Under the pieces are notes generated by a model. That model was not told the origin of the DNA and ran no database searches. It worked only from the letters and a program-made list of their open reading frames with translations. The translations under genes were made by a program, and so were the position numbers. DNA of 64,000 nucleotides from a virus, in IMG/VR virus record IMGVR_UViG_3300037502_002391, positions 1 through 64,000 of that record; one strand, written 5' to 3'. Positions 1-64,000 of this stretch are shown piece after piece. The number at the start of each line of letters is the position of its first letter. The first letter of the stretch is position 1.

Positions 1-713
1 TTTCCCTGGATGCCCTCACCAATCAACTCACCTTGTATTGCAAAGTTCTTGTTTTTGGCTCTCATCTTGTTCTCCAAATCAAGTTCCCTTGCAACCTTCC
101 AGAAAGTATTCCCCTCTGTTTCCAATAATTCAAGATTTCTTGAACAAACACCAAACTCACCATTGTTTATGTAGAATGTTGCAGAAGATCCATCCAGTTT
201 TTCTGTTATATAGAAATCATCATTTGATTCTATATATGTCTTATAATCATTTGGAATATTCTGGGCTCTAATTTCATCTGTCTTGGAAATGAAGGATGGA
301 AACATTCCTTTTGCCAACCCAGAAAGTTCAGGTGAAATTGGTGTTTCATACTTCACAATACCCAACATTTCTGTCACATCCATACCCTCTTCAAGAGATA
401 TTTCAGAACCTAAAACAGAAATAGGCAATATCAACCCCTGGGAGATTTGCCCCCTCATTTTTACAGTTCTCAATCGAAAACCCTCTGCTTCAGTTGATTT
501 CCTATATGAAGATTTTCTTAAAAATTCAAACTCTTCTTTAATAGGTAAGAAGGAATCAATTTCACAATACACAATGAAATCACCCACCTTATGTTCAACA
601 TTCTTGGCAACAACAACTTGCCATCCATCCACAATGGCCAACTCAATGTTGTCAGCACCTTCAATTTGTCTTAACTCTGATATTTTTCTAATGCTTGCAA
701 GTTTCCTTTCCAT
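1..713 (-). CDS. RNA ligase, DRB0094/Rnl5-like family (partial, C-terminus beyond window)
   Basis: ATP-dependent RNA ligase that seals nicked RNA through a lysyl-AMP intermediate. The leftward frame opens with ATG at 713 and runs off the left edge, so 237 residues are visible without a stop. Residues 1-60 match the N-terminal domain typical of the Deinococcus Rnl5/DRB0094 group (GADNIELA, GWQVVV, VGDFIVYCEIDSFLP). The nucleotidyltransferase motif I is EKLDGSS with the predicted adenylated lysine at 172. SRN at 191-193 and QGELIGEGIQG near 227-237 fit later nucleotidyltransferase motifs. The remaining motifs (EG..K and K.K) would lie outside the window. Phage RNA ligases often repair tRNAs cut by host defence nucleases; no tRNA or kinase/phosphatase partner is visible here. 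Family assignment is strong, role inferred. Confidence 0.9.
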   Translation of the reverse strand, partial: MERKLASIRKISELRQIEGADNIELAIVDGWQVVVAKNVEHKVGDFIVYCEIDSFLPIKEEFEFLRKSSYRKSTEAEGFRLRTVKMRGQISQGLILPISVLGSEISLEEGMDVTEMLGIVKYETPISPELSGLAKGMFPSFISKTDEIRAQNIPNDYKTYIESNDDFYITEKLDGSSATFYINNGEFGVCSRNLELLETEGNTFWKVARELDLENKMRAKNKNFAIQGELIGEGIQG

Positions 714-740
714 ATTATTTTTTTTGTTTAGTTAAAAATT

Positions 741-770
741 TCCCCCTACCCAGGTATTTGAGTAGGGGGA
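741..770 (-). terminator. Intrinsic terminator
   Basis: Nine-base-pair stem TCCCCCTAC/GTAGGGGGA with a 12-base loop, followed on the leftward strand by AAATTTTT. It lies between the stop of the small gene at 776 and the RNA ligase start at 713, so it would end leftward transcripts from the 1064-1095 promoter. Confidence 0.75.
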
Positions 771-775
771 TTTAA

Positions 776-1042
776 TCAATCTACTAAAGTTTCAATCTTT
801 GATTTGTTGATTATATGATCTGTGATTGTATAATCCTCCACTTTTGTCAAGATGACACATTTGGATAAAATCTTATAAGGAACATTGATTAAGAAATCAT
901 TTCCATTATAGAACTGGAGGGTATTCTTTAACTGTAAGGATCCGTGTATAGATTTTAGGAATAACTTGAACTGTGTCTTATCAACAAAATTCTCATTGAT
1001 TAAATTCTCATTCTTATAAATTACTCTAATGTTGTGTGTCAT
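776..1042 (-). CDS. Small hypothetical protein (88 aa)
   Basis: No family recognised. The protein is basic and mixed in charge, with no signal peptide, membrane segment or motif I can name. The frame could open at a TTG further upstream (1066), but that codon lies inside the -7 element of the promoter at 1064-1095 and would not be transcribed, so ATG at 1042 is the start (MTHNIRV...). The leader is short and A-rich with no Shine-Dalgarno, as usual in Bacteroidota. It sits in its own transcription unit, with a promoter just upstream and a strong hairpin terminator 5 bases after the stop. That arrangement suits an early accessory protein; this is inference. Confidence 0.7.
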   Translation of the reverse strand: MTHNIRVIYKNENLINENFVDKTQFKLFLKSIHGSLQLKNTLQFYNGNDFLINVPYKILSKCVILTKVEDYTITDHIINKSKIETLVD

Positions 1043-1063
1043 GTTCTTGTTTTTTTGTTGATG

Positions 1064-1095
1064 CAAATTTAAAGTAAAAAAATGAATTAACCAAA
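1064..1095 (-). promoter_or_regulatory. Bacteroidota-type promoter
   Basis: Read leftward: TTTG (1095-1092), a 20-base spacer, then TAAATTTG (1071-1064), an exact match to the -7 consensus TAnnTTTG. The sequence after it, CATCAACAAAA, is shared with the promoters at 1573 and 2033. It drives the gene at 776-1042. Confidence 0.85.
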
Positions 1096-1133
1096 TCTTT
1101 TTTTCATTATTTTCTGGGTTAGGTCATCATCAT

Positions 1134-1195
1134 AGCCACACATTGACCTTTCTTATCAGAAGCCCTATTAACAGGCTACTCCTGGAAGTGTGGAT
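1134..1195. other. Possible structured RNA element in a gene-free gap
   Basis: The gap between the gene ending at 1218 and the promoter at 1064-1095 is less AT-rich than its surroundings. It holds nested complementarity: CCACAC (1136-1141) with GTGTGG (1188-1193) enclosing two small hairpins, TTCT/AGAA (1150-1161) and GCC/GGC (1162-1176). This could be a small structured RNA or the 3' end of the 1218-1553 transcript. I see no T-loop, acceptor stem or coding frame. Weak call from eye-folding only. Confidence 0.3.
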
Positions 1196-1217
1196 CACCC
1201 ATTGATTCTTTTTAACA

Positions 1218-1553
1218 CTAGATTACATACTCTGGAATTCTTTCAATTGAATCATCTATTGTATCCAATAACCCATCACAATATACATCTTTGATTTCTT
1301 TCTTAACTCTTCCAAGAGTATTCACCAAATACACATCATACAAATCACTGCCATTTAATGTAATCAAAACCCAGCCTTTGTGCCTACGGGCAGACACTCT
1401 TAAAAGCAAACCCTTATTGCTTAAATTTATTGTTTTTGACACACCAAAAGACCAGAACACAGGTTGATTATATGTGAGCCAACCCATTGTTTCCTGGGGG
1501 TTAAATTCTAATTTGTCTTCAAGTAAAGGTTTGATTGCTGTTATGATTTTCAT
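1218..1553 (-). CDS. Hypothetical protein (111 aa)
   Basis: No family recognised. It begins MKIITAIKPLLEDK and has a Trp-rich centre (GWLTYNQPVFWSFGVSK) followed by a predicted beta-rich half (LLLRVSA, WVLITLNG, YDVYLVN). There are no membrane segments or catalytic motifs. ATG at 1553 lies just downstream of the promoter at 1573-1604 with an A-rich leader. The neighbouring 80-residue protein at 1610 shares a similar WSWG segment in a soluble protein of similar size, but the resemblance is too short to call homology. Being transcribed alone from a host-like promoter, it is probably an early accessory gene. Confidence 0.7.
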   Translation of the reverse strand: MKIITAIKPLLEDKLEFNPQETMGWLTYNQPVFWSFGVSKTINLSNKGLLLRVSARRHKGWVLITLNGSDLYDVYLVNTLGRVKKEIKDVYCDGLLDTIDDSIERIPEYVI

Positions 1554-1572
1554 TTTGGTTGTTTTGTTGATG

Positions 1573-1604
1573 CAAATTTAATACAAAGAAATGAATTAAA
1601 CAAA
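1573..1604 (-). promoter_or_regulatory. Bacteroidota-type promoter
   Basis: Leftward TTTG (1604-1601), 20-base spacer, TAAATTTG (1580-1573). The initial transcribed region CATCAACAAAACAACC is nearly identical to that of the promoter at 2033-2064. Start codon of the 1218-1553 gene is 20 bases beyond the -7 box. Confidence 0.85.
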
Positions 1605-1609
1605 TTTTT

Positions 1610-1852
1610 CTACACCAATTCTGGTTGATTTTTTTTAAAACCATTCCAATGGTTTATAACCCTCTCACAAGCATATGGTCTATGACCATATAATCCTTTA
1701 TTAGTAACCATATGCATTCCTGTTTCACCAAACATCCACCACTGAAATTCTATTCCAGATTTAACACAATATAGTTTGCAACCATTACCCCAAGACCATA
1801 ATAGACCTTTTGCTTCAATTTCTATTTCTTTTGCTCTAACTTCTGGTTTCAT
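1610..1852 (-). CDS. Small hypothetical protein (80 aa)
   Basis: No family recognised. A longer frame reaches 1957, but its first 35 codons overlap the better placed small gene at 1875-2009. ATG at 1852, preceded by A-rich AAACAAAATTAAT, is the likely start. The protein has several Trp, Tyr and Cys residues (LLWSWGNGCKLYC, FQWWMFGE) and ends near NGFKKNQPELV. It is the second gene of a two-gene unit from the 2033-2064 promoter, starting 22 bases after the stop of the first. Its own stop lies next to the -33 box of the following promoter. Confidence 0.6.
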   Translation of the reverse strand: MKPEVRAKEIEIEAKGLLWSWGNGCKLYCVKSGIEFQWWMFGETGMHMVTNKGLYGHRPYACERVINHWNGFKKNQPELV

Positions 1853-1874
1853 ATTAATTTTGTTTAGTTTGGTT

Positions 1875-2009
1875 TTAAAGTATTTTCCAAGAATATGTAG
1901 TATAACTATTACGAAGAAACCGATCACATTCTTTTTTTGTCTTGAACTCACGCACAAACACCCTGCCTGTCTTCTTTTCTGTTAATTCTAACACTTGCGG
2001 CTTTCTCAT
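1875..2009 (-). CDS. Very small hypothetical protein (44 aa)
   Basis: An ORF too short for ordinary ORF finders but well placed: ATG at 2009 is 23 bases past a perfect promoter (2033-2064), and the stop (TAA, 1877-1875) falls 22 bases before the next start. The product starts MRKPQVLELTEKKTGRVF, is basic (many Lys and Arg) and ends with an aromatic stretch (SYTTYSWKIL). Size and charge would suit a nucleic-acid-binding or host-interaction peptide, but no function can be assigned. Confidence 0.6.
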   Translation of the reverse strand: MRKPQVLELTEKKTGRVFVREFKTKKECDRFLRNSYTTYSWKIL

Positions 2010-2032
2010 AGTGGTTGGTTGTTTTGTTGATG

Positions 2033-2064
2033 CAAATTTATAGCAAATAATTCAAACCACCAAA
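2033..2064 (-). promoter_or_regulatory. Bacteroidota-type promoter
   Basis: Leftward TTTG (2064-2061), 20-base spacer, TAAATTTG (2040-2033), followed by the shared leader CATCAACAAAACAACC. Drives the two small genes at 1875-2009 and 1610-1852. Confidence 0.85.
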
Positions 2065-2102
2065 TCTTTTTTTAAAGAAAATAGTATTTATGATAAAAAA
2101 AA

Positions 2103-2996
2103 ATGAAGAAGTTTATAACATTTATATTACTAACTATTGTAATCCAGAGTTGCAACACATTATCCCACACAAAAAAGACATATGTCCACCAGTTTGCAGC
2201 CTCAACCAAAGATTTACCAAAGTATTCCTTAAAGTTCAACCAAACATTATCCAATGTGAGGAAAAGTAGGGGTGTATATTTTGCCAATACATTATCAACA
2301 CCATCATTACACCTAACAGAATTAGATAGCATATATGCACAACAAAAATTGGATGAAAGAAAAACCATTTTATTTCAAAACTCATTTGAAATTCTTAATA
2401 CATACTCAAAAATATTATTGGCCTTATCATCAGATGTTTATGTTGATGATTTATATAACAATATAAAAGAACTTGAATATGATTTAGAATCCTTAATAAA
2501 CCTAAATAATAAATTAACATCATTTAACACTCCAACCGGTTTCGTAAATATAGGGGCTAAAATAGGAGTAGTTTCTGGAAGAATTTATATAAACCAAAAA
2601 CAAAGTAAAGAGATAAAAATATTATTAAATTCTTCTGACACATTAATAACAAATGTATCAAATAATATTATTTCATATTTGGATTCTAAAAACTTAAATG
2701 CTATCATTGATAATGAAGATAAGATGTTATCAATAAACTACTTGAGTTATATACAACAATCAAATAGAACTAGTATTTATACTGATTTGGATTATATCAA
2801 ATTAAAATCAGATTTATCTAGCATAAAAGAATTAAAAGATAATTTAATTATTTGTATGATTAATTTAAGAGATTCTCATAAAATAATGGTGGAAGAAATT
2901 AATAAAAAAAATTCAACTATTGATACTATAAATGAAATAAAAGAATTAGCAAAAACCATAGTTGGAATAAACCAAATAATTAAAGAATTAAAATAA
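2103..2996 (+). CDS. Predicted lipoprotein with coiled coils (297 aa)
   Basis: Starts MKKFITFILLTIVIQSC, a short lipoprotein signal peptide with the acylated Cys at residue 17, so the mature protein is probably anchored in a host envelope membrane. The rest is helical and rich in Lys, Asn, Leu and Ile with heptad-like stretches (near residues 110-150 and 240-297). No enzymatic motif is seen. It is the first gene of a short rightward operon, with the next ATG one base after its stop. A phage-encoded lipoprotein could serve superinfection exclusion or lysis; neither is shown here. A TATTTAT element lies 11 bases upstream of the start. Confidence 0.75.
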   Translation: MKKFITFILLTIVIQSCNTLSHTKKTYVHQFAASTKDLPKYSLKFNQTLSNVRKSRGVYFANTLSTPSLHLTELDSIYAQQKLDERKTILFQNSFEILNTYSKILLALSSDVYVDDLYNNIKELEYDLESLINLNNKLTSFNTPTGFVNIGAKIGVVSGRIYINQKQSKEIKILLNSSDTLITNVSNNIISYLDSKNLNAIIDNEDKMLSINYLSYIQQSNRTSIYTDLDYIKLKSDLSSIKELKDNLIICMINLRDSHKIMVEEINKKNSTIDTINEIKELAKTIVGINQIIKELK

Positions 2997-2997
2997 T

Positions 2998-3294
2998 ATG
3001 GAATACCTGTTAAAAGAAATACATACTTCAATTACAAATGTTGAAAATGAAAGATATAATGAGAATTTATCCAAGGTAGAAAAAACTCATCTTGAAAATA
3101 CTTTATTAACATTAAGAAATATGGAGAGATCTATCATTAATAAAAAAAATGATGATATGCTCCAAGAATTATCTACCATCACACCATCCCTAACTAAACT
3201 AATAAATGAAATGGAATCATCTGGGGAAAGACTTAATGAACTAAATGTAAAACTAAAACGCTTAATCAATATTATCAACTTCTTAAAATTCTAA
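2998..3294 (+). CDS. Small coiled-coil protein (98 aa)
   Basis: Starts MEYLLKEIHTSITNVENERY. Almost entirely predicted helix with heptad-like Leu/Ile spacing, highly charged, no signal peptide or membrane segment. It follows the lipoprotein gene by one base and precedes the membrane protein gene by two, so the three are translated together. Function unknown; it may act with the lipoprotein. Confidence 0.65.
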   Translation: MEYLLKEIHTSITNVENERYNENLSKVEKTHLENTLLTLRNMERSIINKKNDDMLQELSTITPSLTKLINEMESSGERLNELNVKLKRLINIINFLKF

Positions 3295-3296
3295 AA

Positions 3297-3551
3297 ATGG
3301 ATCAGTATATTAAAATCATTGGCTTTATTGCCACCATTATCACCATCACATCTTTCACATTTAAGGACATTCTAACCATTAGACTAGTTAATGTTTTAGG
3401 GTCATTTGTTTGGCTTGTGTATGGCTTTTATACAAAAGACCACCCAATAATCATTGTGAATTTAAGTGTTGTTATAATCCAAATATGGGGCATATTTTTC
3501 TTGTTAAAAGATAGAATGTTTCCACCTCCAAACAAAAATCAAATTCTTTAG
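3297..3551 (+). CDS. Small three-TM membrane protein (YgjV/PQ-loop-like)
   Basis: 84 residues with three predicted membrane helices (about 5-22, 28-46 and 50-70) and a charged C-terminal tail. The pattern GFIATIITITSF, then VNVLGSFVWLVYGF, then a third helix resembles small YgjV-type membrane proteins and, more distantly, SemiSWEET half-transporters, but the PQ motif of SemiSWEETs is absent. It is the last gene of the lipoprotein operon; a palindromic hairpin follows the stop. Family placement is tentative. Confidence 0.6.
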   Translation: MDQYIKIIGFIATIITITSFTFKDILTIRLVNVLGSFVWLVYGFYTKDHPIIIVNLSVVIIQIWGIFFLLKDRMFPPPNKNQIL

Positions 3552-3561
3552 ATGGGGATTT

Positions 3562-3589
3562 CACAGAGGGGCATTGATGCACCTCTGTG
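3562..3589. terminator. Hairpin between convergent genes, possible terminator
   Basis: CACAGAGG/CCTCTGTG, an 8-bp stem with a 12-base loop, 10 bases past the stop of the rightward operon and 36 bases before the end of the leftward LRR array. There is no clear T-run on either side, so its use as an intrinsic terminator is uncertain. Confidence 0.4.
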
Positions 3590-3625
3590 AGCATAAAATG
3601 TTGATTATTAGTATAGTTGGGTGTC

Positions 3626-4039
3626 TTAAAAGTAATGAATCCTCTTTAAATACCCATCATCTCCAACCATATTTCTCAATTGACTATTACTATATTCACT
3701 TAATGGAGATGTATAAATGTATAAAGTGCCACCAACTTTCAATCCTTTTGGTAATGAGTGTAAGTTGTAACAACTTTCTAAAATCAAATTACCTCTAACT
3801 ATTAACCCTTCTGGTAATGAACTTATATTTTCACAAAAAGTTAAATTCAAATCACCACTAACTTCCAATCCTTCTGGTAGTGATTCTATATTTGAATATG
3901 TCAAATCCAAATCACCTTCAATATCTAAATCTTTTTCTGTTAATGGTATTTCATTTTTCCATTTCCATAAGAATGGTGGATTGTGTTCTTCCTTTTCTTC
4001 AAGGAATTCAAATATTCTTTTTAATGCTTCTTTTTTCAT
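3626..4039 (-). CDS. LRR-like repeat protein, paralogue 6 (137 aa)
   Basis: Last gene of a six-member tandem family. Like its siblings it has a conserved N-terminal cap (KKEALKRIFEFLEEKE, then PFLWKWKNEIPLTEKDL), several repeats of about 20 residues with the pattern (L/I)xSLPEGLxVxGxLxL, and a C-terminal cap around YSNSQLRNMV. Here the C-terminal cap diverges (GDDGYLKRIHYF) from the usual PGFIKG ending. The repeats resemble bacterial LPX-type leucine-rich repeats (as in YopM/IpaH), but no NEL ligase or other catalytic domain is present. ATG at 4039 overlaps the upstream stop as TAATG, implying coupling; AGGAGG lies 11 bases upstream inside the preceding gene. Probably a binding protein; partner unknown. 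Confidence 0.75.
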   Translation of the reverse strand: MKKEALKRIFEFLEEKEEHNPPFLWKWKNEIPLTEKDLDIEGDLDLTYSNIESLPEGLEVSGDLNLTFCENISSLPEGLIVRGNLILESCYNLHSLPKGLKVGGTLYIYTSPLSEYSNSQLRNMVGDDGYLKRIHYF

Positions 4040-4686
4040 TATCTAAATATTCCTCCTTTTATAAATCCAGGTTTAACCATTTCTCTTAATTGATTATCTG
4101 AATATTCTTCTAATGCCGTACCTAATATAAATAGGTGTTCACCAATTTCTAATCCTTTTGGTAATGAGGTTATTTTTGTGCCTGATAAATCCAAATGCTC
4201 ACTAACTGTAAGTCCTTGGGGTAATGATTTTAATGTTGTACAACTATTTAAAGCAAGATAACCATCAACCTTTAAACCTTTTGGTAAAGATTGTATTTTT
4301 GAAAAAGCCAAATCAATACTCCCATTAACCTCCAAATCTTTTGGCAGTATCTCAATGGATGTGTATGATAAAATTAAATCTTCTTCAACTACCAATCCTT
4401 TTGGTAAATATTTTATGCTTGAATATGATAAATTCAAATGTTCTCCAACTTCCAATCCTTCTGGTAATGATTCTATTTTTGAAGCATATAAACTTAAATT
4501 ACCCCCAACCTTCAACCCTTTTGGTAATGAGGTAATTTCTGATCCTTCAAAAATTAAATCCCCTTTAACATTTAACTCTTCTTTTGTTAATGGTATATTA
4601 TTAATCAATTTCCATTTAACTGGTAGATTATACCCTTCCTTCTCTTTTAGGAATTCAAATATTCTTTTTAAGGTTTCTTTTTTCAT
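4039..4686 (-). CDS. LRR-like repeat protein, paralogue 5 (215 aa)
   Basis: Same architecture as its neighbours: helical N-terminal cap (LKRIFEFLKEKEG, then WKLINNIPLTKEELN), about seven 20-residue LPxGL repeats, and a C-terminal cap with YSDNQLREMVKPGFIKG. One repeat is a residue longer (NSCTTLKSLPQGL), a variation also seen in paralogues 2, 3 and 6. No signal peptide, so a cytoplasmic protein or virion component is expected. Its stop overlaps the next ATG by one base and the gene upstream starts 8 bases away. The difference in repeat number between siblings suggests gain and loss by recombination among 60-base units. Confidence 0.75.
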   Translation of the reverse strand: MKKETLKRIFEFLKEKEGYNLPVKWKLINNIPLTKEELNVKGDLIFEGSEITSLPKGLKVGGNLSLYASKIESLPEGLEVGEHLNLSYSSIKYLPKGLVVEEDLILSYTSIEILPKDLEVNGSIDLAFSKIQSLPKGLKVDGYLALNSCTTLKSLPQGLTVSEHLDLSGTKITSLPKGLEIGEHLFILGTALEEYSDNQLREMVKPGFIKGGIFR

Positions 4687-4694
4687 ATCATATA

Positions 4695-5165
4695 TTAATT
4701 ATCATCATCTTCTTCATAATCATCTTCATCTTCATAATCATAATCAATGTAATATTCAGAAATTATATCACCTTTTATAAAACCAGGTTCAATTGATTTT
4801 CTTAAATGATCATCATTTTTATAGTAATAAGGTAGTTCAGATTCAGTTACATCTAAATGCCCCCCAACTTTCAATCCTTTTGGTAATGAAGTTATGCTTG
4901 TTCTTACTAAAAATAAACTATCACCAATTTCCAATCCTTCTGGTAGTGATTTTATTTTTGAACGAGATAAATCTAACCAACCACTAATTTTCAAGCCTTT
5001 TGGTAATGAGGTAATTTTTCTATCCTGTAAATCCAAATCACCTTTAATATTTAATTCTTCTTCTGTTAATGGCTCACCATTTTCCCATTTCCATAAGAAT
5101 GGAGTATTATGTTCTCCCTTCTCTTCAAGGAAATCAAATATTCTTTTTAACGCTTCTTTTTCCAT
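4695..5165 (-). CDS. LRR-like repeat protein, paralogue 4, with acidic tail (156 aa)
   Basis: N-terminal cap (ALKRIFDFLEEKGEHNTPF), about four LPxGL repeats, then a C-terminal cap that differs from its siblings: after PGFIKGDI comes an Asp/Glu/Tyr-rich tail (YDYEDEDDYEEDDDN). Acidic tails are common in DNA-mimic or basic-partner-binding phage proteins, but this is only suggestive. Start overlaps the previous stop (TAATG) and the next gene begins 8 bases after the stop. Confidence 0.75.
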   Translation of the reverse strand: MEKEALKRIFDFLEEKGEHNTPFLWKWENGEPLTEEELNIKGDLDLQDRKITSLPKGLKISGWLDLSRSKIKSLPEGLEIGDSLFLVRTSITSLPKGLKVGGHLDVTESELPYYYKNDDHLRKSIEPGFIKGDIISEYYIDYDYEDEDDYEEDDDN

Positions 5166-5632
5166 TATCTACTAATTTTTCCTTTTATAAATCCAGGTTT
5201 AATCATTTCTCTTAATTTTTCATCTGTGTATTTTGTTAATGGTGTATTTCTTATAAATATAAAATCCCCAACTTCCAATCCTTTTGGTAATGTTGTCATA
5301 TTAGTACCTATTAAACTCAAATAACCACCAACTTTCAATCCTTCTGGTAATGAGGTTATATTTGAATAAAATAAATTCAAATCACCACCAACTTTCAATC
5401 CTTTTGACAATGAAGTTAATTCTGTACAAAAACTTAAATCCAAAGTACCACCAACTTTCAATCCTTCTGGTAATGAGGTTATATTTGTGTTTTTTAAATT
5501 CAAATCACCTTCAATATCTAATTCTTCTTTGGTTAATGGTATATTATTTAATAATTTCCACAAGAATGGAGTATTATGTTCTCCCTTTTCTTCAAGAAAC
5601 TCAAATATTCTTTTTAATACTTCTTTTACCAT
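5165..5632 (-). CDS. LRR-like repeat protein, paralogue 3 (155 aa)
   Basis: Conserved cap (VLKRIFEFLEEKGEHNTPFL, then WKLLNNIPLTKEELD), about five repeats (for example NTNITSLPEGLKVGGTLDL), C-terminal cap YTDEKLREMIKPGFIKG. The cap is nearly identical to that of paralogue 4, so these two look like the most recent duplication. Coupled to its neighbours (stop and next start share a base at 5165; 3-base gap upstream). Confidence 0.75.
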   Translation of the reverse strand: MVKEVLKRIFEFLEEKGEHNTPFLWKLLNNIPLTKEELDIEGDLNLKNTNITSLPEGLKVGGTLDLSFCTELTSLSKGLKVGGDLNLFYSNITSLPEGLKVGGYLSLIGTNMTTLPKGLEVGDFIFIRNTPLTKYTDEKLREMIKPGFIKGKISR

Positions 5633-5635
5633 TAT

Positions 5636-6466
5636 CTAATCTCTAATTATTATTCCTTTTATAGACCCAGGTCTAATCATTTGTCTTAATTCCTTATTTG
5701 AATATTTTGTTAATTCTGTATTTTTTATATATATATTATCACCAACTTCCAATCCTTCTGGTAATGAGGTTATTTTTGAATCAGATAAATACAAATCAAG
5801 CAAAACTTTTAATCCTTTTGGTAATGATGTTAAACTTTTGCAGTTTCTTAAATCTAAATCACCCCTAACTTTCAATCCTTCTGGTAAATGGGTTATATTA
5901 GAAGAATTCAAAGACAAACCACCACCCAATTTAAATCCCTCTGGTAATGAGGTTATTTGTGTTTGATTTAAACTCAAATGATTTCCAACTTCCAATCCTT
6001 CTGGTAATGAGGTTATTTTTGTATTTGATAAATCCAACCAACTACTAACTTTCAATCCTTCTGGTAATGAGGTTATTTTTGTATTTGATAACATCAAATA
6101 ACCACCAACTTCCAACCCTTTTGGTAGTGAGGTTATAAATGTGTTATGTAAACTCAAACCACGACCAACTTTCAATCCTTCTGGTAAATGGGTTATATTA
6201 GAATAATTCAAAGTCAAACTACCCCCAACTTGTAAATCATCTGGTAATGAGGTAATATCTACTTGGGATAAATCCAAATTACCACCAACTTTTAAACCTT
6301 TTGGTAATGAGGTTATTTTTGCATTTCTAAAATTCAAATCACCTTTAACATTTAAATCTTCTTTTGTTAATGGTATATTATTAACTAATTTCCATCTAAG
6401 TGGTACATTACATCCTTCCTTTTCTTCAAGGAAATCAATTATTCTTTTTAATGCTTCTTTTTCCAT
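5636..6466 (-). CDS. LRR-like repeat protein, paralogue 2, longest copy (276 aa)
   Basis: Longest member with about ten consecutive 20-residue repeats, many near-identical (NTKITSLPEGLxVG occurs back to back). The cap is ALKRIIDFLEEKEGCN, the end YSNKELRQMIRPGSIKG. The regular 20-residue spacing with LPxGL at the turn predicts a short curved solenoid, and the variable surface positions are those between L-x-L and the LP motif. No enzymatic domain. Start overlaps the previous stop (TAATG). Confidence 0.8.
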   Translation of the reverse strand: MEKEALKRIIDFLEEKEGCNVPLRWKLVNNIPLTKEDLNVKGDLNFRNAKITSLPKGLKVGGNLDLSQVDITSLPDDLQVGGSLTLNYSNITHLPEGLKVGRGLSLHNTFITSLPKGLEVGGYLMLSNTKITSLPEGLKVSSWLDLSNTKITSLPEGLEVGNHLSLNQTQITSLPEGFKLGGGLSLNSSNITHLPEGLKVRGDLDLRNCKSLTSLPKGLKVLLDLYLSDSKITSLPEGLEVGDNIYIKNTELTKYSNKELRQMIRPGSIKGIIIRD

Positions 6467-7059
6467 TATCTAATTATTTTTCCACCTATAAACCCAGGCT
6501 TAATCATTTCTCTTAATTTTTCATCTGTGTATTTTGTTAATGCTGTATTCTTAATAAATAAATGACCATAAACTTCCAAGCCTTTTGGTAATGAAGTTAT
6601 ATTTGAAGAAGATATTATACAATTATGAGCAACTCTAAATCTTTCTGGTAATGATATTAACTTTGGACACATCAATAAAATAAAAGGTCCCTCAACTTCC
6701 AAACCTTTTGGTAATGAGGAAAAATTAGGGCAACTAACTAGAGACAAACTACCAACTTTTTTCAATCCTTCTGGTAATGAGGTTATTGGCACATCTGATA
6801 AATACAAATCACCACGAACATTTAAATCTTTTGGTAATGAGGTTAAATTATTGCAATTTAATAACCGCAAAGCACCAACATTTAATCCTTCTGGCAATGA
6901 TGTTAAATTAAAACCATACACAATTCTCAAATCACCTTCAACATATAAATCTTCTTTTGTTATTGGTTCATTGTTTTTTAGTTTAAAACTAAGTGGTATT
7001 ATCTTACCTTCTTTTTTTTCAAAGAACTCTAACATTCTTTTTAGCACTTCTTTTTCCAT
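6466..7059 (-). CDS. LRR-like repeat protein, paralogue 1 (197 aa)
   Basis: First gene of the array. Cap VLKRMLEFFEKKEGK then SFKLKNNEPITKEDL; about seven repeats, several with Cys and Asn expansions (NCNNLTSLPKDL, MCPKLISLPERF) that make them 21 residues; C-terminal cap YTDEKLREMIKPGFIGG. It is the most divergent sibling, fitting the oldest copy. Its start shares a base with the stop of the Ntn-hydrolase gene upstream (7059), so the whole array seems to be transcribed with that gene. Confidence 0.75.
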   Translation of the reverse strand: MEKEVLKRMLEFFEKKEGKIIPLSFKLKNNEPITKEDLYVEGDLRIVYGFNLTSLPEGLNVGALRLLNCNNLTSLPKDLNVRGDLYLSDVPITSLPEGLKKVGSLSLVSCPNFSSLPKGLEVEGPFILLMCPKLISLPERFRVAHNCIISSSNITSLPKGLEVYGHLFIKNTALTKYTDEKLREMIKPGFIGGKIIR

Positions 7060-7961
7060 TATTTTCTATTTATTTTCTCCCCCTCTATTTTTACAGATAT
7101 TTTTGGTTTATAACCTTTTGGCAATCTATTATCTATCCCAACAAACTCCCCCATTTCATTATCCATTCTAATGGTAATTTCTTTCTTATCCAAATTCATC
7201 ATTATTTGTCCCACAGTCTGCATATTATACATATTCTTCATTCTATAAGGGTTCAAGAACTTATTTTTCTTATATTGTTCTTTCATCTTATCAATAACAT
7301 CTAGATCCTTTTCAGCATCTTGCAAATGCTTTTTGGCCAACTCCAATCTTGAATGGGATGACTTCTTCTTTATGCCGTAAATGTAACCTGTTTTTTTGTG
7401 TACTATGCCATGATTGGTTCTTACCTCAACCTTATCATCACCCATCTTTGTTATGACTGGAGTGTCCTTACTTGTGAGTTCAATAATATATATATTTTTT
7501 GGGCTTCCAACAATTGTCTGACCCTTAATTCCAACATTCTTTGGATCATCTGCATCATAAGATATGATTGATTTAATCACATCTTTTAAATTCTTAAAAC
7601 TTAATGCTCTACGTATTTTCTTGCCATCATTGGAGTTCTTAACTTTCTTGGACTTGAATACCTTATTACTTTCCTTCTCATCTTGTCTAACCAATAGACT
7701 TGAATTAACTATTCCAATACCGTATTCATTCATTCCCTCGGACCAGTCTGTTTCTGTGTCTCTCCAATACATAACCTCAACATCATCCACAATCTCATGG
7801 ACAATTTCCATCTTTGCCAAATAACCCCTATCCCTATTTTTGGCTATAACATTTCCATCATCTAATTTGACAGCAGCAATTGTGCATTCTTGAATTAATT
7901 GCTCATTTAATAAAATGTCAACTTGATTTTCAGTAAGCAAAATGAATTTATTATCTTTCAT
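7059..7961 (-). CDS. Ntn-hydrolase-like protein (C45/C69 acyl-transferase/amidase type)
   Basis: 300 residues. After 25 residues comes QLIQECTIAAVKLDDG...IAKNRDRGY, the pattern of N-terminal nucleophile hydrolases of the penicillin acylase/acyl-CoA:6-APA acyltransferase superfamily, where Cys26 would become the catalytic N-terminus after autocleavage of the propeptide and the NRD motif supports the active site. MNEYGIGIVNSSLL and TNHG further on fit the same fold. The first 25 residues (ILLTENQVDILLNEQ) resemble a short helix found in other proteins here. The C-terminal third is Lys-rich. It heads the LRR operon. Possible roles are acyl-homoserine lactone, peptide or cell-wall amide cleavage; the substrate cannot be read from sequence. 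Confidence 0.6.
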   Translation of the reverse strand: MKDNKFILLTENQVDILLNEQLIQECTIAAVKLDDGNVIAKNRDRGYLAKMEIVHEIVDDVEVMYWRDTETDWSEGMNEYGIGIVNSSLLVRQDEKESNKVFKSKKVKNSNDGKKIRRALSFKNLKDVIKSIISYDADDPKNVGIKGQTIVGSPKNIYIIELTSKDTPVITKMGDDKVEVRTNHGIVHKKTGYIYGIKKKSSHSRLELAKKHLQDAEKDLDVIDKMKEQYKKNKFLNPYRMKNMYNMQTVGQIMMNLDKKEITIRMDNEMGEFVGIDNRLPKGYKPKISVKIEGEKINRK

Positions 7962-7979
7962 TTTTTTACTATAAATATA

Positions 7980-8396
7980 TCAAGATAATGATTTTATAAT
8001 GTTCATTAACTTTTCATCAATATATAATCCATTCAATTCTTCATAAGTAAAATAGCCACATTCTGTATGTTCATCACCATCTATTGCATTCACCAAATCT
8101 GGTATTAATTTTTTATCTGGACTATCTAATAAATAAACATTGAACTTTCCATTTATCTTACTACCATCCCTTGAATATCTATCAATGACATCAATGATTG
8201 TTAATTTTTTATTTGTTATATGAATATTGGTTTCTTCATAAAACTCCCTTTTAGCACCCTCATGGGTTGTTTCAAATGTTTCCAATTTACCAGCAGGTAT
8301 TGACCACATTCCAGGCAAACTATTGCTCTTTGGACTTCTTTTGCAAAGAAGAAATTGTTTATTATGTCTTACCAAGACACCAACATATTGTCTCAT
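7980..8396 (-). CDS. Nudix hydrolase
   Basis: 138 residues with a complete Nudix box at 36-58: G36, E42, R50-E51, E54-E55 (GKLETFE...AKREFYEETNI). Nudix enzymes cleave nucleoside diphosphates linked to another moiety, such as oxidised dNTPs, ADP-ribose, NADH or RNA caps, using Mg2+ bound by the REUXEE glutamates. The N-terminal VGVLVRHNKQFLLCKR strand is typical of the MutT-like core. The gene overlaps no neighbour but starts one base after the phosphatase stop, so the two form an operon, suggesting joint removal of a phosphorylated nucleotide. Substrate not predictable. Confidence 0.9.
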   Translation of the reverse strand: MRQYVGVLVRHNKQFLLCKRSPKSNSLPGMWSIPAGKLETFETTHEGAKREFYEETNIHITNKKLTIIDVIDRYSRDGSKINGKFNVYLLDSPDKKLIPDLVNAIDGDEHTECGYFTYEELNGLYIDEKLMNIIKSLS

Positions 8397-8397
8397 A

Positions 8398-9099
8398 TTA
8401 TTTTTTTACTAAATGATAAGCATTTTTATTCCCAGTGTCAATGAATGCCAATTCAACATCATCATATTTCTTAATTACTTTTTCATCCAAATGAGTATGA
8501 CCAACCACTTGGTTAAATCCTGGAATATAATCATTTGTCAATTCTTTCATCCCTGCCCAAAATACACCAGAGAAAGGATCAATGCCACCCCTCTCATCAC
8601 CAATGTAAAAAAGGGTCTTGCAACTAATTTCAAACAAGAAGTTTAACTTGTCTGCAATGTCATTATGCTCTTTTGCATCGCCCCAACCCAAATCCAATGC
8701 TGTCAAATAATCATTCTCTGTTGATTCAACCAACTTGTTTGTAATTCCAGCATGGGAAACAATGGTATTACCATATAGAAATGTTGCTTGGAACAAATCT
8801 TTGTATTTCTTAAACAAGTTGTTCACATCAAACATAATACTATAATCAAAACCTGTCCCCCTATAATTAGAGTTCAAATAATAATAATGAATATCATGAT
8901 TACCCAAAAGCAACTTAACCTTATCTGGATAAGTTTGTTTTAGTCTAATGATTTTCCTAAAGTTATCCAAAATCTTTTTTGATCCAATGGAATAAGAATC
9001 AAAGTAGTCCCCTACAAAGACAATATAATCCTCATCCATATGTTCATCTACAATAGACTTCCAAAAGTCCTGACCATGAATATCACCAATTACTAGCAT
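8398..9099 (-). CDS. Metallophosphoesterase, PPP/ApaH-like phosphatase
   Basis: 233 residues with the calcineurin-like motifs in order: GDIHG (5-9), GDYFDS (30-35), GNHD (66-69), a His in VSHAG near 120, and GHTH near residue 206. These residues bind two metal ions. This combination is typical of lambda-phosphatase-like protein Ser/Thr phosphatases and of ApaH-type diadenosine polyphosphate hydrolases; the pairing with a Nudix gene leans towards nucleotide substrates, but that is inference. Start ATG at 9099 is preceded by a -7 element at 9127-9120 and an A-rich leader. Confidence 0.88.
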   Translation of the reverse strand: MLVIGDIHGQDFWKSIVDEHMDEDYIVFVGDYFDSYSIGSKKILDNFRKIIRLKQTYPDKVKLLLGNHDIHYYYLNSNYRGTGFDYSIMFDVNNLFKKYKDLFQATFLYGNTIVSHAGITNKLVESTENDYLTALDLGWGDAKEHNDIADKLNFLFEISCKTLFYIGDERGGIDPFSGVFWAGMKELTNDYIPGFNQVVGHTHLDEKVIKKYDDVELAFIDTGNKNAYHLVKK

Positions 9100-9119
9100 T
9101 TTTTTTGTGTTTTGTTTTG

Positions 9120-9127
9120 CAAAAATA
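9120..9127 (-). promoter_or_regulatory. Probable promoter -7 element
   Basis: Leftward TATTTTTG fits TAnnTTTG and continues into CAAAACAAAACAC, like the other leaders here. No good TTTG lies 19-20 bases upstream (only GGTTTT), so it is weaker than the promoters at 1064, 1573, 2033, 14751, 15119 and 30782. Serves the phosphatase/Nudix pair. Confidence 0.5.
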
Positions 9128-9170
9128 CAACTAATTTTGATTAAAACCTATTTATTAATAAATATTAATT

Positions 9171-9518
9171 ATGAAAATTAAAATTAATGACATCACTTTT
9201 GAGGCAAAATTGGCAATAACACGTGAAGAGAAAGAAAAAGGAATGATGAATAAGGAATTTGATGATACATTCAATGCTATGTTATTCCTTATAGATGAAT
9301 CCAGATCCTGTTTCTGGATGAAAAATTGCATTATACCTTTAGATATCATAATGATTGATAACAATGTAATTACAAAAATACATCACAATTGCCCCCCATG
9401 CACAACTGAAAGATGTAAGAGATATTGTGGTAATGGGAATATGGTGTTAGAGGTAATGGGAGGCACATGTAAAAAAGAAAACATAAATGAGGGTGATTAT
9501 CTTGATGTTATTAATTAG
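9171..9518 (+). CDS. DUF192 family protein
   Basis: 115 residues matching DUF192 (PF02643): start with a ligand-like strand (KIKINDITFEAKLA), the GMM motif, and the hallmark CFWMKNCIIPLDIIMID near 43-60, then VITKIHHNCPPC. DUF192 proteins are small beta-rich proteins of unknown function common in archaea, bacteria and large phages. This copy carries extra cysteines (CPPCTTERCKRYC) suggestive of metal binding. It is a lone rightward gene between two leftward ones, and its last codons overlap the stop of the DHH gene (9515). Confidence 0.88.
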   Translation: MKIKINDITFEAKLAITREEKEKGMMNKEFDDTFNAMLFLIDESRSCFWMKNCIIPLDIIMIDNNVITKIHHNCPPCTTERCKRYCGNGNMVLEVMGGTCKKENINEGDYLDVIN

Positions 9519-10954
9519 TATTTAGTAATTTCATCCTCTAATTTATTTTTAATTTTACTAGCAATATTTTTCATTAAACCTAAATATTCAGTTTCTGTTT
9601 TTTCTTTATTGCTATCATACTTAGAATATCTTGATTTTGGTTCTGTTGATTTTGGTTTTGGTTGGGGTGGTCTTTTACCTCTACCTATGAAATTTAACCC
9701 TGAAATATTTGTGATACTTGGATGCCCCCCACTATTTGCTTGAATTATATCCCAAGCATTTAATGCAACACAATCCAATTTTTGCTTCTCATCTTCTGTC
9801 AATTCACTAAATAACTTATCCATAATTGATTTCAATTCAGAATTTGTTTTTGGAGCACCAGGTTTTGTGTAATATTTATTGCCATAAGTTGCAAAGAAAT
9901 CATTAAATGTAAAGCCAACACTACCTTCCTTTGCTTTTAATTCATTAACCCACTTCATTGTTGATAGTAATATTAACTTATCCTCTAACATTGGTTTAAA
10001 TTGTTCCATAACAGTTTTTGCCAATTCTCCCAAGTGTAATGTTTTATATTTTGGATTATCTTTAAATGGATTTTTTGAAACCTGGATTAAACCCAATGGC
10101 CAATATAATATTAAAAAGTTTGCATCTGGATTGTTCTTAAATGCAACATATCTATCATAGGATCCTGTTCCAGTTAATTTGCCCATTCCATATTGATAAA
10201 TGATTCCATCCTCATATTTAACATTTGGACTGTCCTTCATTGATTCAATATATTTCTCTGCATTGAGTTGCAAATCTTCTGGCAATTCATCTGTATTGTT
10301 TTTCATCCATTTCTTAATACTATTTAATATTGAGAATATAGAAGGACTTGAATTCATAACCAAATACTCCAAAAATCCAGTTTTATTCTTAAATGCCAAT
10401 AATAGTTTGTTTGCAACAAGGCCCAATAGTAATTTATTTTCCCTCATTGATTTGGACTTATCATACTTATATAAGTAATTAATAACATCATCTGTTGTTA
10501 ATCCTTGCCTAATAAAATCAGCAGAGTCAACAGTATTAATTATCAAAATATCTGTGTCACTAAATATATCACTTTTTGAAATAACTTGTGAAATAGTTTC
10601 AGCATTTGACCTTGCTTTTTTAAATTGTCCTGATGTATTTTTTGTTACACCAATCTGGCTATCATGATGATCTGTATGTATCTTGAACATAGGTTTTCCA
10701 TGTGCAAAATCAACTAAAACAGGCATAGTATCACCTAATGCATCATTCTTTTTAACAGCAAATTCCATTTCACCATATTGAATTACATGTGTATCAACAA
10801 CTTCAATACCATTATCCTCCAAGTATTTTTTCATAGCTAATGCTGTAGTTACACCATCCAAATCTTGATGAAAATATATTTCAGCTTTTGGGTATCTTTT
10901 TGCTAGTGCTTTTATTTCCCTAATACCAGTTTCAAGTATTATTTTCTTTTTCAA
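9515..10954 (-). CDS. DHH-family phosphoesterase (RecJ/NrnA-like)
   Basis: 479 residues. DHH motifs in order: HQDLDG (28-33), a DFAHG segment near 83-87, TDHHDS near 94-99 and NTVDSAD near 140-146; near the C-terminus GGHPSI resembles the GGH motif of DHHA1 substrate-binding domains. Such enzymes are Mn2+-dependent 5'-3' exonucleases or nanoRNA/cyclic dinucleotide phosphodiesterases. Activity on cyclic dinucleotides would give anti-CBASS potential, but the domain cannot be split from RecJ-like by eye. The C-terminus is a Pro/Lys-rich linker then a helix. No ATG is available; TTG at 10954, one base after the upstream stop TAG, is the only plausible start (KKKIILETG follows). Confidence 0.85.
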   Translation of the reverse strand: MKKKIILETGIREIKALAKRYPKAEIYFHQDLDGVTTALAMKKYLEDNGIEVVDTHVIQYGEMEFAVKKNDALGDTMPVLVDFAHGKPMFKIHTDHHDSQIGVTKNTSGQFKKARSNAETISQVISKSDIFSDTDILIINTVDSADFIRQGLTTDDVINYLYKYDKSKSMRENKLLLGLVANKLLLAFKNKTGFLEYLVMNSSPSIFSILNSIKKWMKNNTDELPEDLQLNAEKYIESMKDSPNVKYEDGIIYQYGMGKLTGTGSYDRYVAFKNNPDANFLILYWPLGLIQVSKNPFKDNPKYKTLHLGELAKTVMEQFKPMLEDKLILLSTMKWVNELKAKEGSVGFTFNDFFATYGNKYYTKPGAPKTNSELKSIMDKLFSELTEDEKQKLDCVALNAWDIIQANSGGHPSITNISGLNFIGRGKRPPQPKPKSTEPKSRYSKYDSNKEKTETEYLGLMKNIASKIKNKLEDEITKY

Positions 10955-10955
10955 T

Positions 10956-11324
10956 CTAATTAAGTGTTAATAAATATTTTAGTTTATTGACTTCTGCCAT
11001 AATTTCATCTCTAATATTTAACAAATCACTATCTTCACCTTCTATTAATTTTTCTGATAAACTCATCAAAAATTCTGTAAAATTATCAAGATATTCTTGC
11101 ATTGAGAATGAACTCATATCTTTAAATTCTAATGTAAAATCCCCCCCAAACTCAGGGCGACCATGTTTACCCATACAAACCTCAACATACTTGTCAATCA
11201 AATCATCTAGGTTTTCATAAAAAGCACCATAAGCCTGGTGTTTTGCATATGACTTTGTTTGCCAATGCAAGAACCTAAATTGTGTTTGTGTGCTAACAAG
11301 TTCTAATATAATCTCTTCATTCAT
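10956..11324 (-). CDS. Ferritin/Dps-like small protein (DUF5856-like)
   Basis: 122 residues, all helical. The first helix reads STQTQFRFLHWQTKSYAKHQAYGAFYENLDDLIDKYVE, whose layout (Q..R.LHWQT....H.A.G..Y..L...ID...E) is that of Dps/ferritin-like proteins and of the phage family DUF5856. The acidic and His residues could bind a di-iron site, but only part of the ligand set is obvious. The gene is in a tight operon between DUF3310 and the DHH phosphoesterase. Function in phage unknown. Confidence 0.65.
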   Translation of the reverse strand: MNEEIILELVSTQTQFRFLHWQTKSYAKHQAYGAFYENLDDLIDKYVEVCMGKHGRPEFGGDFTLEFKDMSSFSMQEYLDNFTEFLMSLSEKLIEGEDSDLLNIRDEIMAEVNKLKYLLTLN

Positions 11325-11339
11325 ATTACTATTTTAATA

Positions 11340-11582
11340 TTAAATACTTGTTCCTGACAATTTATTTATCTTAAACTCAAGATATTCTATTGCTTTTTTT
11401 AAATCTTCAATTTCCTTGTCTGGATTTTTCCTGCCGGATCTTGCAACATATTTAACAACATTAAATAAATATGCATCTTTATCCAAGCCCCAAGCCTCAC
11501 ATACTTTATAAACCTCATATGTGTCATCTTCCCCAAATTTGTAATGGTCAGGGTGCGAAACCATTTCTTTATTTGTTATCAT
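11340..11582 (-). CDS. DUF3310 protein
   Basis: 80 residues with the DUF3310 signature: HPDHYKFGEDDTYEVYKVCEAWGL, then LFNVVKYVARSGRK and DLKKAIEYLE. These small proteins (annotated in some phages as nucleotide-kinase-like) are widespread in tailed phages and often near nucleotide metabolism genes; the actual activity is not established. ATG at 11582 overlaps the end of the upstream gene by four bases. Confidence 0.88.
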   Translation of the reverse strand: MITNKEMVSHPDHYKFGEDDTYEVYKVCEAWGLDKDAYLFNVVKYVARSGRKNPDKEIEDLKKAIEYLEFKINKLSGTSI

Positions 11583-12301
11583 AGTCTATCAATATTTTTA
11601 AAAATTATTTTACGTTTTGCAATAGGTAATATAGTTTCTCTTACTGGAAACTCTTGTGTTGTTGTAATTTCATATACTTGTTTTGTTATATCACATTGAT
11701 TTTCTTTAAGTTTTTCAAAAACTTTAATAATTGAAATCTTATTATCATAACCCCCACAATAAATCTCAATAAATTTACTATTACTATCATACTTACCATA
11801 ATTCAAAATTATATCAAATGAATAAATATATAATAATTTTTTTGATTTGTCAAAAAAATAAAAATAACCAGATGAACTTGGTGCCGTTTTATTCTTTTTT
11901 AATTTAACATCAATATTATCAAATGCCAAAGTCCAAATTGATTTAGCAAAATTGAATAAATCAAGCAATTTTGGATAGGTAAAATTAATTGTTCTACTAA
12001 CCTCACTCTTATCTTTATTCACCAATTCTGGTATATTATCATATTTAAAATCTTCAATTCCAATCTCATCATCATATTCATTTAATTGTCTAGTTAATGA
12101 AATTGTCTTATTATCTTTACCTATTGATGCAATATTGATTAAATTTATTGTTATATCATGTAAGTCTGGATAGATTTTTAAATCATTTAACCTACTCTCT
12201 GAACTCTTTATGTAGTTCAAAGCCACATATTTATTATACTCAAAATCAATAGGATGGCGGAATAACCACTCCGGATTAAGTTTAACATTTGTCATCATCA
12301 T
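11579..12301 (-). CDS. Hypothetical phage protein (240 aa)
   Basis: No family recognised. Soluble, mixed alpha/beta, starting MMMTNVKLNPEWLFRHPIDFEYNKY; three adjacent Met codons leave the exact start open by six bases. The N-terminal third (FEYNKYVALNYI...YPDLHDITINLINI) is helical, the rest predicted beta-rich. First gene of a four-gene leftward operon (unknown, DUF3310, ferritin-like, DHH). A -7-like TAATTTTG lies upstream at 12329-12322. Confidence 0.65.
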   Translation of the reverse strand: MMMTNVKLNPEWLFRHPIDFEYNKYVALNYIKSSESRLNDLKIYPDLHDITINLINIASIGKDNKTISLTRQLNEYDDEIGIEDFKYDNIPELVNKDKSEVSRTINFTYPKLLDLFNFAKSIWTLAFDNIDVKLKKNKTAPSSSGYFYFFDKSKKLLYIYSFDIILNYGKYDSNSKFIEIYCGGYDNKISIIKVFEKLKENQCDITKQVYEITTTQEFPVRETILPIAKRKIIFKNIDRL

Positions 12302-12321
12302 CTTCTTCTTTTCTAAAAAAA

Positions 12322-12329
12322 CAAAATTA
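12322..12329 (-). promoter_or_regulatory. Possible promoter -7 element
   Basis: Leftward TAATTTTG fits TAnnTTTG, 20 bases before the start at 12301, with no recognisable TTTG at the -33 distance. The AT-rich gap also contains TATTTAT in both orientations (12351-12357 and 12364-12370), so more than one start may exist here. Confidence 0.35.
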
Positions 12330-12386
12330 AAATATCCTTTATTATATTTTATAAATATCTATATATTTATATATAAATATAAAATT

Positions 12387-12527
12387 ATGGGATGTGGTTG
12401 TAAATCTAAAACAAATGAAAGTGCACAATCTTCTACATCTTCTTCTTCACAAGTCCAAGAAAATTTGAAGGATAAGATAAAAAAGACAGTTGAAAAATAC
12501 TATACAGCACAGAAAACAAAAGGGTAA
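12387..12527 (+). CDS. Small Cys-rich N-terminal peptide (46 aa)
   Basis: Short ORF with start MGCGCKSKTNES, a Ser-rich linker and a basic helical C-terminus (KDKIKKTVEKYYTAQK). It is followed 7 bases later by a strong intrinsic terminator and preceded by an AT-rich promoter-like gap, so it forms its own transcription unit, which supports reality. The CGC motif could bind metal. The MGCGC beginning is also seen in small proteins of other large phages, from general recollection; function unknown. Confidence 0.7.
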   Translation: MGCGCKSKTNESAQSSTSSSSQVQENLKDKIKKTVEKYYTAQKTKG

Positions 12528-12533
12528 ATTGCA

Positions 12534-12564
12534 GAAAAAGGGGTTAATTGCCCCTTTTTTTTTT
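12534..12564 (+). terminator. Intrinsic terminator
   Basis: AAAGGGG/CCCCTTT stem with a TTAATTG loop followed by a run of ten T. Terminates the small gene at 12387-12527. Confidence 0.85.
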
Positions 12565-12609
12565 ATTTATAATGCAAAATATTATTTATATGTTTAACAA
12601 AAAAATAAT

Positions 12610-13296
12610 ATGAACATTAAAAAGAAAACTATAATTTGCAATTTATTTTCTGATTTCATCCTTGAAAAAATTGGTCTCAATACCAATACAATAATCCAGG
12701 TTACAGACTGCTCAAATTTCTATACAATAAATGGAGATAGTGATAGTCTATCAATTCTAAACATAAATGAAACTGTTGATGAATTTAATTCAAAGTTCCA
12801 AATATTCCTAAATGATGATAAAATATTAAGAACAATAGATTTAATTAACTATGGTGCAAAACTAACCCCCACTCAAAAACTAAAATATAAATTCTATAAC
12901 ACAGAAAATTGCTTGTATCCAAAAGATGAAATAAATGACACCATAAAATCCTATATAACCACATCTACATTCCCCCACGGCTATTCTTTCCATCAAGGTA
13001 GGAGTTTACTATACAAACTTAAAAACATTGCTTATAATGTCTTTAAATTGGGTTACATCAAATGGGTTGATATTGAGATGAATTGTAATGAGTCTGAAGA
13101 TGACATTATTAACATAACCCACAATCTTTCCCCATTAAAACACGACTTCATTAAATCAGCAATACTAGATGTATTTGATATTCAATCAATTAGTGATATG
13201 GGTATTAATAAATATGATATATTTAATGAATCACTAAAAATTGCAAGGGAATCCCCAAAAATCAAAAAACTACATAAAGACTTTATTGTGATGTGA
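12610..13296 (+). CDS. Hypothetical protein (228 aa)
   Basis: No family recognised. Starts MNIKKKTIICNLFSDFILEKIG; central segment FPHGYSFHQGRSLLYKLKNIAYNVFKLGYIKWVDIEMN carries several conserved-looking Gly, His and Arg residues that could form an active or nucleotide site. Ends with a Lys-rich helix. Lone rightward gene bracketed by a terminator at each end. TATTTAT lies 20 bases upstream of the start. Confidence 0.65.
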   Translation: MNIKKKTIICNLFSDFILEKIGLNTNTIIQVTDCSNFYTINGDSDSLSILNINETVDEFNSKFQIFLNDDKILRTIDLINYGAKLTPTQKLKYKFYNTENCLYPKDEINDTIKSYITTSTFPHGYSFHQGRSLLYKLKNIAYNVFKLGYIKWVDIEMNCNESEDDIINITHNLSPLKHDFIKSAILDVFDIQSISDMGINKYDIFNESLKIARESPKIKKLHKDFIVM

Positions 13297-13301
13297 TTAA
13301 A

Positions 13302-13324
13302 ATGGGGGATTCAATATCCCCCAT
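13302..13324. terminator. Bidirectional intrinsic terminator
   Basis: Perfect 9-bp inverted repeat ATGGGGGAT/ATCCCCCAT with a 5-base loop, between the convergent genes ending at 13296 and 13330. The rightward side continues with CTTTATT and the leftward side with TTTTAATC, so it could work both ways. Confidence 0.75.
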
Positions 13325-13329
13325 CTTTA

Positions 13330-13614
13330 TTATAATATTGCTTTTTTTACCAAATCCAAAGCCTCAAAGATTGTTTCATATTCTTTTGTTGGTGCAAAAA
13401 AATGTGTTTTCTCATTTGCAGAATTTACATCTGTAATTAACATAACTGATGGTACAAATTCAGTATTAGTTATCTTACTATACATATCATACTCTTTATC
13501 ATATTTATCAATATCTCGATCATGGTAAGGAATATTCTCCTCATCTAGTAATTTCTTAAACTCTGTACAATGAGAACACCCTTCCATTGTGTAAATAACT
13601 AATTCATAATTCAT
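13330..13614 (-). CDS. Glutaredoxin/thioredoxin-like protein
   Basis: 94 residues with the thioredoxin fold order: strand ELVIYT, active site CSHC (Cys13, Cys16), and the cis-proline VPSVML near residue 55. Phage glutaredoxins supply electrons for ribonucleotide reductase; no reductase gene is in this window, so that partner would be elsewhere. Its start is 3 bases from the stop of the upstream small gene, forming a two-gene unit. Confidence 0.88.
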   Translation of the reverse strand: MNYELVIYTMEGCSHCTEFKKLLDEENIPYHDRDIDKYDKEYDMYSKITNTEFVPSVMLITDVNSANEKTHFFAPTKEYETIFEALDLVKKAIL

Positions 13615-13617
13615 AAT

Positions 13618-13902
13618 TCATAACTTTTTATTTAAACTATTTATGTAAAATTTTACCTCATCTAATTGTGAAGGTTTGAAGTATATTGTTACAGTATATT
13701 TGTCCTCAACATAATTCACTAAATGAATTATAAATCCATTTTTTGCTAAATAAATAATTTCTGCTGGATTATCTATTAGTTTTTCAATTGCACTTACATA
13801 CAATATCTCACCATTAAAACTATCTCTCTTGTGAACATTACTTAATGCCACTTGGGATAAGTCATATGCCAACTTTTCTGTGAATTTTTTTATTCTATCC
13901 AT
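13618..13902 (-). CDS. Hypothetical protein (94 aa)
   Basis: No family recognised. N-terminal amphipathic helix (RIKKFTEKLAYDLSQVALSN), then a predicted beta-sheet region (FIIHLVNYVEDKYTVTIYFKP). No membrane segment. It is the first gene of a unit with the glutaredoxin and begins just downstream of the terminator at 13921-13956. Confidence 0.65.
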   Translation of the reverse strand: MDRIKKFTEKLAYDLSQVALSNVHKRDSFNGEILYVSAIEKLIDNPAEIIYLAKNGFIIHLVNYVEDKYTVTIYFKPSQLDEVKFYINSLNKKL

Positions 13903-13920
13903 AATTATTTTTTTAAATTA

Positions 13921-13956
13921 AAAATCCCCCCACCTCAATCAAGAAGTGGGGGTTTT
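13921..13956 (-). terminator. Intrinsic terminator
   Basis: Leftward stem CCCCCAC/GTGGGGG with a 12-base loop followed by GATTTTT. It lies 5 bases after the DUF932 stop and ends the transcript from the 14751-14782 promoter. Confidence 0.75.
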
Positions 13957-13960
13957 ATAG

Positions 13961-14713
13961 TTACACCACTAAATACTCTTCAGCAATTTCCCATAACTGG
14001 GTGTTTAACTTATTGTCATTGATGAAGTTGACAATTGGTTTTGACCTTCTATTGGTGTTCTGGAACTTAACTCCACCTTTGATTATCTTCTCTTGAACCA
14101 CATTGAAGATTGTCCAGAGGTCATTTGATTTATCTTCCTCCCTATAAGGTCTTAGTACATCCTCTAAAACCACATTGTTTGCAGCCTTGTCAAAACGAAT
14201 ATCAATGGCTCTTTGTGTAAATTCCTCAATCTCCCTCTGACCCAATTCCCTCTCTTGCATTTCACCCATTCTATTGAAGATTGTTGGGATTTTTGAAAAG
14301 AAATCATTAGTCATCACTTGTGTGAAATCTGTACTTAAATCCACATGCTTCATAGATATGCTATTAGCTACTGATGTTGGAACAACCAATCCATTTGAAC
14401 AAACTAGCCTATAAATCCCCATTGAAATGTCCATTTTGGATGTCCCATTGTGGGAATTGTTGAACATAATTTGTGGAAGAACATCGCCCACATTATGAAA
14501 ATCATTGTGTCTTAAAATGACTTGGTGTGCAGAGTATTGAGAGTCCCCAACTTGTTTTGCAGAGTTTATCTGCCAACCACTATCAACCAATTTCTCCAAG
14601 ATTGCTCTTGAATTGGCAAAATTATACCTATTAGACATTTTAGGATCTGGACCTTCTGCAAAGATGGCTGGAACTGATGTCTTTAATGCTGCAAGATTTA
14701 GTGATGTGTTCAT
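13961..14713 (-). CDS. DUF932 family protein
   Basis: 250 residues that match DUF932 (PF06067, phage/plasmid-like protein): SNRYNFANSRAILEKLVDSGW near the start, NNSHNGTSKMDISMGIYRLVCSNGLVVP in the middle (the NSHdGtsa...fRlvCsNGlv signature) and a helical C-terminal half. The family is common on phages and plasmids and has no firmly assigned activity. It is transcribed alone from a perfect Bacteroidota promoter and ended by a strong terminator, the arrangement of an early accessory gene. Confidence 0.88.
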   Translation of the reverse strand: MNTSLNLAALKTSVPAIFAEGPDPKMSNRYNFANSRAILEKLVDSGWQINSAKQVGDSQYSAHQVILRHNDFHNVGDVLPQIMFNNSHNGTSKMDISMGIYRLVCSNGLVVPTSVANSISMKHVDLSTDFTQVMTNDFFSKIPTIFNRMGEMQERELGQREIEEFTQRAIDIRFDKAANNVVLEDVLRPYREEDKSNDLWTIFNVVQEKIIKGGVKFQNTNRRSKPIVNFINDNKLNTQLWEIAEEYLVV

Positions 14714-14722
14714 ATTTTTTGT

Positions 14723-14801
14723 TTTTTTCTTTTTGATTAATTTGATGTTGCAAAGATATACTGCTCCAATTTAATTTCCAAATCTAATTCAAATTTATTT
14801 T
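14723..14801 (-). repeat. 79-base promoter-containing direct repeat, copy 1
   Basis: Nearly identical to 15091-15169 (one visible mismatch, A/G at 14735/15103). It spans the leader, -7, spacer and -33 of a Bacteroidota promoter plus about 20 bases upstream. This looks like a duplicated promoter cassette. The 98 bases between 14802 and the next gene hold only AT-rich sequence with a weak TTGAG/CTCAA hairpin. Confidence 0.85.
14751..14782 (-). promoter_or_regulatory. Bacteroidota-type promoter
   Basis: Leftward TTTG (14782-14779), 20-base spacer, TATCTTTG (14758-14751). Leader CAACATCAAATTAATC then A-rich up to the DUF932 ATG. Confidence 0.85.
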
Positions 14802-14899
14802 AAACTTATTTTATGTAAAAAAATTTCATATTTAATTGAGTTTCTCAACATTTCAAATGTTTTTGATTTTCTCTTTTCACCTTGTTTTTTTCTTTTTGA

Positions 14900-15088
14900 T
14901 TAATCTACTTTAACTAAGCGTCCATCATCAATTTTAAGTTTTCCTTCATCAAATCCTTTATTTATCTCATTGCAAAATTTTGTACTTGTCTTTTCTCCTT
15001 TTAAGTAAAAAGCAACGGGTGTTTTTGGAATCCAACATAGCCAATCGCCAGTTAGTGGGTTCTTCTTTTTCAACATTATTTCTTTCAT
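14900..15088 (-). CDS. Small hypothetical protein (62 aa)
   Basis: No family recognised. The frame reaches 15121 but the earlier codons overlap the -7 box of the promoter at 15119-15150; ATG at 15088 (MKEIMLKKKNPLTGDWLCW) is the transcribed start. Basic protein with aromatic residues, ends GKLKIDDGRLVKVD. Single-gene unit. Confidence 0.65.
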   Translation of the reverse strand: MKEIMLKKKNPLTGDWLCWIPKTPVAFYLKGEKTSTKFCNEINKGFDEGKLKIDDGRLVKVD

Positions 15089-15090
15089 AT

Positions 15091-15169
15091 TTTTTTCTTT
15101 TTGGTTAATTTGATGTTGCAAAGATATACTGCTCCAATTTAATTTCCAAATCTAATTCAAATTTATTTT
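15091..15169 (-). repeat. 79-base promoter-containing direct repeat, copy 2
   Basis: Second copy of the 14723-14801 repeat, 368 bases away. Its upstream end runs 18 bases into the 3' end of the gene at 15152-15427. Confidence 0.85.
15119..15150 (-). promoter_or_regulatory. Bacteroidota-type promoter
   Basis: Leftward TTTG (15150-15147), 20-base spacer, TATCTTTG (15126-15119). Drives the 62-residue gene at 14900-15088. Confidence 0.85.
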
Positions 15170-15427
15170 TCCAAAAGGCCCATCAAAATATTTGACACTA
15201 GAATAAGGTTCATGCCCCTTATTAACCAAAACACAAATATCAATAATTTGTTGCTTGGTTAAGACATAATCTTCACCCCTATCAAAATTAAAATAACTAG
15301 ATTTACGCAACTTATCAAAAAATAATTGTTTTTTGTCCAACTTAACCAATTTCTTTAACTCATGTTGATTCTTCTCAAAAAAAGAAATAATTTCAGATAA
15401 ATAAATCTCAACATTAACATTTGTCAT
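15152..15427 (-). CDS. Hypothetical protein (91 aa)
   Basis: No family recognised. Helical N-terminus (VNVEIYLSEIISFFEKNQHELKKLV), then FDKLRKSSYFNFDRG and a helix with LTKQQIIDICVLVNKG. Small acidic/basic mixed soluble protein, presumably an accessory factor. Upstream gap carries TATTTAT at 15460-15454 rather than a TAnnTTTG promoter. Confidence 0.6.
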   Translation of the reverse strand: MTNVNVEIYLSEIISFFEKNQHELKKLVKLDKKQLFFDKLRKSSYFNFDRGEDYVLTKQQIIDICVLVNKGHEPYSSVKYFDGPFGKINLN

Positions 15428-15482
15428 ATAACCAATTTTAAATTCACAAATTTATAAATATATATATTATTAAAAGAAAAAA

Positions 15483-15626
15483 ATGTTAAATCTAAAAAAA
15501 TGTAATAACTGTAAATCAAAGAAAATGTCATATGAAACACCAATAACCATCATAAGTTTATACTTATTGGGTTCTGGAATATATGTAGCCATTTTGTTAG
15601 TAAAATACCTTACTTCCTTAATTTAA
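15483..15626 (+). CDS. Small single-TM protein with CxxC (47 aa)
   Basis: Short rightward ORF: MLNLKKCNNCKSKKMS, then a predicted membrane helix (ITIISLYLLGSGIYVAILLV) and a short tail. The CNNC pair could bind zinc or be redox-active on the cytoplasmic side. A-rich leader GAAAAAA before the ATG. It overlaps the end of dnaJ by 17 bases convergently. Size and topology are typical of small phage membrane peptides; function unknown. Confidence 0.6.
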   Translation: MLNLKKCNNCKSKKMSYETPITIISLYLLGSGIYVAILLVKYLTSLI

Positions 15627-16509
15627 ACTTAACTTCTAATTTAACATAAAAATCACCCCCAGGATAACCTTTATCTCTTATCCTTAATGGTTTACTTGTG
15701 TCAAACACATCAGATGCTTTTATTGATAAATCTCCATTAGGATGTGGAACAATATACTTTTCTGCACATATTTCCTCATTGGTTAAATAATGAGTATAAA
15801 CCAAATCATTCCCCATCTTTGAAAATCCATCACTTGGTTCAACATTGATTCTTAAAACTAAATCCCCAAAATCATATTTGTCAAAATCCCCTAACTTGTG
15901 CATTTTCAAGAATTGCCCATTATCTGCTGTTTTTGGAATCTCTATGGTAACTTTATTCATTTCACTTTTAACACCAATACCATTGCACTTATAACACTTA
16001 TCTATAATTATTTGACCAAATCCAGCACAACTAGGACAAGCAGTCTGTACTTGTTGGACAAAGAAGCCTGATCCAAACCTATTTATTATGAATCCAGAAC
16101 CATTACAAGTGTCACAATTCCTCTTATTCCCACCTGTCCCTCTACACCCATCACAAGGAATATTCCTATCATACACAATATCTTTTACCATACCTTTATA
16201 TACTTCAGTTGGGGTTAATTTCAAATTTAATACTTTATCTACTACCTTTGGTTTTCTATTTGATTGATTGAAGAAACTAGCAAACAAGTCATCCATATTA
16301 GGCCCGCCTTGTCTCTGCATATCATATTGTTTCCTCTTATTTGAGTCTGATAAAACTTCATAAGCCTCACTAATATCTTTGAACATATCACCACCACTTG
16401 GATTAATATCTGGATGGTATTTTTTGGATAATTCTCTATATTTTTTTTTTAATAAATCTTCTGTGAAATTCTCTTCAATTTCTAAAATTTTGTAATAATC
16501 TTTTAACAT
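15610..16509 (-). CDS. dnaJ: DnaJ-type co-chaperone
   Basis: 299 residues. J domain at 1-65 with HPD at 32-34, a Gly-poor linker (RQGGPNMDDLFASFF), four zinc-binding repeats (CDGCRGTG, CDTCNGSG, CPSCAGFG, CYKCNGIG) and a C-terminal substrate-binding beta-domain (IEIPKTADNGQFLKM, DLVLRINVEP). This is a full type I DnaJ, somewhat shorter than the usual 370-380 residues. It stimulates Hsp70 ATPase, presumably the host DnaK, since none is seen here. Phage J proteins can recruit host chaperones for capsid or replication complex assembly. Its ATG is one base from that of the divergent gene at 16511. Confidence 0.95.
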   Translation of the reverse strand: MLKDYYKILEIEENFTEDLLKKKYRELSKKYHPDINPSGGDMFKDISEAYEVLSDSNKRKQYDMQRQGGPNMDDLFASFFNQSNRKPKVVDKVLNLKLTPTEVYKGMVKDIVYDRNIPCDGCRGTGGNKRNCDTCNGSGFIINRFGSGFFVQQVQTACPSCAGFGQIIIDKCYKCNGIGVKSEMNKVTIEIPKTADNGQFLKMHKLGDFDKYDFGDLVLRINVEPSDGFSKMGNDLVYTHYLTNEEICAEKYIVPHPNGDLSIKASDVFDTSKPLRIRDKGYPGGDFYVKLEVKFKLRK

Positions 16510-16510
16510 T

Positions 16511-17167
16511 ATGAATTATTTTATTGTACTATTTAAAGATAAACAAAAAAAAAGAATTATCAAGAAATTCATCACAAAGAGAAATGCTCTTTTGGCTTAT
16601 AATAAAATGATGGAAAAATCAGATAATGTTTTTTTTGATAGGAAAGTTCAAAAGGCTAAAGAATGTAATTTTGAATTAGGATTAGTATCTACACTAAATG
16701 AATCTGATATACCTATGTATCTAAAAGATGATTTGGGAAGGAATCAAAGAGTTTATATCAATAATGATAGCAATATGAGTTTTGTTGCCATAAATAGATA
16801 TAAAGTTGAGGAAAAAATATTTGACATACAGCAAAATAAAAAAATATCATTAATAGAATTAGATAATAACTATTTATCTATAACTGGATTTAAAGTTGTT
16901 TGTGTTTTGAATCATAAAATTGTTGTGCAAAATGACACAAAGTTTGATTTGTTTACTCTAAAAGATGAGAATGAGGCTTTAAGATTTTTAGATTGTTTAA
17001 CAAACTATCTAAACCACACAAACAATTTATCCTGTATGATTTTAAAAAGTACAACCTTAACACAAAAGAAATACTTATATGAATTATTAGAAGAATATGG
17101 ATTTGATAAGGCTATGCTATATAGAAGAGTAACTACTCAGCCCCTTCAGAAACAAAATAAAACTTAG
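16511..17167 (+). CDS. Hypothetical protein (218 aa)
   Basis: No family recognised. Basic N-terminus (MNYFIVLFKDKQKKRIIKKF), mixed alpha/beta, no membrane segment. It begins one base beyond the dnaJ start on the opposite strand, so any promoter must lie inside dnaJ. The 3' end overlaps the convergent gene at 17133 by 35 bases. Confidence 0.65.
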   Translation: MNYFIVLFKDKQKKRIIKKFITKRNALLAYNKMMEKSDNVFFDRKVQKAKECNFELGLVSTLNESDIPMYLKDDLGRNQRVYINNDSNMSFVAINRYKVEEKIFDIQQNKKISLIELDNNYLSITGFKVVCVLNHKIVVQNDTKFDLFTLKDENEALRFLDCLTNYLNHTNNLSCMILKSTTLTQKKYLYELLEEYGFDKAMLYRRVTTQPLQKQNKT

Positions 17168-17342
17168 TTCCAGATATATCAACACTAAATCTATCAGTCT
17201 CATTACCTAGATTTTCATTTAATTTTTTACTAAATTCACCAAATGTTTTCTTATCCAATTCAAAAGCAACAATTATTTTTGAGTTAGGTGCAAATTGTTC
17301 TAATGCTTCTGTAATTAATGCTAATTGTTCTATTTGCCCCAT
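17133..17342 (-). CDS. Small hypothetical protein (69 aa)
   Basis: Soluble, starts MGQIEQLALITEALEQFAPN, with predicted strand-helix-strand order (IIVAFELD, FGEFSKKLNENL, KFYFVSEGAE). Last gene of a leftward cluster of overlapping small genes (17133-18284). No function assigned. Confidence 0.6.
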   Translation of the reverse strand: MGQIEQLALITEALEQFAPNSKIIVAFELDKKTFGEFSKKLNENLGNETDRFSVDISGTKFYFVSEGAE

Positions 17343-17515
17343 AATATAATCTTTAATTTATCAAAAAAATTTAAATTAGTTTTTTCTTTTTTGAAAAGAT
17401 CTTCTTTTTTAATTTTTTTCAAATCATTTATGAACTTTAATTTTTCATTATCCAAAATTATCTTGTTCTTATTTCTTTCTTCCTCTACTAGTTTCAAGAA
17501 CTTTGTTTTCTCCAT
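17330..17515 (-). CDS. Small coiled-coil protein (61 aa)
   Basis: Starts MEKTKFLKLVEEERNK at ATG 17515; a further upstream start would be TTG. Very Lys/Glu-rich helix ending in a short hydrophobic segment (FFDKLKIILWGK). Overlaps the upstream gene by 47 bases and the downstream gene by 13 in different frames, the densest overlap in the region, so one of these frames could be spurious. Confidence 0.5.
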   Translation of the reverse strand: MEKTKFLKLVEEERNKNKIILDNEKLKFINDLKKIKKEDLFKKEKTNLNFFDKLKIILWGK

Positions 17516-17906
17516 CTTCAATATTTTTAGGATTATTTTTTGGCATTAAAAATTCAAGGTTATTCAAATCATCTAATTTATTTTTATTGAAAAGTTCTTT
17601 TAATATATCAATATTTTTATTAAGTAAAATACTTTTTTGTTCAATTTCAAGATTATCTTTAATAACTTTAAATATTTTTGCTAAACCTTCATCAAATGAT
17701 AATTCATTATTTTGAAAAACAAAAGTAATTCCAGTTTTATTTATTTCATTTTTTATACCAAAAGTAACAACAAATTTATCTGTTAAATAAGATTGTGGTA
17801 TTAACCAACTCTTTGGTAAAATTAAATCAATAAATACAAAATCATCTGCAAGTCTAATTGAAGATAAGTATGTTCCAAATTCTTTTAAATTGTTGTACAA
17901 TTTCAT
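17469..17906 (-). CDS. Hypothetical protein (145 aa)
   Basis: Starts MKLYNNLKEFGTYLSSIRLADDFVFIDLILPKSW, with beta-strands in the first half (VVTFGIK, GITFVFQN), a helical second half and an acidic then basic tail (NIEDGENKV...RGRKK). The organisation suggests a small phage tail or chaperone-like protein but I cannot name a family. Operon with the two genes downstream. Confidence 0.65.
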   Translation of the reverse strand: MKLYNNLKEFGTYLSSIRLADDFVFIDLILPKSWLIPQSYLTDKFVVTFGIKNEINKTGITFVFQNNELSFDEGLAKIFKVIKDNLEIEQKSILLNKNIDILKELFNKNKLDDLNNLEFLMPKNNPKNIEDGENKVLETSRGRKK

Positions 17907-17908
17907 TG

Positions 17909-18103
17909 CTATGTAAATTTAATATATGTTATAATGAAACTAATTGCCAAACTAAATATAATTTTATCTACTGTTTTTAGTGAATTCTTTTCAATATACG
18001 AAGCATTACCAAAAAATAAAATAAATATTCTAGTAGTAAAATAAATCACTACTAGAATACAGAATACAAACAAAAAATAAAATATTGGCAAATAATTACT
18101 CAC
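17909..18103 (-). CDS. Small two-TM membrane protein (64 aa)
   Basis: GTG start at 18103 (no ATG available) overlapping the end of the Hc1 gene by 8 bases. Two predicted membrane helices (about 6-28 and 45-62) separated by a loop with ASYIEKNSLK. Size would suit a holin or antiholin, but it is distant from the endolysin, so this is only a possibility. Confidence 0.5.
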   Translation of the reverse strand: MSNYLPIFYFLFVFCILVVIYFTTRIFILFFGNASYIEKNSLKTVDKIIFSLAISFIITYIKFT

Positions 18104-18284
18104 TATCTTTGGTTGTTTTCCTTTGTTTAACTATATCAAGTCTAGTCTCCTGTAATAGAGCTTTTATTTCTTGTGCTGTTTTTCTAGCTCTTGTACCTGC
18201 ACTTTTATTCCCTTTACGATAGAATCTATCAGCATCAGAATAAAATAAATCCATTAATTGTTTAAGTTTTTGAATAATTTCCAT
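18096..18284 (-). CDS. Histone H1-like (Hc1 family) DNA-binding protein
   Basis: 62 residues: MEIIQKLKQLMDLFYSDADRFYRKGNKSAGTRARKTAQEIKAL... The pattern KGNKSAGTRARK.AQ.IK.L.QE.R followed by a Lys-rich tail matches the Hc1 family (PF07432), abundant in Bacteroidota and Chlamydiae, where it binds and compacts DNA. In a phage it may condense viral DNA or alter the host nucleoid. This copy has a short tail compared with chlamydial Hc1 but a usual length for Bacteroidota. Strong support for the host phylum. Confidence 0.85.
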   Translation of the reverse strand: MEIIQKLKQLMDLFYSDADRFYRKGNKSAGTRARKTAQEIKALLQETRLDIVKQRKTTKDSE

Positions 18285-18299
18285 TTTATATTAATTTTA

Positions 18300-18764
18300 T
18301 TAAGTTGATAAATTTTCATCAAGTAATCTATAAATTTCTGTTAATATTTGCAAGTCTGCTTTACTAAAAGTACCCTCAATATTGAACAATTCAGATATAA
18401 AAGTCTTTATTGCTTTTTTATCGACTCCGGATACTTTATTGTAAAAAATATCAAAATAAAAAATCTTTAAATACTTGTAATGATTACCATTCTTTTTAAG
18501 AATTATATTTTCTTTTTTAAAAGAATCAATAGTTTTTTGCCAACACCAATCAAAATGTTTCTCATTATCATCCTGGGTGTATTCTATAGCAAAATTATCA
18601 TTATGCGAATCACCTAGATATGTTTGGCTTATTGTATTATTCAATGAAATCAATATATCCAAAAATAGGTCAACCTTTTCTCTATTAATATTGTGCATAT
18701 TAAAATAAGTTTCAAGTTCCTCTTTGGGTATTGGCTCAACTAGCCAGTTAAAAAAATTCTCCAT
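18300..18764 (-). CDS. Hypothetical protein (154 aa)
   Basis: No family recognised. Acidic, mostly helical, starts MENFFNWLVEPIPKEELETYFN; Trp-Cys-Trp in HFDWCWQK and a helical C-terminus. The start codon lies inside a 10-bp hairpin with a T-run (18756-18785), an unusual arrangement noted separately. It may use re-initiation or RNA refolding for translation. Confidence 0.6.
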   Translation of the reverse strand: MENFFNWLVEPIPKEELETYFNMHNINREKVDLFLDILISLNNTISQTYLGDSHNDNFAIEYTQDDNEKHFDWCWQKTIDSFKKENIILKKNGNHYKYLKIFYFDIFYNKVSGVDKKAIKTFISELFNIEGTFSKADLQILTEIYRLLDENLST

Positions 18765-18785
18765 AAATCATTGTCTATGGAGAAT
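18756..18785 (-). terminator. Intrinsic-terminator-like hairpin covering a start codon
   Basis: Leftward ATTCTCCATA, 10-base loop, TATGGAGAAT, then seven T. Perfect 10-bp stem. It follows the EF-hand gene (stop at 18816) and its 3' arm contains the ATG of the next gene (18764). Could end transcription from upstream or control entry into the downstream gene. Confidence 0.65.
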
Positions 18786-18815
18786 TTTAATACAAAAAAA
18801 ATATAATTGTATATA

Positions 18816-19862
18816 TTATTGTGTTTTTTGATTATAATTAATTAATTTTTTCATTTTATCAAATTCTTCAACTAGAATTGGATTCCTTTTTGTGCTTTCT
18901 TTCATTTTTTTAATGAAATCTGGTCTTTGATCCCCATCTTGTACTATATGTACATCTTGAGATTTCTGATATGCTCTTTTCTTTTCCCCAGCAAAATAAT
19001 TATTCTTTCTTTTTTTATTTACATTATTGTTAATATCACTTTTTTCAGTGTTTGCCCATTCAGGATTATTTCCTGTTCTTGAACTTCCCTCAATATTGTC
19101 TGTTAACCATTCATCATCTGGGCTAACCTCATCATATGATAAATTCTCCATACCTGGTCCACGACCCAGATTATCAATATATTCTTCTTCTGCTGAATCC
19201 ATACGATAAGCCTTAACATCAGACTTCTTTAATTGTCCATTTGTCTTTGGAAAAGTATCTGGATTCTCAACATACTTGCCATTTGAACCATACTTAATAT
19301 ATTCAGACATTTTTTTGCCAACATCCTTTAAATTCTTTTCATTCTCACTTTTTGACTTCTTTAATAAAGATTCAACATCAGTTAAACTTTTTGGCTTTTT
19401 TGTAAATGTATTCCTTTCTGCTTCATTGATAATATCTTTTATGAATGAAACCAACTCATCTTCTGTCATTGCAATAGTACTATGCCCTAAATTAGCTTCA
19501 CTAGATTCATTAATAATGTTTTCAATAAAAGATACCAATTCTTCTTCTGTCATTTTGACACTCTTTTTACCTTTCTTCAATAACTTAAAATCTTCAGCAT
19601 CAATTTTGCCATTCTTGTTTTTGTCAATCTTATGTTGTTTACCAACTAACTTTTCTTTAACTTCTTTTTTGCCTTTCTTCAATAACTTGAAATCTTCAGC
19701 ATCAATTTTGCCATTCTTGTTTTTGTCAATCTTATGTTGTTTACCAACCAATTTCTCATCTATATCTTTCTTCATCTTTTTTTCAAATAACAAATTTGAC
19801 CTTTTATTAAATTCTTCATTTAATACCTTGTTAACAATTGAATCAATACTATTTTTATTCAT
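18816..19862 (-). CDS. EF-hand-like repeat protein, possibly head-associated (348 aa)
   Basis: Residues 38-67 and 72-101 are near-identical copies containing the 12-residue calcium loop DKNKNGKIDAED (46-57 and 80-91), as in EF-hand/dockerin loops. Then come two copies of MTE(E/D)ELVSFI..IINE (104-119, 132-147), and the N-terminus has a related IVNKVLNEEF (10-18). Such LTE-like helices ending in NE occur in several phage virion proteins and resemble T4 prohead targeting peptides cleaved after (L/I)xE. The C-terminal half is hydrophilic and Gly/Asn-rich, without a known fold. Not an enzyme by sequence. Near-neighbours are the HD-domain protein upstream and the hairpin downstream. Confidence 0.7.
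   Translation of the reverse strand: MNKNSIDSIVNKVLNEEFNKRSNLLFEKKMKKDIDEKLVGKQHKIDKNKNGKIDAEDFKLLKKGKKEVKEKLVGKQHKIDKNKNGKIDAEDFKLLKKGKKSVKMTEEELVSFIENIINESSEANLGHSTIAMTEDELVSFIKDIINEAERNTFTKKPKSLTDVESLLKKSKSENEKNLKDVGKKMSEYIKYGSNGKYVENPDTFPKTNGQLKKSDVKAYRMDSAEEEYIDNLGRGPGMENLSYDEVSPDDEWLTDNIEGSSRTGNNPEWANTEKSDINNNVNKKRKNNYFAGEKKRAYQKSQDVHIVQDGDQRPDFIKKMKESTKRNPILVEEFDKMKKLINYNQKTQ
19571..19756 (-). repeat. Tandem duplication encoding the EF-hand-like unit
   Basis: Two copies of about 84 bases, 19571-19654 and 19673-19756, offset by 102 bases (34 codons). Only a few differences are visible, implying recent duplication or gene conversion. Confidence 0.85.
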
Positions 19863-19883
19863 AATAACTTTTTTATATAAATA

Positions 19884-21257
19884 CTATGATTTATGATTTG
19901 TTATAAGGTTTTTGACCTGAGATTCAGTAATATTCCACTTTTTAGCAACATTTTCAACAATTTTTTCAAATCTATGAGGTGTTCTAATAGCCTCCTCAAT
20001 ACCACCAATGTCAATTGTTTCAAATCCTTTTAACTTATCAAATGCTGGATTTTGCTCAATAGGGTCTTTCTTTGCTTGTTTCATAACACCCCAGGTAGAT
20101 GGCTTCATTTTCATATGATTAATAACCAAATATTCAATAACATCAACATTTGTTCCCTCAAATGATTCAATCCAATCAGCATATTGTTTCACATATTCAG
20201 CAGATTTTGCATCATGCCCATATGCTGTTGGTTCACCTGTCTTGGGGTTAATTGCATAAGTATCCATCTTTCCCAAGTCATGGAATAAAGCAGCCATAAT
20301 CATATTTGGATCATCCCCATACTTGTTATAAGCCCTCCTTAATACCAGGATAATGTGTTTTAATGAATTACCTTCTGGATGCCATTTACTTGGTTGTTTT
20401 GCTCCCCATTGGTCAAAAAATAATTTCTTTAAATCTTGTGGCAATGACCTAATAAGTTCTTGTGCTGTACTTGGAATTTCTCTCTTGTTCATATTTTGTT
20501 CAGTTAATTTTAATGCACCAATATCCCCCTGATTACAATATGGGAATTTTAAACACTTTTTCTTCACTTGCACAAATTGTCCTCCTGGTATTTGTGTCTT
20601 GCTCTTCCCCCTCCAATCTTTCTTTTTCATAGATTTTGCCCACATCCCTGGAACCTCATAAGACCCCGTAGAAGCAGTTGTAGTTGCTTCCTTGGCTTCT
20701 ACCTTCCCTTCATTAAATATTGGCTTAAAATTAATTTCTGTCCACTCATTCTCTTTTATTGGAACACAATTTGGAACCATTTTTCCATTCTTCATTTTTC
20801 CCCCAACTCGTCTATATCCTTTCCAACATGCTTCACTCATACTTTCAAGGTTGGGAAATAATGGTGCAACATAACCACCAGATGAACCTGAACCAGTTGC
20901 TTCCTTAGTTTCCATCTTTGCCAATTTTTTGTAATAGTTGGGGTCTTCCCAAAGATGGTCTTTTGCAATTTGTCTAGCAATTTTAATACTACTAGTATGT
21001 TCTTTCTCAATGTTAACACCTTTGTTTAGTTGTTTTTTCAAGAAAGCAACATAATCTGTTGAATCTTTTGTTTTATTGTGTTTTCTTTCAATATCTATTA
21101 AAGATATATTTCTTTTTTTTAATTCCATTTTATCATCTTCTTTAATTTCACCATCATTAACCATTCTAATGTAATTGAATTGTGCTGGGTATGATTTTGA
21201 ATTCTTTGAAAATTCACTAGCTATGGTATTAGCAAAAAGTTTATTTGGATCTTCCAT
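19884..21257 (-). CDS. Multidomain protein with DUF5661-like segment and HD phosphohydrolase domain (457 aa)
   Basis: Residues 80-115 (VNIEKEHTSSIKIARQIAKDHLWEDPNYYKKL) resemble DUF5661, which occurs in phage proteins. Residues 144-166 contain CWKGYRRVGGKMKNGKMVPNC, another short phage peptide motif, flanked by two EAT...GxY/GGY...P motifs (119-135, 190-206). The C-terminal part has an HD domain: H301, H326-D327 (LFHDLGK), H348 and H381, with H293 upstream, the pattern of metal-dependent phosphohydrolases acting on nucleotides or cyclic nucleotides. The linkers are Gly/Ser-rich. Such fusions suggest a virion or prohead protein carrying an enzyme into the capsid or host; the role is inferred. 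Confidence 0.7.
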   Translation of the reverse strand: MEDPNKLFANTIASEFSKNSKSYPAQFNYIRMVNDGEIKEDDKMELKKRNISLIDIERKHNKTKDSTDYVAFLKKQLNKGVNIEKEHTSSIKIARQIAKDHLWEDPNYYKKLAKMETKEATGSGSSGGYVAPLFPNLESMSEACWKGYRRVGGKMKNGKMVPNCVPIKENEWTEINFKPIFNEGKVEAKEATTTASTGSYEVPGMWAKSMKKKDWRGKSKTQIPGGQFVQVKKKCLKFPYCNQGDIGALKLTEQNMNKREIPSTAQELIRSLPQDLKKLFFDQWGAKQPSKWHPEGNSLKHIILVLRRAYNKYGDDPNMIMAALFHDLGKMDTYAINPKTGEPTAYGHDAKSAEYVKQYADWIESFEGTNVDVIEYLVINHMKMKPSTWGVMKQAKKDPIEQNPAFDKLKGFETIDIGGIEEAIRTPHRFEKIVENVAKKWNITESQVKNLITNHKS

Positions 21258-21260
21258 AGG

Positions 21261-21506
21261 TTATGCATTTTTTAATTTTGGTTCCCAATAACTCCTATTC
21301 TGCCACATAAATTGATAGAATTCTCTAAACATCTTAACTGTTATATCTTTAACCTCACCTTCAAACTTGCCTCTCCTAAATTCTTTTTGAAGTTTTTCAA
21401 TCAACTTATTCTCATATTGAGATAGTGTACTACTTTCAAAGAAATCTTTTATTTCTTTTCTCATTATAGTTTCAATTTCCTTCTTTTCAGATTGTGTTAA
21501 TGCCAT
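21261..21506 (-). CDS. Small helical protein (81 aa)
   Basis: Starts MALTQSEKKEIETIMRKEIKDFFESSTLSQYENKL. All helical with an amphipathic pattern and an aromatic end (FYQFMWQNRSYWEPKLKNA). Similar small proteins adjoin head genes in large phages, but I cannot name the family. Stop is 3 bases before the next gene, start overlaps the upstream stop. Confidence 0.65.
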   Translation of the reverse strand: MALTQSEKKEIETIMRKEIKDFFESSTLSQYENKLIEKLQKEFRRGKFEGEVKDITVKMFREFYQFMWQNRSYWEPKLKNA

Positions 21507-21919
21507 TACTTAAATATTATGGAATATGTAAATCCAAATATTGATAAACCTATTAGGATTTGATTTATTACATTCTTTGTCTTTTCTTTTTGTAAAAGAT
21601 TTTTATTGTCAATATAACTATTATTTAAAACCTCATACTTATCATTCTGTACTTTAATTAATTCTTTATATTTCTGTTCTTTTTCAATATATGAAAATAA
21701 TAATGAATCTTTTAATGCTAGTTTTCTTGAATTCTCAATAATTAAGTTATTTGTAGTATTCAATTCATTTCTCACAGAATCATAACGAATCAAATCTTTT
21801 GCTATTTCTTTCACAATGCTAATTGGGAAAGTTTTAGTTTGAATTGAATCTGTATCTACTTGTGAAGAAACTATCAATGGCAGCCATATTAAAAGTGTCA
21901 ATAGAAATAACTTTTTCAT
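21506..21919 (-). CDS. Secreted coiled-coil protein with C-terminal TM, spanin-like (137 aa)
   Basis: Sec signal peptide MKKLFLLTLLIWLPLIVSSQ (no lipobox Cys), then a periplasmic coiled coil (residues 35-110), then a C-terminal membrane helix (VINQILIGLSIFGFTYSIIF). It overlaps the next upstream gene by 86 bases in another frame, like nested Rz/Rz1 pairs. The topology suits one half of a two-component spanin that links inner and outer membranes at lysis, although the usual outer-membrane partner is a lipoprotein. Close to the amidase gene. Function inferred from topology and position. Confidence 0.55.
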   Translation of the reverse strand: MKKLFLLTLLIWLPLIVSSQVDTDSIQTKTFPISIVKEIAKDLIRYDSVRNELNTTNNLIIENSRKLALKDSLLFSYIEKEQKYKELIKVQNDKYEVLNNSYIDNKNLLQKEKTKNVINQILIGLSIFGFTYSIIFK

Positions 21920-22244
21920 AATAATATCTTCTAATAACTTCTTTTTTGTTGTTTATATCTTTTATGTTTTTATCAATTTCAGAAATTTCATTAAAGTACT
22001 TATCTATTTTTTCTTCTAAATTTTTTTGACTATCCTCAATTCTTTTATTTGATTTTTCTAATTCAACAATTTTTTGGTTTGTTTTATCATCCAACTTAAC
22101 TTTTGGTTCAGATTTCTTATATAGTGTTATTCCAATAAATACTAAAAATATAATTAATATAATTTTTAATATAGCATTTAAAAAACTATCAAAGTTTCCA
22201 GTTAATTTGGTGTTTTCTTCCTTATTGCTAATATTTTTGACCAT
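21834..22244 (-). CDS. Type II membrane coiled-coil protein, candidate i-spanin (136 aa)
   Basis: N-terminal cytoplasmic stub, one membrane helix (about 24-43: ILKIILIIFLVFIGITLY), then a long charged coiled coil in the periplasm (KIVELEKSNKRIEDSQKNLEEKI...). This is the layout of inner-membrane spanins. Its 3' end overlaps the secreted protein gene by 86 bases and its 5' end overlaps the upstream gene by 43. Function inferred. Confidence 0.55.
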   Translation of the reverse strand: MVKNISNKEENTKLTGNFDSFLNAILKIILIIFLVFIGITLYKKSEPKVKLDDKTNQKIVELEKSNKRIEDSQKNLEEKIDKYFNEISEIDKNIKDINNKKEVIRRYYYEKVISIDTFNMAAIDSFFTSRYRFNSN

Positions 22245-22780
22245 TTTGATTTAAACTTTTGATAATATTGTTCTAATTTTGTTATTATATTTAAAAAATC
22301 TTCATCAACTTTAACAATATCAGCACTAACATAAACTCCACCATTCTCACCAATCGTATATAAAAATGTGATATTATCATCAATTAATTTACCACCCCAC
22401 TCCACATTATTCTTATATAAATGTAATTCATCAAAATCAACAAGATCTGAAACTTCCTCAACAAATTCATCCATTGTTTCTTGAAAAGTTGATTTATCAT
22501 CTGTTGTTATACTATCAACTTCTGATCTTGAATCCCCATGTATAACAAATATTCCTCCAGATATTTTATATTTTTGTTCAAACTCTGTATTTTTATTCAC
22601 ACTGCCTTTGCCATCATCATAGTCATCTCTAACAGTAGCATCATCTTCAACATTTTTTTTTATCCTACTTGAAATACTATCAATTGTATTTATTCTTGAC
22701 ATATCTGAGGTTTGCTCAAATAACATCTTTGATTTTTTCAATAGAGATTTCATCTCATCATATCTACTTTCTATTATCAT
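22202..22780 (-). CDS. Hypothetical protein (192 aa)
   Basis: Starts MIIESRYDEMKSLLKKSKMLFEQTSDM; soluble, acidic, with a beta-rich middle (GGIFVIHGD, ITFLYTIGENGGVYVSADIVKV) and helices at both ends. No family named. Lies between the endolysin and spanin-like genes, overlapping both (17 and 43 bases). May be a lysis-timing or virion protein. Confidence 0.6.
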   Translation of the reverse strand: MIIESRYDEMKSLLKKSKMLFEQTSDMSRINTIDSISSRIKKNVEDDATVRDDYDDGKGSVNKNTEFEQKYKISGGIFVIHGDSRSEVDSITTDDKSTFQETMDEFVEEVSDLVDFDELHLYKNNVEWGGKLIDDNITFLYTIGENGGVYVSADIVKVDEDFLNIITKLEQYYQKFKSKWSKILAIRKKTPN

Positions 22781-23369
22781 TTTCTAATTTTTTTTCAAAA
22801 AGTTTTATATCAAAAGATGGTGATATATCTGTGTATGTTTTGTATATGTTACTTCTGCTTATTATTCCATTAAATTTTTTATCAATATCTGTATTTGTAT
22901 TATGTCCTATGAATTTTTTTTCTATTTTCATATTTTTACAAATGTATAAACATAATAAAGACAATTTATTAATTTGTTCATCTGTATATGTATCCCAAAA
23001 GTCATAATCTCTCCACTTTTTATAATATGGTTCACCATTATAAATATCGCCAATCCAATTATTATTTAACCCAGTATTTTTATTTTTTTCAATCCAACCA
23101 AGATTCTCAATTGCTACTACTATTGAATTATAATTCAAAATATCCTTGTTGAAAAAATTTGAATACTCATCATCATTTAATAAGTTTAATACCTCCCCTT
23201 TTTTTGTGATTACATAATTTGGTATTTTATCATAATTACCATTATGCCTATATTTTAGGGATATTAAGTAATTCTTAATATCCCTAAAAGTATTAATTAA
23301 CACTATTTTATTTTTAATCTTTTGTTTTCCAGTAGGTTTAAAATCACCATACTTAATTATCTCCAGCAT
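22764..23369 (-). CDS. N-acetylmuramoyl-L-alanine amidase-like endolysin (Amidase_2/PGRP fold)
   Basis: 201 residues resembling the amidase-2/PGRP family: NYVITKKGEVLNL (substrate strand), the SIVVAIENLGW strand, and GHNTNTDIDKKFNGIISRSNIYKTYTDISPSFD near the C-terminus with a zinc-ligand His. The expected first His may be in KYRHNG near residue 42; I cannot fix all three zinc ligands. The enzyme would cut the amide bond between muramic acid and the stem peptide. No signal peptide, so a holin is needed. Overlaps neighbours by 16-17 bases. Sits in the candidate lysis cassette with spanin-like genes. Confidence 0.7.
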   Translation of the reverse strand: MLEIIKYGDFKPTGKQKIKNKIVLINTFRDIKNYLISLKYRHNGNYDKIPNYVITKKGEVLNLLNDDEYSNFFNKDILNYNSIVVAIENLGWIEKNKNTGLNNNWIGDIYNGEPYYKKWRDYDFWDTYTDEQINKLSLLCLYICKNMKIEKKFIGHNTNTDIDKKFNGIISRSNIYKTYTDISPSFDIKLFEKKLENDNRK

Positions 23370-24240
23370 TCCTTTTTCTATATGTTAATCTATTTAAATC
23401 ATCAATATTATCATTTAAATCACCCAAATTTAAATTTATCTTTTTTCTTCTTGTGTTTTTTGGTTTTTGAGTCTCAATTAAATCTTCTTTTAATAAAGTA
23501 TCTTCCAATAATGTTGGTGTAACTCTTGGCTTATATATTCTTTTTGTTGGTTTTGGTGAATCAACAAAAGGTGCTAAGTCATCCTTAGATTCAATATCAG
23601 TCTTTGATTCCTGTTTAGATTTTGTTAGATTATCAAGATATTCTTCTAACTTATCTAATTCATCCTGGGTTGGTGTATAAATATTTTTTTGTTTTTCTGC
23701 CTCTATTTTACCTGCTTCTATACTTAATTTATCCAACTCATCATCAGTTAATTGTTGGCTTGGGACCTTAGTTTCTGCATTGTTCTGATCTCTTAATTTT
23801 ACCAACATATGCAAGAAAGATAAAGATATTATAGGCAATAGACCACCAGAGAATAAGGCCAAAACCCTTTTATGCCCAATAATATCACCCTCCTCAATAA
23901 AATATTGAAAAAACACATTTGATAACTCTACCCAATCTTTAAATTCTTTTGAGTTTTCATCAATGTATTGATATGAATAAAAGACATTTCCAACTAATTG
24001 TATTAGTGTAACAATACCAAAAGGTATATACACATTCTTACCCATATGAACTGAGATTGCAGCCAAAGCTGATAAGGCTGCAATCTCAATACCAAAAGAT
24101 AGATAAATAGCCCAAGTTGAATTATTTGTTAACCCATACCAACTAGTCACATGTGAAATTGACACAATTGCAACAGTTATAATTGGAACTAAAAATGCAA
24201 AATATACTATTTTTTCTAAATTTTTACTAAAAATATTCAT
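23353..24240 (-). CDS. Membrane protein with long charged cytoplasmic tail (295 aa)
   Basis: Four predicted membrane helices in the first 150 residues (about 12-32, 42-62, 70-92 and 126-148), then a hydrophilic tail rich in Lys, Glu, Asp and Thr (residues 155-295). No enzyme motif. Context between a small single-TM protein and the endolysin suggests a holin or envelope role, but it is longer than typical holins, so I do not call it one. Confidence 0.65.
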   Translation of the reverse strand: MNIFSKNLEKIVYFAFLVPIITVAIVSISHVTSWYGLTNNSTWAIYLSFGIEIAALSALAAISVHMGKNVYIPFGIVTLIQLVGNVFYSYQYIDENSKEFKDWVELSNVFFQYFIEEGDIIGHKRVLALFSGGLLPIISLSFLHMLVKLRDQNNAETKVPSQQLTDDELDKLSIEAGKIEAEKQKNIYTPTQDELDKLEEYLDNLTKSKQESKTDIESKDDLAPFVDSPKPTKRIYKPRVTPTLLEDTLLKEDLIETQKPKNTRRKKINLNLGDLNDNIDDLNRLTYRKRNAGDN

Positions 24241-24524
24241 TATCTAAGTTTTTCTAATTCTAAATCAATTTGAGTTTGTCTATTGACATCTAATATTTTT
24301 CTATCTGTTGACTGAATAAATCTTTTTTCAGTTTCTAAACTCATTATCTTCAACTGTTTGTCTAGTTCTGCCTTAGTGTAAGTTGAATCTTTTATTGCTG
24401 TAATTTCTTTTCTTATTTTAACTAACTCTCTATTATCTGAACAACTTCCAAAATAATTTAAAGTCAATAAAACAAAAACAATTGTAATAAAATTCTTTTT
24501 TAAAAAGTTTCTAAAATTTTCCAT
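24240..24524 (-). CDS. Small membrane-anchored or lipoprotein-like coiled-coil protein (94 aa)
   Basis: Starts MENFRNFLKKNFITIVFVLLTLNYFGSC; the hydrophobic helix followed by SCSDNRE could be a lipobox or a plain anchor. The remainder is a charged coiled coil (LEKLR at the end). A start at 24575 would sit inside the sigma gene, so ATG at 24524 is preferred. Possible outer spanin partner for the genes at 21506-22244, given the Cys; tentative. Confidence 0.55.
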   Translation of the reverse strand: MENFRNFLKKNFITIVFVLLTLNYFGSCSDNRELVKIRKEITAIKDSTYTKAELDKQLKIMSLETEKRFIQSTDRKILDVNRQTQIDLELEKLR

Positions 24525-24543
24525 AAAATTTGTTGTTTTAATT

Positions 24544-25344
24544 TTAAATATAATCAAATAATACTTTTGACTCATTTCTGAGTTTTTTAAGTGCTTTTTC
24601 TTTTATCTGTCTAACTCTCTCCTTTGTTAGGTTGAAATCAACTCCAATTTCTTCTAATGTTCTAATAGAACCATTGAGACCAAAATAATCTTCAATAATT
24701 ATTTTTTCTCTATTATCAAGAAGATTCAAAATGTTTAATAACTTTTCTCTTAAAATTTGCTTTGTGTTAAAAACATCTTCAGGATTGTCAGCATTATCAT
24801 TTTTAATTACAGTTAATAGTGTATCACCATCTTCATTTAATGTAGAATCCAGGTCAATTGTGAATGGTAAATTTGTTAACTTATCTGGTATATTATTGTC
24901 AAATTCATTTAAGAATTTCTTAATCTTATGATATTCTTGAACAATATTTACAGGCAACCGGATTGTTCTAGCATTATCATTTAAACACTCAATTATTGAC
25001 TGTTTAATCCACCAAACACCATAGGAGATAAACCTCAAATTTTTTGACCAATCAAATTTATCAATGGCTTTAAGTAAACCATAATTACCTTCAGCAATCA
25101 AATCAGATAAATCCATACCTTGATTTTGATATTGCTTACACACACTAATGACAAATCTCAAATTACCTTCAACTAATTCTTTCTTTACTATTTCTTTTTG
25201 TGCTTGTGTAGAATTAGAATCTAGCATTATTTTTGCCAATTCCTTTTCTCGTTCAATGGTCATAACTTTCAATTTCCTCACATCTTTTAAATATGATGAA
25301 ATTTCTGATTGATTAATCATTGTAAATGTTTTCTCACTTTTCAT
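24544..25344 (-). CDS. Sigma-70 family RNA polymerase sigma factor
   Basis: 266 residues. Region 1.2 (SSYLKDVRKLKVMTIEREKEL), region 2 with DLSDLIAEGNYGLLKAIDKFD and RFISYGVWWIKQSIIECLND (2.3-2.4), a short region 3, and region 4 ending in an HTH (TLEEIGVDFNLTKERVRQIKEKALKKL). No region 1.1, as in Bacteroidota primary sigma factors, which this resembles. It lets host RNA polymerase read phage promoters. The Bacteroidota-like -7/-33 boxes in this window could be read by host sigma or by this protein. Start is ATG 25344, overlapping the upstream gene by 11 bases; ATG at 25320 is an alternative. Confidence 0.93.
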   Translation of the reverse strand: MKSEKTFTMINQSEISSYLKDVRKLKVMTIEREKELAKIMLDSNSTQAQKEIVKKELVEGNLRFVISVCKQYQNQGMDLSDLIAEGNYGLLKAIDKFDWSKNLRFISYGVWWIKQSIIECLNDNARTIRLPVNIVQEYHKIKKFLNEFDNNIPDKLTNLPFTIDLDSTLNEDGDTLLTVIKNDNADNPEDVFNTKQILREKLLNILNLLDNREKIIIEDYFGLNGSIRTLEEIGVDFNLTKERVRQIKEKALKKLRNESKVLFDYI

Positions 25345-25831
25345 TTGTGTGTTGTTTTGAATATTTATCTAATAAACCCCTCTCAATTGTGGTTAATGAA
25401 GTTATACCTTTTTTTGAAATCTTTTCTAATATTAAATCTAAATCAGTTTCTGATTCCCCCTCCCTAATTTGAGAATATATCTTATTTAAATTATCCCCCT
25501 TTAATATCCCCAAGAATGGTTTTTTTGATTTTTTAAAATTATCTGGAATGTCATTTAGACCCAAATCATTAAAATTATCCATAGGGAAGAATGCAGCATA
25601 AGTATCTCCCAACTCAACTAATGTAAATCCATAACATAAATGTCCTAAAATACTACTAAGGAAAGTGGATAAATCAAGCAATTCAACATCTGATCCAAAA
25701 ATCATTATTGTAGAATCCCCCACTGTAGTTACAAGTGGTTCTGTATCTGAAACTTCAGAAAAATCCTCAAAAAATGAATCAATATTAAATTTCTTACTAG
25801 CCTGATAGATGGTTAAGTTGTAGTTCTTCAT
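25334..25831 (-). CDS. Hypothetical protein with a C-terminal DUF6576-like motif (165 aa)
   Basis: Starts MKNYNLTIYQASKKFNID. The N-terminal part (residues 35-95) is beta-rich and hydrophobic; the C-terminal segment LDLILEKISKKGITSLTTIERGLLDKYSK resembles the short helical motif found at the end of Bacteroidota rhomboid-like proteins. No catalytic residues seen. It is directly upstream of the sigma gene with an 11-base overlap and has its own promoter, so the two are co-expressed; a role in controlling the sigma factor is possible but not shown. Confidence 0.6.
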   Translation of the reverse strand: MKNYNLTIYQASKKFNIDSFFEDFSEVSDTEPLVTTVGDSTIMIFGSDVELLDLSTFLSSILGHLCYGFTLVELGDTYAAFFPMDNFNDLGLNDIPDNFKKSKKPFLGILKGDNLNKIYSQIREGESETDLDLILEKISKKGITSLTTIERGLLDKYSKQHTNEK

Positions 25832-25845
25832 TTCTTTTTTTTTTG

Positions 25846-25875
25846 CAAAGATAAGGTGTTTTTGATTAAATCAAA
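25846..25875 (-). promoter_or_regulatory. Bacteroidota-type promoter
   Basis: Leftward TTTG (25875-25872), 18-base spacer, TATCTTTG (25853-25846), then an A-run. It overlaps the end of the gp46-like gene and drives the 25334-25831 gene and the sigma factor. Confidence 0.7.
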
Positions 25876-28184
25876 ACTTTTGACACATTATTTTTCTTTT
25901 CAACAATTATTTTTGATTCACCCCAATTACTAATTAGGGGGTTATGCGAAATTAACAATATTTTCTCAAAATAACTCTTTAATCTGATAAAAAATTCTCC
26001 CATCATATCCAGGCTTTCATTTGACACCTTTCCAAATACTTCATCAGCCACCCATATATTTGGTTTTGGCAATGAACATACTTTGCTTAAAACTGCTCTT
26101 AATGCCAATGAAGCAACTGTCTTTTCATAACCAGATCCTGTTGTCATTAGTTTCTCAACACCTGTGTTATTATCAATCATAACAAATTCAACTTCATTCT
26201 TATCATTTACCCTAACATCAAGGGTAAAATAACACACATCTAATAACAATCTTTGCAATTCAGAGTTTATGACTGGAAGCATAGTTTTCATAATCATTTT
26301 TGATATTCCATTTTTACCAAATAGTTCAAGATATATCTTGTATTTTTTCTCTTCATCTTGTTCTTTATATATAGTATCAATAATGTTTATATTTTTATCT
26401 TTCTTATCTTTATAATTTGAAATTTTAATTTCAATGCTATTTATTTCTTTTGTTAATTTATTTTTCTCATATAGCAATTCATCAATTTTACTATTTGCCT
26501 TTATGATTAAAGCATCTATCTGATTATTCTTTTTTATTTTCTCTTGAACTTCCAAATAATTTTTCATCTTGGTTTCTAATTGGTTTAGTTTAAGCATATT
26601 GCCTTCCAAGGACAATTGATGTTTCTTAATAACCAATTTATTCTTTTCATAAGCATCAAATTCTTTTTTTAATTTATTAAAATTATCATTCTTTGCTTCA
26701 AGTTCAATTAAATTATTTGAGATAGTGTTGTAATTATTCTTGTGTTCTTCCAGGGATTCAATCTTAGCCTTTGTGAATTCTGCATCAATTAAATTAAGAC
26801 CACAATGTTCGCATTGTACACCATTTCCATATGTCTGGATTAATTTTGTAATTTCATCCACTTTGGATTTTGCCATTTGCTTTTCCAATTTGGTTTCCAT
26901 TATATCATCCTTCAAATTATCATGCTCATCTTCTTCATAGAAAGTTGTTGGCTTCTCATTTGAAATGGAATTTATCAATTCATTTAGTTTGATATTATTA
27001 ATATTCACAGCCTCAATGTCCTTCTCCAACGATTCTTTATTCACAATCAAAAGTTCTTTATCAATATCAGAATGTTTTGATGTGTACAATTCATTCTTAT
27101 ATTGATTTCCCTTTGCTAATCTTTCATCATAATCCTTAACTTCAATGGTTAATTTATCAAGATTAATTTCCAATTCATTGATTTCTTCTTCCAATGATAT
27201 ATTCTCAGCTTTTAATTTCTCAACATTATAAACATTTGAGAACATTCGTTTTGAAAACTCTTGATAAACTTCTTTGCCAAAATCTTCTTTCTTCTTCAAG
27301 TGCTCCAAACCTAGGAAACGACCCAATAATTGACCCCTTGCTGTGGGTTTTGATTCCAATAAATCTTCAAGATTATTTCCAGTTGTTAAAATGGTGGCCA
27401 AGAAATCATCCATATTACCAATGGTATTCTTAATGAATATTTCTGTTTCCCTTCTTTGTTCACCCTTTAGATTCTGCAGTTCCCCATTCTTTAATTTCTT
27501 ATCAAATGATAATTCTGTCTTCACCTTCCATTCACCACTCTTGCTCATCTTTCTCTCCATATTCCTAGATATAACATATTCCTCACCATCAATAAGGATG
27601 TATCCAGTAACAGAAACGTGATCCTTGCTTGTAAATTTGTTAAAAATATCCTCTGCCTTGTTACTCTTGGTTGTGGTGTTAAAGAATAGAAATAACAACA
27701 AATCAATTGTTAGAGTTGTCTTACCCCCAGTATTCTGTGGGGTTGATTCAACAATGGTGATACCATTTAACTTATCAAAATCCAATTCTTGATTTTCACC
27801 AAATGAAAGAAAATTGCTAAAATTAATCTTTTTTATATACCACTTATTGAATTGAGTTGGTTCTTGGTTTTCTAAAACCAATTTATTCTCCACAACCTTA
27901 TTTATTTCCATAATCTTATCATAAAAATCAGAATTGCCATTTGTGTCAAGCAAATTCTTTATGAGTTTGTTCTGGTAATTAATATCCATTATGTTTGATG
28001 AAACATCAACAGATTGCAATACTTTATCCTCATATTTGACTTTTGTGATTACATTAACACTAGATGTTCCATACTTTTTTGCAAAGTATTGACGGACATC
28101 CTTAATTTTATCTTGTGTTATATTTTCAGGATAATCCTCCCAAATAACTCTTATGTTTGGATTTTTCCATAGTTGTTCTTCCAT
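25866..28184 (-). CDS. Recombination exonuclease ATPase subunit, gp46/SbcC/Rad50-like
   Basis: 772 residues. The ATPase half has INFSNFLSFGEN then a P-loop with GGKTT at about 146-157, long coiled coils either side of a zinc-hook CEHC near residue 457, and a C-terminal Walker B/D-loop region (IWVADEVFGKVSN near 708) and LLISHNP. With the gp47-like nuclease at 29123-29908 it forms the complex that resects DNA ends for recombination-dependent replication in T4-like phages. Unusual: a 115-residue extension precedes the first ATPase strand, where SbcC and gp46 normally start. The two subunit genes are separated by two others, here 28187-29117. Confidence 0.92.
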   Translation of the reverse strand: MEEQLWKNPNIRVIWEDYPENITQDKIKDVRQYFAKKYGTSSVNVITKVKYEDKVLQSVDVSSNIMDINYQNKLIKNLLDTNGNSDFYDKIMEINKVVENKLVLENQEPTQFNKWYIKKINFSNFLSFGENQELDFDKLNGITIVESTPQNTGGKTTLTIDLLLFLFFNTTTKSNKAEDIFNKFTSKDHVSVTGYILIDGEEYVISRNMERKMSKSGEWKVKTELSFDKKLKNGELQNLKGEQRRETEIFIKNTIGNMDDFLATILTTGNNLEDLLESKPTARGQLLGRFLGLEHLKKKEDFGKEVYQEFSKRMFSNVYNVEKLKAENISLEEEINELEINLDKLTIEVKDYDERLAKGNQYKNELYTSKHSDIDKELLIVNKESLEKDIEAVNINNIKLNELINSISNEKPTTFYEEDEHDNLKDDIMETKLEKQMAKSKVDEITKLIQTYGNGVQCEHCGLNLIDAEFTKAKIESLEEHKNNYNTISNNLIELEAKNDNFNKLKKEFDAYEKNKLVIKKHQLSLEGNMLKLNQLETKMKNYLEVQEKIKKNNQIDALIIKANSKIDELLYEKNKLTKEINSIEIKISNYKDKKDKNINIIDTIYKEQDEEKKYKIYLELFGKNGISKMIMKTMLPVINSELQRLLLDVCYFTLDVRVNDKNEVEFVMIDNNTGVEKLMTTGSGYEKTVASLALRAVLSKVCSLPKPNIWVADEVFGKVSNESLDMMGEFFIRLKSYFEKILLISHNPLISNWGESKIIVEKKNNVSKVLI

Positions 28185-28186
28185 TT

Positions 28187-28525
28187 TTAATTTTGTTTAT
28201 TTTCATATGATTCAATTATGGCATTTATTGCCCAAACAATTCCAGATGAGAAAATCCCATCAAAAAACCAAGATATCTCAAAACACAAAGAAAGATAAGT
28301 ATTTGTTGGGGAATATATGAATAACCCCAAGAAAAATCCACCCCAAGTGCTAAAACACATTGGACAAGATATAATTCCATAAATGAATTTGAAAGCTGGG
28401 GATATAAGCAATATATCTTTCTTCCCAACATCATTTATAAAATTTCTAAATCCTGAAAAAATTGATCCATAAACCATTATATTCATAAGACCATAACTTA
28501 AAAAAGCCCAAATTAAAATATCCAT
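28187..28525 (-). CDS. Small membrane protein with a CxxC-W motif (112 aa)
   Basis: Predicted membrane helices at about 4-24, 40-70 and 80-104. The CPMCFSTWGGF segment recalls DUF1360-type sporulation/phage membrane proteins with C-P-x-C. Function unknown. Tight operon with the gp46-like and coiled-coil genes. Confidence 0.6.
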   Translation of the reverse strand: MDILIWAFLSYGLMNIMVYGSIFSGFRNFINDVGKKDILLISPAFKFIYGIISCPMCFSTWGGFFLGLFIYSPTNTYLSLCFEISWFFDGIFSSGIVWAINAIIESYENKQN

Positions 28526-28526
28526 A

Positions 28527-29117
28527 TTATCTAATTTTTATATTTGATGTTCTATGAAACCTAGTAGGTTGTGCTGTCATTTCAGCAAATAATCTACGAT
28601 AGTCTTCTATAATCTTATTCTTATTTCTCAAATCTTCACTTACCAAATTTAATGTCATTTTTACATCACTAAGTTCATTTTCCAATTCTGTATTATCCCC
28701 AGGCACTTCTTTAATAACAAAAACTTCTTTTACTATTGGAACTTCCTTAATAACCTCAACCTCTTTTATTTCAACCCTAACTTCCCCAGTTTGAACCTCT
28801 TTAATAATTTCCTTGTATATGGGAACTTCTTTAGTGACCTCAACAATTTTCTCAACAACTCTATCAACTGGAACTTCTACAATCTTTTCCACAATTCTAT
28901 CAACTGGAACTTCCACAATTTTCTCTACCTCCTTAATAACCTCAACTGTGCTAGTTCTTAAATTACTATCATCACCCAACATTCCATATTTCTCAACATA
29001 GAACCCTGATTTTAAACATTTTGATGTAAATTCATCAATGTTGGAAATATTGTTTTTCTCACAATATCTTATGATGTCAACAAAAAAAGCATCATCAGTA
29101 ATTATTTGTGTTTTCAT
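28527..29117 (-). CDS. Coiled-coil protein with VEKIVEVPVD repeats (196 aa)
   Basis: N-terminal helical segment, then several copies of a VEKIVEVPVDR-type repeat (residues 66-120) and KEV-rich stretches, ending with a coiled coil (residues 142-175) and a basic tail (RFHRTSNIKIR). Such repeats occur in phage and bacterial proteins of no defined role. It lies between the membrane protein and the gp47-like gene. Confidence 0.6.
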   Translation of the reverse strand: MKTQIITDDAFFVDIIRYCEKNNISNIDEFTSKCLKSGFYVEKYGMLGDDSNLRTSTVEVIKEVEKIVEVPVDRIVEKIVEVPVDRVVEKIVEVTKEVPIYKEIIKEVQTGEVRVEIKEVEVIKEVPIVKEVFVIKEVPGDNTELENELSDVKMTLNLVSEDLRNKNKIIEDYRRLFAEMTAQPTRFHRTSNIKIR

Positions 29118-29122
29118 TTGTT

Positions 29123-29908
29123 TTATTTGTTTGTTAAATTTTCATTATTATTTTTAATATCATCATATGAATTTATCTTAAAACTCAAAAATGGAGTTGG
29201 ATTTGGTAAATCAACAAATTCATAATTATTATCATTAATTGTATAAACACCATAACCATGATTTGATATGCTCTCTCCAAAATTCTGTTGTATAAAACTA
29301 CCAATCATTATTGCTAATTTATTATCTGGTATATCAAAAATGGCTCTCTTATGTATATCACCACAAAAAACAACATCACAACCATTAAAAATATTTGAAT
29401 CAAACCCATCCTCTATGGTATGACCAATATCTGTCTTTAAACCCTTAACTGCACCATGAAATAAACCCACATTAACTATACCCTCACTCTTCTTTGGGAT
29501 GTCTGGGGGGATGTTATGCTGCATTAGTGAATATACACACCAGTTAACATTTTCATCAGCATACACCCCCCGCTCCTTCAAATAACTAATTTTTGGATTT
29601 TTTATTGAATCTACAATAGGTGTAATAGCATCTAATCTATCCATATTTGTTTCCAAGAAATCATGATTGCCAATTATAACAATGGTCTTACTAATCTTTG
29701 CACATTCCTCAAGAACCCAAACAACAAACTCAACAAGTTCTGGGGTCATCTGATTCTTGCTATGCACCAAATCTCCTGTGAAAACAATTCTATCCGGTTT
29801 TAGTTCAACCCACTGTGCAAATGCTTCAGATAATATTTCCCTAAACAAATCATGATCCTTATACAATCGTATATGCAAATCAGAGAAATGAACAATTTTA
29901 TTTATCAT
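29123..29908 (-). CDS. Recombination exonuclease nuclease subunit, gp47/SbcD/Mre11-like
   Basis: 261 residues from ATG 29908 (a frame extension to 29944 would lack an ATG-supported leader). Metallophosphoesterase motifs in order: HFSDLHIR, FTGDLVHS, IGNHDF, a His in GLFHG, CGDIHKRA. It is the Mre11-like nuclease partner of the Rad50-like subunit at 25866-28184, acting on double-strand ends in phage recombination and replication. Shorter than bacterial SbcD (about 400 residues), similar to T4 gp47 in lacking the extended cap. Confidence 0.88.
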   Translation of the reverse strand: MINKIVHFSDLHIRLYKDHDLFREILSEAFAQWVELKPDRIVFTGDLVHSKNQMTPELVEFVVWVLEECAKISKTIVIIGNHDFLETNMDRLDAITPIVDSIKNPKISYLKERGVYADENVNWCVYSLMQHNIPPDIPKKSEGIVNVGLFHGAVKGLKTDIGHTIEDGFDSNIFNGCDVVFCGDIHKRAIFDIPDNKLAIMIGSFIQQNFGESISNHGYGVYTINDNNYEFVDLPNPTPFLSFKINSYDDIKNNNENLTNK

Positions 29909-29956
29909 ATTATTTTTTTTATAAGTATAGATAAATAAAATCATTCTATCAATACG

Positions 29957-30757
29957 TTACCACACTTTAATTCTGCTAAAATACCCAAATAAAGGATCAT
30001 TATCTGATTTTTTGAATGTTGCAGTAGCAGTAATTTCCTCACCAAGTCCAATAAGACTACCTACATTACCATAGGCCTTCCATTTGCCTTCAACATTCTC
30101 AATCAATAACTTATATTTAACTGAATGATTATAGGAGTCAACAATACCTTTGCAGGAAAGAACTTTAAATACACCCTTAAATCTACCTACAACAACCTCA
30201 TTTGCAACTAATTCTAATTGTCTCCTTCTTTCTGCTAATACTTTAACAAATTCTATCTGTTTTTCTGAAATTTTACCTGAACTATAGAACTTACTTGCAA
30301 TCTCTCTAATTTTATTATCATTAACAGATAATGTCTCCTCCAAATTTTCATTAGCAGCCAATATATTGGCTATTTGAATTTGCTTCAACCTTCTCTTACG
30401 TTGAATCATTGTTTGTTTAGTAACACCTTCAACATCAAATGTATATTTCATAATGTTGTTGGTGCAGTCAAACCCAACATAAATCAAATTAGATGTTTCT
30501 TTATCCAAGAAGAATGAACCCCTCTTTATACTGTGATTACAGCAAGAACATTTGTTACCATTTGGATTAAAATTAGCCATCCATTCTTTTGGATTATCCA
30601 CACCAATCTTGTCAAAATCAACCTCAAACTCTGTTTCAGTAACATAACCATCTACAGCATCTGGCACTCTAAATGAAGTGTAATACCCCACGTAAGTGAA
30701 GTTTTCAGGCTTAATTCCTTGTCCTACATATTTGAATTGGTTGGTGGTGGTTGTCAT
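29957..30757 (-). CDS. Zinc-binding hypothetical protein (266 aa)
   Basis: Starts MTTTTNQFKYVGQG at 30757 (TTG at 30784 lies within the -7 box and is not used). It has CSCC...GFDC near residues 75-100, a likely zinc site, a helical middle (RKRRLKQIQIANIL) and a beta-rich C-terminus (FKVLSCKGIV, YKLLIENVEG). Could be a nucleic-acid-binding protein, but no known family. First gene behind the 30782-30813 promoter, upstream of gp47. Confidence 0.65.
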   Translation of the reverse strand: MTTTTNQFKYVGQGIKPENFTYVGYYTSFRVPDAVDGYVTETEFEVDFDKIGVDNPKEWMANFNPNGNKCSCCNHSIKRGSFFLDKETSNLIYVGFDCTNNIMKYTFDVEGVTKQTMIQRKRRLKQIQIANILAANENLEETLSVNDNKIREIASKFYSSGKISEKQIEFVKVLAERRRQLELVANEVVVGRFKGVFKVLSCKGIVDSYNHSVKYKLLIENVEGKWKAYGNVGSLIGLGEEITATATFKKSDNDPLFGYFSRIKVW

Positions 30758-30781
30758 ATTGTTTTTGTTTTTATTGGATTG

Positions 30782-30813
30782 CAAAGATAAGAACTATATT
30801 CTAATAAAACAAA
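30782..30813 (-). promoter_or_regulatory. Bacteroidota-type promoter
   Basis: Leftward TTTG (30813-30810), 20-base spacer, TATCTTTG (30789-30782), then CAATCCAATAAAAACA. Reads into the zinc protein and gp47-like gene. Confidence 0.85.
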
Positions 30814-30834
30814 CTTCTGTGAAAATATTTCTAA

Positions 30835-31677
30835 CTATATTTCCAAATCAAAAACAATATTAGTAAACTCCTTTGGCACACGGTATTCAACAAAACCCCC
30901 ATCTTTCTTTAGGTGACAAACAATGCAACCATATAGTCTAATTGCCCCATATTTTGATTGTGAGAGCATTTTAAGTAACAACCTAGCATAGAGTGGCAAC
31001 TGGATATAATAATGCTCCAGGGCTGTGCTATTGTATTTTTCAAAGGGTTCAAACATCTTTTCTGTGAAGTCATTTGATTGGAAACTTTTATCCTTATTTG
31101 TTTTCCAGTCTGTGATAATAATACCAAAATCAGATTTATCTTTATTGGGTATTAACCATACCTTATCTGGTTGGCCAACATACCCAAGTTCAGGATCCCC
31201 AAGAACCATTTCTGTATCAAGAAGAACTGCACCTCTTTCCTTCATAAGATTGATGTATTGAATCCCTGATTGAATCATTCTCTCTGAAACAATCTTCTGT
31301 GACATATCGCATTCAAAAATTGGTTCTCTAACATCTTTGTAATCACCATAAGATTCAATTAATTTTTTTTCCAAAAAATAATGAACTCTTGAACCCAAGT
31401 TTGCTGCATAATTTGCTGAATCACTCCATTCCTTTAAAAAAGCATTGGCTTTCTTCTCATCCCCCTTTGCTTTTCTATAAGCAATCTCTTCACCTGGAAA
31501 TTCCTTATAATATTTTTTAATTATTTTTGAAACAGATGGATAATCACTTCTCCCATTCATATGATATATATGATCCTCCTCAATAAAACTTAAATTTAAT
31601 TCTTTCTGTCTTTCATTAATTATATTCCTAATATCTTTTGCAATTTCTTCCAAATTCATTTCACTTAATTTTAACAT
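30835..31677 (-). CDS. PD-(D/E)XK superfamily nuclease (RecB/Cas4-like)
   Basis: 280 residues from ATG 31677. YPSVSKIIKKYYKEF and GSRVHYFLEKKL in the N-terminal half match Cas4/RecB-type nucleases; the catalytic segment is GYVGQPDKVWLI (Asp) then IIITDWKTNK (DxK), followed by HYYIQLPLYARLL, the conserved Q/Y motif. Likely a single-strand exonuclease or end-processing nuclease in recombination. The CxxC iron-sulfur ligands of Cas4 are not obvious. Adjacent to primase and resolvase. Confidence 0.8.
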   Translation of the reverse strand: MLKLSEMNLEEIAKDIRNIINERQKELNLSFIEEDHIYHMNGRSDYPSVSKIIKKYYKEFPGEEIAYRKAKGDEKKANAFLKEWSDSANYAANLGSRVHYFLEKKLIESYGDYKDVREPIFECDMSQKIVSERMIQSGIQYINLMKERGAVLLDTEMVLGDPELGYVGQPDKVWLIPNKDKSDFGIIITDWKTNKDKSFQSNDFTEKMFEPFEKYNSTALEHYYIQLPLYARLLLKMLSQSKYGAIRLYGCIVCHLKKDGGFVEYRVPKEFTNIVFDLEI

Positions 31678-32569
31678 AATATTTATCAATCTCCCCCTTC
31701 AACTCACAAACATCTTTATCATAAGGGAGTTTGACCATCTTAATTCTATCATATAGTTTTCCACCATTTAACTCATTATACAATTTTAAAGAATCTTTAT
31801 AAGCATCACCATCTAAACAAATGATAATGTCTTTCTCTGCCTTATCATACAATAAATTAAATAACTTAATGCTAAGATGCTTACCAAGTAGGGGAATTGG
31901 ATTTGGTAAAAATATACTATCAAATACCCCTTCTGTCAAATATACATCCTGTGACCAATCAATTAAATGTTCATTAAATATTATATCTTCTTTGGGGGCT
32001 GTTGCATTTTTATATTTAATCTTTCTCTTTACCCAACTTCTCCCCAAAAAATAATTCAACTCCCCATCCTTATCATAAGATGGAATAATAATTCTATTGG
32101 CAAAATCCCCCTTTATAGTATAACCCATATTATATCTATGAATCATATCATCTGTAATCCCTCTACTCAAAAGATAATTATAAGCCTCATTTCTTGGAAT
32201 ATGCAACTTGTTTGAATCCTTAAATGCAATAAATCCTTCTGGCAATTTTAACTTTGGATAAAAAACATCATTAACCTTTAAATCATCAGGTTTAATAAGG
32301 TCATATAATTTCTTCTGTTTCTTTGTGCCAAAAACATCAAATAGTTTACCAAGGGGACCATGTGTTTTATCATTATCCTCACCACAACTCCAACAATGAT
32401 ATAAATGCTTGGTTAATGAAACCTCAAAATTACCCTTGTTTTGATCCTCATCACACATTGGGCAATTATACAAATACTGGTGTTTTGATTCATATGATTT
32501 GATTGGCTTACCAATCACATCACTAATCAAGTCCAATATTACTTCAATCTCTTTATTTTTATTCTCCAT
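31661..32569 (-). CDS. DNA primase, DnaG-like
   Basis: 302 residues from ATG 32569. CHC2-type zinc finger at 36-62 (CPMC...HCWSC), a catalytic TOPRIM domain with LTEGVFDSIFL near 214 and ICLDGDAY near 255. The usual C-terminal DnaB-binding domain is absent or very short; length is about half of bacterial DnaG. A helicase is not seen in the window. Overlaps the nuclease gene by 17 bases. It would synthesise primers for lagging strand replication. Confidence 0.9.
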   Translation of the reverse strand: MENKNKEIEVILDLISDVIGKPIKSYESKHQYLYNCPMCDEDQNKGNFEVSLTKHLYHCWSCGEDNDKTHGPLGKLFDVFGTKKQKKLYDLIKPDDLKVNDVFYPKLKLPEGFIAFKDSNKLHIPRNEAYNYLLSRGITDDMIHRYNMGYTIKGDFANRIIIPSYDKDGELNYFLGRSWVKRKIKYKNATAPKEDIIFNEHLIDWSQDVYLTEGVFDSIFLPNPIPLLGKHLSIKLFNLLYDKAEKDIIICLDGDAYKDSLKLYNELNGGKLYDRIKMVKLPYDKDVCELKGEIDKYYVKIK

Positions 32570-32597
32570 TTTGCAATTATATATAATAAATTGCAAA

Positions 32598-33197
32598 TTA
32601 CCAAATTTCTTTCATCTTCATATAACCAAGAACAGCAGTATAAGCATCTGTTTGGTCAAAATTTTCTTTTTTTAATTTTCCATTTTTTGTATAATGCCAA
32701 GAAATCTGTGGTTCTTTCTTTGAAACTAATTCCCATATTAGATTTTTCTTATCCACATTCTTATCATACCCACCAAAAAGAACATCCTTGCCTTTCTCAT
32801 TCTTATTTATTAATTCAGGATATGCAAATTTTCTTGAATTATATGTTGATATGAATTCTGGAATAATATTTAGGACATCAAAAACCTCTTTACAAACCAA
32901 AGTATTAAATCTCATCAAAACACCAACTGTATTTACATTGTTAGATGTAAGTAAGGGTTCTTCAATAATAACTTTTGTTATCCCTATGTTTTTATATTCT
33001 TCAAGTTTTAATTTGAAAAGATTTGATTTTATGATTAATTCTTGTATTTTAGAACCAATTTCAGATTTTGGGATTGGGGATAAATGTGTTAATTCCAACA
33101 AATGTTCTGAATTAATATCAAACAATGCAATCCCAATTGTTTTTGTTGAAACATCCAACCCCAAAACTTTGGGGGAATTAATATCTATTTTATTCAT
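32598..33197 (-). CDS. RuvC-like Holliday junction resolvase
   Basis: 199 residues with an RNase H fold: VLGLDVSTKTIGIALFD (first catalytic Asp15), VIIEEPLL (Glu near 79-80) and NFDQTDAYTAVLGY near 180-192 with the last acidic residues. This order is that of RuvC/poxvirus A22-type resolvases. It would cut branched DNA before packaging, in place of T4 endonuclease VII. Only two bases separate it from the structural gene upstream, so replication and virion genes meet here. Confidence 0.85.
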   Translation of the reverse strand: MNKIDINSPKVLGLDVSTKTIGIALFDINSEHLLELTHLSPIPKSEIGSKIQELIIKSNLFKLKLEEYKNIGITKVIIEEPLLTSNNVNTVGVLMRFNTLVCKEVFDVLNIIPEFISTYNSRKFAYPELINKNEKGKDVLFGGYDKNVDKKNLIWELVSKKEPQISWHYTKNGKLKKENFDQTDAYTAVLGYMKMKEIW

Positions 33198-33199
33198 AA

Positions 33200-35386
33200 T
33201 TAGAAATCCAAACTTATATTATATTGTTGTGTACCTTCTCTTAATTTAGGTTCATTAACTTTAGATATAACCATAAGTTCTTTGTTTGAATTGTAAAGTC
33301 CAATTTCTGTTATATACTTAGATCCACTTGAATAGGTTGGGTTTGTGGACGTTTTAAATTGTGTATCAACCAAATTGATAGCATACCTCATATCATATAT
33401 TGTTGCCACAATACCTGTTTGAATATTACCATAGAAGAAATATTCATCACCAAAGTTTAGTTTTGTTGGTTCATCTTGACCTGGCAAATCAATAAAATTA
33501 TTTAAGTTGTATGTTGTTGCTCCAGTATAATTTGATTCAGTAATAACAAATGTTGTTTTTGTCAATGCTGAAGCTGGAATATAACCATTTATCTTTTTTG
33601 ATTCAATTTGGCTTGTAAAATCAATAATTTTCCAATTATCTGGTGTTGGCAATGTGCCTGTGTTTGTCCTTTGTGTTACAATCTTAAATTGATTTGCTGA
33701 AAACCCAGATAAACTATTATCAACAAATAAGAATGGAAATTCATCACCAAACTTAACTGCAACATTCTGTGCTGTGCTTGTACATCCTGAATTTGGTCCA
33801 ATAATTTTTTGATAATAATTACAATGTAGTGAATTGGTATAACCTGTTGAATCCAAACGATATGACACCCATAAAGTTTGGCTATCACCTGTTAAAACAC
33901 CAACATCATCAGAGACATCAGCATCAAATAAATTTGGTGTTATAAGACTAACTTCTGGTGCTGGTAATGTCCAATTTCTATTTGACTTATAGGATAATGC
34001 TGCAATGATTTCATCATCATCAATAACAACAATCTGGTTATCAGGAAATACTCTACCAACTCTATTTACTTTTCCTTTGCTATTTATATTATCATCCCAT
34101 AAATTGAAGAACCTAATCCCAGGTTGATTCATATCCTGGTTCTTTGTTGATTTTATAAAATATGGAATACATATGCCTTCTTTGTTTGGTGGATCCACAT
34201 AGAAAGTTTGACCAATTGTTCCACCTGATTTTTTATGCCACATCAATGTTGGAATTCTTAATTTAAAATCCCTTGCATTGTATCCTGAAATATTTGGGTT
34301 ACTTGCACTATATGGATTCATTGCAAACTTCTCTCCATATACATTATCTATAGATTGATTTGTATAATGAATAATAGCAATTGCTTTTTGTTCTTTTGAT
34401 GGAACAACAATTTTATTTAATCTTGAATCATAATAATAAACATAACCATCAACATCATCTATTGTTTGCCCAGAAATAGAATAAAGATATTCCTTTGTTC
34501 CAAGATATGATTGTGATCCATATTTTGTATAATCCTCAAATGTTGTTGTTCCTGTGACTCCAGCCACAGTCTGTGACCAAGGTATATTCATATTCCATAT
34601 TCTTGTATCTTGTGTTGCAGATGTGTCACATATGCTCTCATAATTAAAAACATCATTTGACCAGTTTGGATTTGGTGTTACACTATCATATAATGCTGTC
34701 ATCCCTGATGGATATATGATACACCTTGCCAACTCACTCCCACTTGTTTTTGCTGAATATACCGGAAGATTTCTATCCAACCCAATCGTATAACTTCCAC
34801 TTGCTCCTGATGTGGATGATTCAATCTTATATATAAGATTGGGAAATGAATTTCTTATACTTCCACAATCACCAATCCCATCATATATAATAGAAACAAA
34901 ATCACCAACTTTTGGTACTCCTGCTGTTGCTGAACAACTATTTGCAGACATCACCAAACTTGTCTGACCTGTGATTCCAGACATAATTGCAACATAATTT
35001 GATGAAACTGTATATGCTGAACTTGTTTGTGCTGACCATATTGTTGCTCCACTAACAAATAAACCCTTATCTGCTGCCAAGTTATAAAATTCTTCAACAA
35101 CAGATTCATTGAATGGAATTCCATAAGTTGTTCCACTTGTCCCTGCCAAATAATATGGATACTTTATATTTTGTTTGTTTACATTTAAATTTGAACTATC
35201 ATTGTGAGCACAAAATGCAGGCATTAATATATTATTTGATGCAATACTTAATCCTGAATAATCAATTTCTGAATCCCCAACTTGAAAATATGCTATATTG
35301 AACTGCCCCTTAGATATTGCCCTTCTACCAACATCAGTTATCCTTGTGTTCAATATTCCTGATGTGTTCTTTATTATGTAACCCAT
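33200..35386 (-). CDS. Virion structural protein (728 aa)
   Basis: Starts MGYIIKNTSGILNTRITDVGRRAISKGQFNIAYFQVGDSEI, a beginning I associate with structural proteins of large myophages, then a long mixed beta-rich chain with Ser/Thr/Gly/Asn-rich stretches and no enzyme motif. Length, composition and the run of structural genes upstream favour a tail or baseplate component. No SprB repeat or PT array found. Located just upstream of the resolvase gene. Exact role unknown. Confidence 0.7.
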   Translation of the reverse strand: MGYIIKNTSGILNTRITDVGRRAISKGQFNIAYFQVGDSEIDYSGLSIASNNILMPAFCAHNDSSNLNVNKQNIKYPYYLAGTSGTTYGIPFNESVVEEFYNLAADKGLFVSGATIWSAQTSSAYTVSSNYVAIMSGITGQTSLVMSANSCSATAGVPKVGDFVSIIYDGIGDCGSIRNSFPNLIYKIESSTSGASGSYTIGLDRNLPVYSAKTSGSELARCIIYPSGMTALYDSVTPNPNWSNDVFNYESICDTSATQDTRIWNMNIPWSQTVAGVTGTTTFEDYTKYGSQSYLGTKEYLYSISGQTIDDVDGYVYYYDSRLNKIVVPSKEQKAIAIIHYTNQSIDNVYGEKFAMNPYSASNPNISGYNARDFKLRIPTLMWHKKSGGTIGQTFYVDPPNKEGICIPYFIKSTKNQDMNQPGIRFFNLWDDNINSKGKVNRVGRVFPDNQIVVIDDDEIIAALSYKSNRNWTLPAPEVSLITPNLFDADVSDDVGVLTGDSQTLWVSYRLDSTGYTNSLHCNYYQKIIGPNSGCTSTAQNVAVKFGDEFPFLFVDNSLSGFSANQFKIVTQRTNTGTLPTPDNWKIIDFTSQIESKKINGYIPASALTKTTFVITESNYTGATTYNLNNFIDLPGQDEPTKLNFGDEYFFYGNIQTGIVATIYDMRYAINLVDTQFKTSTNPTYSSGSKYITEIGLYNSNKELMVISKVNEPKLREGTQQYNISLDF

Positions 35387-35404
35387 TATTCTTTTTATAT
35401 ATAA

Positions 35405-36463
35405 TTATCTGATATGTGAATTTATTCCAGCATTGCTATCAGAATTATATATCAATTCACAACATTTACATGTATTTATTGCTGCTGAAATAATTCTTAT
35501 TAGATTTTTTTGCTCAATTTTAGTAGAACATCCATTTGAATTAGTTTGCAAATCAATATTATTGATTATTGATGTTGTAACACCTGTCAATGTATCCCCA
35601 CTGATTAGTGTTGTGTTATATGTCAAAGCAGTATATGAACCAATATTTAGACTTGGTGAACAATAAGGTCTTGATTCATTTTTTGTTGTAACACTAGTTG
35701 TTGTAGGTGTTAATCCTGAAGTATTTTTATATACTGATATTGTATTTAGTGTTGATGCTGATCCAGGTTGTGATGTTATTGTCTGCAAATTTGCATTCAA
35801 TCCAATTGTTAACACATCCCCTGTTTTAAGTGGGGGATCAATAGTCAAATTCCAGGTTGTTTGAATTGTATCATTGGATATATTTGTTTGTGATATATTC
35901 TCAAGATTTAAAGCATATTGGTTTACTGTGCCATCAAATTCAACTGAAAATATTTTTGATGTTGTTACAGATGTATTTGCTGATGCAATAATATTATAAT
36001 CACCTCCACATAAATTGCTAAATATTGGATTTGGTGTATATGTAACTCCATTATTTATGGAATACAAATATGGCTTTGTTTGCCCCTTGGCATTGGCCAC
36101 AATGATACCATCACAATTTGATGAGCAAGTATTGTTTGTTACGGTTGCATTCAATACAAGGGGTGTATATGCCCCACAAGTGCCTGATGTAACAATCACC
36201 TCATTCTTGGGGATTTTGCCAATCAATTTCCAGTTTGATATTGGAAAATCTGTTTCAGTTTGACTTCTTAATGCTGAATTTGTTGTTCCTGTCCAATTTG
36301 TAATTTCCCAATATGTATTCCCTGAATTCCATTGCATATTCATTGCATTAGCAGAATTCACCCAATATGGTTTTCCATTTGTTGTACCACTATGAACAAA
36401 GTTATAAGGCCCCAATTCATCATTTTCAAAAAAAATACTCAAACATAAATCACTAACTGCCAT
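35405..36463 (-). CDS. Virion fibre protein with SprB-like repeat (352 aa)
   Basis: Begins MAVSDLCLSIFFENDELGPY, includes one repeat of the SprB type (CDGIIVANAKGQTKPYLYSINNG...LCGGDYNIIASANT, residues 120-170), then Thr/Ser-rich beta-domain (CSPSLNIGSYTALTYNTTLI) and ends with CKCCEL. Beta-rich, secreted/virion type composition. Gene spacing 2-18 bases from neighbours implies one structural operon (33200-39208). Confidence 0.7.
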   Translation of the reverse strand: MAVSDLCLSIFFENDELGPYNFVHSGTTNGKPYWVNSANAMNMQWNSGNTYWEITNWTGTTNSALRSQTETDFPISNWKLIGKIPKNEVIVTSGTCGAYTPLVLNATVTNNTCSSNCDGIIVANAKGQTKPYLYSINNGVTYTPNPIFSNLCGGDYNIIASANTSVTTSKIFSVEFDGTVNQYALNLENISQTNISNDTIQTTWNLTIDPPLKTGDVLTIGLNANLQTITSQPGSASTLNTISVYKNTSGLTPTTTSVTTKNESRPYCSPSLNIGSYTALTYNTTLISGDTLTGVTTSIINNIDLQTNSNGCSTKIEQKNLIRIISAAINTCKCCELIYNSDSNAGINSHIR

Positions 36464-36465
36464 AA

Positions 36466-37566
36466 TTATTCTTTTATTAATCTAACTGGATAAAAATCAT
36501 CAGATGTTGTAGATATGAAGTTTGAGCCATAAGAAACATTTACTGAATCATATGAAAATGAAACAACATATTTTGTATTATTATTTGATGTGGTATCTGT
36601 GCTTGTCCAAACATTTCCTTTCTTTCCTATTTGTTGAAATGCCCCAGCACTAAAAAACCCAGATCCAACTGCATTATAATTATATTTATTTTCTGCACCA
36701 ACATTAGGTGAATCCCAAGTTGATTTTGATTTTAAAATCCCTCCACTTGTTACTTCACCAAATAAGGTATCGTAGTCTGTTTTTGTTGGAATTCTATATC
36801 CAGTTGGTGCTAAATTCTTTGCACTTGTTATGGCTGCATAATTATATAGATAACCTCTTGTTTGCCAAGATTCACCAAACTCATAAGATGTATATGCTGG
36901 AACTCCTTTATATGATAAAAAGTCAGAAAAATTAGCAATATATTTGATATCACTACCATCCCTAAATTTAGTAACTTTTAGATTTTCTGGTGCCCAATAT
37001 TGTGAACCAACTTTAACTTCACCACAATTTGTAACTCCTGTGATTAAACCATTATCATCAACACCATAACAATTATTATTATACTTTATTCTATCCCAAC
37101 TTGCATCTGTTGACCAATTTATTGTTCCAGCAATACAAGATGTATAACCATTTGGCACTTTATATAATCTATCCCCCAACTTAAATGAATTTCCTCTAGC
37201 ATAAACCAACCAATTTGTTGTACTACCTGTGCACATTTCATCACAATTTGCTGTACCACTTATATTTCTGCCTATAACAAACCTTGTGCAATAAGTAGGT
37301 GAAGTTTCATACCCAACAGGGATTGTAATTTCAAATGACTCATTTGCATTATCTGTAATTTTTATATCATAATTGCCACTAGATAAATTTCCAATAATAT
37401 TACCATTATTAACATTGCCATTCACATAAATTACATAAGGGGGTAATCCACCACTTATATAAAGTGATATAGAACCATCCTTCTTATCCACACCACTTGT
37501 CTTTGTGACATTATACCTAACACTAAATGGAAAAATAGTTATTAGTTCAGTATATGCTATTGCCAT
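36466..37566 (-). CDS. Virion protein with SprB-like repeat, Cys module and C-terminal FISUMP domain (366 aa)
   Basis: Residues 24-80 form a SprB-like repeat (DGSISLYISGGLPPYVIYVNG...LSSGNYDIKITDNAN). Residues 93-181 are a Cys-bearing module (CTRFVIG...CDEMC...CYGVDDNGLITGVTNC) that recurs in the giant fibres. Residues 185-366 match the FISUMP domain (TIGR02145): VGSQYWAPENLKVTKFRDGSDI, TRGYLYNYAAI, LAPTGYRIPTKTDYDTLFGE, GGILKS, WTSTDTT, VRLIKE. FISUMP is a C-type-lectin-like fold used in diversified adhesins of Bacteroidota. Suggests a receptor-binding tip. Confidence 0.8.
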   Translation of the reverse strand: MAIAYTELITIFPFSVRYNVTKTSGVDKKDGSISLYISGGLPPYVIYVNGNVNNGNIIGNLSSGNYDIKITDNANESFEITIPVGYETSPTYCTRFVIGRNISGTANCDEMCTGSTTNWLVYARGNSFKLGDRLYKVPNGYTSCIAGTINWSTDASWDRIKYNNNCYGVDDNGLITGVTNCGEVKVGSQYWAPENLKVTKFRDGSDIKYIANFSDFLSYKGVPAYTSYEFGESWQTRGYLYNYAAITSAKNLAPTGYRIPTKTDYDTLFGEVTSGGILKSKSTWDSPNVGAENKYNYNAVGSGFFSAGAFQQIGKKGNVWTSTDTTSNNNTKYVVSFSYDSVNVSYGSNFISTTSDDFYPVRLIKE

Positions 37567-37570
37567 ATTT

Positions 37571-38977
37571 TTAACTTAAATTTAATGTTGTTATACACTC
37601 TATACAATCAATAAATGATGATGAAGTATATGAATAAAAATAATTTCCTGTATATGTAATTGGATTCACATTTGTTGGTGGTATATAAGTGTTTGAGAAT
37701 GCCCCCAAATAAGTCCAACAATTATCATCCGCATCTTTTATAACTGAATTCACCACTAATGATGTTTGATAACTTTGTGTTTGTATTATTAATGTTGGAT
37801 TTGAATTTAATCCTATTGGAAGACAACTCTGGAACACATAAACCATATTACTTGATGGAGTTGGTGTTGGAGTTGGTGTTGCTGTTCTTGTAATTGTTGG
37901 TGTTACACTTGATGTTGGAGTTGGTGTTGGAGTTATCAAACAAGTTGAACAATCTGCACTAACTGCTAAAATTTCATCAAGATATATATTAGAACTAGTA
38001 ACTACTGCACTATCACTTGTATATTCAAAACATCTTTGTTCTCCATCTACAACTGCCCTTATAGATTCACCAATATTAATTGGAATACCTGAAAATATTA
38101 AATCTTGATATGCATAGTAATCAACATTTGTTGAACATTCTGTTAAAACCCTTGTTCCTGCAAATGCAAATGTTTTATCCAAAACATTATATGTCACATT
38201 TCCTGATATAATAATATTATTAGTTGGGGTTACAGTTGGTGTTGGTGTTGGTGATGTAGTTGGTGCATTATATGTGTATCCTGATAAATTGAAATTTACA
38301 GCCAAACCACCAGTTGATGATGGGGTTGGGGTTGGGGTTGGGGTTCTTGTTGTGGTTGGTGTTGTAGTTGGAGTGGGTGTTGTAGTTGGTGATAAATCAC
38401 AATTAAATATAGCAGAAAAATCAATTATATTGCAAACACTTGGGCTTGGTGTTGGTGTTGGGCAAGAACCACTAAAAACAATTCCTGTATATAAATCAGG
38501 ATATGATTCTGTATAACATGGTGATTTGCCATATAACAAACATTCACCACCAAGTGTTGAACTTAAACACCATTTGGATTTTTCTGTATTAAAATATATT
38601 GCACCTCCTGTTTCACCTGTATAATAAACATATCCATCATATAAAACATTTGCAATTGAGTAGTTGCCAACATTTGAACCTAAAATGCCATATTGTGTTG
38701 ATGCACAGAAATTTTGAATAGCATCACCTGGAATAGTTTCTGGTTCAAAAGGTATCTGAAATGCTTCAACTAAATCTGGACATTTTTCTTGCTCAATAAA
38801 TAAGGTACCTTCTGAATCATATAAATCCCCAAGTTCATTATATTCCAAAACACTAGCATATCCATTATAGGAATTGCCAATAATATTATAAACTTCACCA
38901 ACATTTGGTATTTTTGATGTTATATCAAATCTAAATTTATTTCCATTAGAACAATCTTCAAATAATATTAAACTCAT
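37571..38977 (-). CDS. Virion protein with Thr-Pro linkers (468 aa)
   Basis: Beta-rich modules separated by three or four low-complexity linkers of Thr, Pro and Ser ([67 protein letters not shown]). Starts MSLILFEDCSNGNKFRFDITS. The linkers resemble flexible O-glycosylated stalks. The architecture matches the giant proteins at 53481 and 57275 in miniature. C-terminus ends in SFIDCIECITTLNLS. No enzyme motif. Confidence 0.75.
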   Translation of the reverse strand: MSLILFEDCSNGNKFRFDITSKIPNVGEVYNIIGNSYNGYASVLEYNELGDLYDSEGTLFIEQEKCPDLVEAFQIPFEPETIPGDAIQNFCASTQYGILGSNVGNYSIANVLYDGYVYYTGETGGAIYFNTEKSKWCLSSTLGGECLLYGKSPCYTESYPDLYTGIVFSGSCPTPTPSPSVCNIIDFSAIFNCDLSPTTTPTPTTTPTTTRTPTPTPTPSSTGGLAVNFNLSGYTYNAPTTSPTPTPTVTPTNNIIISGNVTYNVLDKTFAFAGTRVLTECSTNVDYYAYQDLIFSGIPINIGESIRAVVDGEQRCFEYTSDSAVVTSSNIYLDEILAVSADCSTCLITPTPTPTSSVTPTITRTATPTPTPTPSSNMVYVFQSCLPIGLNSNPTLIIQTQSYQTSLVVNSVIKDADDNCWTYLGAFSNTYIPPTNVNPITYTGNYFYSYTSSSFIDCIECITTLNLS

Positions 38978-38986
38978 TATTAATAA

Positions 38987-39208
38987 TTATAAAACATTTG
39001 TTATACCAGTTATAGTTATATTATTTGCATCAATAACTTTTAAAATATATTGGTTGCTATTATCAAATGGTTTTGGAATATCAAATGAGGTTGTTGTTTC
39101 TGTAATTGTATTTACAAAAATGCAATTGTTCAAATTTGATTGACACAAATAAATATCAAAAGGTGTTTGCCCTGTGATTCCAAGAATATTTACTTTTATA
39201 TTTACCAT
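38987..39208 (-). CDS. Small beta-rich virion-like protein (73 aa)
   Basis: Starts MVNIKVNILGITGQTPFDIYLCQSN; the G-(Q/S)-TP(F/L)-x-IY segment also begins the two halves of the protein at 60873-61424. First gene of the leftward structural operon, facing the rightward glycosyltransferase gene across a 111-base gap. Likely a fibre adaptor or small fold unit. Confidence 0.6.
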   Translation of the reverse strand: MVNIKVNILGITGQTPFDIYLCQSNLNNCIFVNTITETTTSFDIPKPFDNSNQYILKVIDANNITITGITNVL

Positions 39209-39319
39209 TTATATAATATTGACATTTTATAAATATATCATATATATTTTCTTTAGAATAATATAATATAAATTTTATTTTAATACATATTAACTTTACT
39301 TTTTTAAACAAAAAACATA
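39209..39319. promoter_or_regulatory. Divergent intergenic region with a TATAAATA element
   Basis: 111 bases, extremely AT-rich, between the divergent genes at 38987-39208 and 39320. It contains TATAAATA at 39228-39235 (read rightward; TATTTATA read leftward), 20 bases from the leftward ATG. No TTTG/TAnnTTTG pair found, so transcription here probably uses another class of promoter. Confidence 0.4.
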
Positions 39320-42040
39320 ATGAATATATTAGGTCATGCACCATTCATAGGCATAACAGGTTATGCAAAACACTCCAGATTATTTTTCACAACATTAAAT
39401 AAATATCACAATGTAAAAATAAGGAATAGCACAATTGGTGCAAATTGGTCTGGTTACAACAATGAACCACATAGCAATGAAACATATTTCACAGATGATA
39501 TGGAGGATATGTTAATATTGCAAACATTAACAAATGCTAATGGATCAAAAACAGATTATCCAATTTACAACCACAATGATAATTTTAAGCCAGATGTTCA
39601 CATTATATTGGGTGAGATGAATGATGAATATTTTTATCAAGATTATGATGGGTTTAAAATTGCATATAATGTATGGGAAACAACAAAATATCCCGAAGAT
39701 TTTTTCAATAGATTATTTTATTTTGACCAAGTTTGGGTACCAAGCAAATGGCAACGTGATTGCTTGATTAATCAAGGTTATCCAAGTGCAAAAATATTTG
39801 TTGTGCCAGAAGGTGTTGATGTTGATTTTTTCAAACCCAAAAATGAAATTAAACCAAAGGATAAATTTAGGTTTTTACATTTTGGAAGATGGGATTATAG
39901 AAAATCAACAACAGAAGTTTTAAGAGCATTTTCAGAAACATTTAAAGATGTAAATGATGTTGAATTGATTTGTTCTGTTGAAAACCCATATTCTTTTGAT
40001 GGATTGAATTCAACAATTGAAAGATTTTCACATCATAACATTGATACAACAAAGATAGTTGATGTTGGGTTTGTATCTGATCAGGAATATTTGGAATACC
40101 TTCAAAATGGTGATGTTTTTGTTTCTTGTGCAAGAAGTGAAGGTTGGAATCTACCTTTGATTGAGGCTATGTCTTGTGGAACACCATCCATATATTCAAA
40201 CTGTACTGGTCAATTGGAATTTGCTGAAGGCAAAGGAATTCCTATTGATATTATAGAATATAAACCAGCAAATATTGAAAGAAGTCATTTCCCTGGTGAT
40301 TATGCTGAACCAAATTTTGATGATTTATCAAAAAAAATGCTTGATGTATATAATAATTACCAATATCATAAGCAAAAAGCACTTGATGAATCAAGACAAA
40401 TTCAAGAAAACTTCAACTGGGATTCTATTGCTTTGATTGCTTCCAGCATATTGAACAATATTCAAAAAACATATAAAAATGATTTTGTATTTGTAACAGC
40501 TGGAAACCTTGAATATATGCCAGTCATTGAGCAATTAGTTAAATCACTATTATTATTTAGCAATAGAAAAATAATTGTATATGGTGTTTCTTGTTATGCC
40601 CCATTCAATTATCCAAATATGATAAAAAAAATCATAAACCCAGAGAACATTTCAAAACATGATAAGTGGTATTGGAAACAATATGCTTGTATTGAATCTA
40701 CAAATGAATATTTTGAAAATTTTGTTTGGATTGATGGTGATACAATTGCAAATTACAATATTGATAATGTTTCAAAATATTTTGATAATATTGAAAATTA
40801 CCCCATACCTGATATACATAGACAAGAAGACTTCTTTGGCTCATATAATGGAGTAAGCCAATCATTTAATGAAGAATTATGCAAGAAATACTTGGTAAAA
40901 AAATCAAGACCATTTGCACATATTTGCTTTTATGTTTACAATAAAAAATGTAAATGGTGGTTTGATGAAATTATTGAAATTTATAGAAACAATTTAGATG
41001 AATATGGAAAATTATTCATATGGAATGATGAAGGTATTGATAATTTTTTAAGATGGAAATATAACTTTAAAAAATATTTGCCTTTATCAAACTTTGATAC
41101 ATCAGCATATGATGGTGATTTTGGCAATATGAACTCCACATTAAATGATTTTTTAACATTCTGGAATGAACCTGGGCCAAAAAACTTTAATAGAATATAT
41201 GGCTATCAATACATACCAAAAGATAAATCAGATATAATTTATTTTCACGGAAATAAAGATTGCAACATATCTGAAAGAATGACAACATTCATCAATATGA
41301 TGAAAAATGAATCCTTTTATAATTCTGAATACTTTTACACAAGCATTTATAATATAGAAAATTTTGGAGATATAAAGGATGTTCATGGTGGCACAATACA
41401 AATTGCTGAAAAATATGGTTGGGGTAGAGCTATATACCATGAAATTTACAATCTTGAAGATTATTATCACAATAGAATAAAAAGTATTAAAAGTGGTGAC
41501 ATTGTTGTTGATTTAGGCGCAAATATTGGAGTTTTTAATAGATGGGCATATGCACAAGGTGCATCAAAAGTAATATCTTTTGAGCCAGACAAAAGATATT
41601 ATAAATTATTAAAATTAAATGCTCACCCAAAATCACATCTATTTAATGCTGCTATGTCTAATAAAATTGGTGAAATTCATTTATATGAAAGTAATCATTT
41701 AGGCGGATCAAACATTTTTGTATCCAATACAAATAATGTAACCCATTACCCTGTTAGAACATACAATTTGGATTACTTGTTTGAAACAGGTCTTGTTGAT
41801 AAAATTGATTTCCTAAAAGTTGATATTGAAGGTGCTGAAATATTAGTCTTTGATGGAATATCAGATGATAATTTAAAAAAAATAAACAATATTGCAATGG
41901 AGTACCACCACTCACATTTAGGTTTTGATGAAGATTTAAGGCACAATTTTATTGTAAGATTAAATAATCTTGGATTTAACTCTCACATTTTGTTTTTGGG
42001 TACAAACAATGCATTACAATTAATACACTTTTGGAAATGA
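39320..42040 (+). CDS. Two-glycosyltransferase plus FkbM methyltransferase fusion (906 aa)
   Basis: Three domains. About 1-380: GT4-type glycosyltransferase with HAPFIGITGYAKHSR, FGRWDYRKS and the E-x7-E motif EGWNLPLIE (274-282). About 390-640: a second, GT-A-like domain with VFVTAGNLEYMP and the DxD-like WIDGDT (470-475). About 700-890: FkbM-type SAM methyltransferase with VVDLGANIG (729-737), ISFEPDK and FLKVDIEGAE. Such fusions modify glycans in bacterial envelopes; in a phage beside fibre genes the likely target is fibre or capsid protein glycan or host surface polysaccharide. It begins the rightward cluster 39320-45431 and overlaps the next start by four bases (ATGA). Substrates not predictable. 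Confidence 0.85.
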   Translation: MNILGHAPFIGITGYAKHSRLFFTTLNKYHNVKIRNSTIGANWSGYNNEPHSNETYFTDDMEDMLILQTLTNANGSKTDYPIYNHNDNFKPDVHIILGEMNDEYFYQDYDGFKIAYNVWETTKYPEDFFNRLFYFDQVWVPSKWQRDCLINQGYPSAKIFVVPEGVDVDFFKPKNEIKPKDKFRFLHFGRWDYRKSTTEVLRAFSETFKDVNDVELICSVENPYSFDGLNSTIERFSHHNIDTTKIVDVGFVSDQEYLEYLQNGDVFVSCARSEGWNLPLIEAMSCGTPSIYSNCTGQLEFAEGKGIPIDIIEYKPANIERSHFPGDYAEPNFDDLSKKMLDVYNNYQYHKQKALDESRQIQENFNWDSIALIASSILNNIQKTYKNDFVFVTAGNLEYMPVIEQLVKSLLLFSNRKIIVYGVSCYAPFNYPNMIKKIINPENISKHDKWYWKQYACIESTNEYFENFVWIDGDTIANYNIDNVSKYFDNIENYPIPDIHRQEDFFGSYNGVSQSFNEELCKKYLVKKSRPFAHICFYVYNKKCKWWFDEIIEIYRNNLDEYGKLFIWNDEGIDNFLRWKYNFKKYLPLSNFDTSAYDGDFGNMNSTLNDFLTFWNEPGPKNFNRIYGYQYIPKDKSDIIYFHGNKDCNISERMTTFINMMKNESFYNSEYFYTSIYNIENFGDIKDVHGGTIQIAEKYGWGRAIYHEIYNLEDYYHNRIKSIKSGDIVVDLGANIGVFNRWAYAQGASKVISFEPDKRYYKLLKLNAHPKSHLFNAAMSNKIGEIHLYESNHLGGSNIFVSNTNNVTHYPVRTYNLDYLFETGLVDKIDFLKVDIEGAEILVFDGISDDNLKKINNIAMEYHHSHLGFDEDLRHNFIVRLNNLGFNSHILFLGTNNALQLIHFWK

Positions 42041-42699
42041 GCAAGTTAAATGAAATTGGTTTAAAATACCAAACAGACAAATCATCAATAATTCATGATT
42101 ATTTAAGGAAATATGAAAAGTATTTACCTTTTAAACAAAGTGATTTTTTAAAAATTTTAGAAATAGGTGTTCTTAATGGATCATCATTAAAAATGTGGAA
42201 AGAATATTTCTATAGTTCATTAGTCATTGGACTTGATATAGATGAAGAATGTAGAAAATATGAAGAAGATAGAATCATAATTGAAATTGGTTCACAAAAT
42301 GATGAACATTTTTTATCTAGGGTGTCTAGCCATTATGGTCTATTTGATTTAATTGTTGATGATGGATCACACATAAATTCAGATGTAATATTTTCTTTTA
42401 AACATTTATTTAATAGCCTAAATAGTGGGGGTGTATATATTGTTGAAGACTCTTTAACATCTTATTCACCTTATTATGGGGGTTCATTTGATGGTGATAA
42501 TACCATCATTAGTTATTTTAAAAAACAAATAGATTTGGTAAATTTCAATGGGGAGTTAAATGAGGTAAATCCAAATGAGAATGCTAGAAAAGATTCTGAA
42601 TTGCTTCAACAATTCATAAAAAATGGAAAAAATGAATTAGGGATTAATATTGAATCAATTAATTTCATCAACTCTGCAATAATAATAACTAAAAGATAA
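42037..42699 (+). CDS. SAM-dependent methyltransferase (220 aa)
   Basis: Class I methyltransferase: LKILEIGVLNGSSLKMWKEYF (motif I region, EIGVLNGSS), VIGLDIDEE, then DLIVDDGSHINSDVI and GGVYIVEDS. The DDGSH and ED motifs resemble the MycE/CmcI-like sugar O-methyltransferases. Start is ATG 42037 rather than TTG 42031, overlapping the preceding stop (ATGA). Probably methylates a sugar placed by the neighbouring glycosyltransferases. Confidence 0.8.
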   Translation: MSKLNEIGLKYQTDKSSIIHDYLRKYEKYLPFKQSDFLKILEIGVLNGSSLKMWKEYFYSSLVIGLDIDEECRKYEEDRIIIEIGSQNDEHFLSRVSSHYGLFDLIVDDGSHINSDVIFSFKHLFNSLNSGGVYIVEDSLTSYSPYYGGSFDGDNTIISYFKKQIDLVNFNGELNEVNPNENARKDSELLQQFIKNGKNELGINIESINFINSAIIITKR

Positions 42700-42704
42700 T
42701 TATA

Positions 42705-45431
42705 ATGGCTCACCTTGAACAACAAGATTTTTGCTTAAAAGTTAAGCAAAAATTCCCTAATTTTTTTAAAAATAAAAATGTATTAGATATTGGATCTCTT
42801 GATGTCAATGGTAATAATAAACAATTATTTGAAGATTGTAATTATTTAGGCATTGATGTTGGAGAAGGTAAAAATGTTGATTTTGTTAGTATTGGTCACT
42901 TGTTTGATGGACCAGATAATTATTTTGACACAATCATATCCACAGAAGTTTTTGAACATGATATGTTTTATGAAGATACTATAAAAAATATTATGAGGAT
43001 GTTAAAACCTGGTGGTCTATTTTTATTTACTTGTGCTGCACCTGGGAGACCTGAACATGGTACTAGAAGATGTGGTGAAGAATGTGCGCCACTATTAATT
43101 CAAATTAATGAAAATTGGGCTGACTATTATAAAAATTTAGAAGAAAATGATATTAGAAAAATTCCACAATTTAATGAAACATTTCCTGATTGTTATTTTC
43201 AATATAAAAATACAGATATTGAAATTCCTTGTGATTTATACTTTTATGGTATAAAAGGTGGTGAAAAATATTTGGTAGATAATATAAATGTTCACTATGA
43301 TAAAAATCATTTTAGTGAACACGTATTTGTAATTGATTGTTGGCCAAATAATGAAGCCAAAGAAAATGATTTAATAAATTTAATAAAATTATTAAAAGTT
43401 TTTAATATTGAAATATTACTAACTGGTCATTATCCAATAAAACCAGAAATACAAAAAATGGTGGATTATTTTTTATATGATAAAAAAAATTCACTACTAA
43501 AATATAATGAGTTTATTGATTATTCTGTTGCAAGTGGAAGATTTTCTAATATGAATAATTACATTCTTGAAAATCAAATGGAGTTTCACCATGATTTTGC
43601 AATATGGGAAACAATGCAAAATGCATTCAATTTTTGCAAAGTATTGGAAAAAAAATATATACACTTTTTTGAATATGATAATCTACCAAACATTTATCAA
43701 TATAGGCAATCTTTTTTAGAAAGAATACTAGATTTTGATGCAATAATATATGAATATGATACTATGTCATCAATTGATTCTCACTTAGCACCATATTGTG
43801 CTACTTTTATTTTTTCAATAAAAACAGACATTGCAATAAAAACAATAAATCAAATAAAAACAAAATTTGATTATTTCACAAATAAGCCTTTAGGTTGGCA
43901 ATTAGAAAAGGTTTTTTTAAGTTGTTTAAAAAATGTAACAAATAATATTTTAAAATCTGAATATATTGCAAATAATAATGAGTTAAACACACAAGCAGTT
44001 TGGAATAGAGATGGTGTTGATAGAAATGGTGCAAAATTGCAAATATATTTAGGTGTTGAATTTAATGGTGATTTATATATTCATTTAATATCTGGATTCC
44101 ATGAAGTAAAGGAAGAAAATAATTACTTGATTGAAGTAAATTATGATAATTACAAAAAATTTATACCTTTAAAAAAAGGAAAATTTTTATTAGAAAAGAT
44201 AGGAAAATATAAAAAAGGTGGTAGAGTAAAATCATATTTAGATGGTGTTGAAATTTTCAATGAATATCTAAATGAAGACTTTTATGATTTTTATAAAAAA
44301 AATACACTAACATTTAAAAATGTTCAACAAAATCATCCTCCTAAAAATATAAATATAAATTTCATAGATGGTGCATATGTTCAAATATTAGATGAGTATT
44401 TTTTTGATAGAAATTTTGAAATTAAATTTTTTGATAAAAAAACAAACAATGAAGTGTATGGAACAACAATAAAAAGTAATTGGTTTAGTAAACCAAGTTT
44501 TCAATATTTTGTTGATTGGAGAATTGAAATTAAATCAACTAACTACAACCTTGATTACAATTTAGACTTAAAAGACAAAAAAGTCTTTATTGCTTTTGAA
44601 TCTAAATCATTAGGTGATAATATTGCTTGGATTCCTTATGTTGATTTATTTCAAAAAAAACATAATTGTATAGTTGTTTGTTCAACTTTCTATAATTCAT
44701 TATTTATAAATCAATATCCAAATATTGAGTTTGCTAATCCTGGACAAACAATAAATGATATACATGCACTATATAGAATTGGTTTATTCTATGATGGTGA
44801 AACTTTTGATTCAAAAAAACACCCATCAAATCCAATTAAAGAACCATTAATGAAGATTGCAAGTGATATTCTTGGTTTAGATTTTATTGAAGAGAAACCA
44901 AAATTACCTTTACTATCTAATAAAAAAGTAAAACGAGTTTGCATTGCACCTCACTCAACATCACAATGTAAGTATTGGAATAACCCTACTGGATGGCAAG
45001 AAGTTGTTGACTACTTGAACAATGTTGGTTATGAAGTTAGGCTTTTGTCAAAAGAAGAAGATGGATTTATGGGTAATAAAAACCCTATTGGAGTTGTAAA
45101 GCAACCACCTAGTGATACAATAGAAATATTAAAAACAATTCAAGAATCTGAATTATTTATAGGATTAAGTAGTGGTTTAAGTTGGTTGGCTTGGGCATCT
45201 GGAACACCAACAATTTTAATTTCAGGTTTTACAGATGATTATTTAGAACCAAAAAATGATTTAATTAGAATTATAAACAAAAATGTTTGTAATGGTTGTT
45301 GGCATACTCACAAATTTGATGCTGGTGATTGGAATTGGTGTCCAATGCATAAAGGAACAAGTAGAGAATTTGAATGTACAAAAGAAATAACATCAAAAAT
45401 GGTAATTAATGAAATATTAAAAATTATATAA
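42705..45431 (+). CDS. Methyltransferase-heptosyltransferase fusion (BAHT/TibC-like, 908 aa)
   Basis: N-terminal domain (about 1-130) is a class I methyltransferase: NVLDIGSLDVNGNN, FDTIISTEVFEHD, GGLFLFTCAAPG. The middle (about 200-620) is not assigned. The C-terminal domain (about 625-908) matches the autotransporter strand-loop-strand O-heptosyltransferase family: ESKSLGDNIAWIPY, then HSTSQCKYWNNPTGWQEVVDYL from residue 750, and four Cys at 862, 865, 879 and 891 (C-x2-C-x13-C-x11-C), as in the iron-binding motif of TibC-type enzymes. Those enzymes add heptose to Ser in autotransporter repeats. The neighbours encode Thr/Ser-rich fibres, so a virion substrate is plausible, but not shown. Confidence 0.85.
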   Translation: MAHLEQQDFCLKVKQKFPNFFKNKNVLDIGSLDVNGNNKQLFEDCNYLGIDVGEGKNVDFVSIGHLFDGPDNYFDTIISTEVFEHDMFYEDTIKNIMRMLKPGGLFLFTCAAPGRPEHGTRRCGEECAPLLIQINENWADYYKNLEENDIRKIPQFNETFPDCYFQYKNTDIEIPCDLYFYGIKGGEKYLVDNINVHYDKNHFSEHVFVIDCWPNNEAKENDLINLIKLLKVFNIEILLTGHYPIKPEIQKMVDYFLYDKKNSLLKYNEFIDYSVASGRFSNMNNYILENQMEFHHDFAIWETMQNAFNFCKVLEKKYIHFFEYDNLPNIYQYRQSFLERILDFDAIIYEYDTMSSIDSHLAPYCATFIFSIKTDIAIKTINQIKTKFDYFTNKPLGWQLEKVFLSCLKNVTNNILKSEYIANNNELNTQAVWNRDGVDRNGAKLQIYLGVEFNGDLYIHLISGFHEVKEENNYLIEVNYDNYKKFIPLKKGKFLLEKIGKYKKGGRVKSYLDGVEIFNEYLNEDFYDFYKKNTLTFKNVQQNHPPKNININFIDGAYVQILDEYFFDRNFEIKFFDKKTNNEVYGTTIKSNWFSKPSFQYFVDWRIEIKSTNYNLDYNLDLKDKKVFIAFESKSLGDNIAWIPYVDLFQKKHNCIVVCSTFYNSLFINQYPNIEFANPGQTINDIHALYRIGLFYDGETFDSKKHPSNPIKEPLMKIASDILGLDFIEEKPKLPLLSNKKVKRVCIAPHSTSQCKYWNNPTGWQEVVDYLNNVGYEVRLLSKEEDGFMGNKNPIGVVKQPPSDTIEILKTIQESELFIGLSSGLSWLAWASGTPTILISGFTDDYLEPKNDLIRIINKNVCNGCWHTHKFDAGDWNWCPMHKGTSREFECTKEITSKMVINEILKII

Positions 45432-46305
45432 TATTTAATATTTCATTAATATTAAAAATTTCTTCAATTGTGGAATATGGACATTCATGTACATTATAAT
45501 CAAATTGATAATCAAAAAGGTATGATCCAATTAATTGGTTTTTAACTTTAGGTTTATTTGCAATTATATTGTTATGCAATTTATAACCAAAAACATTTGG
45601 TGAAGTTCCAATCCAAAAAACAGTTGATTTTAAATTTATTGCAGTTGCAGCATGTTGTAATGATGAATCAATAAGAAAACGTTTTGATGAAATAGGTAAA
45701 ATACCAAATAATTCCATATTTGATAATTTATAATCAATTCTTTCAACACCATTTAATTCATATCCACTTTTTCTTGTAATATGATATATATGATGTGTGT
45801 TTTTATATTTATCCACAATAATTTCTGCAATATCTTGTGGCATATCTCTACACCAAGAGTATATTGATTTTGTTTCTAAATCACCTCCTGATGTTTGTAA
45901 CACAACTATTGGTTTATCTCTAAACCATTTTTTTGTATTTATCTTTTCAGAATAATTTGGATATAATTGTGGTGTTTGGTCTTTATATTCAATATTTAAT
46001 AAATCACACCAATTATTAATTAAATGCTTGTTTTTATGTATATGTCCACTTTGATTATATGGTTCATGCCTAAAAATGAGTGTATCTTTATTTTCTATAA
46101 AATCTTCATAGAAATATGGTGAATTACCTAAAGGATAAACTCTATCAACATATGGATTATTTAAAAAAACTTCTGGATATGAAACAACTAATATAAGTTT
46201 TCTATCTTTATATGTTTCTTTTATTGTTTTTGGTAATGATGTGGCTGCAACATTTTTACCTAAACCACCTTGTATGTGCCAAATTAAATATTTCTCTAAA
46301 TTCAT
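45424..46305 (-). CDS. GT9-like glycosyltransferase (heptosyltransferase type)
   Basis: 293 residues with YLIWHIQGGLGKNVAATSLPK, the GGLGKN start of GT9 enzymes, LILVVSYPEVFLNNPYVDRVYP, and FLIDSSLQHAATAINLKSTVFW near the C-terminus, which corresponds to the donor-binding region. Related enzymes transfer heptose or similar sugars to lipopolysaccharide core. It is leftward and convergent with the BAHT gene, overlapping its end by 8 bases. Shares context with the fibres and may glycosylate them. Confidence 0.75.
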   Translation of the reverse strand: MNLEKYLIWHIQGGLGKNVAATSLPKTIKETYKDRKLILVVSYPEVFLNNPYVDRVYPLGNSPYFYEDFIENKDTLIFRHEPYNQSGHIHKNKHLINNWCDLLNIEYKDQTPQLYPNYSEKINTKKWFRDKPIVVLQTSGGDLETKSIYSWCRDMPQDIAEIIVDKYKNTHHIYHITRKSGYELNGVERIDYKLSNMELFGILPISSKRFLIDSSLQHAATAINLKSTVFWIGTSPNVFGYKLHNNIIANKPKVKNQLIGSYLFDYQFDYNVHECPYSTIEEIFNINEILNII

Positions 46306-46343
46306 TTATAAATTTTTTAATTTTTTATTTAAAAATACAAAAT

Positions 46344-47258
46344 TTATAAATAAGAATCAATAGTTATTTTTGTATATTCTTCAGTGCATGAAACATTAAC
46401 AGTTGTATATCCACCCATAGCCAAACCTAAACTTTGAGAACCAGCACCTGCCATACATCTTCTTCCAACTATTAATGCACCACCACTAGCCCATATTGTA
46501 CCATTATATTCTTCTGTACATCTAACAAGATTATACCCTCCTGATACTAATGCTTCATTTTGTGTACCCATACCAATTATACTACATCTTGCATTTATTA
46601 ATGCACCACCATTAGCCCATATTGAACCATCATATTCTTCTGTACAAAATTCAGCACCAACTCCACCAAAAACAACACCTAAATTTTGTGTGCCTGCACC
46701 AGCATGTTCTCGTCTTGCATTTATTAATGCACCACCATTAGCCCAACTTGTACCATTATATTCTTCTGTATTTGCTAATGCTATCCAACCTCCAGAAACA
46801 AGAGCCTCATTTTGTGTACCAAAACCATAAAAAAAACATCTTCCTGTTATTAATGCACCACCAGATGCCCATGTTGACCCATTATATTCTTCAGTAATTG
46901 CCTGATTAGTAAGTCCACCTGCTATAAGACCTAAATTTTGTGTGCCTGCACCTGCTGACATACATCTTACAGTTATTAGTGCACCACCAGATGCCCATGT
47001 TGTACCATTGTATTCTTCTGTGCATTGTAAATTAACTGTGTCAAATCCTCCCATTACTAAACCTTCATTTTGTGTACCAGCACCTGTTAAACCTCTTCTT
47101 TGACATATCATTGCACCTCCTATAGACCAACTTGAATCTAAATAAGAAGCCATAGGTAATCTATTTGTAGTATCAAACCACAAACAAAAAGTGTCTGTAC
47201 ATATTGTTGCAGGTCTATTTGCTACTCCAACTATTTCTGTACTTTGTAGTTTTGCCAT
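46344..47258 (-). CDS. Kelch-like tail fibre paralogue 3 (304 aa)
   Basis: N-terminus MAKLQSTEIVGVANRPATIC then a Trp-Phe segment (LWFDTTN) is shared with the two genes upstream and probably attaches the fibre. The rest has about six repeats of roughly 40-45 residues with TEEYNG(T/S).WA.GGALI..R..AGAGTQN..L..GG, resembling Kelch/beta-propeller repeats of marine phage fibres. The gene is 1 base from its upstream neighbour. The repeat face positions vary most, as expected of receptor binding. Probable host recognition fibre. Confidence 0.8.
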   Translation of the reverse strand: MAKLQSTEIVGVANRPATICTDTFCLWFDTTNRLPMASYLDSSWSIGGAMICQRRGLTGAGTQNEGLVMGGFDTVNLQCTEEYNGTTWASGGALITVRCMSAGAGTQNLGLIAGGLTNQAITEEYNGSTWASGGALITGRCFFYGFGTQNEALVSGGWIALANTEEYNGTSWANGGALINARREHAGAGTQNLGVVFGGVGAEFCTEEYDGSIWANGGALINARCSIIGMGTQNEALVSGGYNLVRCTEEYNGTIWASGGALIVGRRCMAGAGSQSLGLAMGGYTTVNVSCTEEYTKITIDSYL

Positions 47259-47259
47259 A

Positions 47260-48225
47260 TTATTCTATACTATTTATTATTGTTAATTGACAACCATACT
47301 CTTCAGTATTATTAAGAGACACATTGCTAGTTGCACCCCCAATTGCTAAACTACAATTTGATGAACCAGATCCAATTGTTCCACCACCTAAACTTTGCCT
47401 TGGACACAATAATCCTGTCCTAGAAGACCATATTGAACCATCATAGTCTTCAGTACAACTAAGCATACTCCCATTTGTACCACCATAAGCAACTCCATCA
47501 AATTCATATCCAGAGGATGCTAAACATTCCCTAGCTGTTATTAATACACCACCAGACGCCCATGATGTACCATTAAATTCTTCAGTACATGATACATAAG
47601 CATTAGTAAAACCACCTGTAACCATAGCTTGGGTTGGTACTCCAACACCAGTTAAACTTCTTCTAGCTGTAATCATTGCAGTACATGTGGACCAAGCATT
47701 ACCATTATATGCTTCATTACATGATACATTAACATTAGTAAAGCCACCAGCAAAATAAGCTGAATTTTGTGCACCAGCACCTGCTGCTAATGATCTCCCA
47801 TTAATTAATATCCCACCATTAGTCCATGTTGCACCATTATATTCTTCAACACACCTAAGCGAAGGATTACCACCAATTGCTAAACCTAAATTTTGAGTCC
47901 CAGCACCTCCTAAACGTGACCTAGCAGTTATTAATGCACCACCAGATGCCCATGTTGACCCATTATATTCTTCAGTACATGAGAGGTTAACATTTGTATA
48001 TCCACCTATTGATAATCCTGCATTTTGTTGCCCGCCTCCGGCTAAACGTCTTCTAGCAGTTATTAATGACCCTCCTGTAGTCCATATTTTTGATGTAGAT
48101 GTGCCACAATATGAAAAAACTGGTCTTTTATTAGTAGTATCAAACCACATACAAACAGTATCTGTGCATATTGTTGCTGGTCTATTTGCCACTCCAACTA
48201 TTTCTGTGCTTTGTAATTTTGCCAT
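47260..48225 (-). CDS. Kelch-like tail fibre paralogue 2 (321 aa)
   Basis: Same 20-residue beginning as the adjacent paralogues, then GTSTSKIWTTGGSLITARRR and similar repeats. Contains a variant with GVPTQAMVTGG and a Cys-rich end (SCTEDYDGSIWSSRTGLLCPRQSLGG...). Repeat number about six. Start is 6 bases after the stop of the gene upstream. Role as a receptor-binding fibre is inferred from repeats and context. Confidence 0.8.
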   Translation of the reverse strand: MAKLQSTEIVGVANRPATICTDTVCMWFDTTNKRPVFSYCGTSTSKIWTTGGSLITARRRLAGGGQQNAGLSIGGYTNVNLSCTEEYNGSTWASGGALITARSRLGGAGTQNLGLAIGGNPSLRCVEEYNGATWTNGGILINGRSLAAGAGAQNSAYFAGGFTNVNVSCNEAYNGNAWSTCTAMITARRSLTGVGVPTQAMVTGGFTNAYVSCTEEFNGTSWASGGVLITARECLASSGYEFDGVAYGGTNGSMLSCTEDYDGSIWSSRTGLLCPRQSLGGGTIGSGSSNCSLAIGGATSNVSLNNTEEYGCQLTIINSIE

Positions 48226-48231
48226 AATATT

Positions 48232-49245
48232 TTAATGATAATTATCTCTTATACCTGTTGCTGTTTTTGTAAATTCCTCTGTATTAGAACTTGAACCTGT
48301 GTTAGATTGCCCACCAGCAACTAAACCAGAACTATCTGAACCAGCACCACCTAAAAAAGTTCTTGCTGTTGAAATTGCTGCACTTGCTGTTGACCATACC
48401 AATCCATTATATTCTTCGGTACATGTACATCTTGTACCAGATGAAAAATGAACACTATCTCCACCACCAACAACAACTGCTGTATATCTTTGACCAAATC
48501 CAGTAAGACCTGTCCTAGATGTTATTAAAGAACCACCAACACACCAAGACACACCATCATATTCTTCAGCAATTGCTGTAATAGTAGGTGTAAGACTTCC
48601 ACCAGCAAAAAGTGCTTGATTTTGTGTTCCAATTTCTGCTCCACTAGATCTTGCAGTTATTAATGAACCACCTGCTGACCAAGATGTCCCATTATATTCT
48701 TCAGTACATGATAAAGCATTTGTTGCCCCCACGCTTACATTTGTTGAGCCCCCAGTAGCTAATCCAACATTTTGTGAACCAACAACACCAAGTGTATTTC
48801 TTGCTGTTATCAATGCACCACCAGATGCCCATGTTGTACCATTATATTCCTCAGTAACACTCAAAACACTTACTGAACAAACACCTCCACCAGTTGCTAA
48901 CCCTTCATTTTGTGTCCCTGCTGAACCTAAAAAACCTCTTGCACATATCATATTACCACCAGCAGCCCATGATGTTCCACCATATTCTTCAGTAGAATTA
49001 TATACTTGTGTTGTTCCAGTTGACCCCCCCATAGCCAAAGCTAAATTTTGTGTTCCAGTTGCACTTAATGAAGCCCTAGCAGTAATCATTGTACCACCAG
49101 CAGCCCAAGTACCACCAGTAAACCCTGAATATGATACAACAAATCTATCACAAGTTGTATTAAACCACAAACACATTGTATTTGCACATATTGTTGCAGG
49201 TCTATTTGCTACTCCAACTATTTCTGTACTTTGTAATTTAGCCAT
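48232..49245 (-). CDS. Kelch-like tail fibre paralogue 1 (337 aa)
   Basis: First of three. N-terminus MAKLQSTEIVGVANRPATIC, then GGTWAAGGTMITARASLSATGTQNLALAMGG and further repeats, with the longest loops among the three (GGGVCSVSVLSVTEEYNG; SSGTRCTCTEEYNG). Ends in a short helical tail (TKTATGIRDNYH). Immediately upstream is a TATTTAT element (49261-49267). Probably the founding copy for the downstream duplicates. Confidence 0.8.
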   Translation of the reverse strand: MAKLQSTEIVGVANRPATICANTMCLWFNTTCDRFVVSYSGFTGGTWAAGGTMITARASLSATGTQNLALAMGGSTGTTQVYNSTEEYGGTSWAAGGNMICARGFLGSAGTQNEGLATGGGVCSVSVLSVTEEYNGTTWASGGALITARNTLGVVGSQNVGLATGGSTNVSVGATNALSCTEEYNGTSWSAGGSLITARSSGAEIGTQNQALFAGGSLTPTITAIAEEYDGVSWCVGGSLITSRTGLTGFGQRYTAVVVGGGDSVHFSSGTRCTCTEEYNGLVWSTASAAISTARTFLGGAGSDSSGLVAGGQSNTGSSSNTEEFTKTATGIRDNYH

Positions 49246-49277
49246 AATGAACTATATATTATAAATATACTCAAATA

Positions 49278-50099
49278 TCATTTATAACCAAAAAAATCAT
49301 AATACCATTGATATGTTTCTTTTATCATATCAATAGTGTATTGTCCCAAAATTTGTTTTGAGTCATTTGGTAACATTTCAAGTTTATTTCTTATAATATG
49401 ATCACCATATATACCATGAATTGTATCATTCTCTATGGTTATTTGATTTATGTGTTGGAAATTATGTTTGTACTCATTTACCTCTAAATATTGATATATG
49501 GTTTTCATTACACTTTCTGGATTATTACATAAATCCTCATATCTAATGAATAAGAAATTTTTTGCTGTACCATCTAACAATGTCTGTTGTAATTTTTCAA
49601 TAGAATAACCTAATGGATGTCCTTGTGCCCATAATTCAACTCTCTTATGTGTTGTTGTTCCTTTTATTTTAATGTTATCCATTAAACCATCATCTTTATC
49701 AGGATTTAATCTAAATTTTTTTTCAAATGATGCAAATATAGATGGAAGATTTCTTACCATATATATTATTTTTGGATTTTCCACTATATTGGATAATAAA
49801 TTATAATAAAACCCCCAAACTCTATTTTTATCTAAATAATATGGTTTTGTTGTTTGTGATTGTATGTATCCTTTTATTCCTTCTGAACAAAATTTATAGA
49901 ATCCATTTTTCCACATTTTTGTATCACCTGCCTTTGATTCATGATTTTGGTTATATCCAATTCTTGTACCTAGCATTAAATCAATAAGACCTGATGTTGG
50001 TGTTACATAAAATTCTGGGTTTTGACCTATTAAATTTTGTAATAATGTGCTACCACTTCTTGGTAAAGTGGAGTTAAAAAAAATCTTTTGGTTATGCAT
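49278..50099 (-). CDS. Sulfotransferase family protein
   Basis: 273 residues from ATG 50099 (TTG 50108 rejected). Residues 9-20 form the 5'-phosphosulfate-binding loop NSTLPRSGSTLL, and about residue 110 the 3'-phosphate motif YMVRNLPSIFASF is present, both needed for binding PAPS. The sulfate would be moved to a hydroxyl of a glycan, Tyr or small molecule. It overlaps the following oxygenase gene by 8 bases. Sulfotransferases are rare in phages; beside fibre genes, modification of virion glycans is the likeliest role. PAPS must come from the host. Confidence 0.82.
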   Translation of the reverse strand: MHNQKIFFNSTLPRSGSTLLQNLIGQNPEFYVTPTSGLIDLMLGTRIGYNQNHESKAGDTKMWKNGFYKFCSEGIKGYIQSQTTKPYYLDKNRVWGFYYNLLSNIVENPKIIYMVRNLPSIFASFEKKFRLNPDKDDGLMDNIKIKGTTTHKRVELWAQGHPLGYSIEKLQQTLLDGTAKNFLFIRYEDLCNNPESVMKTIYQYLEVNEYKHNFQHINQITIENDTIHGIYGDHIIRNKLEMLPNDSKQILGQYTIDMIKETYQWYYDFFGYK

Positions 50100-50730
50100 A
50101 TCTTCCAAATATAATTTCAGAAATTGTTTCTTTATCCCCCAATGTTCCTTTTGTTAAAGCATTCACACCTAATGCTTTCCTTACTCTATTTGTTCTATTT
50201 GGTGGAACTCCATGTGTTAGCCAAGATGGAAATATTATAAAATCATTCTTTTTTGGTGAAAAATATACCTCTTCTTGTGAAAATAAATGATTTTGATAAT
50301 CATCAAGTAATGATGGTTCAAAATATGATCTATTAAATGATTTTACTTCTTTAGAAAAACATATGGCAGCATCATCCTCATGAGCATCATAATAAAAAAC
50401 ACCTGCTAGAATTGTGTTTGGATGTGTATGTGCTTTATGAATTTGTCCTGGTTTTTTATATGTCAACCATGATTGAGCAAATTGTAAATCTTTATAATTA
50501 TATCTCATAACATTTGTTGCAAATTCTTTAAAACAAGACATAAAAAATAAATTTAAGTCATCACATATTGGATTGTCCAATATGTAACTATTTTTTGATA
50601 TCATACCATACCCATGACCTGTTTCAGACATTTCACAACTATCAAAATAATTAATAACATCATCTATGTTCCCACCATAATTTTTAACATATAATGGTGT
50701 TGGGAATAGTGAAAAAACTTGTGCATCCAT
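50092..50730 (-). CDS. 2OG-Fe(II) oxygenase, TIGR02466-like, copy 1
   Basis: 212 residues. Double-stranded beta-helix with HKAHTHPNTILAGVFYYDA (iron ligands in HTH), then IIFPSWLTHGVPPN (second His) and R in RVRKALGVNA. This phage/marine family uses 2-oxoglutarate and Fe(II) to hydroxylate an unknown substrate. Start shares a base with the stop of copy 2. First of three consecutive oxygenases; substrate could be proline, sugars or nucleotides. Confidence 0.8.
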   Translation of the reverse strand: MDAQVFSLFPTPLYVKNYGGNIDDVINYFDSCEMSETGHGYGMISKNSYILDNPICDDLNLFFMSCFKEFATNVMRYNYKDLQFAQSWLTYKKPGQIHKAHTHPNTILAGVFYYDAHEDDAAICFSKEVKSFNRSYFEPSLLDDYQNHLFSQEEVYFSPKKNDFIIFPSWLTHGVPPNRTNRVRKALGVNALTKGTLGDKETISEIIFGRYA

Positions 50731-51326
50731 TATTTATCTTTTGGTACAAAATTAAACGCAATTGAAATCCTTTCTCCATCTGAATTGTTGGTTTCAACAT
50801 GATGCCTTACCCAACTTGGGAATATATAAAATAAAGATTCTATTGGTTTTTTAATAGCACCAAATGAATTTGATTTTGTTGTTATTCTTTCCACATCAGA
50901 TTTTAAAAAATATTCCGCAGTATCTCCTCTATGAAGAACTAAATCACCCATATCACTAAAAGGTACTGAAACATAGTAAACACCAGATAAAATACTACTC
51001 TGGTGATCATGCTCCAAATTATAATTTCCCTTTTGATTGATGTTAACCCAAAAATTACCTAATTTTAAATTTGGAACACCAATGTGTTTATAACAATTCT
51101 CATTAACAAAAATTTCAAGATTATTAAATAAATTTAATAATTCCTTTGGTAAAGGTAAAACAATATCACTACTATGCCAACCACCTCTATTTGATATTGT
51201 TGCACCTTTTGTATTTTCTTTTAACCATAAACAATATTCCTTAATTTCCTCATTGTTTATGTCTTTTACTTCAGATTCCCATATTGGTGTTGAGAACCAT
51301 AATTCTTCATGTGTTATAATTTTCAT
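50730..51326 (-). CDS. 2OG-Fe(II) oxygenase, TIGR02466-like, copy 2
   Basis: 198 residues from ATG 51326. EHDHQSSILSGVYYV carries the HxH iron motif, FIFPSWVRHHVETN the second His, and RISIAFNF the 2OG-binding Arg. Closely parallel to copy 1 but diverged (no overall near identity), so duplication is old. ATGA overlap with copy 3. Substrate unknown. Confidence 0.8.
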   Translation of the reverse strand: MKIITHEELWFSTPIWESEVKDINNEEIKEYCLWLKENTKGATISNRGGWHSSDIVLPLPKELLNLFNNLEIFVNENCYKHIGVPNLKLGNFWVNINQKGNYNLEHDHQSSILSGVYYVSVPFSDMGDLVLHRGDTAEYFLKSDVERITTKSNSFGAIKKPIESLFYIFPSWVRHHVETNNSDGERISIAFNFVPKDK

Positions 51327-51904
51327 ATATCTATATGTGTGAACCAACCAGTTAATATATATTTTGTTTGCGTGGGAGATGAAACTCCTCTATGCAAATG
51401 TGTCCAATCAGATGGCCATATCAATAACTTTCCTCTTTCTGGTGATTCAAAATGTTGTTGATAAAAAAATTCTGTTTCACCTCTATCTGTTAATGTATTC
51501 AAATATATCATCCAAACTAAAAGTCTATCAGAATGTTTTTTCCCAGCTCTTTCACAATGCCAACCAAGAAAACCCTCATTTGGTTCATATTTTTGCATAT
51601 TAAAATAGGCATATAAATCAATTGGATCCATCTTTTGCATTGCTGTTGAATGTCTATTTAAATAATCTAATACACCATTTTTAACTGTAATAACAACCTC
51701 ATCCAATAACATACCCCAAGGTTCTTTATTTAAGAAAGATGGGTCAAATGTTATGTCTGTTGATTTTTTATCACTATCAGATGATATACCTGTTGGACCA
51801 TATAAAACACCTGGTTTTTTTAAATCTGATTGTTCAAATGCATTAATCAAATTATGGCAAGTATTTATAGATAAAGCATTTTCTTTACGATATATGAAAT
51901 TCAT
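51323..51904 (-). CDS. 2OG-Fe(II) oxygenase, prolyl-hydroxylase-like, copy 3
   Basis: 193 residues. The core reads QKYEPNEGFLGWHCERAG, RLLVWMIYLNTLTDRGETEF..Q, and KLLIWPSDWTHLHRG...KYILTGWF, the layout of prolyl-4-hydroxylase-like oxygenases in marine phages. The first iron motif is H-x-E (HCE) rather than H-x-D. Proline hydroxylation is the classical activity of related enzymes, notable because nearby fibres are Thr-Pro-rich. Substrate not proven. Confidence 0.82.
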   Translation of the reverse strand: MNFIYRKENALSINTCHNLINAFEQSDLKKPGVLYGPTGISSDSDKKSTDITFDPSFLNKEPWGMLLDEVVITVKNGVLDYLNRHSTAMQKMDPIDLYAYFNMQKYEPNEGFLGWHCERAGKKHSDRLLVWMIYLNTLTDRGETEFFYQQHFESPERGKLLIWPSDWTHLHRGVSSPTQTKYILTGWFTHIDI

Positions 51905-51907
51905 ATA

Positions 51908-52591
51908 TTAATTAAGTTTGTTTTTTTTATCTTCTGGTAATTCACCCAAAAAATTTAATATTCTACCCTCACTATCTTTTAATCTATTAAAAGAAAGATA
52001 TGGACCCATTGCATTCATAATATCTCCAGGTGAGGATGAATCATTCAAAGATTTAACTCTATTTTCAAAATATTTATGTAATGAATCTGCTTGATGTGTG
52101 TTGACATCTTTGGTATCAAAAGAACCATTATCTAATTCACCTTTAATTTTACTCCATAAGGTCAACTCTCTAACTCTATCTTTAGCAACTTGTAACATAC
52201 AACTTCTATCATATAGATTCCTATCCAAATCAATATGAGCATCCATTATATCAAATTTATTATTTTCTTCATCTTGCATTAAATCATCTATTTTTTTGTC
52301 AAGTCTTAACTTTTCAACTGTATTCTTCCTTAAATCAAAAGTAAGATTCATTAATGCATCAAAATGAGCAGACATTTCTCTAACAGATTGCCAATATTTT
52401 GAGGCAATTGTAGGATGTTTTGCATCATTTAAAACTGAAAACCTCATTTCAGTTTCAGTTCTAAAAATTTGTTTTTTATGCCAATTGTCAACTAATTCAT
52501 CTTTTAGTGTTAGAATAGTGTTAACATCTTCTTCATTTAGAATGCTAATAATTTCTTTTAAATCTTCATTAAATTGTAATTCTTTTTTCAT
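51908..52591 (-). CDS. Helical hypothetical protein (227 aa)
   Basis: Starts MKKELQFNEDLKEIISILNEEDV at ATG 52591 (32 codons after the first in-frame TTG). All helical, acidic/basic, no motif. Helical phage proteins at this position often serve in baseplate or tail assembly; no direct support. Follows the small virion-like gene by 10 bases. Confidence 0.6.
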   Translation of the reverse strand: MKKELQFNEDLKEIISILNEEDVNTILTLKDELVDNWHKKQIFRTETEMRFSVLNDAKHPTIASKYWQSVREMSAHFDALMNLTFDLRKNTVEKLRLDKKIDDLMQDEENNKFDIMDAHIDLDRNLYDRSCMLQVAKDRVRELTLWSKIKGELDNGSFDTKDVNTHQADSLHKYFENRVKSLNDSSSPGDIMNAMGPYLSFNRLKDSEGRILNFLGELPEDKKNKLN

Positions 52592-52601
52592 ATATTTTTT
52601 T

Positions 52602-52853
52602 TTAAGGTAAAATAACTTGTGGTGGATTTTGCTGTTCATTGTTTGATGGTGGTTGATAAGATTCTGCAATTGCAGCATCAACAATTGCTTGTGCTTCTTC
52701 TTTTGTCTTTTCTACAGCACCAATTCTTTGTGGCCATATAGTATTTTCTGTTACCCATATATTTCCTGGATAACCAGAAATATGTGCAAGTTCATTGTCT
52801 TCATGGGTTATAAACCCATGACCATAGTTAATAGCATAATAATATTTTAACAT
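52602..52853 (-). CDS. Small virion-like protein (83 aa)
   Basis: ATG 52853 (earlier codons are not supported). MLKYYYAINYGHGFITHEDNELAHISGYPG, a beta-rich half, then helix KTKEEAQAIVDAAIAES and Pro/Gln/Asn tail. The helix resembles short segments at ends of marine phage tail proteins. Terminator hairpin lies just upstream. Confidence 0.55.
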   Translation of the reverse strand: MLKYYYAINYGHGFITHEDNELAHISGYPGNIWVTENTIWPQRIGAVEKTKEEAQAIVDAAIAESYQPPSNNEQQNPPQVILP

Positions 52854-52865
52854 ACTAAGTTTTTT

Positions 52866-52897
52866 ATAAAAAAAAATAAACACTTATAATCATAAGT
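52866..52897 (-). terminator. Intrinsic terminator
   Basis: Leftward ACTTAT/ATAAGT stem with a GATT loop followed by GTTTATTTTTTTTT. It lies 15 bases past the stop of the gene at 52913-53437. Weakly paired but with a long T-run. Confidence 0.55.
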
Positions 52898-52912
52898 AAA
52901 TACTAACATAAT

Positions 52913-53437
52913 TTAAATAAATTCAACCCATCTAGCATTTTCCCTTGTAACACCACTAATACCTTCAATTGATGATCCTGTCCAAGCATTTAATAGCAAA
53001 GCACCATCAACTGTATTGTCATAAACTTGATATCCAAAATAAATATCCACAACTGATCCACCAGTTAATGCATTATTAAATAATGTTTCATAATTTGGTA
53101 TTTGATATTGATATGTTTTGTTATTTTCACAAACATATGCAATCATGCCAAGTTTTCTTCTTCCAGAAGAAATACCATCTGAATATAGATTTATAACATT
53201 TGGTGAACCATTTGGTGCATTATAACTAAAATCAATAGGAATTGTATTTCCTGAATATAATACTGTTCCTGTTGTCCCATTTGGTATAGTAAAATTCAAA
53301 TCACTTAATTTAAATACTTCACAAAATCCACCAACTTGGAATGAACTAAAATTGCTTCCAGTATTTGAATCAGTATTAACTGAATTTGGTCCAGATAATA
53401 CAACTGATGATTTTGGATTTTTATAATTAAAGCTCAT
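52913..53437 (-). CDS. Virion/fibre-like protein (174 aa)
   Basis: Starts MSFNYKNPKSSVVLSGPNSVNTDSNTGSNFSSF, beta-rich and Asn/Gly/Ser-rich, ending GVTRENARWVEFI. No motif. Between a giant fibre gene and its terminator. TATTTAT lies 11 bases upstream (53449-53455). Likely tail or fibre component. Confidence 0.6.
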   Translation of the reverse strand: MSFNYKNPKSSVVLSGPNSVNTDSNTGSNFSSFQVGGFCEVFKLSDLNFTIPNGTTGTVLYSGNTIPIDFSYNAPNGSPNVINLYSDGISSGRRKLGMIAYVCENNKTYQYQIPNYETLFNNALTGGSVVDIYFGYQVYDNTVDGALLLNAWTGSSIEGISGVTRENARWVEFI

Positions 53438-53480
53438 TAATTTATTCTATAAATATATGTTATTTTATTTTAACCATAAA

Positions 53481-56400
53481 TTAAACTGTGGTAAATGTGA
53501 TTGTTGTTGTTGCTGTTATTTTATAAATGGTTGATGTTCCAACTTGTGTTACATTTGTCCCTATTACTCTATATCCATTTGGGACTTGTATGAATGCAAC
53601 ACCTGCCCCACCATTACAAGGGTTATTTGGACTTAATTGGGTTGAACCTCCTCCTCCATGATTAGAAATTGTAGGACATCCACAAAAAGCAAGAGATGTA
53701 CTATTAGTTTTATTAACTCCACAACCACCAACGCCATAAATAGATATGGTTGAATCAAGTGGAAGTGAAATTCCACCCTCACCAAAATATGTAGTAGGTT
53801 GTATAGAATAACCAGCTCCACCACCACTATTTTGTGAATTTATATTCACAAAATTACCTGTTGCTCCTGAATAGTTTTGGCAACTGCTCTTTGAACCCCC
53901 ACCTAAACTACCTAATCTACTTGCACCACCACCACCAAATCCAATTCCACTACCACAAACACCTTCAATACCAACTGAACGACCACCACCACCACCAGCA
54001 GCAGATAATATCACATTACTACTTGTATCATATAATGTTGTTGTTCCACCAGTACCACCAGGATCACAAAAACTTGAAGAGCCTGCACCTGCTGTGCCAA
54101 TTATAATTGAGTGACTTGTATTTGTTAATACTGAAATACTATTTCCTGTTGCAATACAACCACCAGCACCTCCACCACCAAAATAACCACCAGATAAATC
54201 CCCATCAGATTTTCCACCTCCACCACCTCCACCAACAAGGTTGACATTTATGTTTATTGAACAATTGGTACTTCCTGTTATTGCACCTGATGAATTAAAA
54301 CCATAGCAAGTTCCACTTACTGAAAATATCCTTTCAGTTCCCCAAGCAGAAGTATCATTATTGTTACATGATGTTAGTGATGGATAATAAATAGAACCAT
54401 TTGAACTATTGAATGTAGAATATCTACCTACTACATAATTACTAGCCAAACAAGCTGTGCTACAATTGTTTAAACCACCAAGATCCCTACCTGCTCCAAA
54501 TACTTTACAAGCAGTCAAGTTTGTTGGTGTGGTTGTTGGTGTGGTTGTTGGTGTGGTTGTTGGTGTGGTTGTTGGTGTGGTTGTTCTTGTATTAGTTGGT
54601 GTAGTGGTATTAGTCATTGTTTGAGTTGGTGTTGTTGTTGGTGTTCTTGTTGGTGTTAATGTTCTTGTTGGTGTTATGGTTGGAGTTGCAGTAGTTGATG
54701 GTGTTTGTGTTGGTGATGGTTGAGTAGGGCATGTTGTTACACTATCTATAACATTATAAGCAAATAATCCAACATTTGGATCCCTAGACCATTCATAACA
54801 GGCAAAATCATCTGTAAATGTATTTGCTGATTCTCCATTATTTGCAAATGCTAAATGATTAATATCACTATAATCATTCAAACAATTAATCTCAGAATTA
54901 ACATCATTGTCAGAATAGTAAACTTTATCATTTATAGATAATGCACCTGAACTTTTTCTAACATATGCTGTAAATGTTGCACCACTTGCTGGACAACCAT
55001 AAGTACAAGTAGCAGGTGTATTTGATGAAGCTCTAAAAGTCCTTGCATAACAGAAAATTGGTGTTGGTGTTGGTGTTGGTGTTCCTGTACTTGTTGGTGT
55101 TGTTGAAGGTGTGACTGTGTTTGTTGGCGTAACTGTATTTGTTGGTGTTGTTGTCCTTGTTGGTGTAACTGTATTTGTTGGTGTAACTGTATTTGTTGGT
55201 GTATTACTAGGTGTTGGTGGTATAGTTGGGCAACTAACTTCTATTTGAAATGTACCATTAGGTTCATTAGTTGTAACTTGAACTATTACAGTAGTTGGCT
55301 CATTTAATGTTTTTGTAAAACTATTCTGGTATAATCCAGTGAATGTTCCTGAACTAATTACATTGGTAGAATTCCATGTTACTAAAACTGTAGTATTTAC
55401 ATTACTACTACAAATAACATTGATATTTCCTGTATTTAATCCAACATTATATGTGTATATATGATATGCTTTTGTTCCACCACTATTAATGATTGAAGTA
55501 TTACAAACTCCAGTATAATTAATTGTTGCATATATTGTTGGTGTAGGTGTGTTTGTTGGTGTTACTGTATTTGTTGGTGTTATTGTGTTTGTTGGTGTAG
55601 ATGTTTTTGTTGGTGTTATTGTGTTTGTTGGTGTAATTGTATTTGTTGGTGTTATTGTATTTGTTGGTGTAATTGTATTAGAAGGTGTATTTGTTGGTGT
55701 TATTGTTCTTGTTGGTGTTATTGTGTTTGTTGGTGTTATTGTATTAGAAGGTGTATTTGTTGGTGTAATTGTATTTGTTGGTGTTATTGTTCTTGTTGGT
55801 GTAATTGTATTAGAAGGTGTATTTGTTGGTGTTATTGTTCTTGTTGGTGTTATTGTATTAGAAGGTGTATTTGTTGGTGTTATTGTGTTTGTTGGTGTTA
55901 TTGTATTAGAAGGTGTATTTGTTGGTGTTATTGTGTTTGTTGGTGTAATTGTATTAGAAGGTGTATTTGTTGGTGTTATTGTTCTTGTTGGTGTTATTGT
56001 GTTTGTTGGTGTAATTGTATTAGAAGGTGTATTTGTTGGTGTTATTGTATTAGAAGGTGTATTTGTTGGCGTTATTGTATTTGTTGGTGTTATTGTGTTT
56101 GTTGGTGTAATTGTATTAGAAGGTGTATTTGTTGGTGTTATTGTTCTTGTTGGTGTTATTGTGTTTGTTGGTGTAATTGTATTAGAAGGTGTATTTGTTG
56201 GTGTTATTGTATTAGAAGGTGTATTTGTTGGCGTTATTGTATTTGTTGGTGTTATTGTGTTTGTTGGTGTAGATGTTTTTGTTGGTGTTATTGTGTTTGT
56301 TGGTGTATTTGTTGGTGTTATTGTGTTTGTTGGTGTAGATGTTTTTGTTGGTGTTATTGTGTTTGTTGGTGTAATTGTATTTGTTGGTGTTATTGTATTT

Positions 56401-56798
56401 GTTGGTGTAATTGTATTAGAAGGTGTATTTGTTGGTGTTATTGTTCTTGTTGGTGTTATTGTGTTTGTTGGTGTTATTGTATTAGAAGGTGTATTTGTTG
56501 GTGTAATTGTAACAGTAGGAGTAATAGTTGTTGTTGGTGTAATAGTTACAGTAGGTGTTGGTGTTTTTGTTGGTGATGGTGTAATCATAGGATCAATCAA
56601 CTGAAATCCACATGATTTATTTATAGATGAAAAGTATAAATCATATATACCATAATAATACCCATCAACATTTGAATAAAAATATGGTAAAATAGCATTA
56701 TTTATTATTCTAGTTCCACCAGTTTCAGGATAAAATGTAATTGTTGAATTATACCCAGAATAATTTAAAGTATCTATATATAGAACATTACTAGCCAT
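53481..56798 (-). CDS. Giant Thr-Pro-array fibre with Gly-rich C-terminus (1105 aa)
   Basis: A short N-terminal domain (1-65), then a Thr/Pro/Asn/Ile array from about 70 to 420 built from [12 protein letters not shown] and TPTRTI units, a beta-domain ([11 protein letters not shown]...), a second short array, a Cys module near 580-690 (CTYGC...CYEWSRD), a third array and a second Cys module near 765-850 (CSTAC...[16 protein letters not shown]), then a Gly-rich tip ([15 protein letters not shown]...GGGGAGG...) to the end. Gly-rich tips occur in T-even adhesins. Arrays look like mucin-type stalks suited to O-glycosylation. No enzyme motif. Likely a long tail fibre. Confidence 0.85.
55540..56580 (-). 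repeat. Thr-Pro coding low-complexity array (about 1 kb)
   Basis: Tandem near-identical 18-base and 12-base units on the minus strand (ACA CCA ACA AAC ACA ATA and variants; Thr is always ACA, Pro always CCA). The repeat is also open on the opposite strand, giving a spurious FVGVI ORF. Such arrays expand and contract by slippage and recombination. Confidence 0.9.
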
Positions 56799-56868
56799 TT
56801 TTCATATTTTAAACTTTATAAATTTATAACAACATATAAATATGTAATAACACATAAATTATATTAGA

Positions 56869-57264
56869 TTAACAACCAATCCAATTTAATTGATTTTCAT
56901 CCCATATGTAACATTCATTATCTTCTGGATATGGAATAGGTGGATTCCACAAACAACTGAAGTCATCTAAAATCCAAGAATTAAATGGTTTTGGTGGTAT
57001 AAAAGCATCTCTACTTTCATCATATGAATAACCAATTCCAGCATAATTTTTTCTAAAAGCCTTATCTTGATTTTCTGATGGTGTCATATTATCTGATTGA
57101 TAATGTATTCCACCTTTTGTGTTATATGATGTTCTTTTACATATTTGATTTTTAAAATTACCATACCATAATTCTGGTTGTAAACCTTCTATTAATTCTG
57201 TTTCATCAACACCAACAATTACTTCTGTTACAATATTATTTGATAAAAATGCATAGTGTGCCAT
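56869..57264 (-). CDS. Conserved phage tail-fibre-adjacent protein (131 aa)
   Basis: Starts MAHYAFLSNNIVTEVIVGVDETELIEGLQ at ATG 57264 (a longer frame uses TTG). Segments CKRTSYNTKGGIHYQS, FRKNYAGIGYSYDESRDAFIPPKPF and SWILDDFSCLWNPPIPYPED match a family frequent in marine T4-like phages near tail-fibre genes, by general recognition. Function not known. Ends with a Cys. Operon with the giant fibre upstream. Confidence 0.8.
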   Translation of the reverse strand: MAHYAFLSNNIVTEVIVGVDETELIEGLQPELWYGNFKNQICKRTSYNTKGGIHYQSDNMTPSENQDKAFRKNYAGIGYSYDESRDAFIPPKPFNSWILDDFSCLWNPPIPYPEDNECYIWDENQLNWIGC

Positions 57265-57274
57265 ATAATTTAAT

Positions 57275-60200
57275 TTAGAATTGTATATTTCCTGTTCCAG
57301 CATTAATCTGATAAACTTTAAATCCTGAAGGTGTGTAGGATGCTGCAACTCTTGTTCCATTTCCACTTGTATCAACACCTGATGAATTTCTATATGTTAA
57401 ACCAGAACCAATTAAAAGGTCAGGATATGTATTTGCATATTTTATAATAAGGACACCAGAACCACCAGAACCACCAGTAGTGAAAACTCTTTCAGCGCCA
57501 CCACCTCCACCACCTCTATTGGCAGTTCCACTTTGAGCAGCTAAAGGTCCTCCATTTCTACCAATACCACCATCACCACCTCCACCATTACCACCAAGAC
57601 CTTTGGTTGTTCCTGTATTATCATCATAGCAAGATCCACCTCCACCACCAGCATAATATGTTGCAGTTCCAGTAATACTAGATTCTTGACCAATACCACC
57701 ATCACCAGCCTTAGAACCAGTACCCCCAATACCATTTGAACCTTTACCACCTCCACCACCAGACCCATATGCAGGTACATTAAATGTCCCACCACCACCT
57801 GTATTGCCTTCCCCAGATATACCTGTTCCTGGTAGTCCATAATAACCAGAACCACCACCTGAACCACCAGTTGATCCATTTACTTCTTGTCTTCCACCAG
57901 CACCACCACCAGTTGTTGATATGGTACTAAAAGATGATGCACTACCATTAGCAGCAGAGCCACCCCCACCACCAATAGTCACTGAATAATTTGTGTTTTG
58001 AGCAAAAACAACACCACTATTACTTTTCATGCCACCAGCACCACCACCACCACCGTGATATTGACCAAAACCACCACCACCACCACCAGCAACAATTAAA
58101 TATTCAATAATAGTTGCATTACTTGTTGGTGTTATTGTCATTGTTGGTGTTATTGTCCTTGTTGGAGTATTTGTTGGTGTTATTGTTCTTGTTGGTGTTA
58201 TTGTGTTTGTTGGTGTTATTGTGTTTGTTGGTGTTATTGTGTTTGTTGGTGTTATTGTGTTTGTTGGTGTAATTGTGTTAGAAGGTGTATTTGTTGGTGT
58301 TATTGTGTTTGTTGGTGTTATTGTGTTTGTTGGTGTTGGTGTTGGTGTTGGTGTTGGTGGAATTATAAAATTAGTGCCTCCTGAAATAGTCAATAGTGGA
58401 GAACTAACTACAACTGAATTCCCATATATTGTAATACTTTCACCATATAAAGGTGATTGTAAATTATTTTGTTCATTATTCCAACAATCAATATAACTAT
58501 ATGTTTCATAACAAGGATTTGTACATCCAGTATTTGTTATAATATATTCTGCACATGCTACAATTATATTACCATTAACATCACATAGTGGGTATTCTGT
58601 GCTAGTTGGTGTATTTGTTGGTGTTATTGTGTTTGTTGGTGTTATTGTATTAGAAGGTGTATTTGTTGGTGTTATTGTGTTTGTTGGTGTTATTGTGTTT
58701 GTTGGTGTTATTGTATTTGTTGGTGTTATTGTACTAGTTATTGTTTGGGTAGGTGTTGGTGTTTGAGTAGATGTTGGTGTTTCTGTTGGTGTTATTGTGT
58801 TAGTAGGTGTAGATGTATTTGTTGGTGTTATTGTGTTTGTTGGTGTTATTGTGTTAGTAGGTGTAGATGTATTTGTTGGTGTTATTGTGCTTGTTGGAGT
58901 TATTGTATTAGAAGGTGTGTTTGTTGGTGTTATTGTGTTTGTTGGTGTTATTGTGTTTGTTGGTGTTATTGTGTTTGTTGGTGTTATTGTACTAGTTATT
59001 GTTTGGGTAGGTGTTGGCGTTTGTGTAGGTGTTGGCGTTTGTGTAGATGTTGGTGTTTCTGTTGGTGTTATTGTGTTAGTAGGCGTGTTTGTTGGTGTTA
59101 TTGTGTTTGTTGGTGTAATTGTATTTGTTGGTGTTATTGTGTTTGTTGATGTTATTGTGTTTGTTGGTGTTATTGTGTTAGTAGGTGTAGATGTATTTGT
59201 TGGTGTAATTGTATTTGTTGGTGTTATTGTGTTTGTTGATGTTATTGTGTTTGTTGGTGTTATTGTGTTAGTAGGTGTAGATGTATTTGTTGGTGTAGAT
59301 GTATTTGTTGGAGTTATTGTACTAGTTATTGTTTGGGTAGGTGTTGGTGTTTGAGTAGATGTTGGTGTTTCTGTTGGTGTTATTGTGTTAGTAGGTGTAG
59401 ATGTATTTGTTGGTGTAGATGTATTTGTTGGAGTTATTGTACTAGTTATTGTTTGGGTAGGTGTTGGCGTTTGTGTAGATGTTGGTGTTTCTGTTGGTGT
59501 TACTATTGGTGTTACTGTATTAGAAGGTGTGTTTGTTGGTGTTATTGTGTTAGTAGGTGTCATTGTGCTAGTAGGTGTCATTGTGCTAGTAGGTGTTGGC
59601 GTTATTGTAACACAAACTGATGCTCCTGTTATTGTACCTCCTGAGTTTGTAGAATAACAATACCCACTTCTATTGAAACTTGTACTAATACCCCAAGTAT
59701 TAGTATTATTATTAATACAAGATTCAAAATCAATATAATATGTTTGACCAATAGAACCATCAAATAATGTTGTTTTTCCACATATTTGTGTGTTTGGTTC
59801 TTCGCTACATACATCAGCACAATTTAATAATCCTGTGGAATCAACATAAACATCAAAACAATTGCATCCATTTGGATCTGGAATCAAGGAATTTCCTCTA
59901 AAATATATCTTATTATTGTTATTTATTAATCTAAAATTTGTATTGCTAAATGTTGTATATACATGATAAAAATCTTGTGGAATAGTAAAACCTGAATATT
60001 CAACTGTTAGTGAAGCATATGTCATATTCATATTAACTGGAACTAATGCCAAAGGATCACTATATTCATTAACCCCTATATTGCTAACAAGATTTCTATT
60101 TGTATTTAAATTTGGAATTACCCAAGTGTACCAAGAATAACCTGTTGTGGTATATTCTGGTACTTCATGTGTCTTAAATAAATATGCTTGTATAAAATTA

Positions 60201-60871
60201 CCATACTCATCAAGTCCACCACTATTCTGACTTATTTTTGCTGTTCTAATTTGTGGTGCAGTAACACCCCAACCAGAGAATGATATATATCTATTTAATT
60301 CATCATTAAATGTTGTTGCACTTATGGATGGACCAATACCATTTGAAAATCCTCTAAACATACCAGAACTAGCACTCATCCAATTGCTAAAATCAGTATT
60401 TAAACTAACTGGTTCAATAAATAAATAAGCATCAAGTTCTTCTGGTGTTGTTGGTGTTATAGTTGGTGTTATAGTTGGTGTTGGAGTCTTTGTTCTTGTT
60501 ACAGTTGGAGTTGGTGTTAATGTTCTTGTTGGTGTTACTGATGGTGTTTTTGTGTTTGATGGTGTTATAGATATAGTTGGTGTTATAGATGGTGTTATAG
60601 ATATAGTTGGTGTTATTGTTGGAGTTGGTGTTGGAGTTGTGCATTGTAATTCAATTACAACCCCTGCTAATAATTCATTTCTTGATACATTCTCATATAT
60701 CGGTGTGCTATTTGTTGAATCAACATAAATGTTAAATGGACCTTTTGAGTTAGATGATGGACTTAATTGAAATAAATACCTTGAACAAGCAGTAATACCT
60801 GTTATTTCACTCTCAATACTATTTACACATATTGGGTCAGTATTTATTACAAATATTGTATAATCTACCAT
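57275..60871 (-). CDS. Giant Thr-Pro-array fibre with Gly-rich C-terminus (1198 aa)
   Basis: N-terminal beta-domain (1-90), a Thr-Pro array, a beta-domain (about 150-330), a Cys module (about 335-425; CNCFDVYV...CADVC...GYCYSTNSGGTITGASVC), then a long array from about 430 to 760 ([25 protein letters not shown]), a short Cys domain (CNTNG-type, CTNPCYETYSYIDCW), another array and a Gly-rich tip (GGGGGGFGQYHGGGGGAGG...) with IKYANTYPDLLIG near the end. Same plan as the 53481 gene, so they are distant paralogues. Start is ATG 60871; TTG 60883 rejected. Likely long tail fibre. Confidence 0.85.
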   Translation of the reverse strand: MVDYTIFVINTDPICVNSIESEITGITACSRYLFQLSPSSNSKGPFNIYVDSTNSTPIYENVSRNELLAGVVIELQCTTPTPTPTITPTISITPSITPTISITPSNTKTPSVTPTRTLTPTPTVTRTKTPTPTITPTITPTTPEELDAYLFIEPVSLNTDFSNWMSASSGMFRGFSNGIGPSISATTFNDELNRYISFSGWGVTAPQIRTAKISQNSGGLDEYGNFIQAYLFKTHEVPEYTTTGYSWYTWVIPNLNTNRNLVSNIGVNEYSDPLALVPVNMNMTYASLTVEYSGFTIPQDFYHVYTTFSNTNFRLINNNNKIYFRGNSLIPDPNGCNCFDVYVDSTGLLNCADVCSEEPNTQICGKTTLFDGSIGQTYYIDFESCINNNTNTWGISTSFNRSGYCYSTNSGGTITGASVCVTITPTPTSTMTPTSTMTPTNTITPTNTPSNTVTPIVTPTETPTSTQTPTPTQTITSTITPTNTSTPTNTSTPTNTITPTETPTSTQTPTPTQTITSTITPTNTSTPTNTSTPTNTITPTNTITSTNTITPTNTITPTNTSTPTNTITPTNTITSTNTITPTNTITPTNTITPTNTPTNTITPTETPTSTQTPTPTQTPTPTQTITSTITPTNTITPTNTITPTNTITPTNTPSNTITPTSTITPTNTSTPTNTITPTNTITPTNTSTPTNTITPTETPTSTQTPTPTQTITSTITPTNTITPTNTITPTNTITPTNTPSNTITPTNTITPTNTPTSTEYPLCDVNGNIIVACAEYIITNTGCTNPCYETYSYIDCWNNEQNNLQSPLYGESITIYGNSVVVSSPLLTISGGTNFIIPPTPTPTPTPTNTITPTNTITPTNTPSNTITPTNTITPTNTITPTNTITPTNTITPTRTITPTNTPTRTITPTMTITPTSNATIIEYLIVAGGGGGGFGQYHGGGGGAGGMKSNSGVVFAQNTNYSVTIGGGGGSAANGSASSFSTISTTGGGAGGRQEVNGSTGGSGGGSGYYGLPGTGISGEGNTGGGGTFNVPAYGSGGGGGKGSNGIGGTGSKAGDGGIGQESSITGTATYYAGGGGGSCYDDNTGTTKGLGGNGGGGDGGIGRNGGPLAAQSGTANRGGGGGGAERVFTTGGSGGSGVLIIKYANTYPDLLIGSGLTYRNSSGVDTSGNGTRVAASYTPSGFKVYQINAGTGNIQF
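58120..59610 (-). repeat. Thr-Pro coding low-complexity arrays in the second giant fibre
   Basis: Arrays at about 58120-58365 and 58595-59610 (with a smaller one at 60440-60640), separated by short Cys domains. Same codon choice (ACA for Thr, CCA for Pro) as the 55540-56580 array, with extra TQTPTPTQTITSTI blocks that recur four times. Confidence 0.88.
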
Positions 60872-60872
60872 T

Positions 60873-61424
60873 TCAACAATCAATTATTTTAAAATAACTA
60901 CAAGAATTGGAATCCTTGATTGTTATTATTATTTGTTCTGCACCATCAAATATTGTTGGAACTCCTATTGTTGCTGGTAATGAACTTGTATTTATAATGG
61001 TTGCCACATAAGTTTCATAATTGCCATTTATATCTGATATATAAACACTTAAAGGTGTTGATCCAGTTAAACCATTTAAAGTGATTGTGTTATTTGTTGT
61101 TGGTGTTGGTATATATCCTGGGGTTGCAGATGGGGTTGGGGTTGGTGTTGGTGTGATTGATGTAATATCTGTAATATTATATATAATATCACAATTTATA
61201 TAGCAATTAAACTTTTTTGTTATTCTACAACCTATATTATCTTGTACTATTATTGACACTTGTGGTGCAAGATGAAAGATTTCTGGTAAATCAAATGAAA
61301 CCTCCCCTACTATGGGTAAAGTGCTTATCTGACCCAAATATGCCTCATTTCCACCAAATGCATCAGCAACATAAATGCTCAAAGGTGTACTTCCACTCAA
61401 ACTTGTAAATACAACTCTTGTCAT
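60873..61424 (-). CDS. Two-repeat beta-rich virion protein (183 aa)
   Basis: Starts MTRVVFTSLSGSTPLSIYVADAFGG at ATG 61424. Two copies of a 70-residue unit beginning GSTPLS(I/V)Y(V/I)(A/S)D and ending with a Cys-Lys motif (CRITKKFNC; CSYFKIIDC), with a Thr-Pro linker ([13 protein letters not shown]) between them. The unit resembles the 73-residue protein at 38987-39208. It overlaps the next start by four bases (ATGA). Probably a fibre hinge or adaptor. Confidence 0.75.
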   Translation of the reverse strand: MTRVVFTSLSGSTPLSIYVADAFGGNEAYLGQISTLPIVGEVSFDLPEIFHLAPQVSIIVQDNIGCRITKKFNCYINCDIIYNITDITSITPTPTPTPSATPGYIPTPTTNNTITLNGLTGSTPLSVYISDINGNYETYVATIINTSSLPATIGVPTIFDGAEQIIITIKDSNSCSYFKIIDC

Positions 61425-63580
61425 ATAGTACAACTAATATCATATGTTATCTTCAAGTTTATGGTCAATGCCTGTGAGGTTATACTATCGCCTGGAATTG
61501 CTATGATGTTTATTGTATTTGTTATTAAATCATATGATACACTATCTATTCCTGGTATTCCCCCAACTAAACTAACTATTGAATCAACATATACTGAATC
61601 TGTTGGAACATCTGTTCTTGTATATCCTGTGTAGAATGCATTTGTGCCTGTAATTCCACTTGGCTCTAATGTGTATTCTGTTGTGAATATTGCTGAATTT
61701 AAATTACATTTTGGATTTGTTATGGTGGTTGATCCACTAAACTCCATATTCACCAAATCACTAAATCCCTCATTCAAGAAATCTAGTAACCCAAAGTTAT
61801 TTAATGGTTGTAATGCAAATGTTTGTGAATCCACAACATATATTTTATATGATGTATTTATGCTAAAGCAATTTATGGATGTTTCTCTTGTTAATGTACA
61901 ACCATTAGCATCTTGTAATGTTAAACTATAATTACCACTTGTTAATCCTGTTGCTACTATGTATTGTGGATTTCCAGTTACATTACTTGACCAAGTGAAT
62001 GTAAATGGGGGTACTCCTTCAGTTATAAGTGCTGTGATTGTTGCATCATTACCATTCACACAAGATGTGGGATATAATGAAAAATCAATTCCATTACTAG
62101 ATGTTAATTGTATCACATCTCTTTGTTCACATCCACTTGCATCAACAACTCTTAATTCATATTGACCTTCTTGTAAATTTTGAAATGTTACACCTGTTAA
62201 ATTTGTATCAATTATTGATATTGTATTCAAATAATAATCATATGGTGGTGTTCCACCTGTACTTATATATGCAAATATACTCCCATTATTTGAACTACAA
62301 GTTGTTCCAGTTATAGAATACCCTAATGTGAATTTATCCTCTGCTATAATTGTTACCTCTTTGTCATAATAACAACCTGTAGAATCTTGCATATAAGCAG
62401 TATAAGTTCCACTAGATAAATTATCAAATATGTAATTTGTAGTTGTTGTATTTATTGTTGTAGTATCCCCACTTGGCCCTATTAATCCATAGGTATATGG
62501 ACCAGTTCCGCCAACTAAACTAATATCAATTAGTCCATTTGATGATGAACATATTGAATTTGTTCCATTTATGGAAACAGATGAAACTCCATTGTCACTA
62601 TCCAAACTTGTGAATATTGAATACTCACATAGTGCAGCATCTTTAACTAGTATTTCATATGAACCAGATGTTAATCCAGTCATTATAAAATTATTACTAT
62701 AGGTTATATCATAATATCCAGTATTTGCTGAATAATAGAATGGTGCTGTTCCCCCACTTATGGTTATATCCAATGCACCACTAGCAGTAAAACATGATGG
62801 TTGTGTTGGTATTATATTAACAAGACCAATTGTTGATGCATTATTTATTTCAATAGATTTTGTTAATGTGCAACCTTCCCCATCTGTAACACTTACAGAA
62901 TATGTTCCAGCTGATAAATTACTTAATGTATTGCCTGTTGAACCATCATTCCAAAAATAAGTATATGGTCCAGGATTTGTCTGTCCTGTTATATATATCT
63001 TTCCAGTATTTCCACTAAAACAAGGGGAAGCATTTATTGTATAAAATCCATAATCAAAAGTTGTTGATGACTTTATTATAAAACTTTCTGTTTTTGCTGT
63101 ACATCCACCAAGATCCTCAACATATATGTAATATGTATCTGCACTCAAATTTTCAAAAACAATAAACTCTGAATTAAATATATTGTTTGATATTAATGTA
63201 TCACCACTTGTATATAAATAACAATCTGTTGTTGAAAAATAAGAGTTTGTGGTTGCTGTAACTGAACCATTTGCATCTCCACATAATGTATCTAATGTTG
63301 ATAGAATTGTTCCACAACATCCACTTGAAACTGGTATATTTACAAAAAATTCTAGGTTCTCACTCAATGTTGAATCATTCAACCTAACCCCATATGTTGT
63401 GGCTGATAATCCTGTTTGAAGAATAGGAAAATCCTCTGTTGTTATAGTCACACCCAAATCAGGCTCAACCCATTCAATGGTATATGGAGGTGTACCCCCA
63501 CTCAAAGATAATGATATAGCACCTACATTTGTGTTTGAACAATCACCGGTTACGCTTAAAAAATAATCAAATGCTGCCAT
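61421..63580 (-). CDS. SprB-repeat virion protein (719 aa)
   Basis: At least six consecutive SprB-type repeats (PF13573) of 75-85 residues, for example NGLIDISLVGGTGPYTYGL...LSSGTYTAYMQDSTGCY, each with the GGTxPYxY strand and the DxxGC end. SprB is a surface adhesin of gliding Flavobacteriia, so the repeats may mimic it or bind similar ligands. Short N- and C-terminal flanks with other beta folds. No signal peptide, consistent with virion assembly. Adjacent to the two-repeat protein and the truncated gene upstream. Confidence 0.85.
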   Translation of the reverse strand: MAAFDYFLSVTGDCSNTNVGAISLSLSGGTPPYTIEWVEPDLGVTITTEDFPILQTGLSATTYGVRLNDSTLSENLEFFVNIPVSSGCCGTILSTLDTLCGDANGSVTATTNSYFSTTDCYLYTSGDTLISNNIFNSEFIVFENLSADTYYIYVEDLGGCTAKTESFIIKSSTTFDYGFYTINASPCFSGNTGKIYITGQTNPGPYTYFWNDGSTGNTLSNLSAGTYSVSVTDGEGCTLTKSIEINNASTIGLVNIIPTQPSCFTASGALDITISGGTAPFYYSANTGYYDITYSNNFIMTGLTSGSYEILVKDAALCEYSIFTSLDSDNGVSSVSINGTNSICSSSNGLIDISLVGGTGPYTYGLIGPSGDTTTINTTTTNYIFDNLSSGTYTAYMQDSTGCYYDKEVTIIAEDKFTLGYSITGTTCSSNNGSIFAYISTGGTPPYDYYLNTISIIDTNLTGVTFQNLQEGQYELRVVDASGCEQRDVIQLTSSNGIDFSLYPTSCVNGNDATITALITEGVPPFTFTWSSNVTGNPQYIVATGLTSGNYSLTLQDANGCTLTRETSINCFSINTSYKIYVVDSQTFALQPLNNFGLLDFLNEGFSDLVNMEFSGSTTITNPKCNLNSAIFTTEYTLEPSGITGTNAFYTGYTRTDVPTDSVYVDSIVSLVGGIPGIDSVSYDLITNTINIIAIPGDSITSQALTINLKITYDISCTI

Positions 63581-63583
63581 TTA

Positions 63584-64000
63584 TTAACATATTATACTTA
63601 CATCCACACCAACATTTATGGTTAATAATTTATCAACCGCAATCTCATCAACACAATCCAAATCAATAATTTTAATAAAACCATTATTTGGTGTTTGGTA
63701 ATTTATATCAAAATAATATAAGTTAGGTAATGCACTAAGTAATGCTGATTCCCATTGTGTTGTTGTTGGCACATCATCATTACCTATACCATCATAAAAC
63801 TTAATCTTTGCCACAATATTATTATTCAATATAATTTCACTATACCAACTTGTTAGGACATTATCTGAATTGCAAGTCAAATTAAATTCATCTATTGTTG
63901 AACTTATAGCATTACCCAAAATTGAACTAAAAGGTTCTGCTGGTGTTGCCAATATTGTTATACCATTCTTTATACATATATCACTAAAAATTGGTGATGT
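63584..64000 (-). CDS. Virion-like protein (partial, N-terminus beyond window)
   Basis: The frame stays open to the right edge at 64000, so the start is outside the window; the codon at 63952 is TTG and not a likely start. The visible 138 residues read ...GITILATPAEPFSSILGNAISS..., predicted beta-rich, ending DEIAVDKLLTINVGVDVSIIC. Location upstream of the SprB gene with a 3-base gap suggests a tail or fibre protein. No family recognised. Confidence 0.65.
   Translation of the reverse strand, partial: TSPIFSDICIKNGITILATPAEPFSSILGNAISSTIDEFNLTCNSDNVLTSWYSEIILNNNIVAKIKFYDGIGNDDVPTTTQWESALLSALPNLYYFDINYQTPNNGFIKIIDLDCVDEIAVDKLLTINVGVDVSIIC

Follow-up and report, generated by a model that had tools for sequence, protein, structure and literature searches.

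We interpret this region as the variable tail-fibre locus, used for host recognition, in a lineage of large freshwater tailed phages, carrying an inserted two-module fibre-modification island, a joint claim to which we assign a probability of roughly 0.6. Within the window (the whole stretch of DNA that was analysed, 64,000 nucleotides of an IMG/VR virus record), the island occupies ~39.3-52.7 kb and is flanked on both sides by Thr-Pro fibre genes (Table 1). Comparison of several hundred viral loci divides it into Module 1, a separate plus-strand set of glycosyltransferase (GT), methyltransferase and autotransporter-type heptosyltransferase (BAHT) genes, and Module 2, a contiguous minus-strand Kelch cassette. 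The enzymes, one set adding sugars and the other sulfate and hydroxyl groups, most likely decorate the phage's own fibres; as part of this best explanation, we infer the fibres as acceptors, the residue modified and the order of steps. Every gene named in a preliminary description of this DNA is found where that description placed it, including the giant Thr/Pro-rich proteins with arrays of ~400 and 440 aa. Its picture of enzymes interleaved with fibres holds insofar as both sets lie between Thr-Pro fibre genes, but not for the sulfotransferase and oxygenases, which sit together in the Kelch cassette.

Table 1. Features of the fibre locus and its island, in order of position.
Feature	Position	Strand	Basis or remark
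Conserved structural protein (728 aa), anchors fibre locus	33200..35386	-	83% identical in L599/L600
Thr-Pro fibre (468 aa), left edge of island	37571..38977	-	short arrays, 59 aa
GT4 + GT-A-like + FkbM methyltransferase fusion	39320..42040	+	Pfam/PHROG/NCBIfam
SAM-dependent methyltransferase	42037..42699	+	phrog_21658, 101 bits
Methyltransferase + middle domain + BAHT (C-terminal half)	42705..45431	+	TIGR04414, 290.6 bits
GT9-like protein	45424..46305	-	motif only; 78% identical, same place in L443
Three Kelch beta-propeller fibre proteins	46344..49245	-	AF2 + Foldseek; invariant TEEY[DN]G..W repeats
PAPS-type sulfotransferase	49278..50108	-	Sulfotransfer_3 PF13469, 60.6 bits
2OG oxygenase, PF13759 type	50092..50730	-	67.7 bits
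2OG oxygenase, PF13759 type	50730..51347	-	83.8 bits
2OG oxygenase, PF13640 (P4H/PKHD) type	51323..51904	-	41 bits
phrog_1409 protein, obligate Kelch neighbour	51908..52684	-	homologue in 51 loci
Giant Thr-Pro fibre, right side of island	53481..56798	-	~403 aa array
Giant Thr-Pro fibre	57275..60883	-	~440 aa array

The lineage was traced with the anchoring structural protein, which identified 315 IMG/VR relatives on contigs of up to 321 kb; at the DNA level, no match of the window was found in phage records. In L599 and L600 the island is absent and the left-edge Thr-Pro fibre is present at 72% identity. The closest relatives, G001 (270 kb) and G002 (200 kb), keep Thr-Pro fibres and lack the whole island, and no 2OG, sulfotransferase or BAHT gene was found in either. 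Thr-Pro fibres are the constant partner across the lineage map (45/55 loci), and the slot beside them is a hotspot for glycan enzymes, holding GT60, GT9, FkbM, acetyltransferase, GT29 and sulfotransferase genes. For example, BAHT genes in two lineage members (L618 and L634) are divergent from a Thr-Pro fibre, the same arrangement as in the window, and a third (L619) holds a sulfotransferase and a GT9-like gene flanked by two Thr-Pro fibres. Weak BAHT-HMM matches in two other loci (L625 and L636) are GT9-type proteins of ~318 aa and were left out of the BAHT counts.

The families proposed earlier for the first two genes of Module 1 are confirmed. In the fusion, GT4 (Glycos_transf_1) scores 50 bits and FkbM 69.8 bits, and the middle part is GT-A-like only by a DGD motif spotted by eye; the adjacent methyltransferase also matches Pfam Methyltransf_24 at 22.3 bits, slightly below the cut-off of 26.3. 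The third gene is indeed a methyltransferase/BAHT fusion: its methyltransferase part matches phrog_32762 (162 bits), and the BAHT domain (~44331-45428) exceeds the curated TIGR04414 cut-off of 200 and matches TibC in the PDB with E=5e-62. Equivalents of TibC D110, T226, K230 and W305 are present (across viral BAHT domains, Asp110 in 86/86, Thr226 in 81/89, Lys230 in 86/89 and Trp305 in 89/89), as are those of the iron-finger residues Cys339/342/358/370, which 88/88 viral domains contain. Judged by its sequence, the C-terminal half is a bona fide TibC/Aah-type protein O-heptosyltransferase. Its sugar donor may differ from that of TibC, because Arg286, which contacts ADP/adenine, is replaced by Ile in the window and is Arg in only 41/89 viral domains. 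No autotransporter passenger with strand-loop-strand repeats was recognised on reading the window ORFs.

In other viruses, the Module 1-type BAHT lies directly upstream of Ser/Thr/Gly collagen-like fibres in 28 of 54 nonredundant BAHT loci; the gap between module and Gly-Ser-Thr fibre is 50-98 bp in 16 of the 54 and at most ~2.2 kb in most of the 28. A search from the fibre side gave the same pairing, with BAHT at 9/120 Gly-Ser-Thr loci compared to 0/240 Thr-Pro or random loci (p=4e-5), and an array-first scan found none in 120 Thr-Pro and 74 Kelch loci. Since the adjacency switched ~13 times across the BAHT tree, it is not a single inherited arrangement. BAHT loci also hold GT4 HMM matches (42/80) and homologues of the second Module 1 gene (23/80). 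None of 79 bacterial BAHT loci contains a Gly-Ser-Thr-type fibre array; a large GG-rich ORF, such as an autotransporter would give, is found in 45 of them. The window BAHT itself adjoins no Gly-Ser-Thr fibre, and none was found in the 82-kb record, which is a fragment.

Module 2 consists of the GT9-like gene, three Kelch genes, the sulfotransferase, three 2OG oxygenases and the phrog_1409 gene. The Kelch genes have no Pfam match, yet the earlier label of Kelch-like is borne out: a Foldseek search with an AlphaFold2 model (pLDDT 86.5) retrieves Kelch propellers of known structure (E ~1e-16), and on this model the three genes encode a true Kelch propeller. The GT9-like assignment is retained for its motif resemblance, but the protein has no Pfam, NCBIfam or PHROG match; its structure model is poor (pLDDT 57), and relatives occur in L446 and L458. 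In the sulfotransferase, the PAPS-type 5'- and 3'-phosphate motifs (PRSGST and R..S) are conserved. Its best solved relative is TPST1 (E=1.3e-8); the catalytic GEET of TPST is absent, with TPTS/TPNS standing there in the TPST1 alignment. Pfam likewise recovers all three consecutive oxygenases. The two PF13759 enzymes carry HxH..H..R (52/52), not the canonical HxD/E triad, and in the PF13640 enzyme the HxD/E...H iron site is present as WHCE...H, with both His in 24/24. The closest solved relative of the latter is PiuC (2e-12), followed by prolyl 4-hydroxylases (2e-8); PiuC is not a proven prolyl hydroxylase. A PF05118 search of the record gave no match, and its control was silent too.

The exact order of Module 2 is repeated in L443, where the enzymes are 78-85% identical to those of the window and the Kelch fibres just 48-52%. 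As far as Module 2 is concerned, the neighbourhood recurs elsewhere, and the two modules are separable. Kelch loci, fetched with EEYNG-type patterns, contain a sulfotransferase in 24/49, PF13759 in 27/49 and a PF13640-type gene in 23/49, compared to 2/120, 1/120 and 1/120 random loci, respectively (p from 1e-13 to 1e-16). The sulfotransferase homologues in these loci are 49-81% identical; a pattern scan with the sulfotransferase as query was empty because of the patterns used. Homologues of phrog_1409 occur in 51/74 Kelch loci and in 0/440 other loci. This Kelch-only gene and the fixed order with Kelch fibres do not fit the least probable reading that we weighed, namely that these are auxiliary metabolic genes (AMGs) whose targets are small molecules of the host (sulfur or lipid metabolism), with no connection to the virion. 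Nor do the known protein substrates of the BAHT family, even though PHROGs classes phrog_81 and phrog_61 as auxiliary metabolic, and a published list (PMC10580990) counts sulfotransferases and 2OG oxygenases of phages among the AMGs whose function is unclear.

The main rival, which we consider unlikely, is that the GTs, methyltransferases and sulfotransferases remodel the surface polysaccharide of the infected host, blocking superinfection or changing the receptor, and that adjacency to fibres reflects a hypervariable region only. Related islands do contain GT2, GT4, epimerase, hexapeptide transferase and DegT genes, and the host-recognition cluster of T4-like pelagimyophages and cyanomyophages, a similarly hypervariable, GT-rich tail-fibre region, has been read as LPS modification (PMC7029224). 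In the loci compared here, however, particular enzyme families match particular fibre types: BAHT, a protein O-glycosyltransferase family (PMC4358343), is tied to one, and the sulfotransferase and oxygenases are tied to another in fixed order. Moreover, no Wzx/Wzy-like gene was spotted by eye among the listed neighbours.

The preliminary description had gone further than fibre decoration, proposing a single concerted system for Thr-Pro stalks of HRGP/mucin type, which would be hydroxylated, heptosylated, methylated and sulfated. Of its virion-modification reading, the idea of an island that modifies fibres has good support: the enzymes lie in a tail-fibre locus, the BAHT is genuine, and comparative genomics links the enzymes to fibre genes. 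The full model is very unlikely, despite the co-location of the genes here, a P4H-family oxygenase, the constancy of Thr-Pro fibres in the lineage and the L619 arrangement. TibC glycosylates Ser, not Thr (eLife 2014, PMC4358343), and the arrays are 49% T and 19-31% P with S at 4-7%, which argues against Thr-Pro heptosylation, as does the association of BAHT with Gly-Ser-Thr fibres otherwise. Thr/Pro repeat stalks of mucin/HRGP type are present, but a linked prolyl hydroxylase is not: 2OG genes occur at 2/120 Thr-Pro loci compared to 1/120 random loci, and in at most 1/55 lineage loci. Because the oxygenases and sulfotransferase track Kelch fibres, a hydroxylated Thr-Pro stalk is unsupported, and Thr-Pro fibres persist in G001 and G002, where none of these enzymes was found. 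The array-first scan rules out Thr-Pro arrays as general partners of the window's enzymes. Instead, these arrays are linked to a GT60-type polypeptide GlcNAc-transferase (PF11397; 10/120 vs 0/314), which is present twice in G001 and has no six-frame match in the 82-kb record (relatives reach 200-300 kb).

Under our preferred reading, an accessory island was inserted amid Thr-Pro fibre genes. Module 1 would act in the cytoplasm, prior to assembly, to build an O-glycan on a fibre stalk: BAHT would transfer heptose (or a related ADP/NDP-sugar) to stalk Ser/Thr, the GT4 and GT-A domains would lengthen the glycan, and FkbM and the other methyltransferases would cap it. Module 2 would be a mobile unit centred on Kelch fibres: its 2OG oxygenases may hydroxylate, and its sulfotransferase may sulfate, the propellers or a sugar added there by the GT9-like enzyme. 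The sulfated residue could be Tyr, via the repeated acidic TEEY motif. The motif itself is no evidence for this, because it is equally common in Kelch loci lacking a sulfotransferase (E at -1, 86% vs 77%) and the loci were fetched by pattern. The Kelch repeat ASGGALIT resembles the TibA acceptor NSGGAVIT (Ser313), but this likeness was set aside, as no Kelch locus (0/74) holds a BAHT.

Across related phages, fibres of a given type tend to be accompanied by a decorating enzyme set of their own. More tentatively, large aquatic phages may possess a fibre-type-specific code, in which Gly-Ser-Thr fibres pair with BAHT O-heptosylation, Thr-Pro fibres with GT60 and Kelch fibres with hydroxylases and a sulfotransferase, modules being swapped with fibres. 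Phage GTs, sulfotransferases and 2OG oxygenases are commonly classed as AMGs or LPS modifiers, and fibre-type pairing offers a concrete, testable alternative. If true, receptor-binding propellers that are both sulfated and hydroxylated would be a novelty among phages, such eukaryote-like decorations could influence receptor binding, stability and evasion, and predicting host range by fibre sequence alone would be incomplete.

Two cultured phages are suited to testing this pairing. Microcystis phage Mel-JY01 (PP395634) has GT4 and BAHT in a single ORF with a Gly-Ser-Thr fibre nearby, but the Kelch/sulfotransferase/2OG unit was not seen within the 16 kb read. Synechococcus phage S-SKS1 (HQ633071) has a sulfotransferase between Kelch-type ORFs and a 2OG-like ORF nearby; this sulfotransferase, however, is 28-29% identical to that of the window, and BAHT was not seen within the 11 kb read.

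Among characterized systems, TibC/Aah enzymes share TIGR04414, the catalytic Asp, the sugar-binding Thr/Lys/Trp and the four-Cys iron finger with the window BAHT, which differs in that it is encoded by a phage, follows a methyltransferase and a middle domain in the same polypeptide and has no autotransporter beside it. Mimivirus L230 is a hydroxylase/glycosyltransferase for collagen-like virion proteins that hydroxylates Lys, and is a weak relative (1e-4) of the PF13640 oxygenase. Such giant-virus systems share with our proposal a virus-encoded hydroxylase and glycosyltransferase for virion proteins, but belong to eukaryotic viruses, hydroxylate Lys and use an unrelated glycosyltransferase. 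Phage-encoded GTs also act on virion proteins in mycobacteriophages, according to work cited in PMC12619734, though there the targets are capsid and tail-tube proteins and the enzymes are different.

Under the tentative fibre-type code, Kelch hydroxylase and sulfotransferase sets would sometimes come with their own APS kinase. A small kinase and nucleotidyltransferase pair was considered for PAPS synthesis, but the label was rejected: the APS_kinase match is clear in L026 (41 bits) and weak for the L479 type (24.5 bits), and Stenotrophomonas phages carry a homologue of the latter where the annotation shows no sulfotransferase close by. L026 holds a sulfotransferase, the APS kinase and a BAHT together.

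Although every gene named in the preliminary description was found in its place, the evidence does not favor the concerted system of hydroxylated and sulfated Thr-Pro stalks that it proposed. Instead, it favors an accessory island that would modify phage fibers through two modules with separate cognate fibers, the acceptors being deduced from gene context. The island is missing from the closest relatives, loci L599 and L600, whose fiber-locus proteins are 72-83% identical to those of the window; in L600, a giant Thr-Pro fiber, a 187-aa gene, and a 468-aa Thr-Pro fiber lie side by side. No sulfotransferase, BAHT, 2OG, or Kelch genes were found on these contigs (270 and 200 kb). The 270-kb contig carries two GT60 genes; one lies directly downstream of a Thr-Pro fiber, with FkbM and other transferases after it.

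In module 1, the BAHT assignment proved right and is strong (see the table). The window protein keeps equivalents of the residues essential in TibC, namely Asp110, Thr226, Lys230, Trp305, and the four iron-finger cysteines (PMC4358343), which are nearly invariant across 86-89 viral BAHT domains. Since Arg286, an adenine contact in TibC, is Ile in the window, and only 41 of 89 viral domains have Arg there, the donor nucleotide may differ from that of TibC.

A pattern scan, capped at 80 loci, fetched 80 viral BAHT loci (54 nonredundant), which do not sample the phylogeny at random; the GT4-GTA-FkbM partner recurs in 49 of the 80 and the methyltransferase partner in 23. A neighboring fiber with Gly/Ser/Thr arrays, (GSSGTS)n, occurs in 28 of the 54, and in 16 it is the immediate next gene, 50-98 bp away. 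In the reverse test, using equally nonrandom sets, capped at 120 loci each, selected by array DNA only or by an arbitrary 15-mer, BAHT was present in 9/120 Gly-Ser-Thr loci versus 0/120 Thr-Pro and 0/120 arbitrary loci (Fisher, P = 4e-5), with the caveats, here as in the other comparisons, that ORFs were called mechanically and that the fragmentary records weaken absences. Parsimony counts about 13 changes in Gly-Ser-Thr adjacency on the BAHT tree; this count and the Fisher tests correct for relatedness only in part. Such arrays are absent from all 79 bacterial BAHT loci, 45 of which contain a large GG-rich ORF, in line with the expectation for autotransporters. Because TibC accepts Ser, not Thr (PMC4358343), and the window's Thr-Pro arrays contain only 4-7% Ser, Gly-Ser-Thr fibers would suit BAHT better.

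Coordinates of features in the window and in comparison loci (L numbers)
Feature	Position	Remark
728-aa conserved protein	window 33200-35386	
BAHT domain	residues 543-907 of window 42705-45431	TIGR04414 290.6 bits (cut-off 200); solved TibC E=5e-62
PF13759 oxygenases	window 50092-51347	
phrog_1409 protein	window 51908-52684	found only beside Kelch fibers
GT60/PF11397 gene	L102:6256-7500	adjoins Thr-Pro fiber
GT60/PF11397 gene	L138:548-1822	adjoins Thr-Pro fiber
GT60/PF11397 gene	L167:852-2096	adjoins Thr-Pro fiber
GT60/PF11397 gene	L679:14227-15474	adjoins Thr-Pro fiber
Kinase-like and nucleotidyltransferase genes	L479:7558-8275	
Kinase-like and nucleotidyltransferase genes	L026:1069-1903	
Leucine-rich-repeat-like proteins	window 3626-7059	
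Duplicated 102-bp unit	window 18816-19862	
SprB-like repeats	window 61421-63580	by eye

The Thr-Pro fibers, which lie upstream of the 728-aa protein in 45 of 55 nonredundant loci of the window's lineage, have enzyme neighbors of their own. PF11397 (Skp1-type polypeptide GlcNAc-transferase, GT60) was found in 10/120 Thr-Pro loci versus 0/314 others (Fisher, P = 2e-6), usually within 1 kb, and is the sole Thr-Pro-linked enzyme detected outside that lineage; the 82,255-base record contains none. It also stands beside Thr-Pro fiber genes on several unrelated viral contigs. In the window's lineage, the 66 non-array genes scanned from the Thr-Pro slot encode mostly glycan enzymes (GT60-type, 6; GT9, 5; FkbM, 4; hexapeptide acetyltransferases, 4; GT29, 2; and others). 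As in the window, a BAHT gene is divergent from a Thr-Pro fiber in L618 (TIGR04414, 286 bits) and L634, and in L619 two Thr-Pro fibers flank a sulfotransferase and a GT9-like gene. In L601, L602, and L632, Thr-Pro fibers are immediately preceded by genes for a hexapeptide acetyltransferase and/or FkbM.

For module 2, Pfam gives no match to the window Kelch genes, but an AlphaFold2 model from 31 sequences (pLDDT 86.5) matches solved Kelch propellers, in agreement with their description as Kelch-like. A scan with a Kelch fiber as query returned 74 loci (49 nonredundant), commonly ordered as two or three Kelch genes, a ~228-aa phrog_1409 protein, a sulfotransferase, in some cases a small kinase and a nucleotidyltransferase, and then PF13759, PF13640-type, and PF13759 oxygenases. 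L443 reproduces the window order exactly, including the GT9-like gene, with 78-85% identity for enzymes and 48-52% for Kelch. Among nonredundant Kelch and random loci, respectively, sulfotransferase genes occur in 24/49 versus 2/120, PF13759 in 27/49 versus 1/120, and PF13640-type in 23/49 versus 1/120. Homologues of phrog_1409, perhaps a fiber assembly chaperone, occur in 51 Kelch loci versus 0/440 others. The closest solved structure to the sulfotransferase profile is human TPST1 (1.3e-8), whose GEET motif is absent from the sulfotransferase, and the family of the oxygenase at 51323 is closest to PiuC and prolyl 4-hydroxylases. Where an HxD/E triad would be expected, the PF13759 oxygenases have an invariant HxH...H...R, which may give them an unusual metal site.

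In L026, an APS kinase (Pfam, 41 bits) adjoins a close sulfotransferase homologue and lies upstream of a BAHT gene, supporting the view that this phage, at least, carries out PAPS-dependent sulfation. In L479 and L026, a small APS-kinase-like gene and an HxGH nucleotidyltransferase gene are neighbors within the Kelch/sulfotransferase cassette and may constitute a minimal PAPS pathway; Stenotrophomonas phage Bhz60 has an apparently fused 247-aa form. In the open-access literature, we found no account of phages with BAHT, GT60, or a Kelch-sulfotransferase-2OG unit; GT clusters in pelagimyophage fiber regions were interpreted as LPS modification (PMC7029224), and the function of phage sulfotransferases was treated as unclear (PMC10580990).

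The window covers bases 1-64,000 of the IMG/VR record, for which there is no DNA-level match among 50,697 phage records. Its sigma factor and SbcCD-like genes, together with the genes at 64001-82255, are consistent with a large tailed phage that looks T4-like by eye. Since the 315 IMG/VR relatives of the 728-aa protein sit on contigs of up to 321 kb, the record is probably a jumbo phage fragment. Repeats resembling Bacteroidota SprB repeats, and SprB matches in 3 of 108 neighbors of Thr-Pro arrays, hint at Bacteroidota hosts. The window also contains a row of paralogous short leucine-rich-repeat-like proteins with 60-bp repeats (SLPEGLKVGG), similar to repeats in L002, and an EF-hand-like DKNKNGKIDAEDF segment encoded by a 102-bp unit that is present as a perfect duplication.
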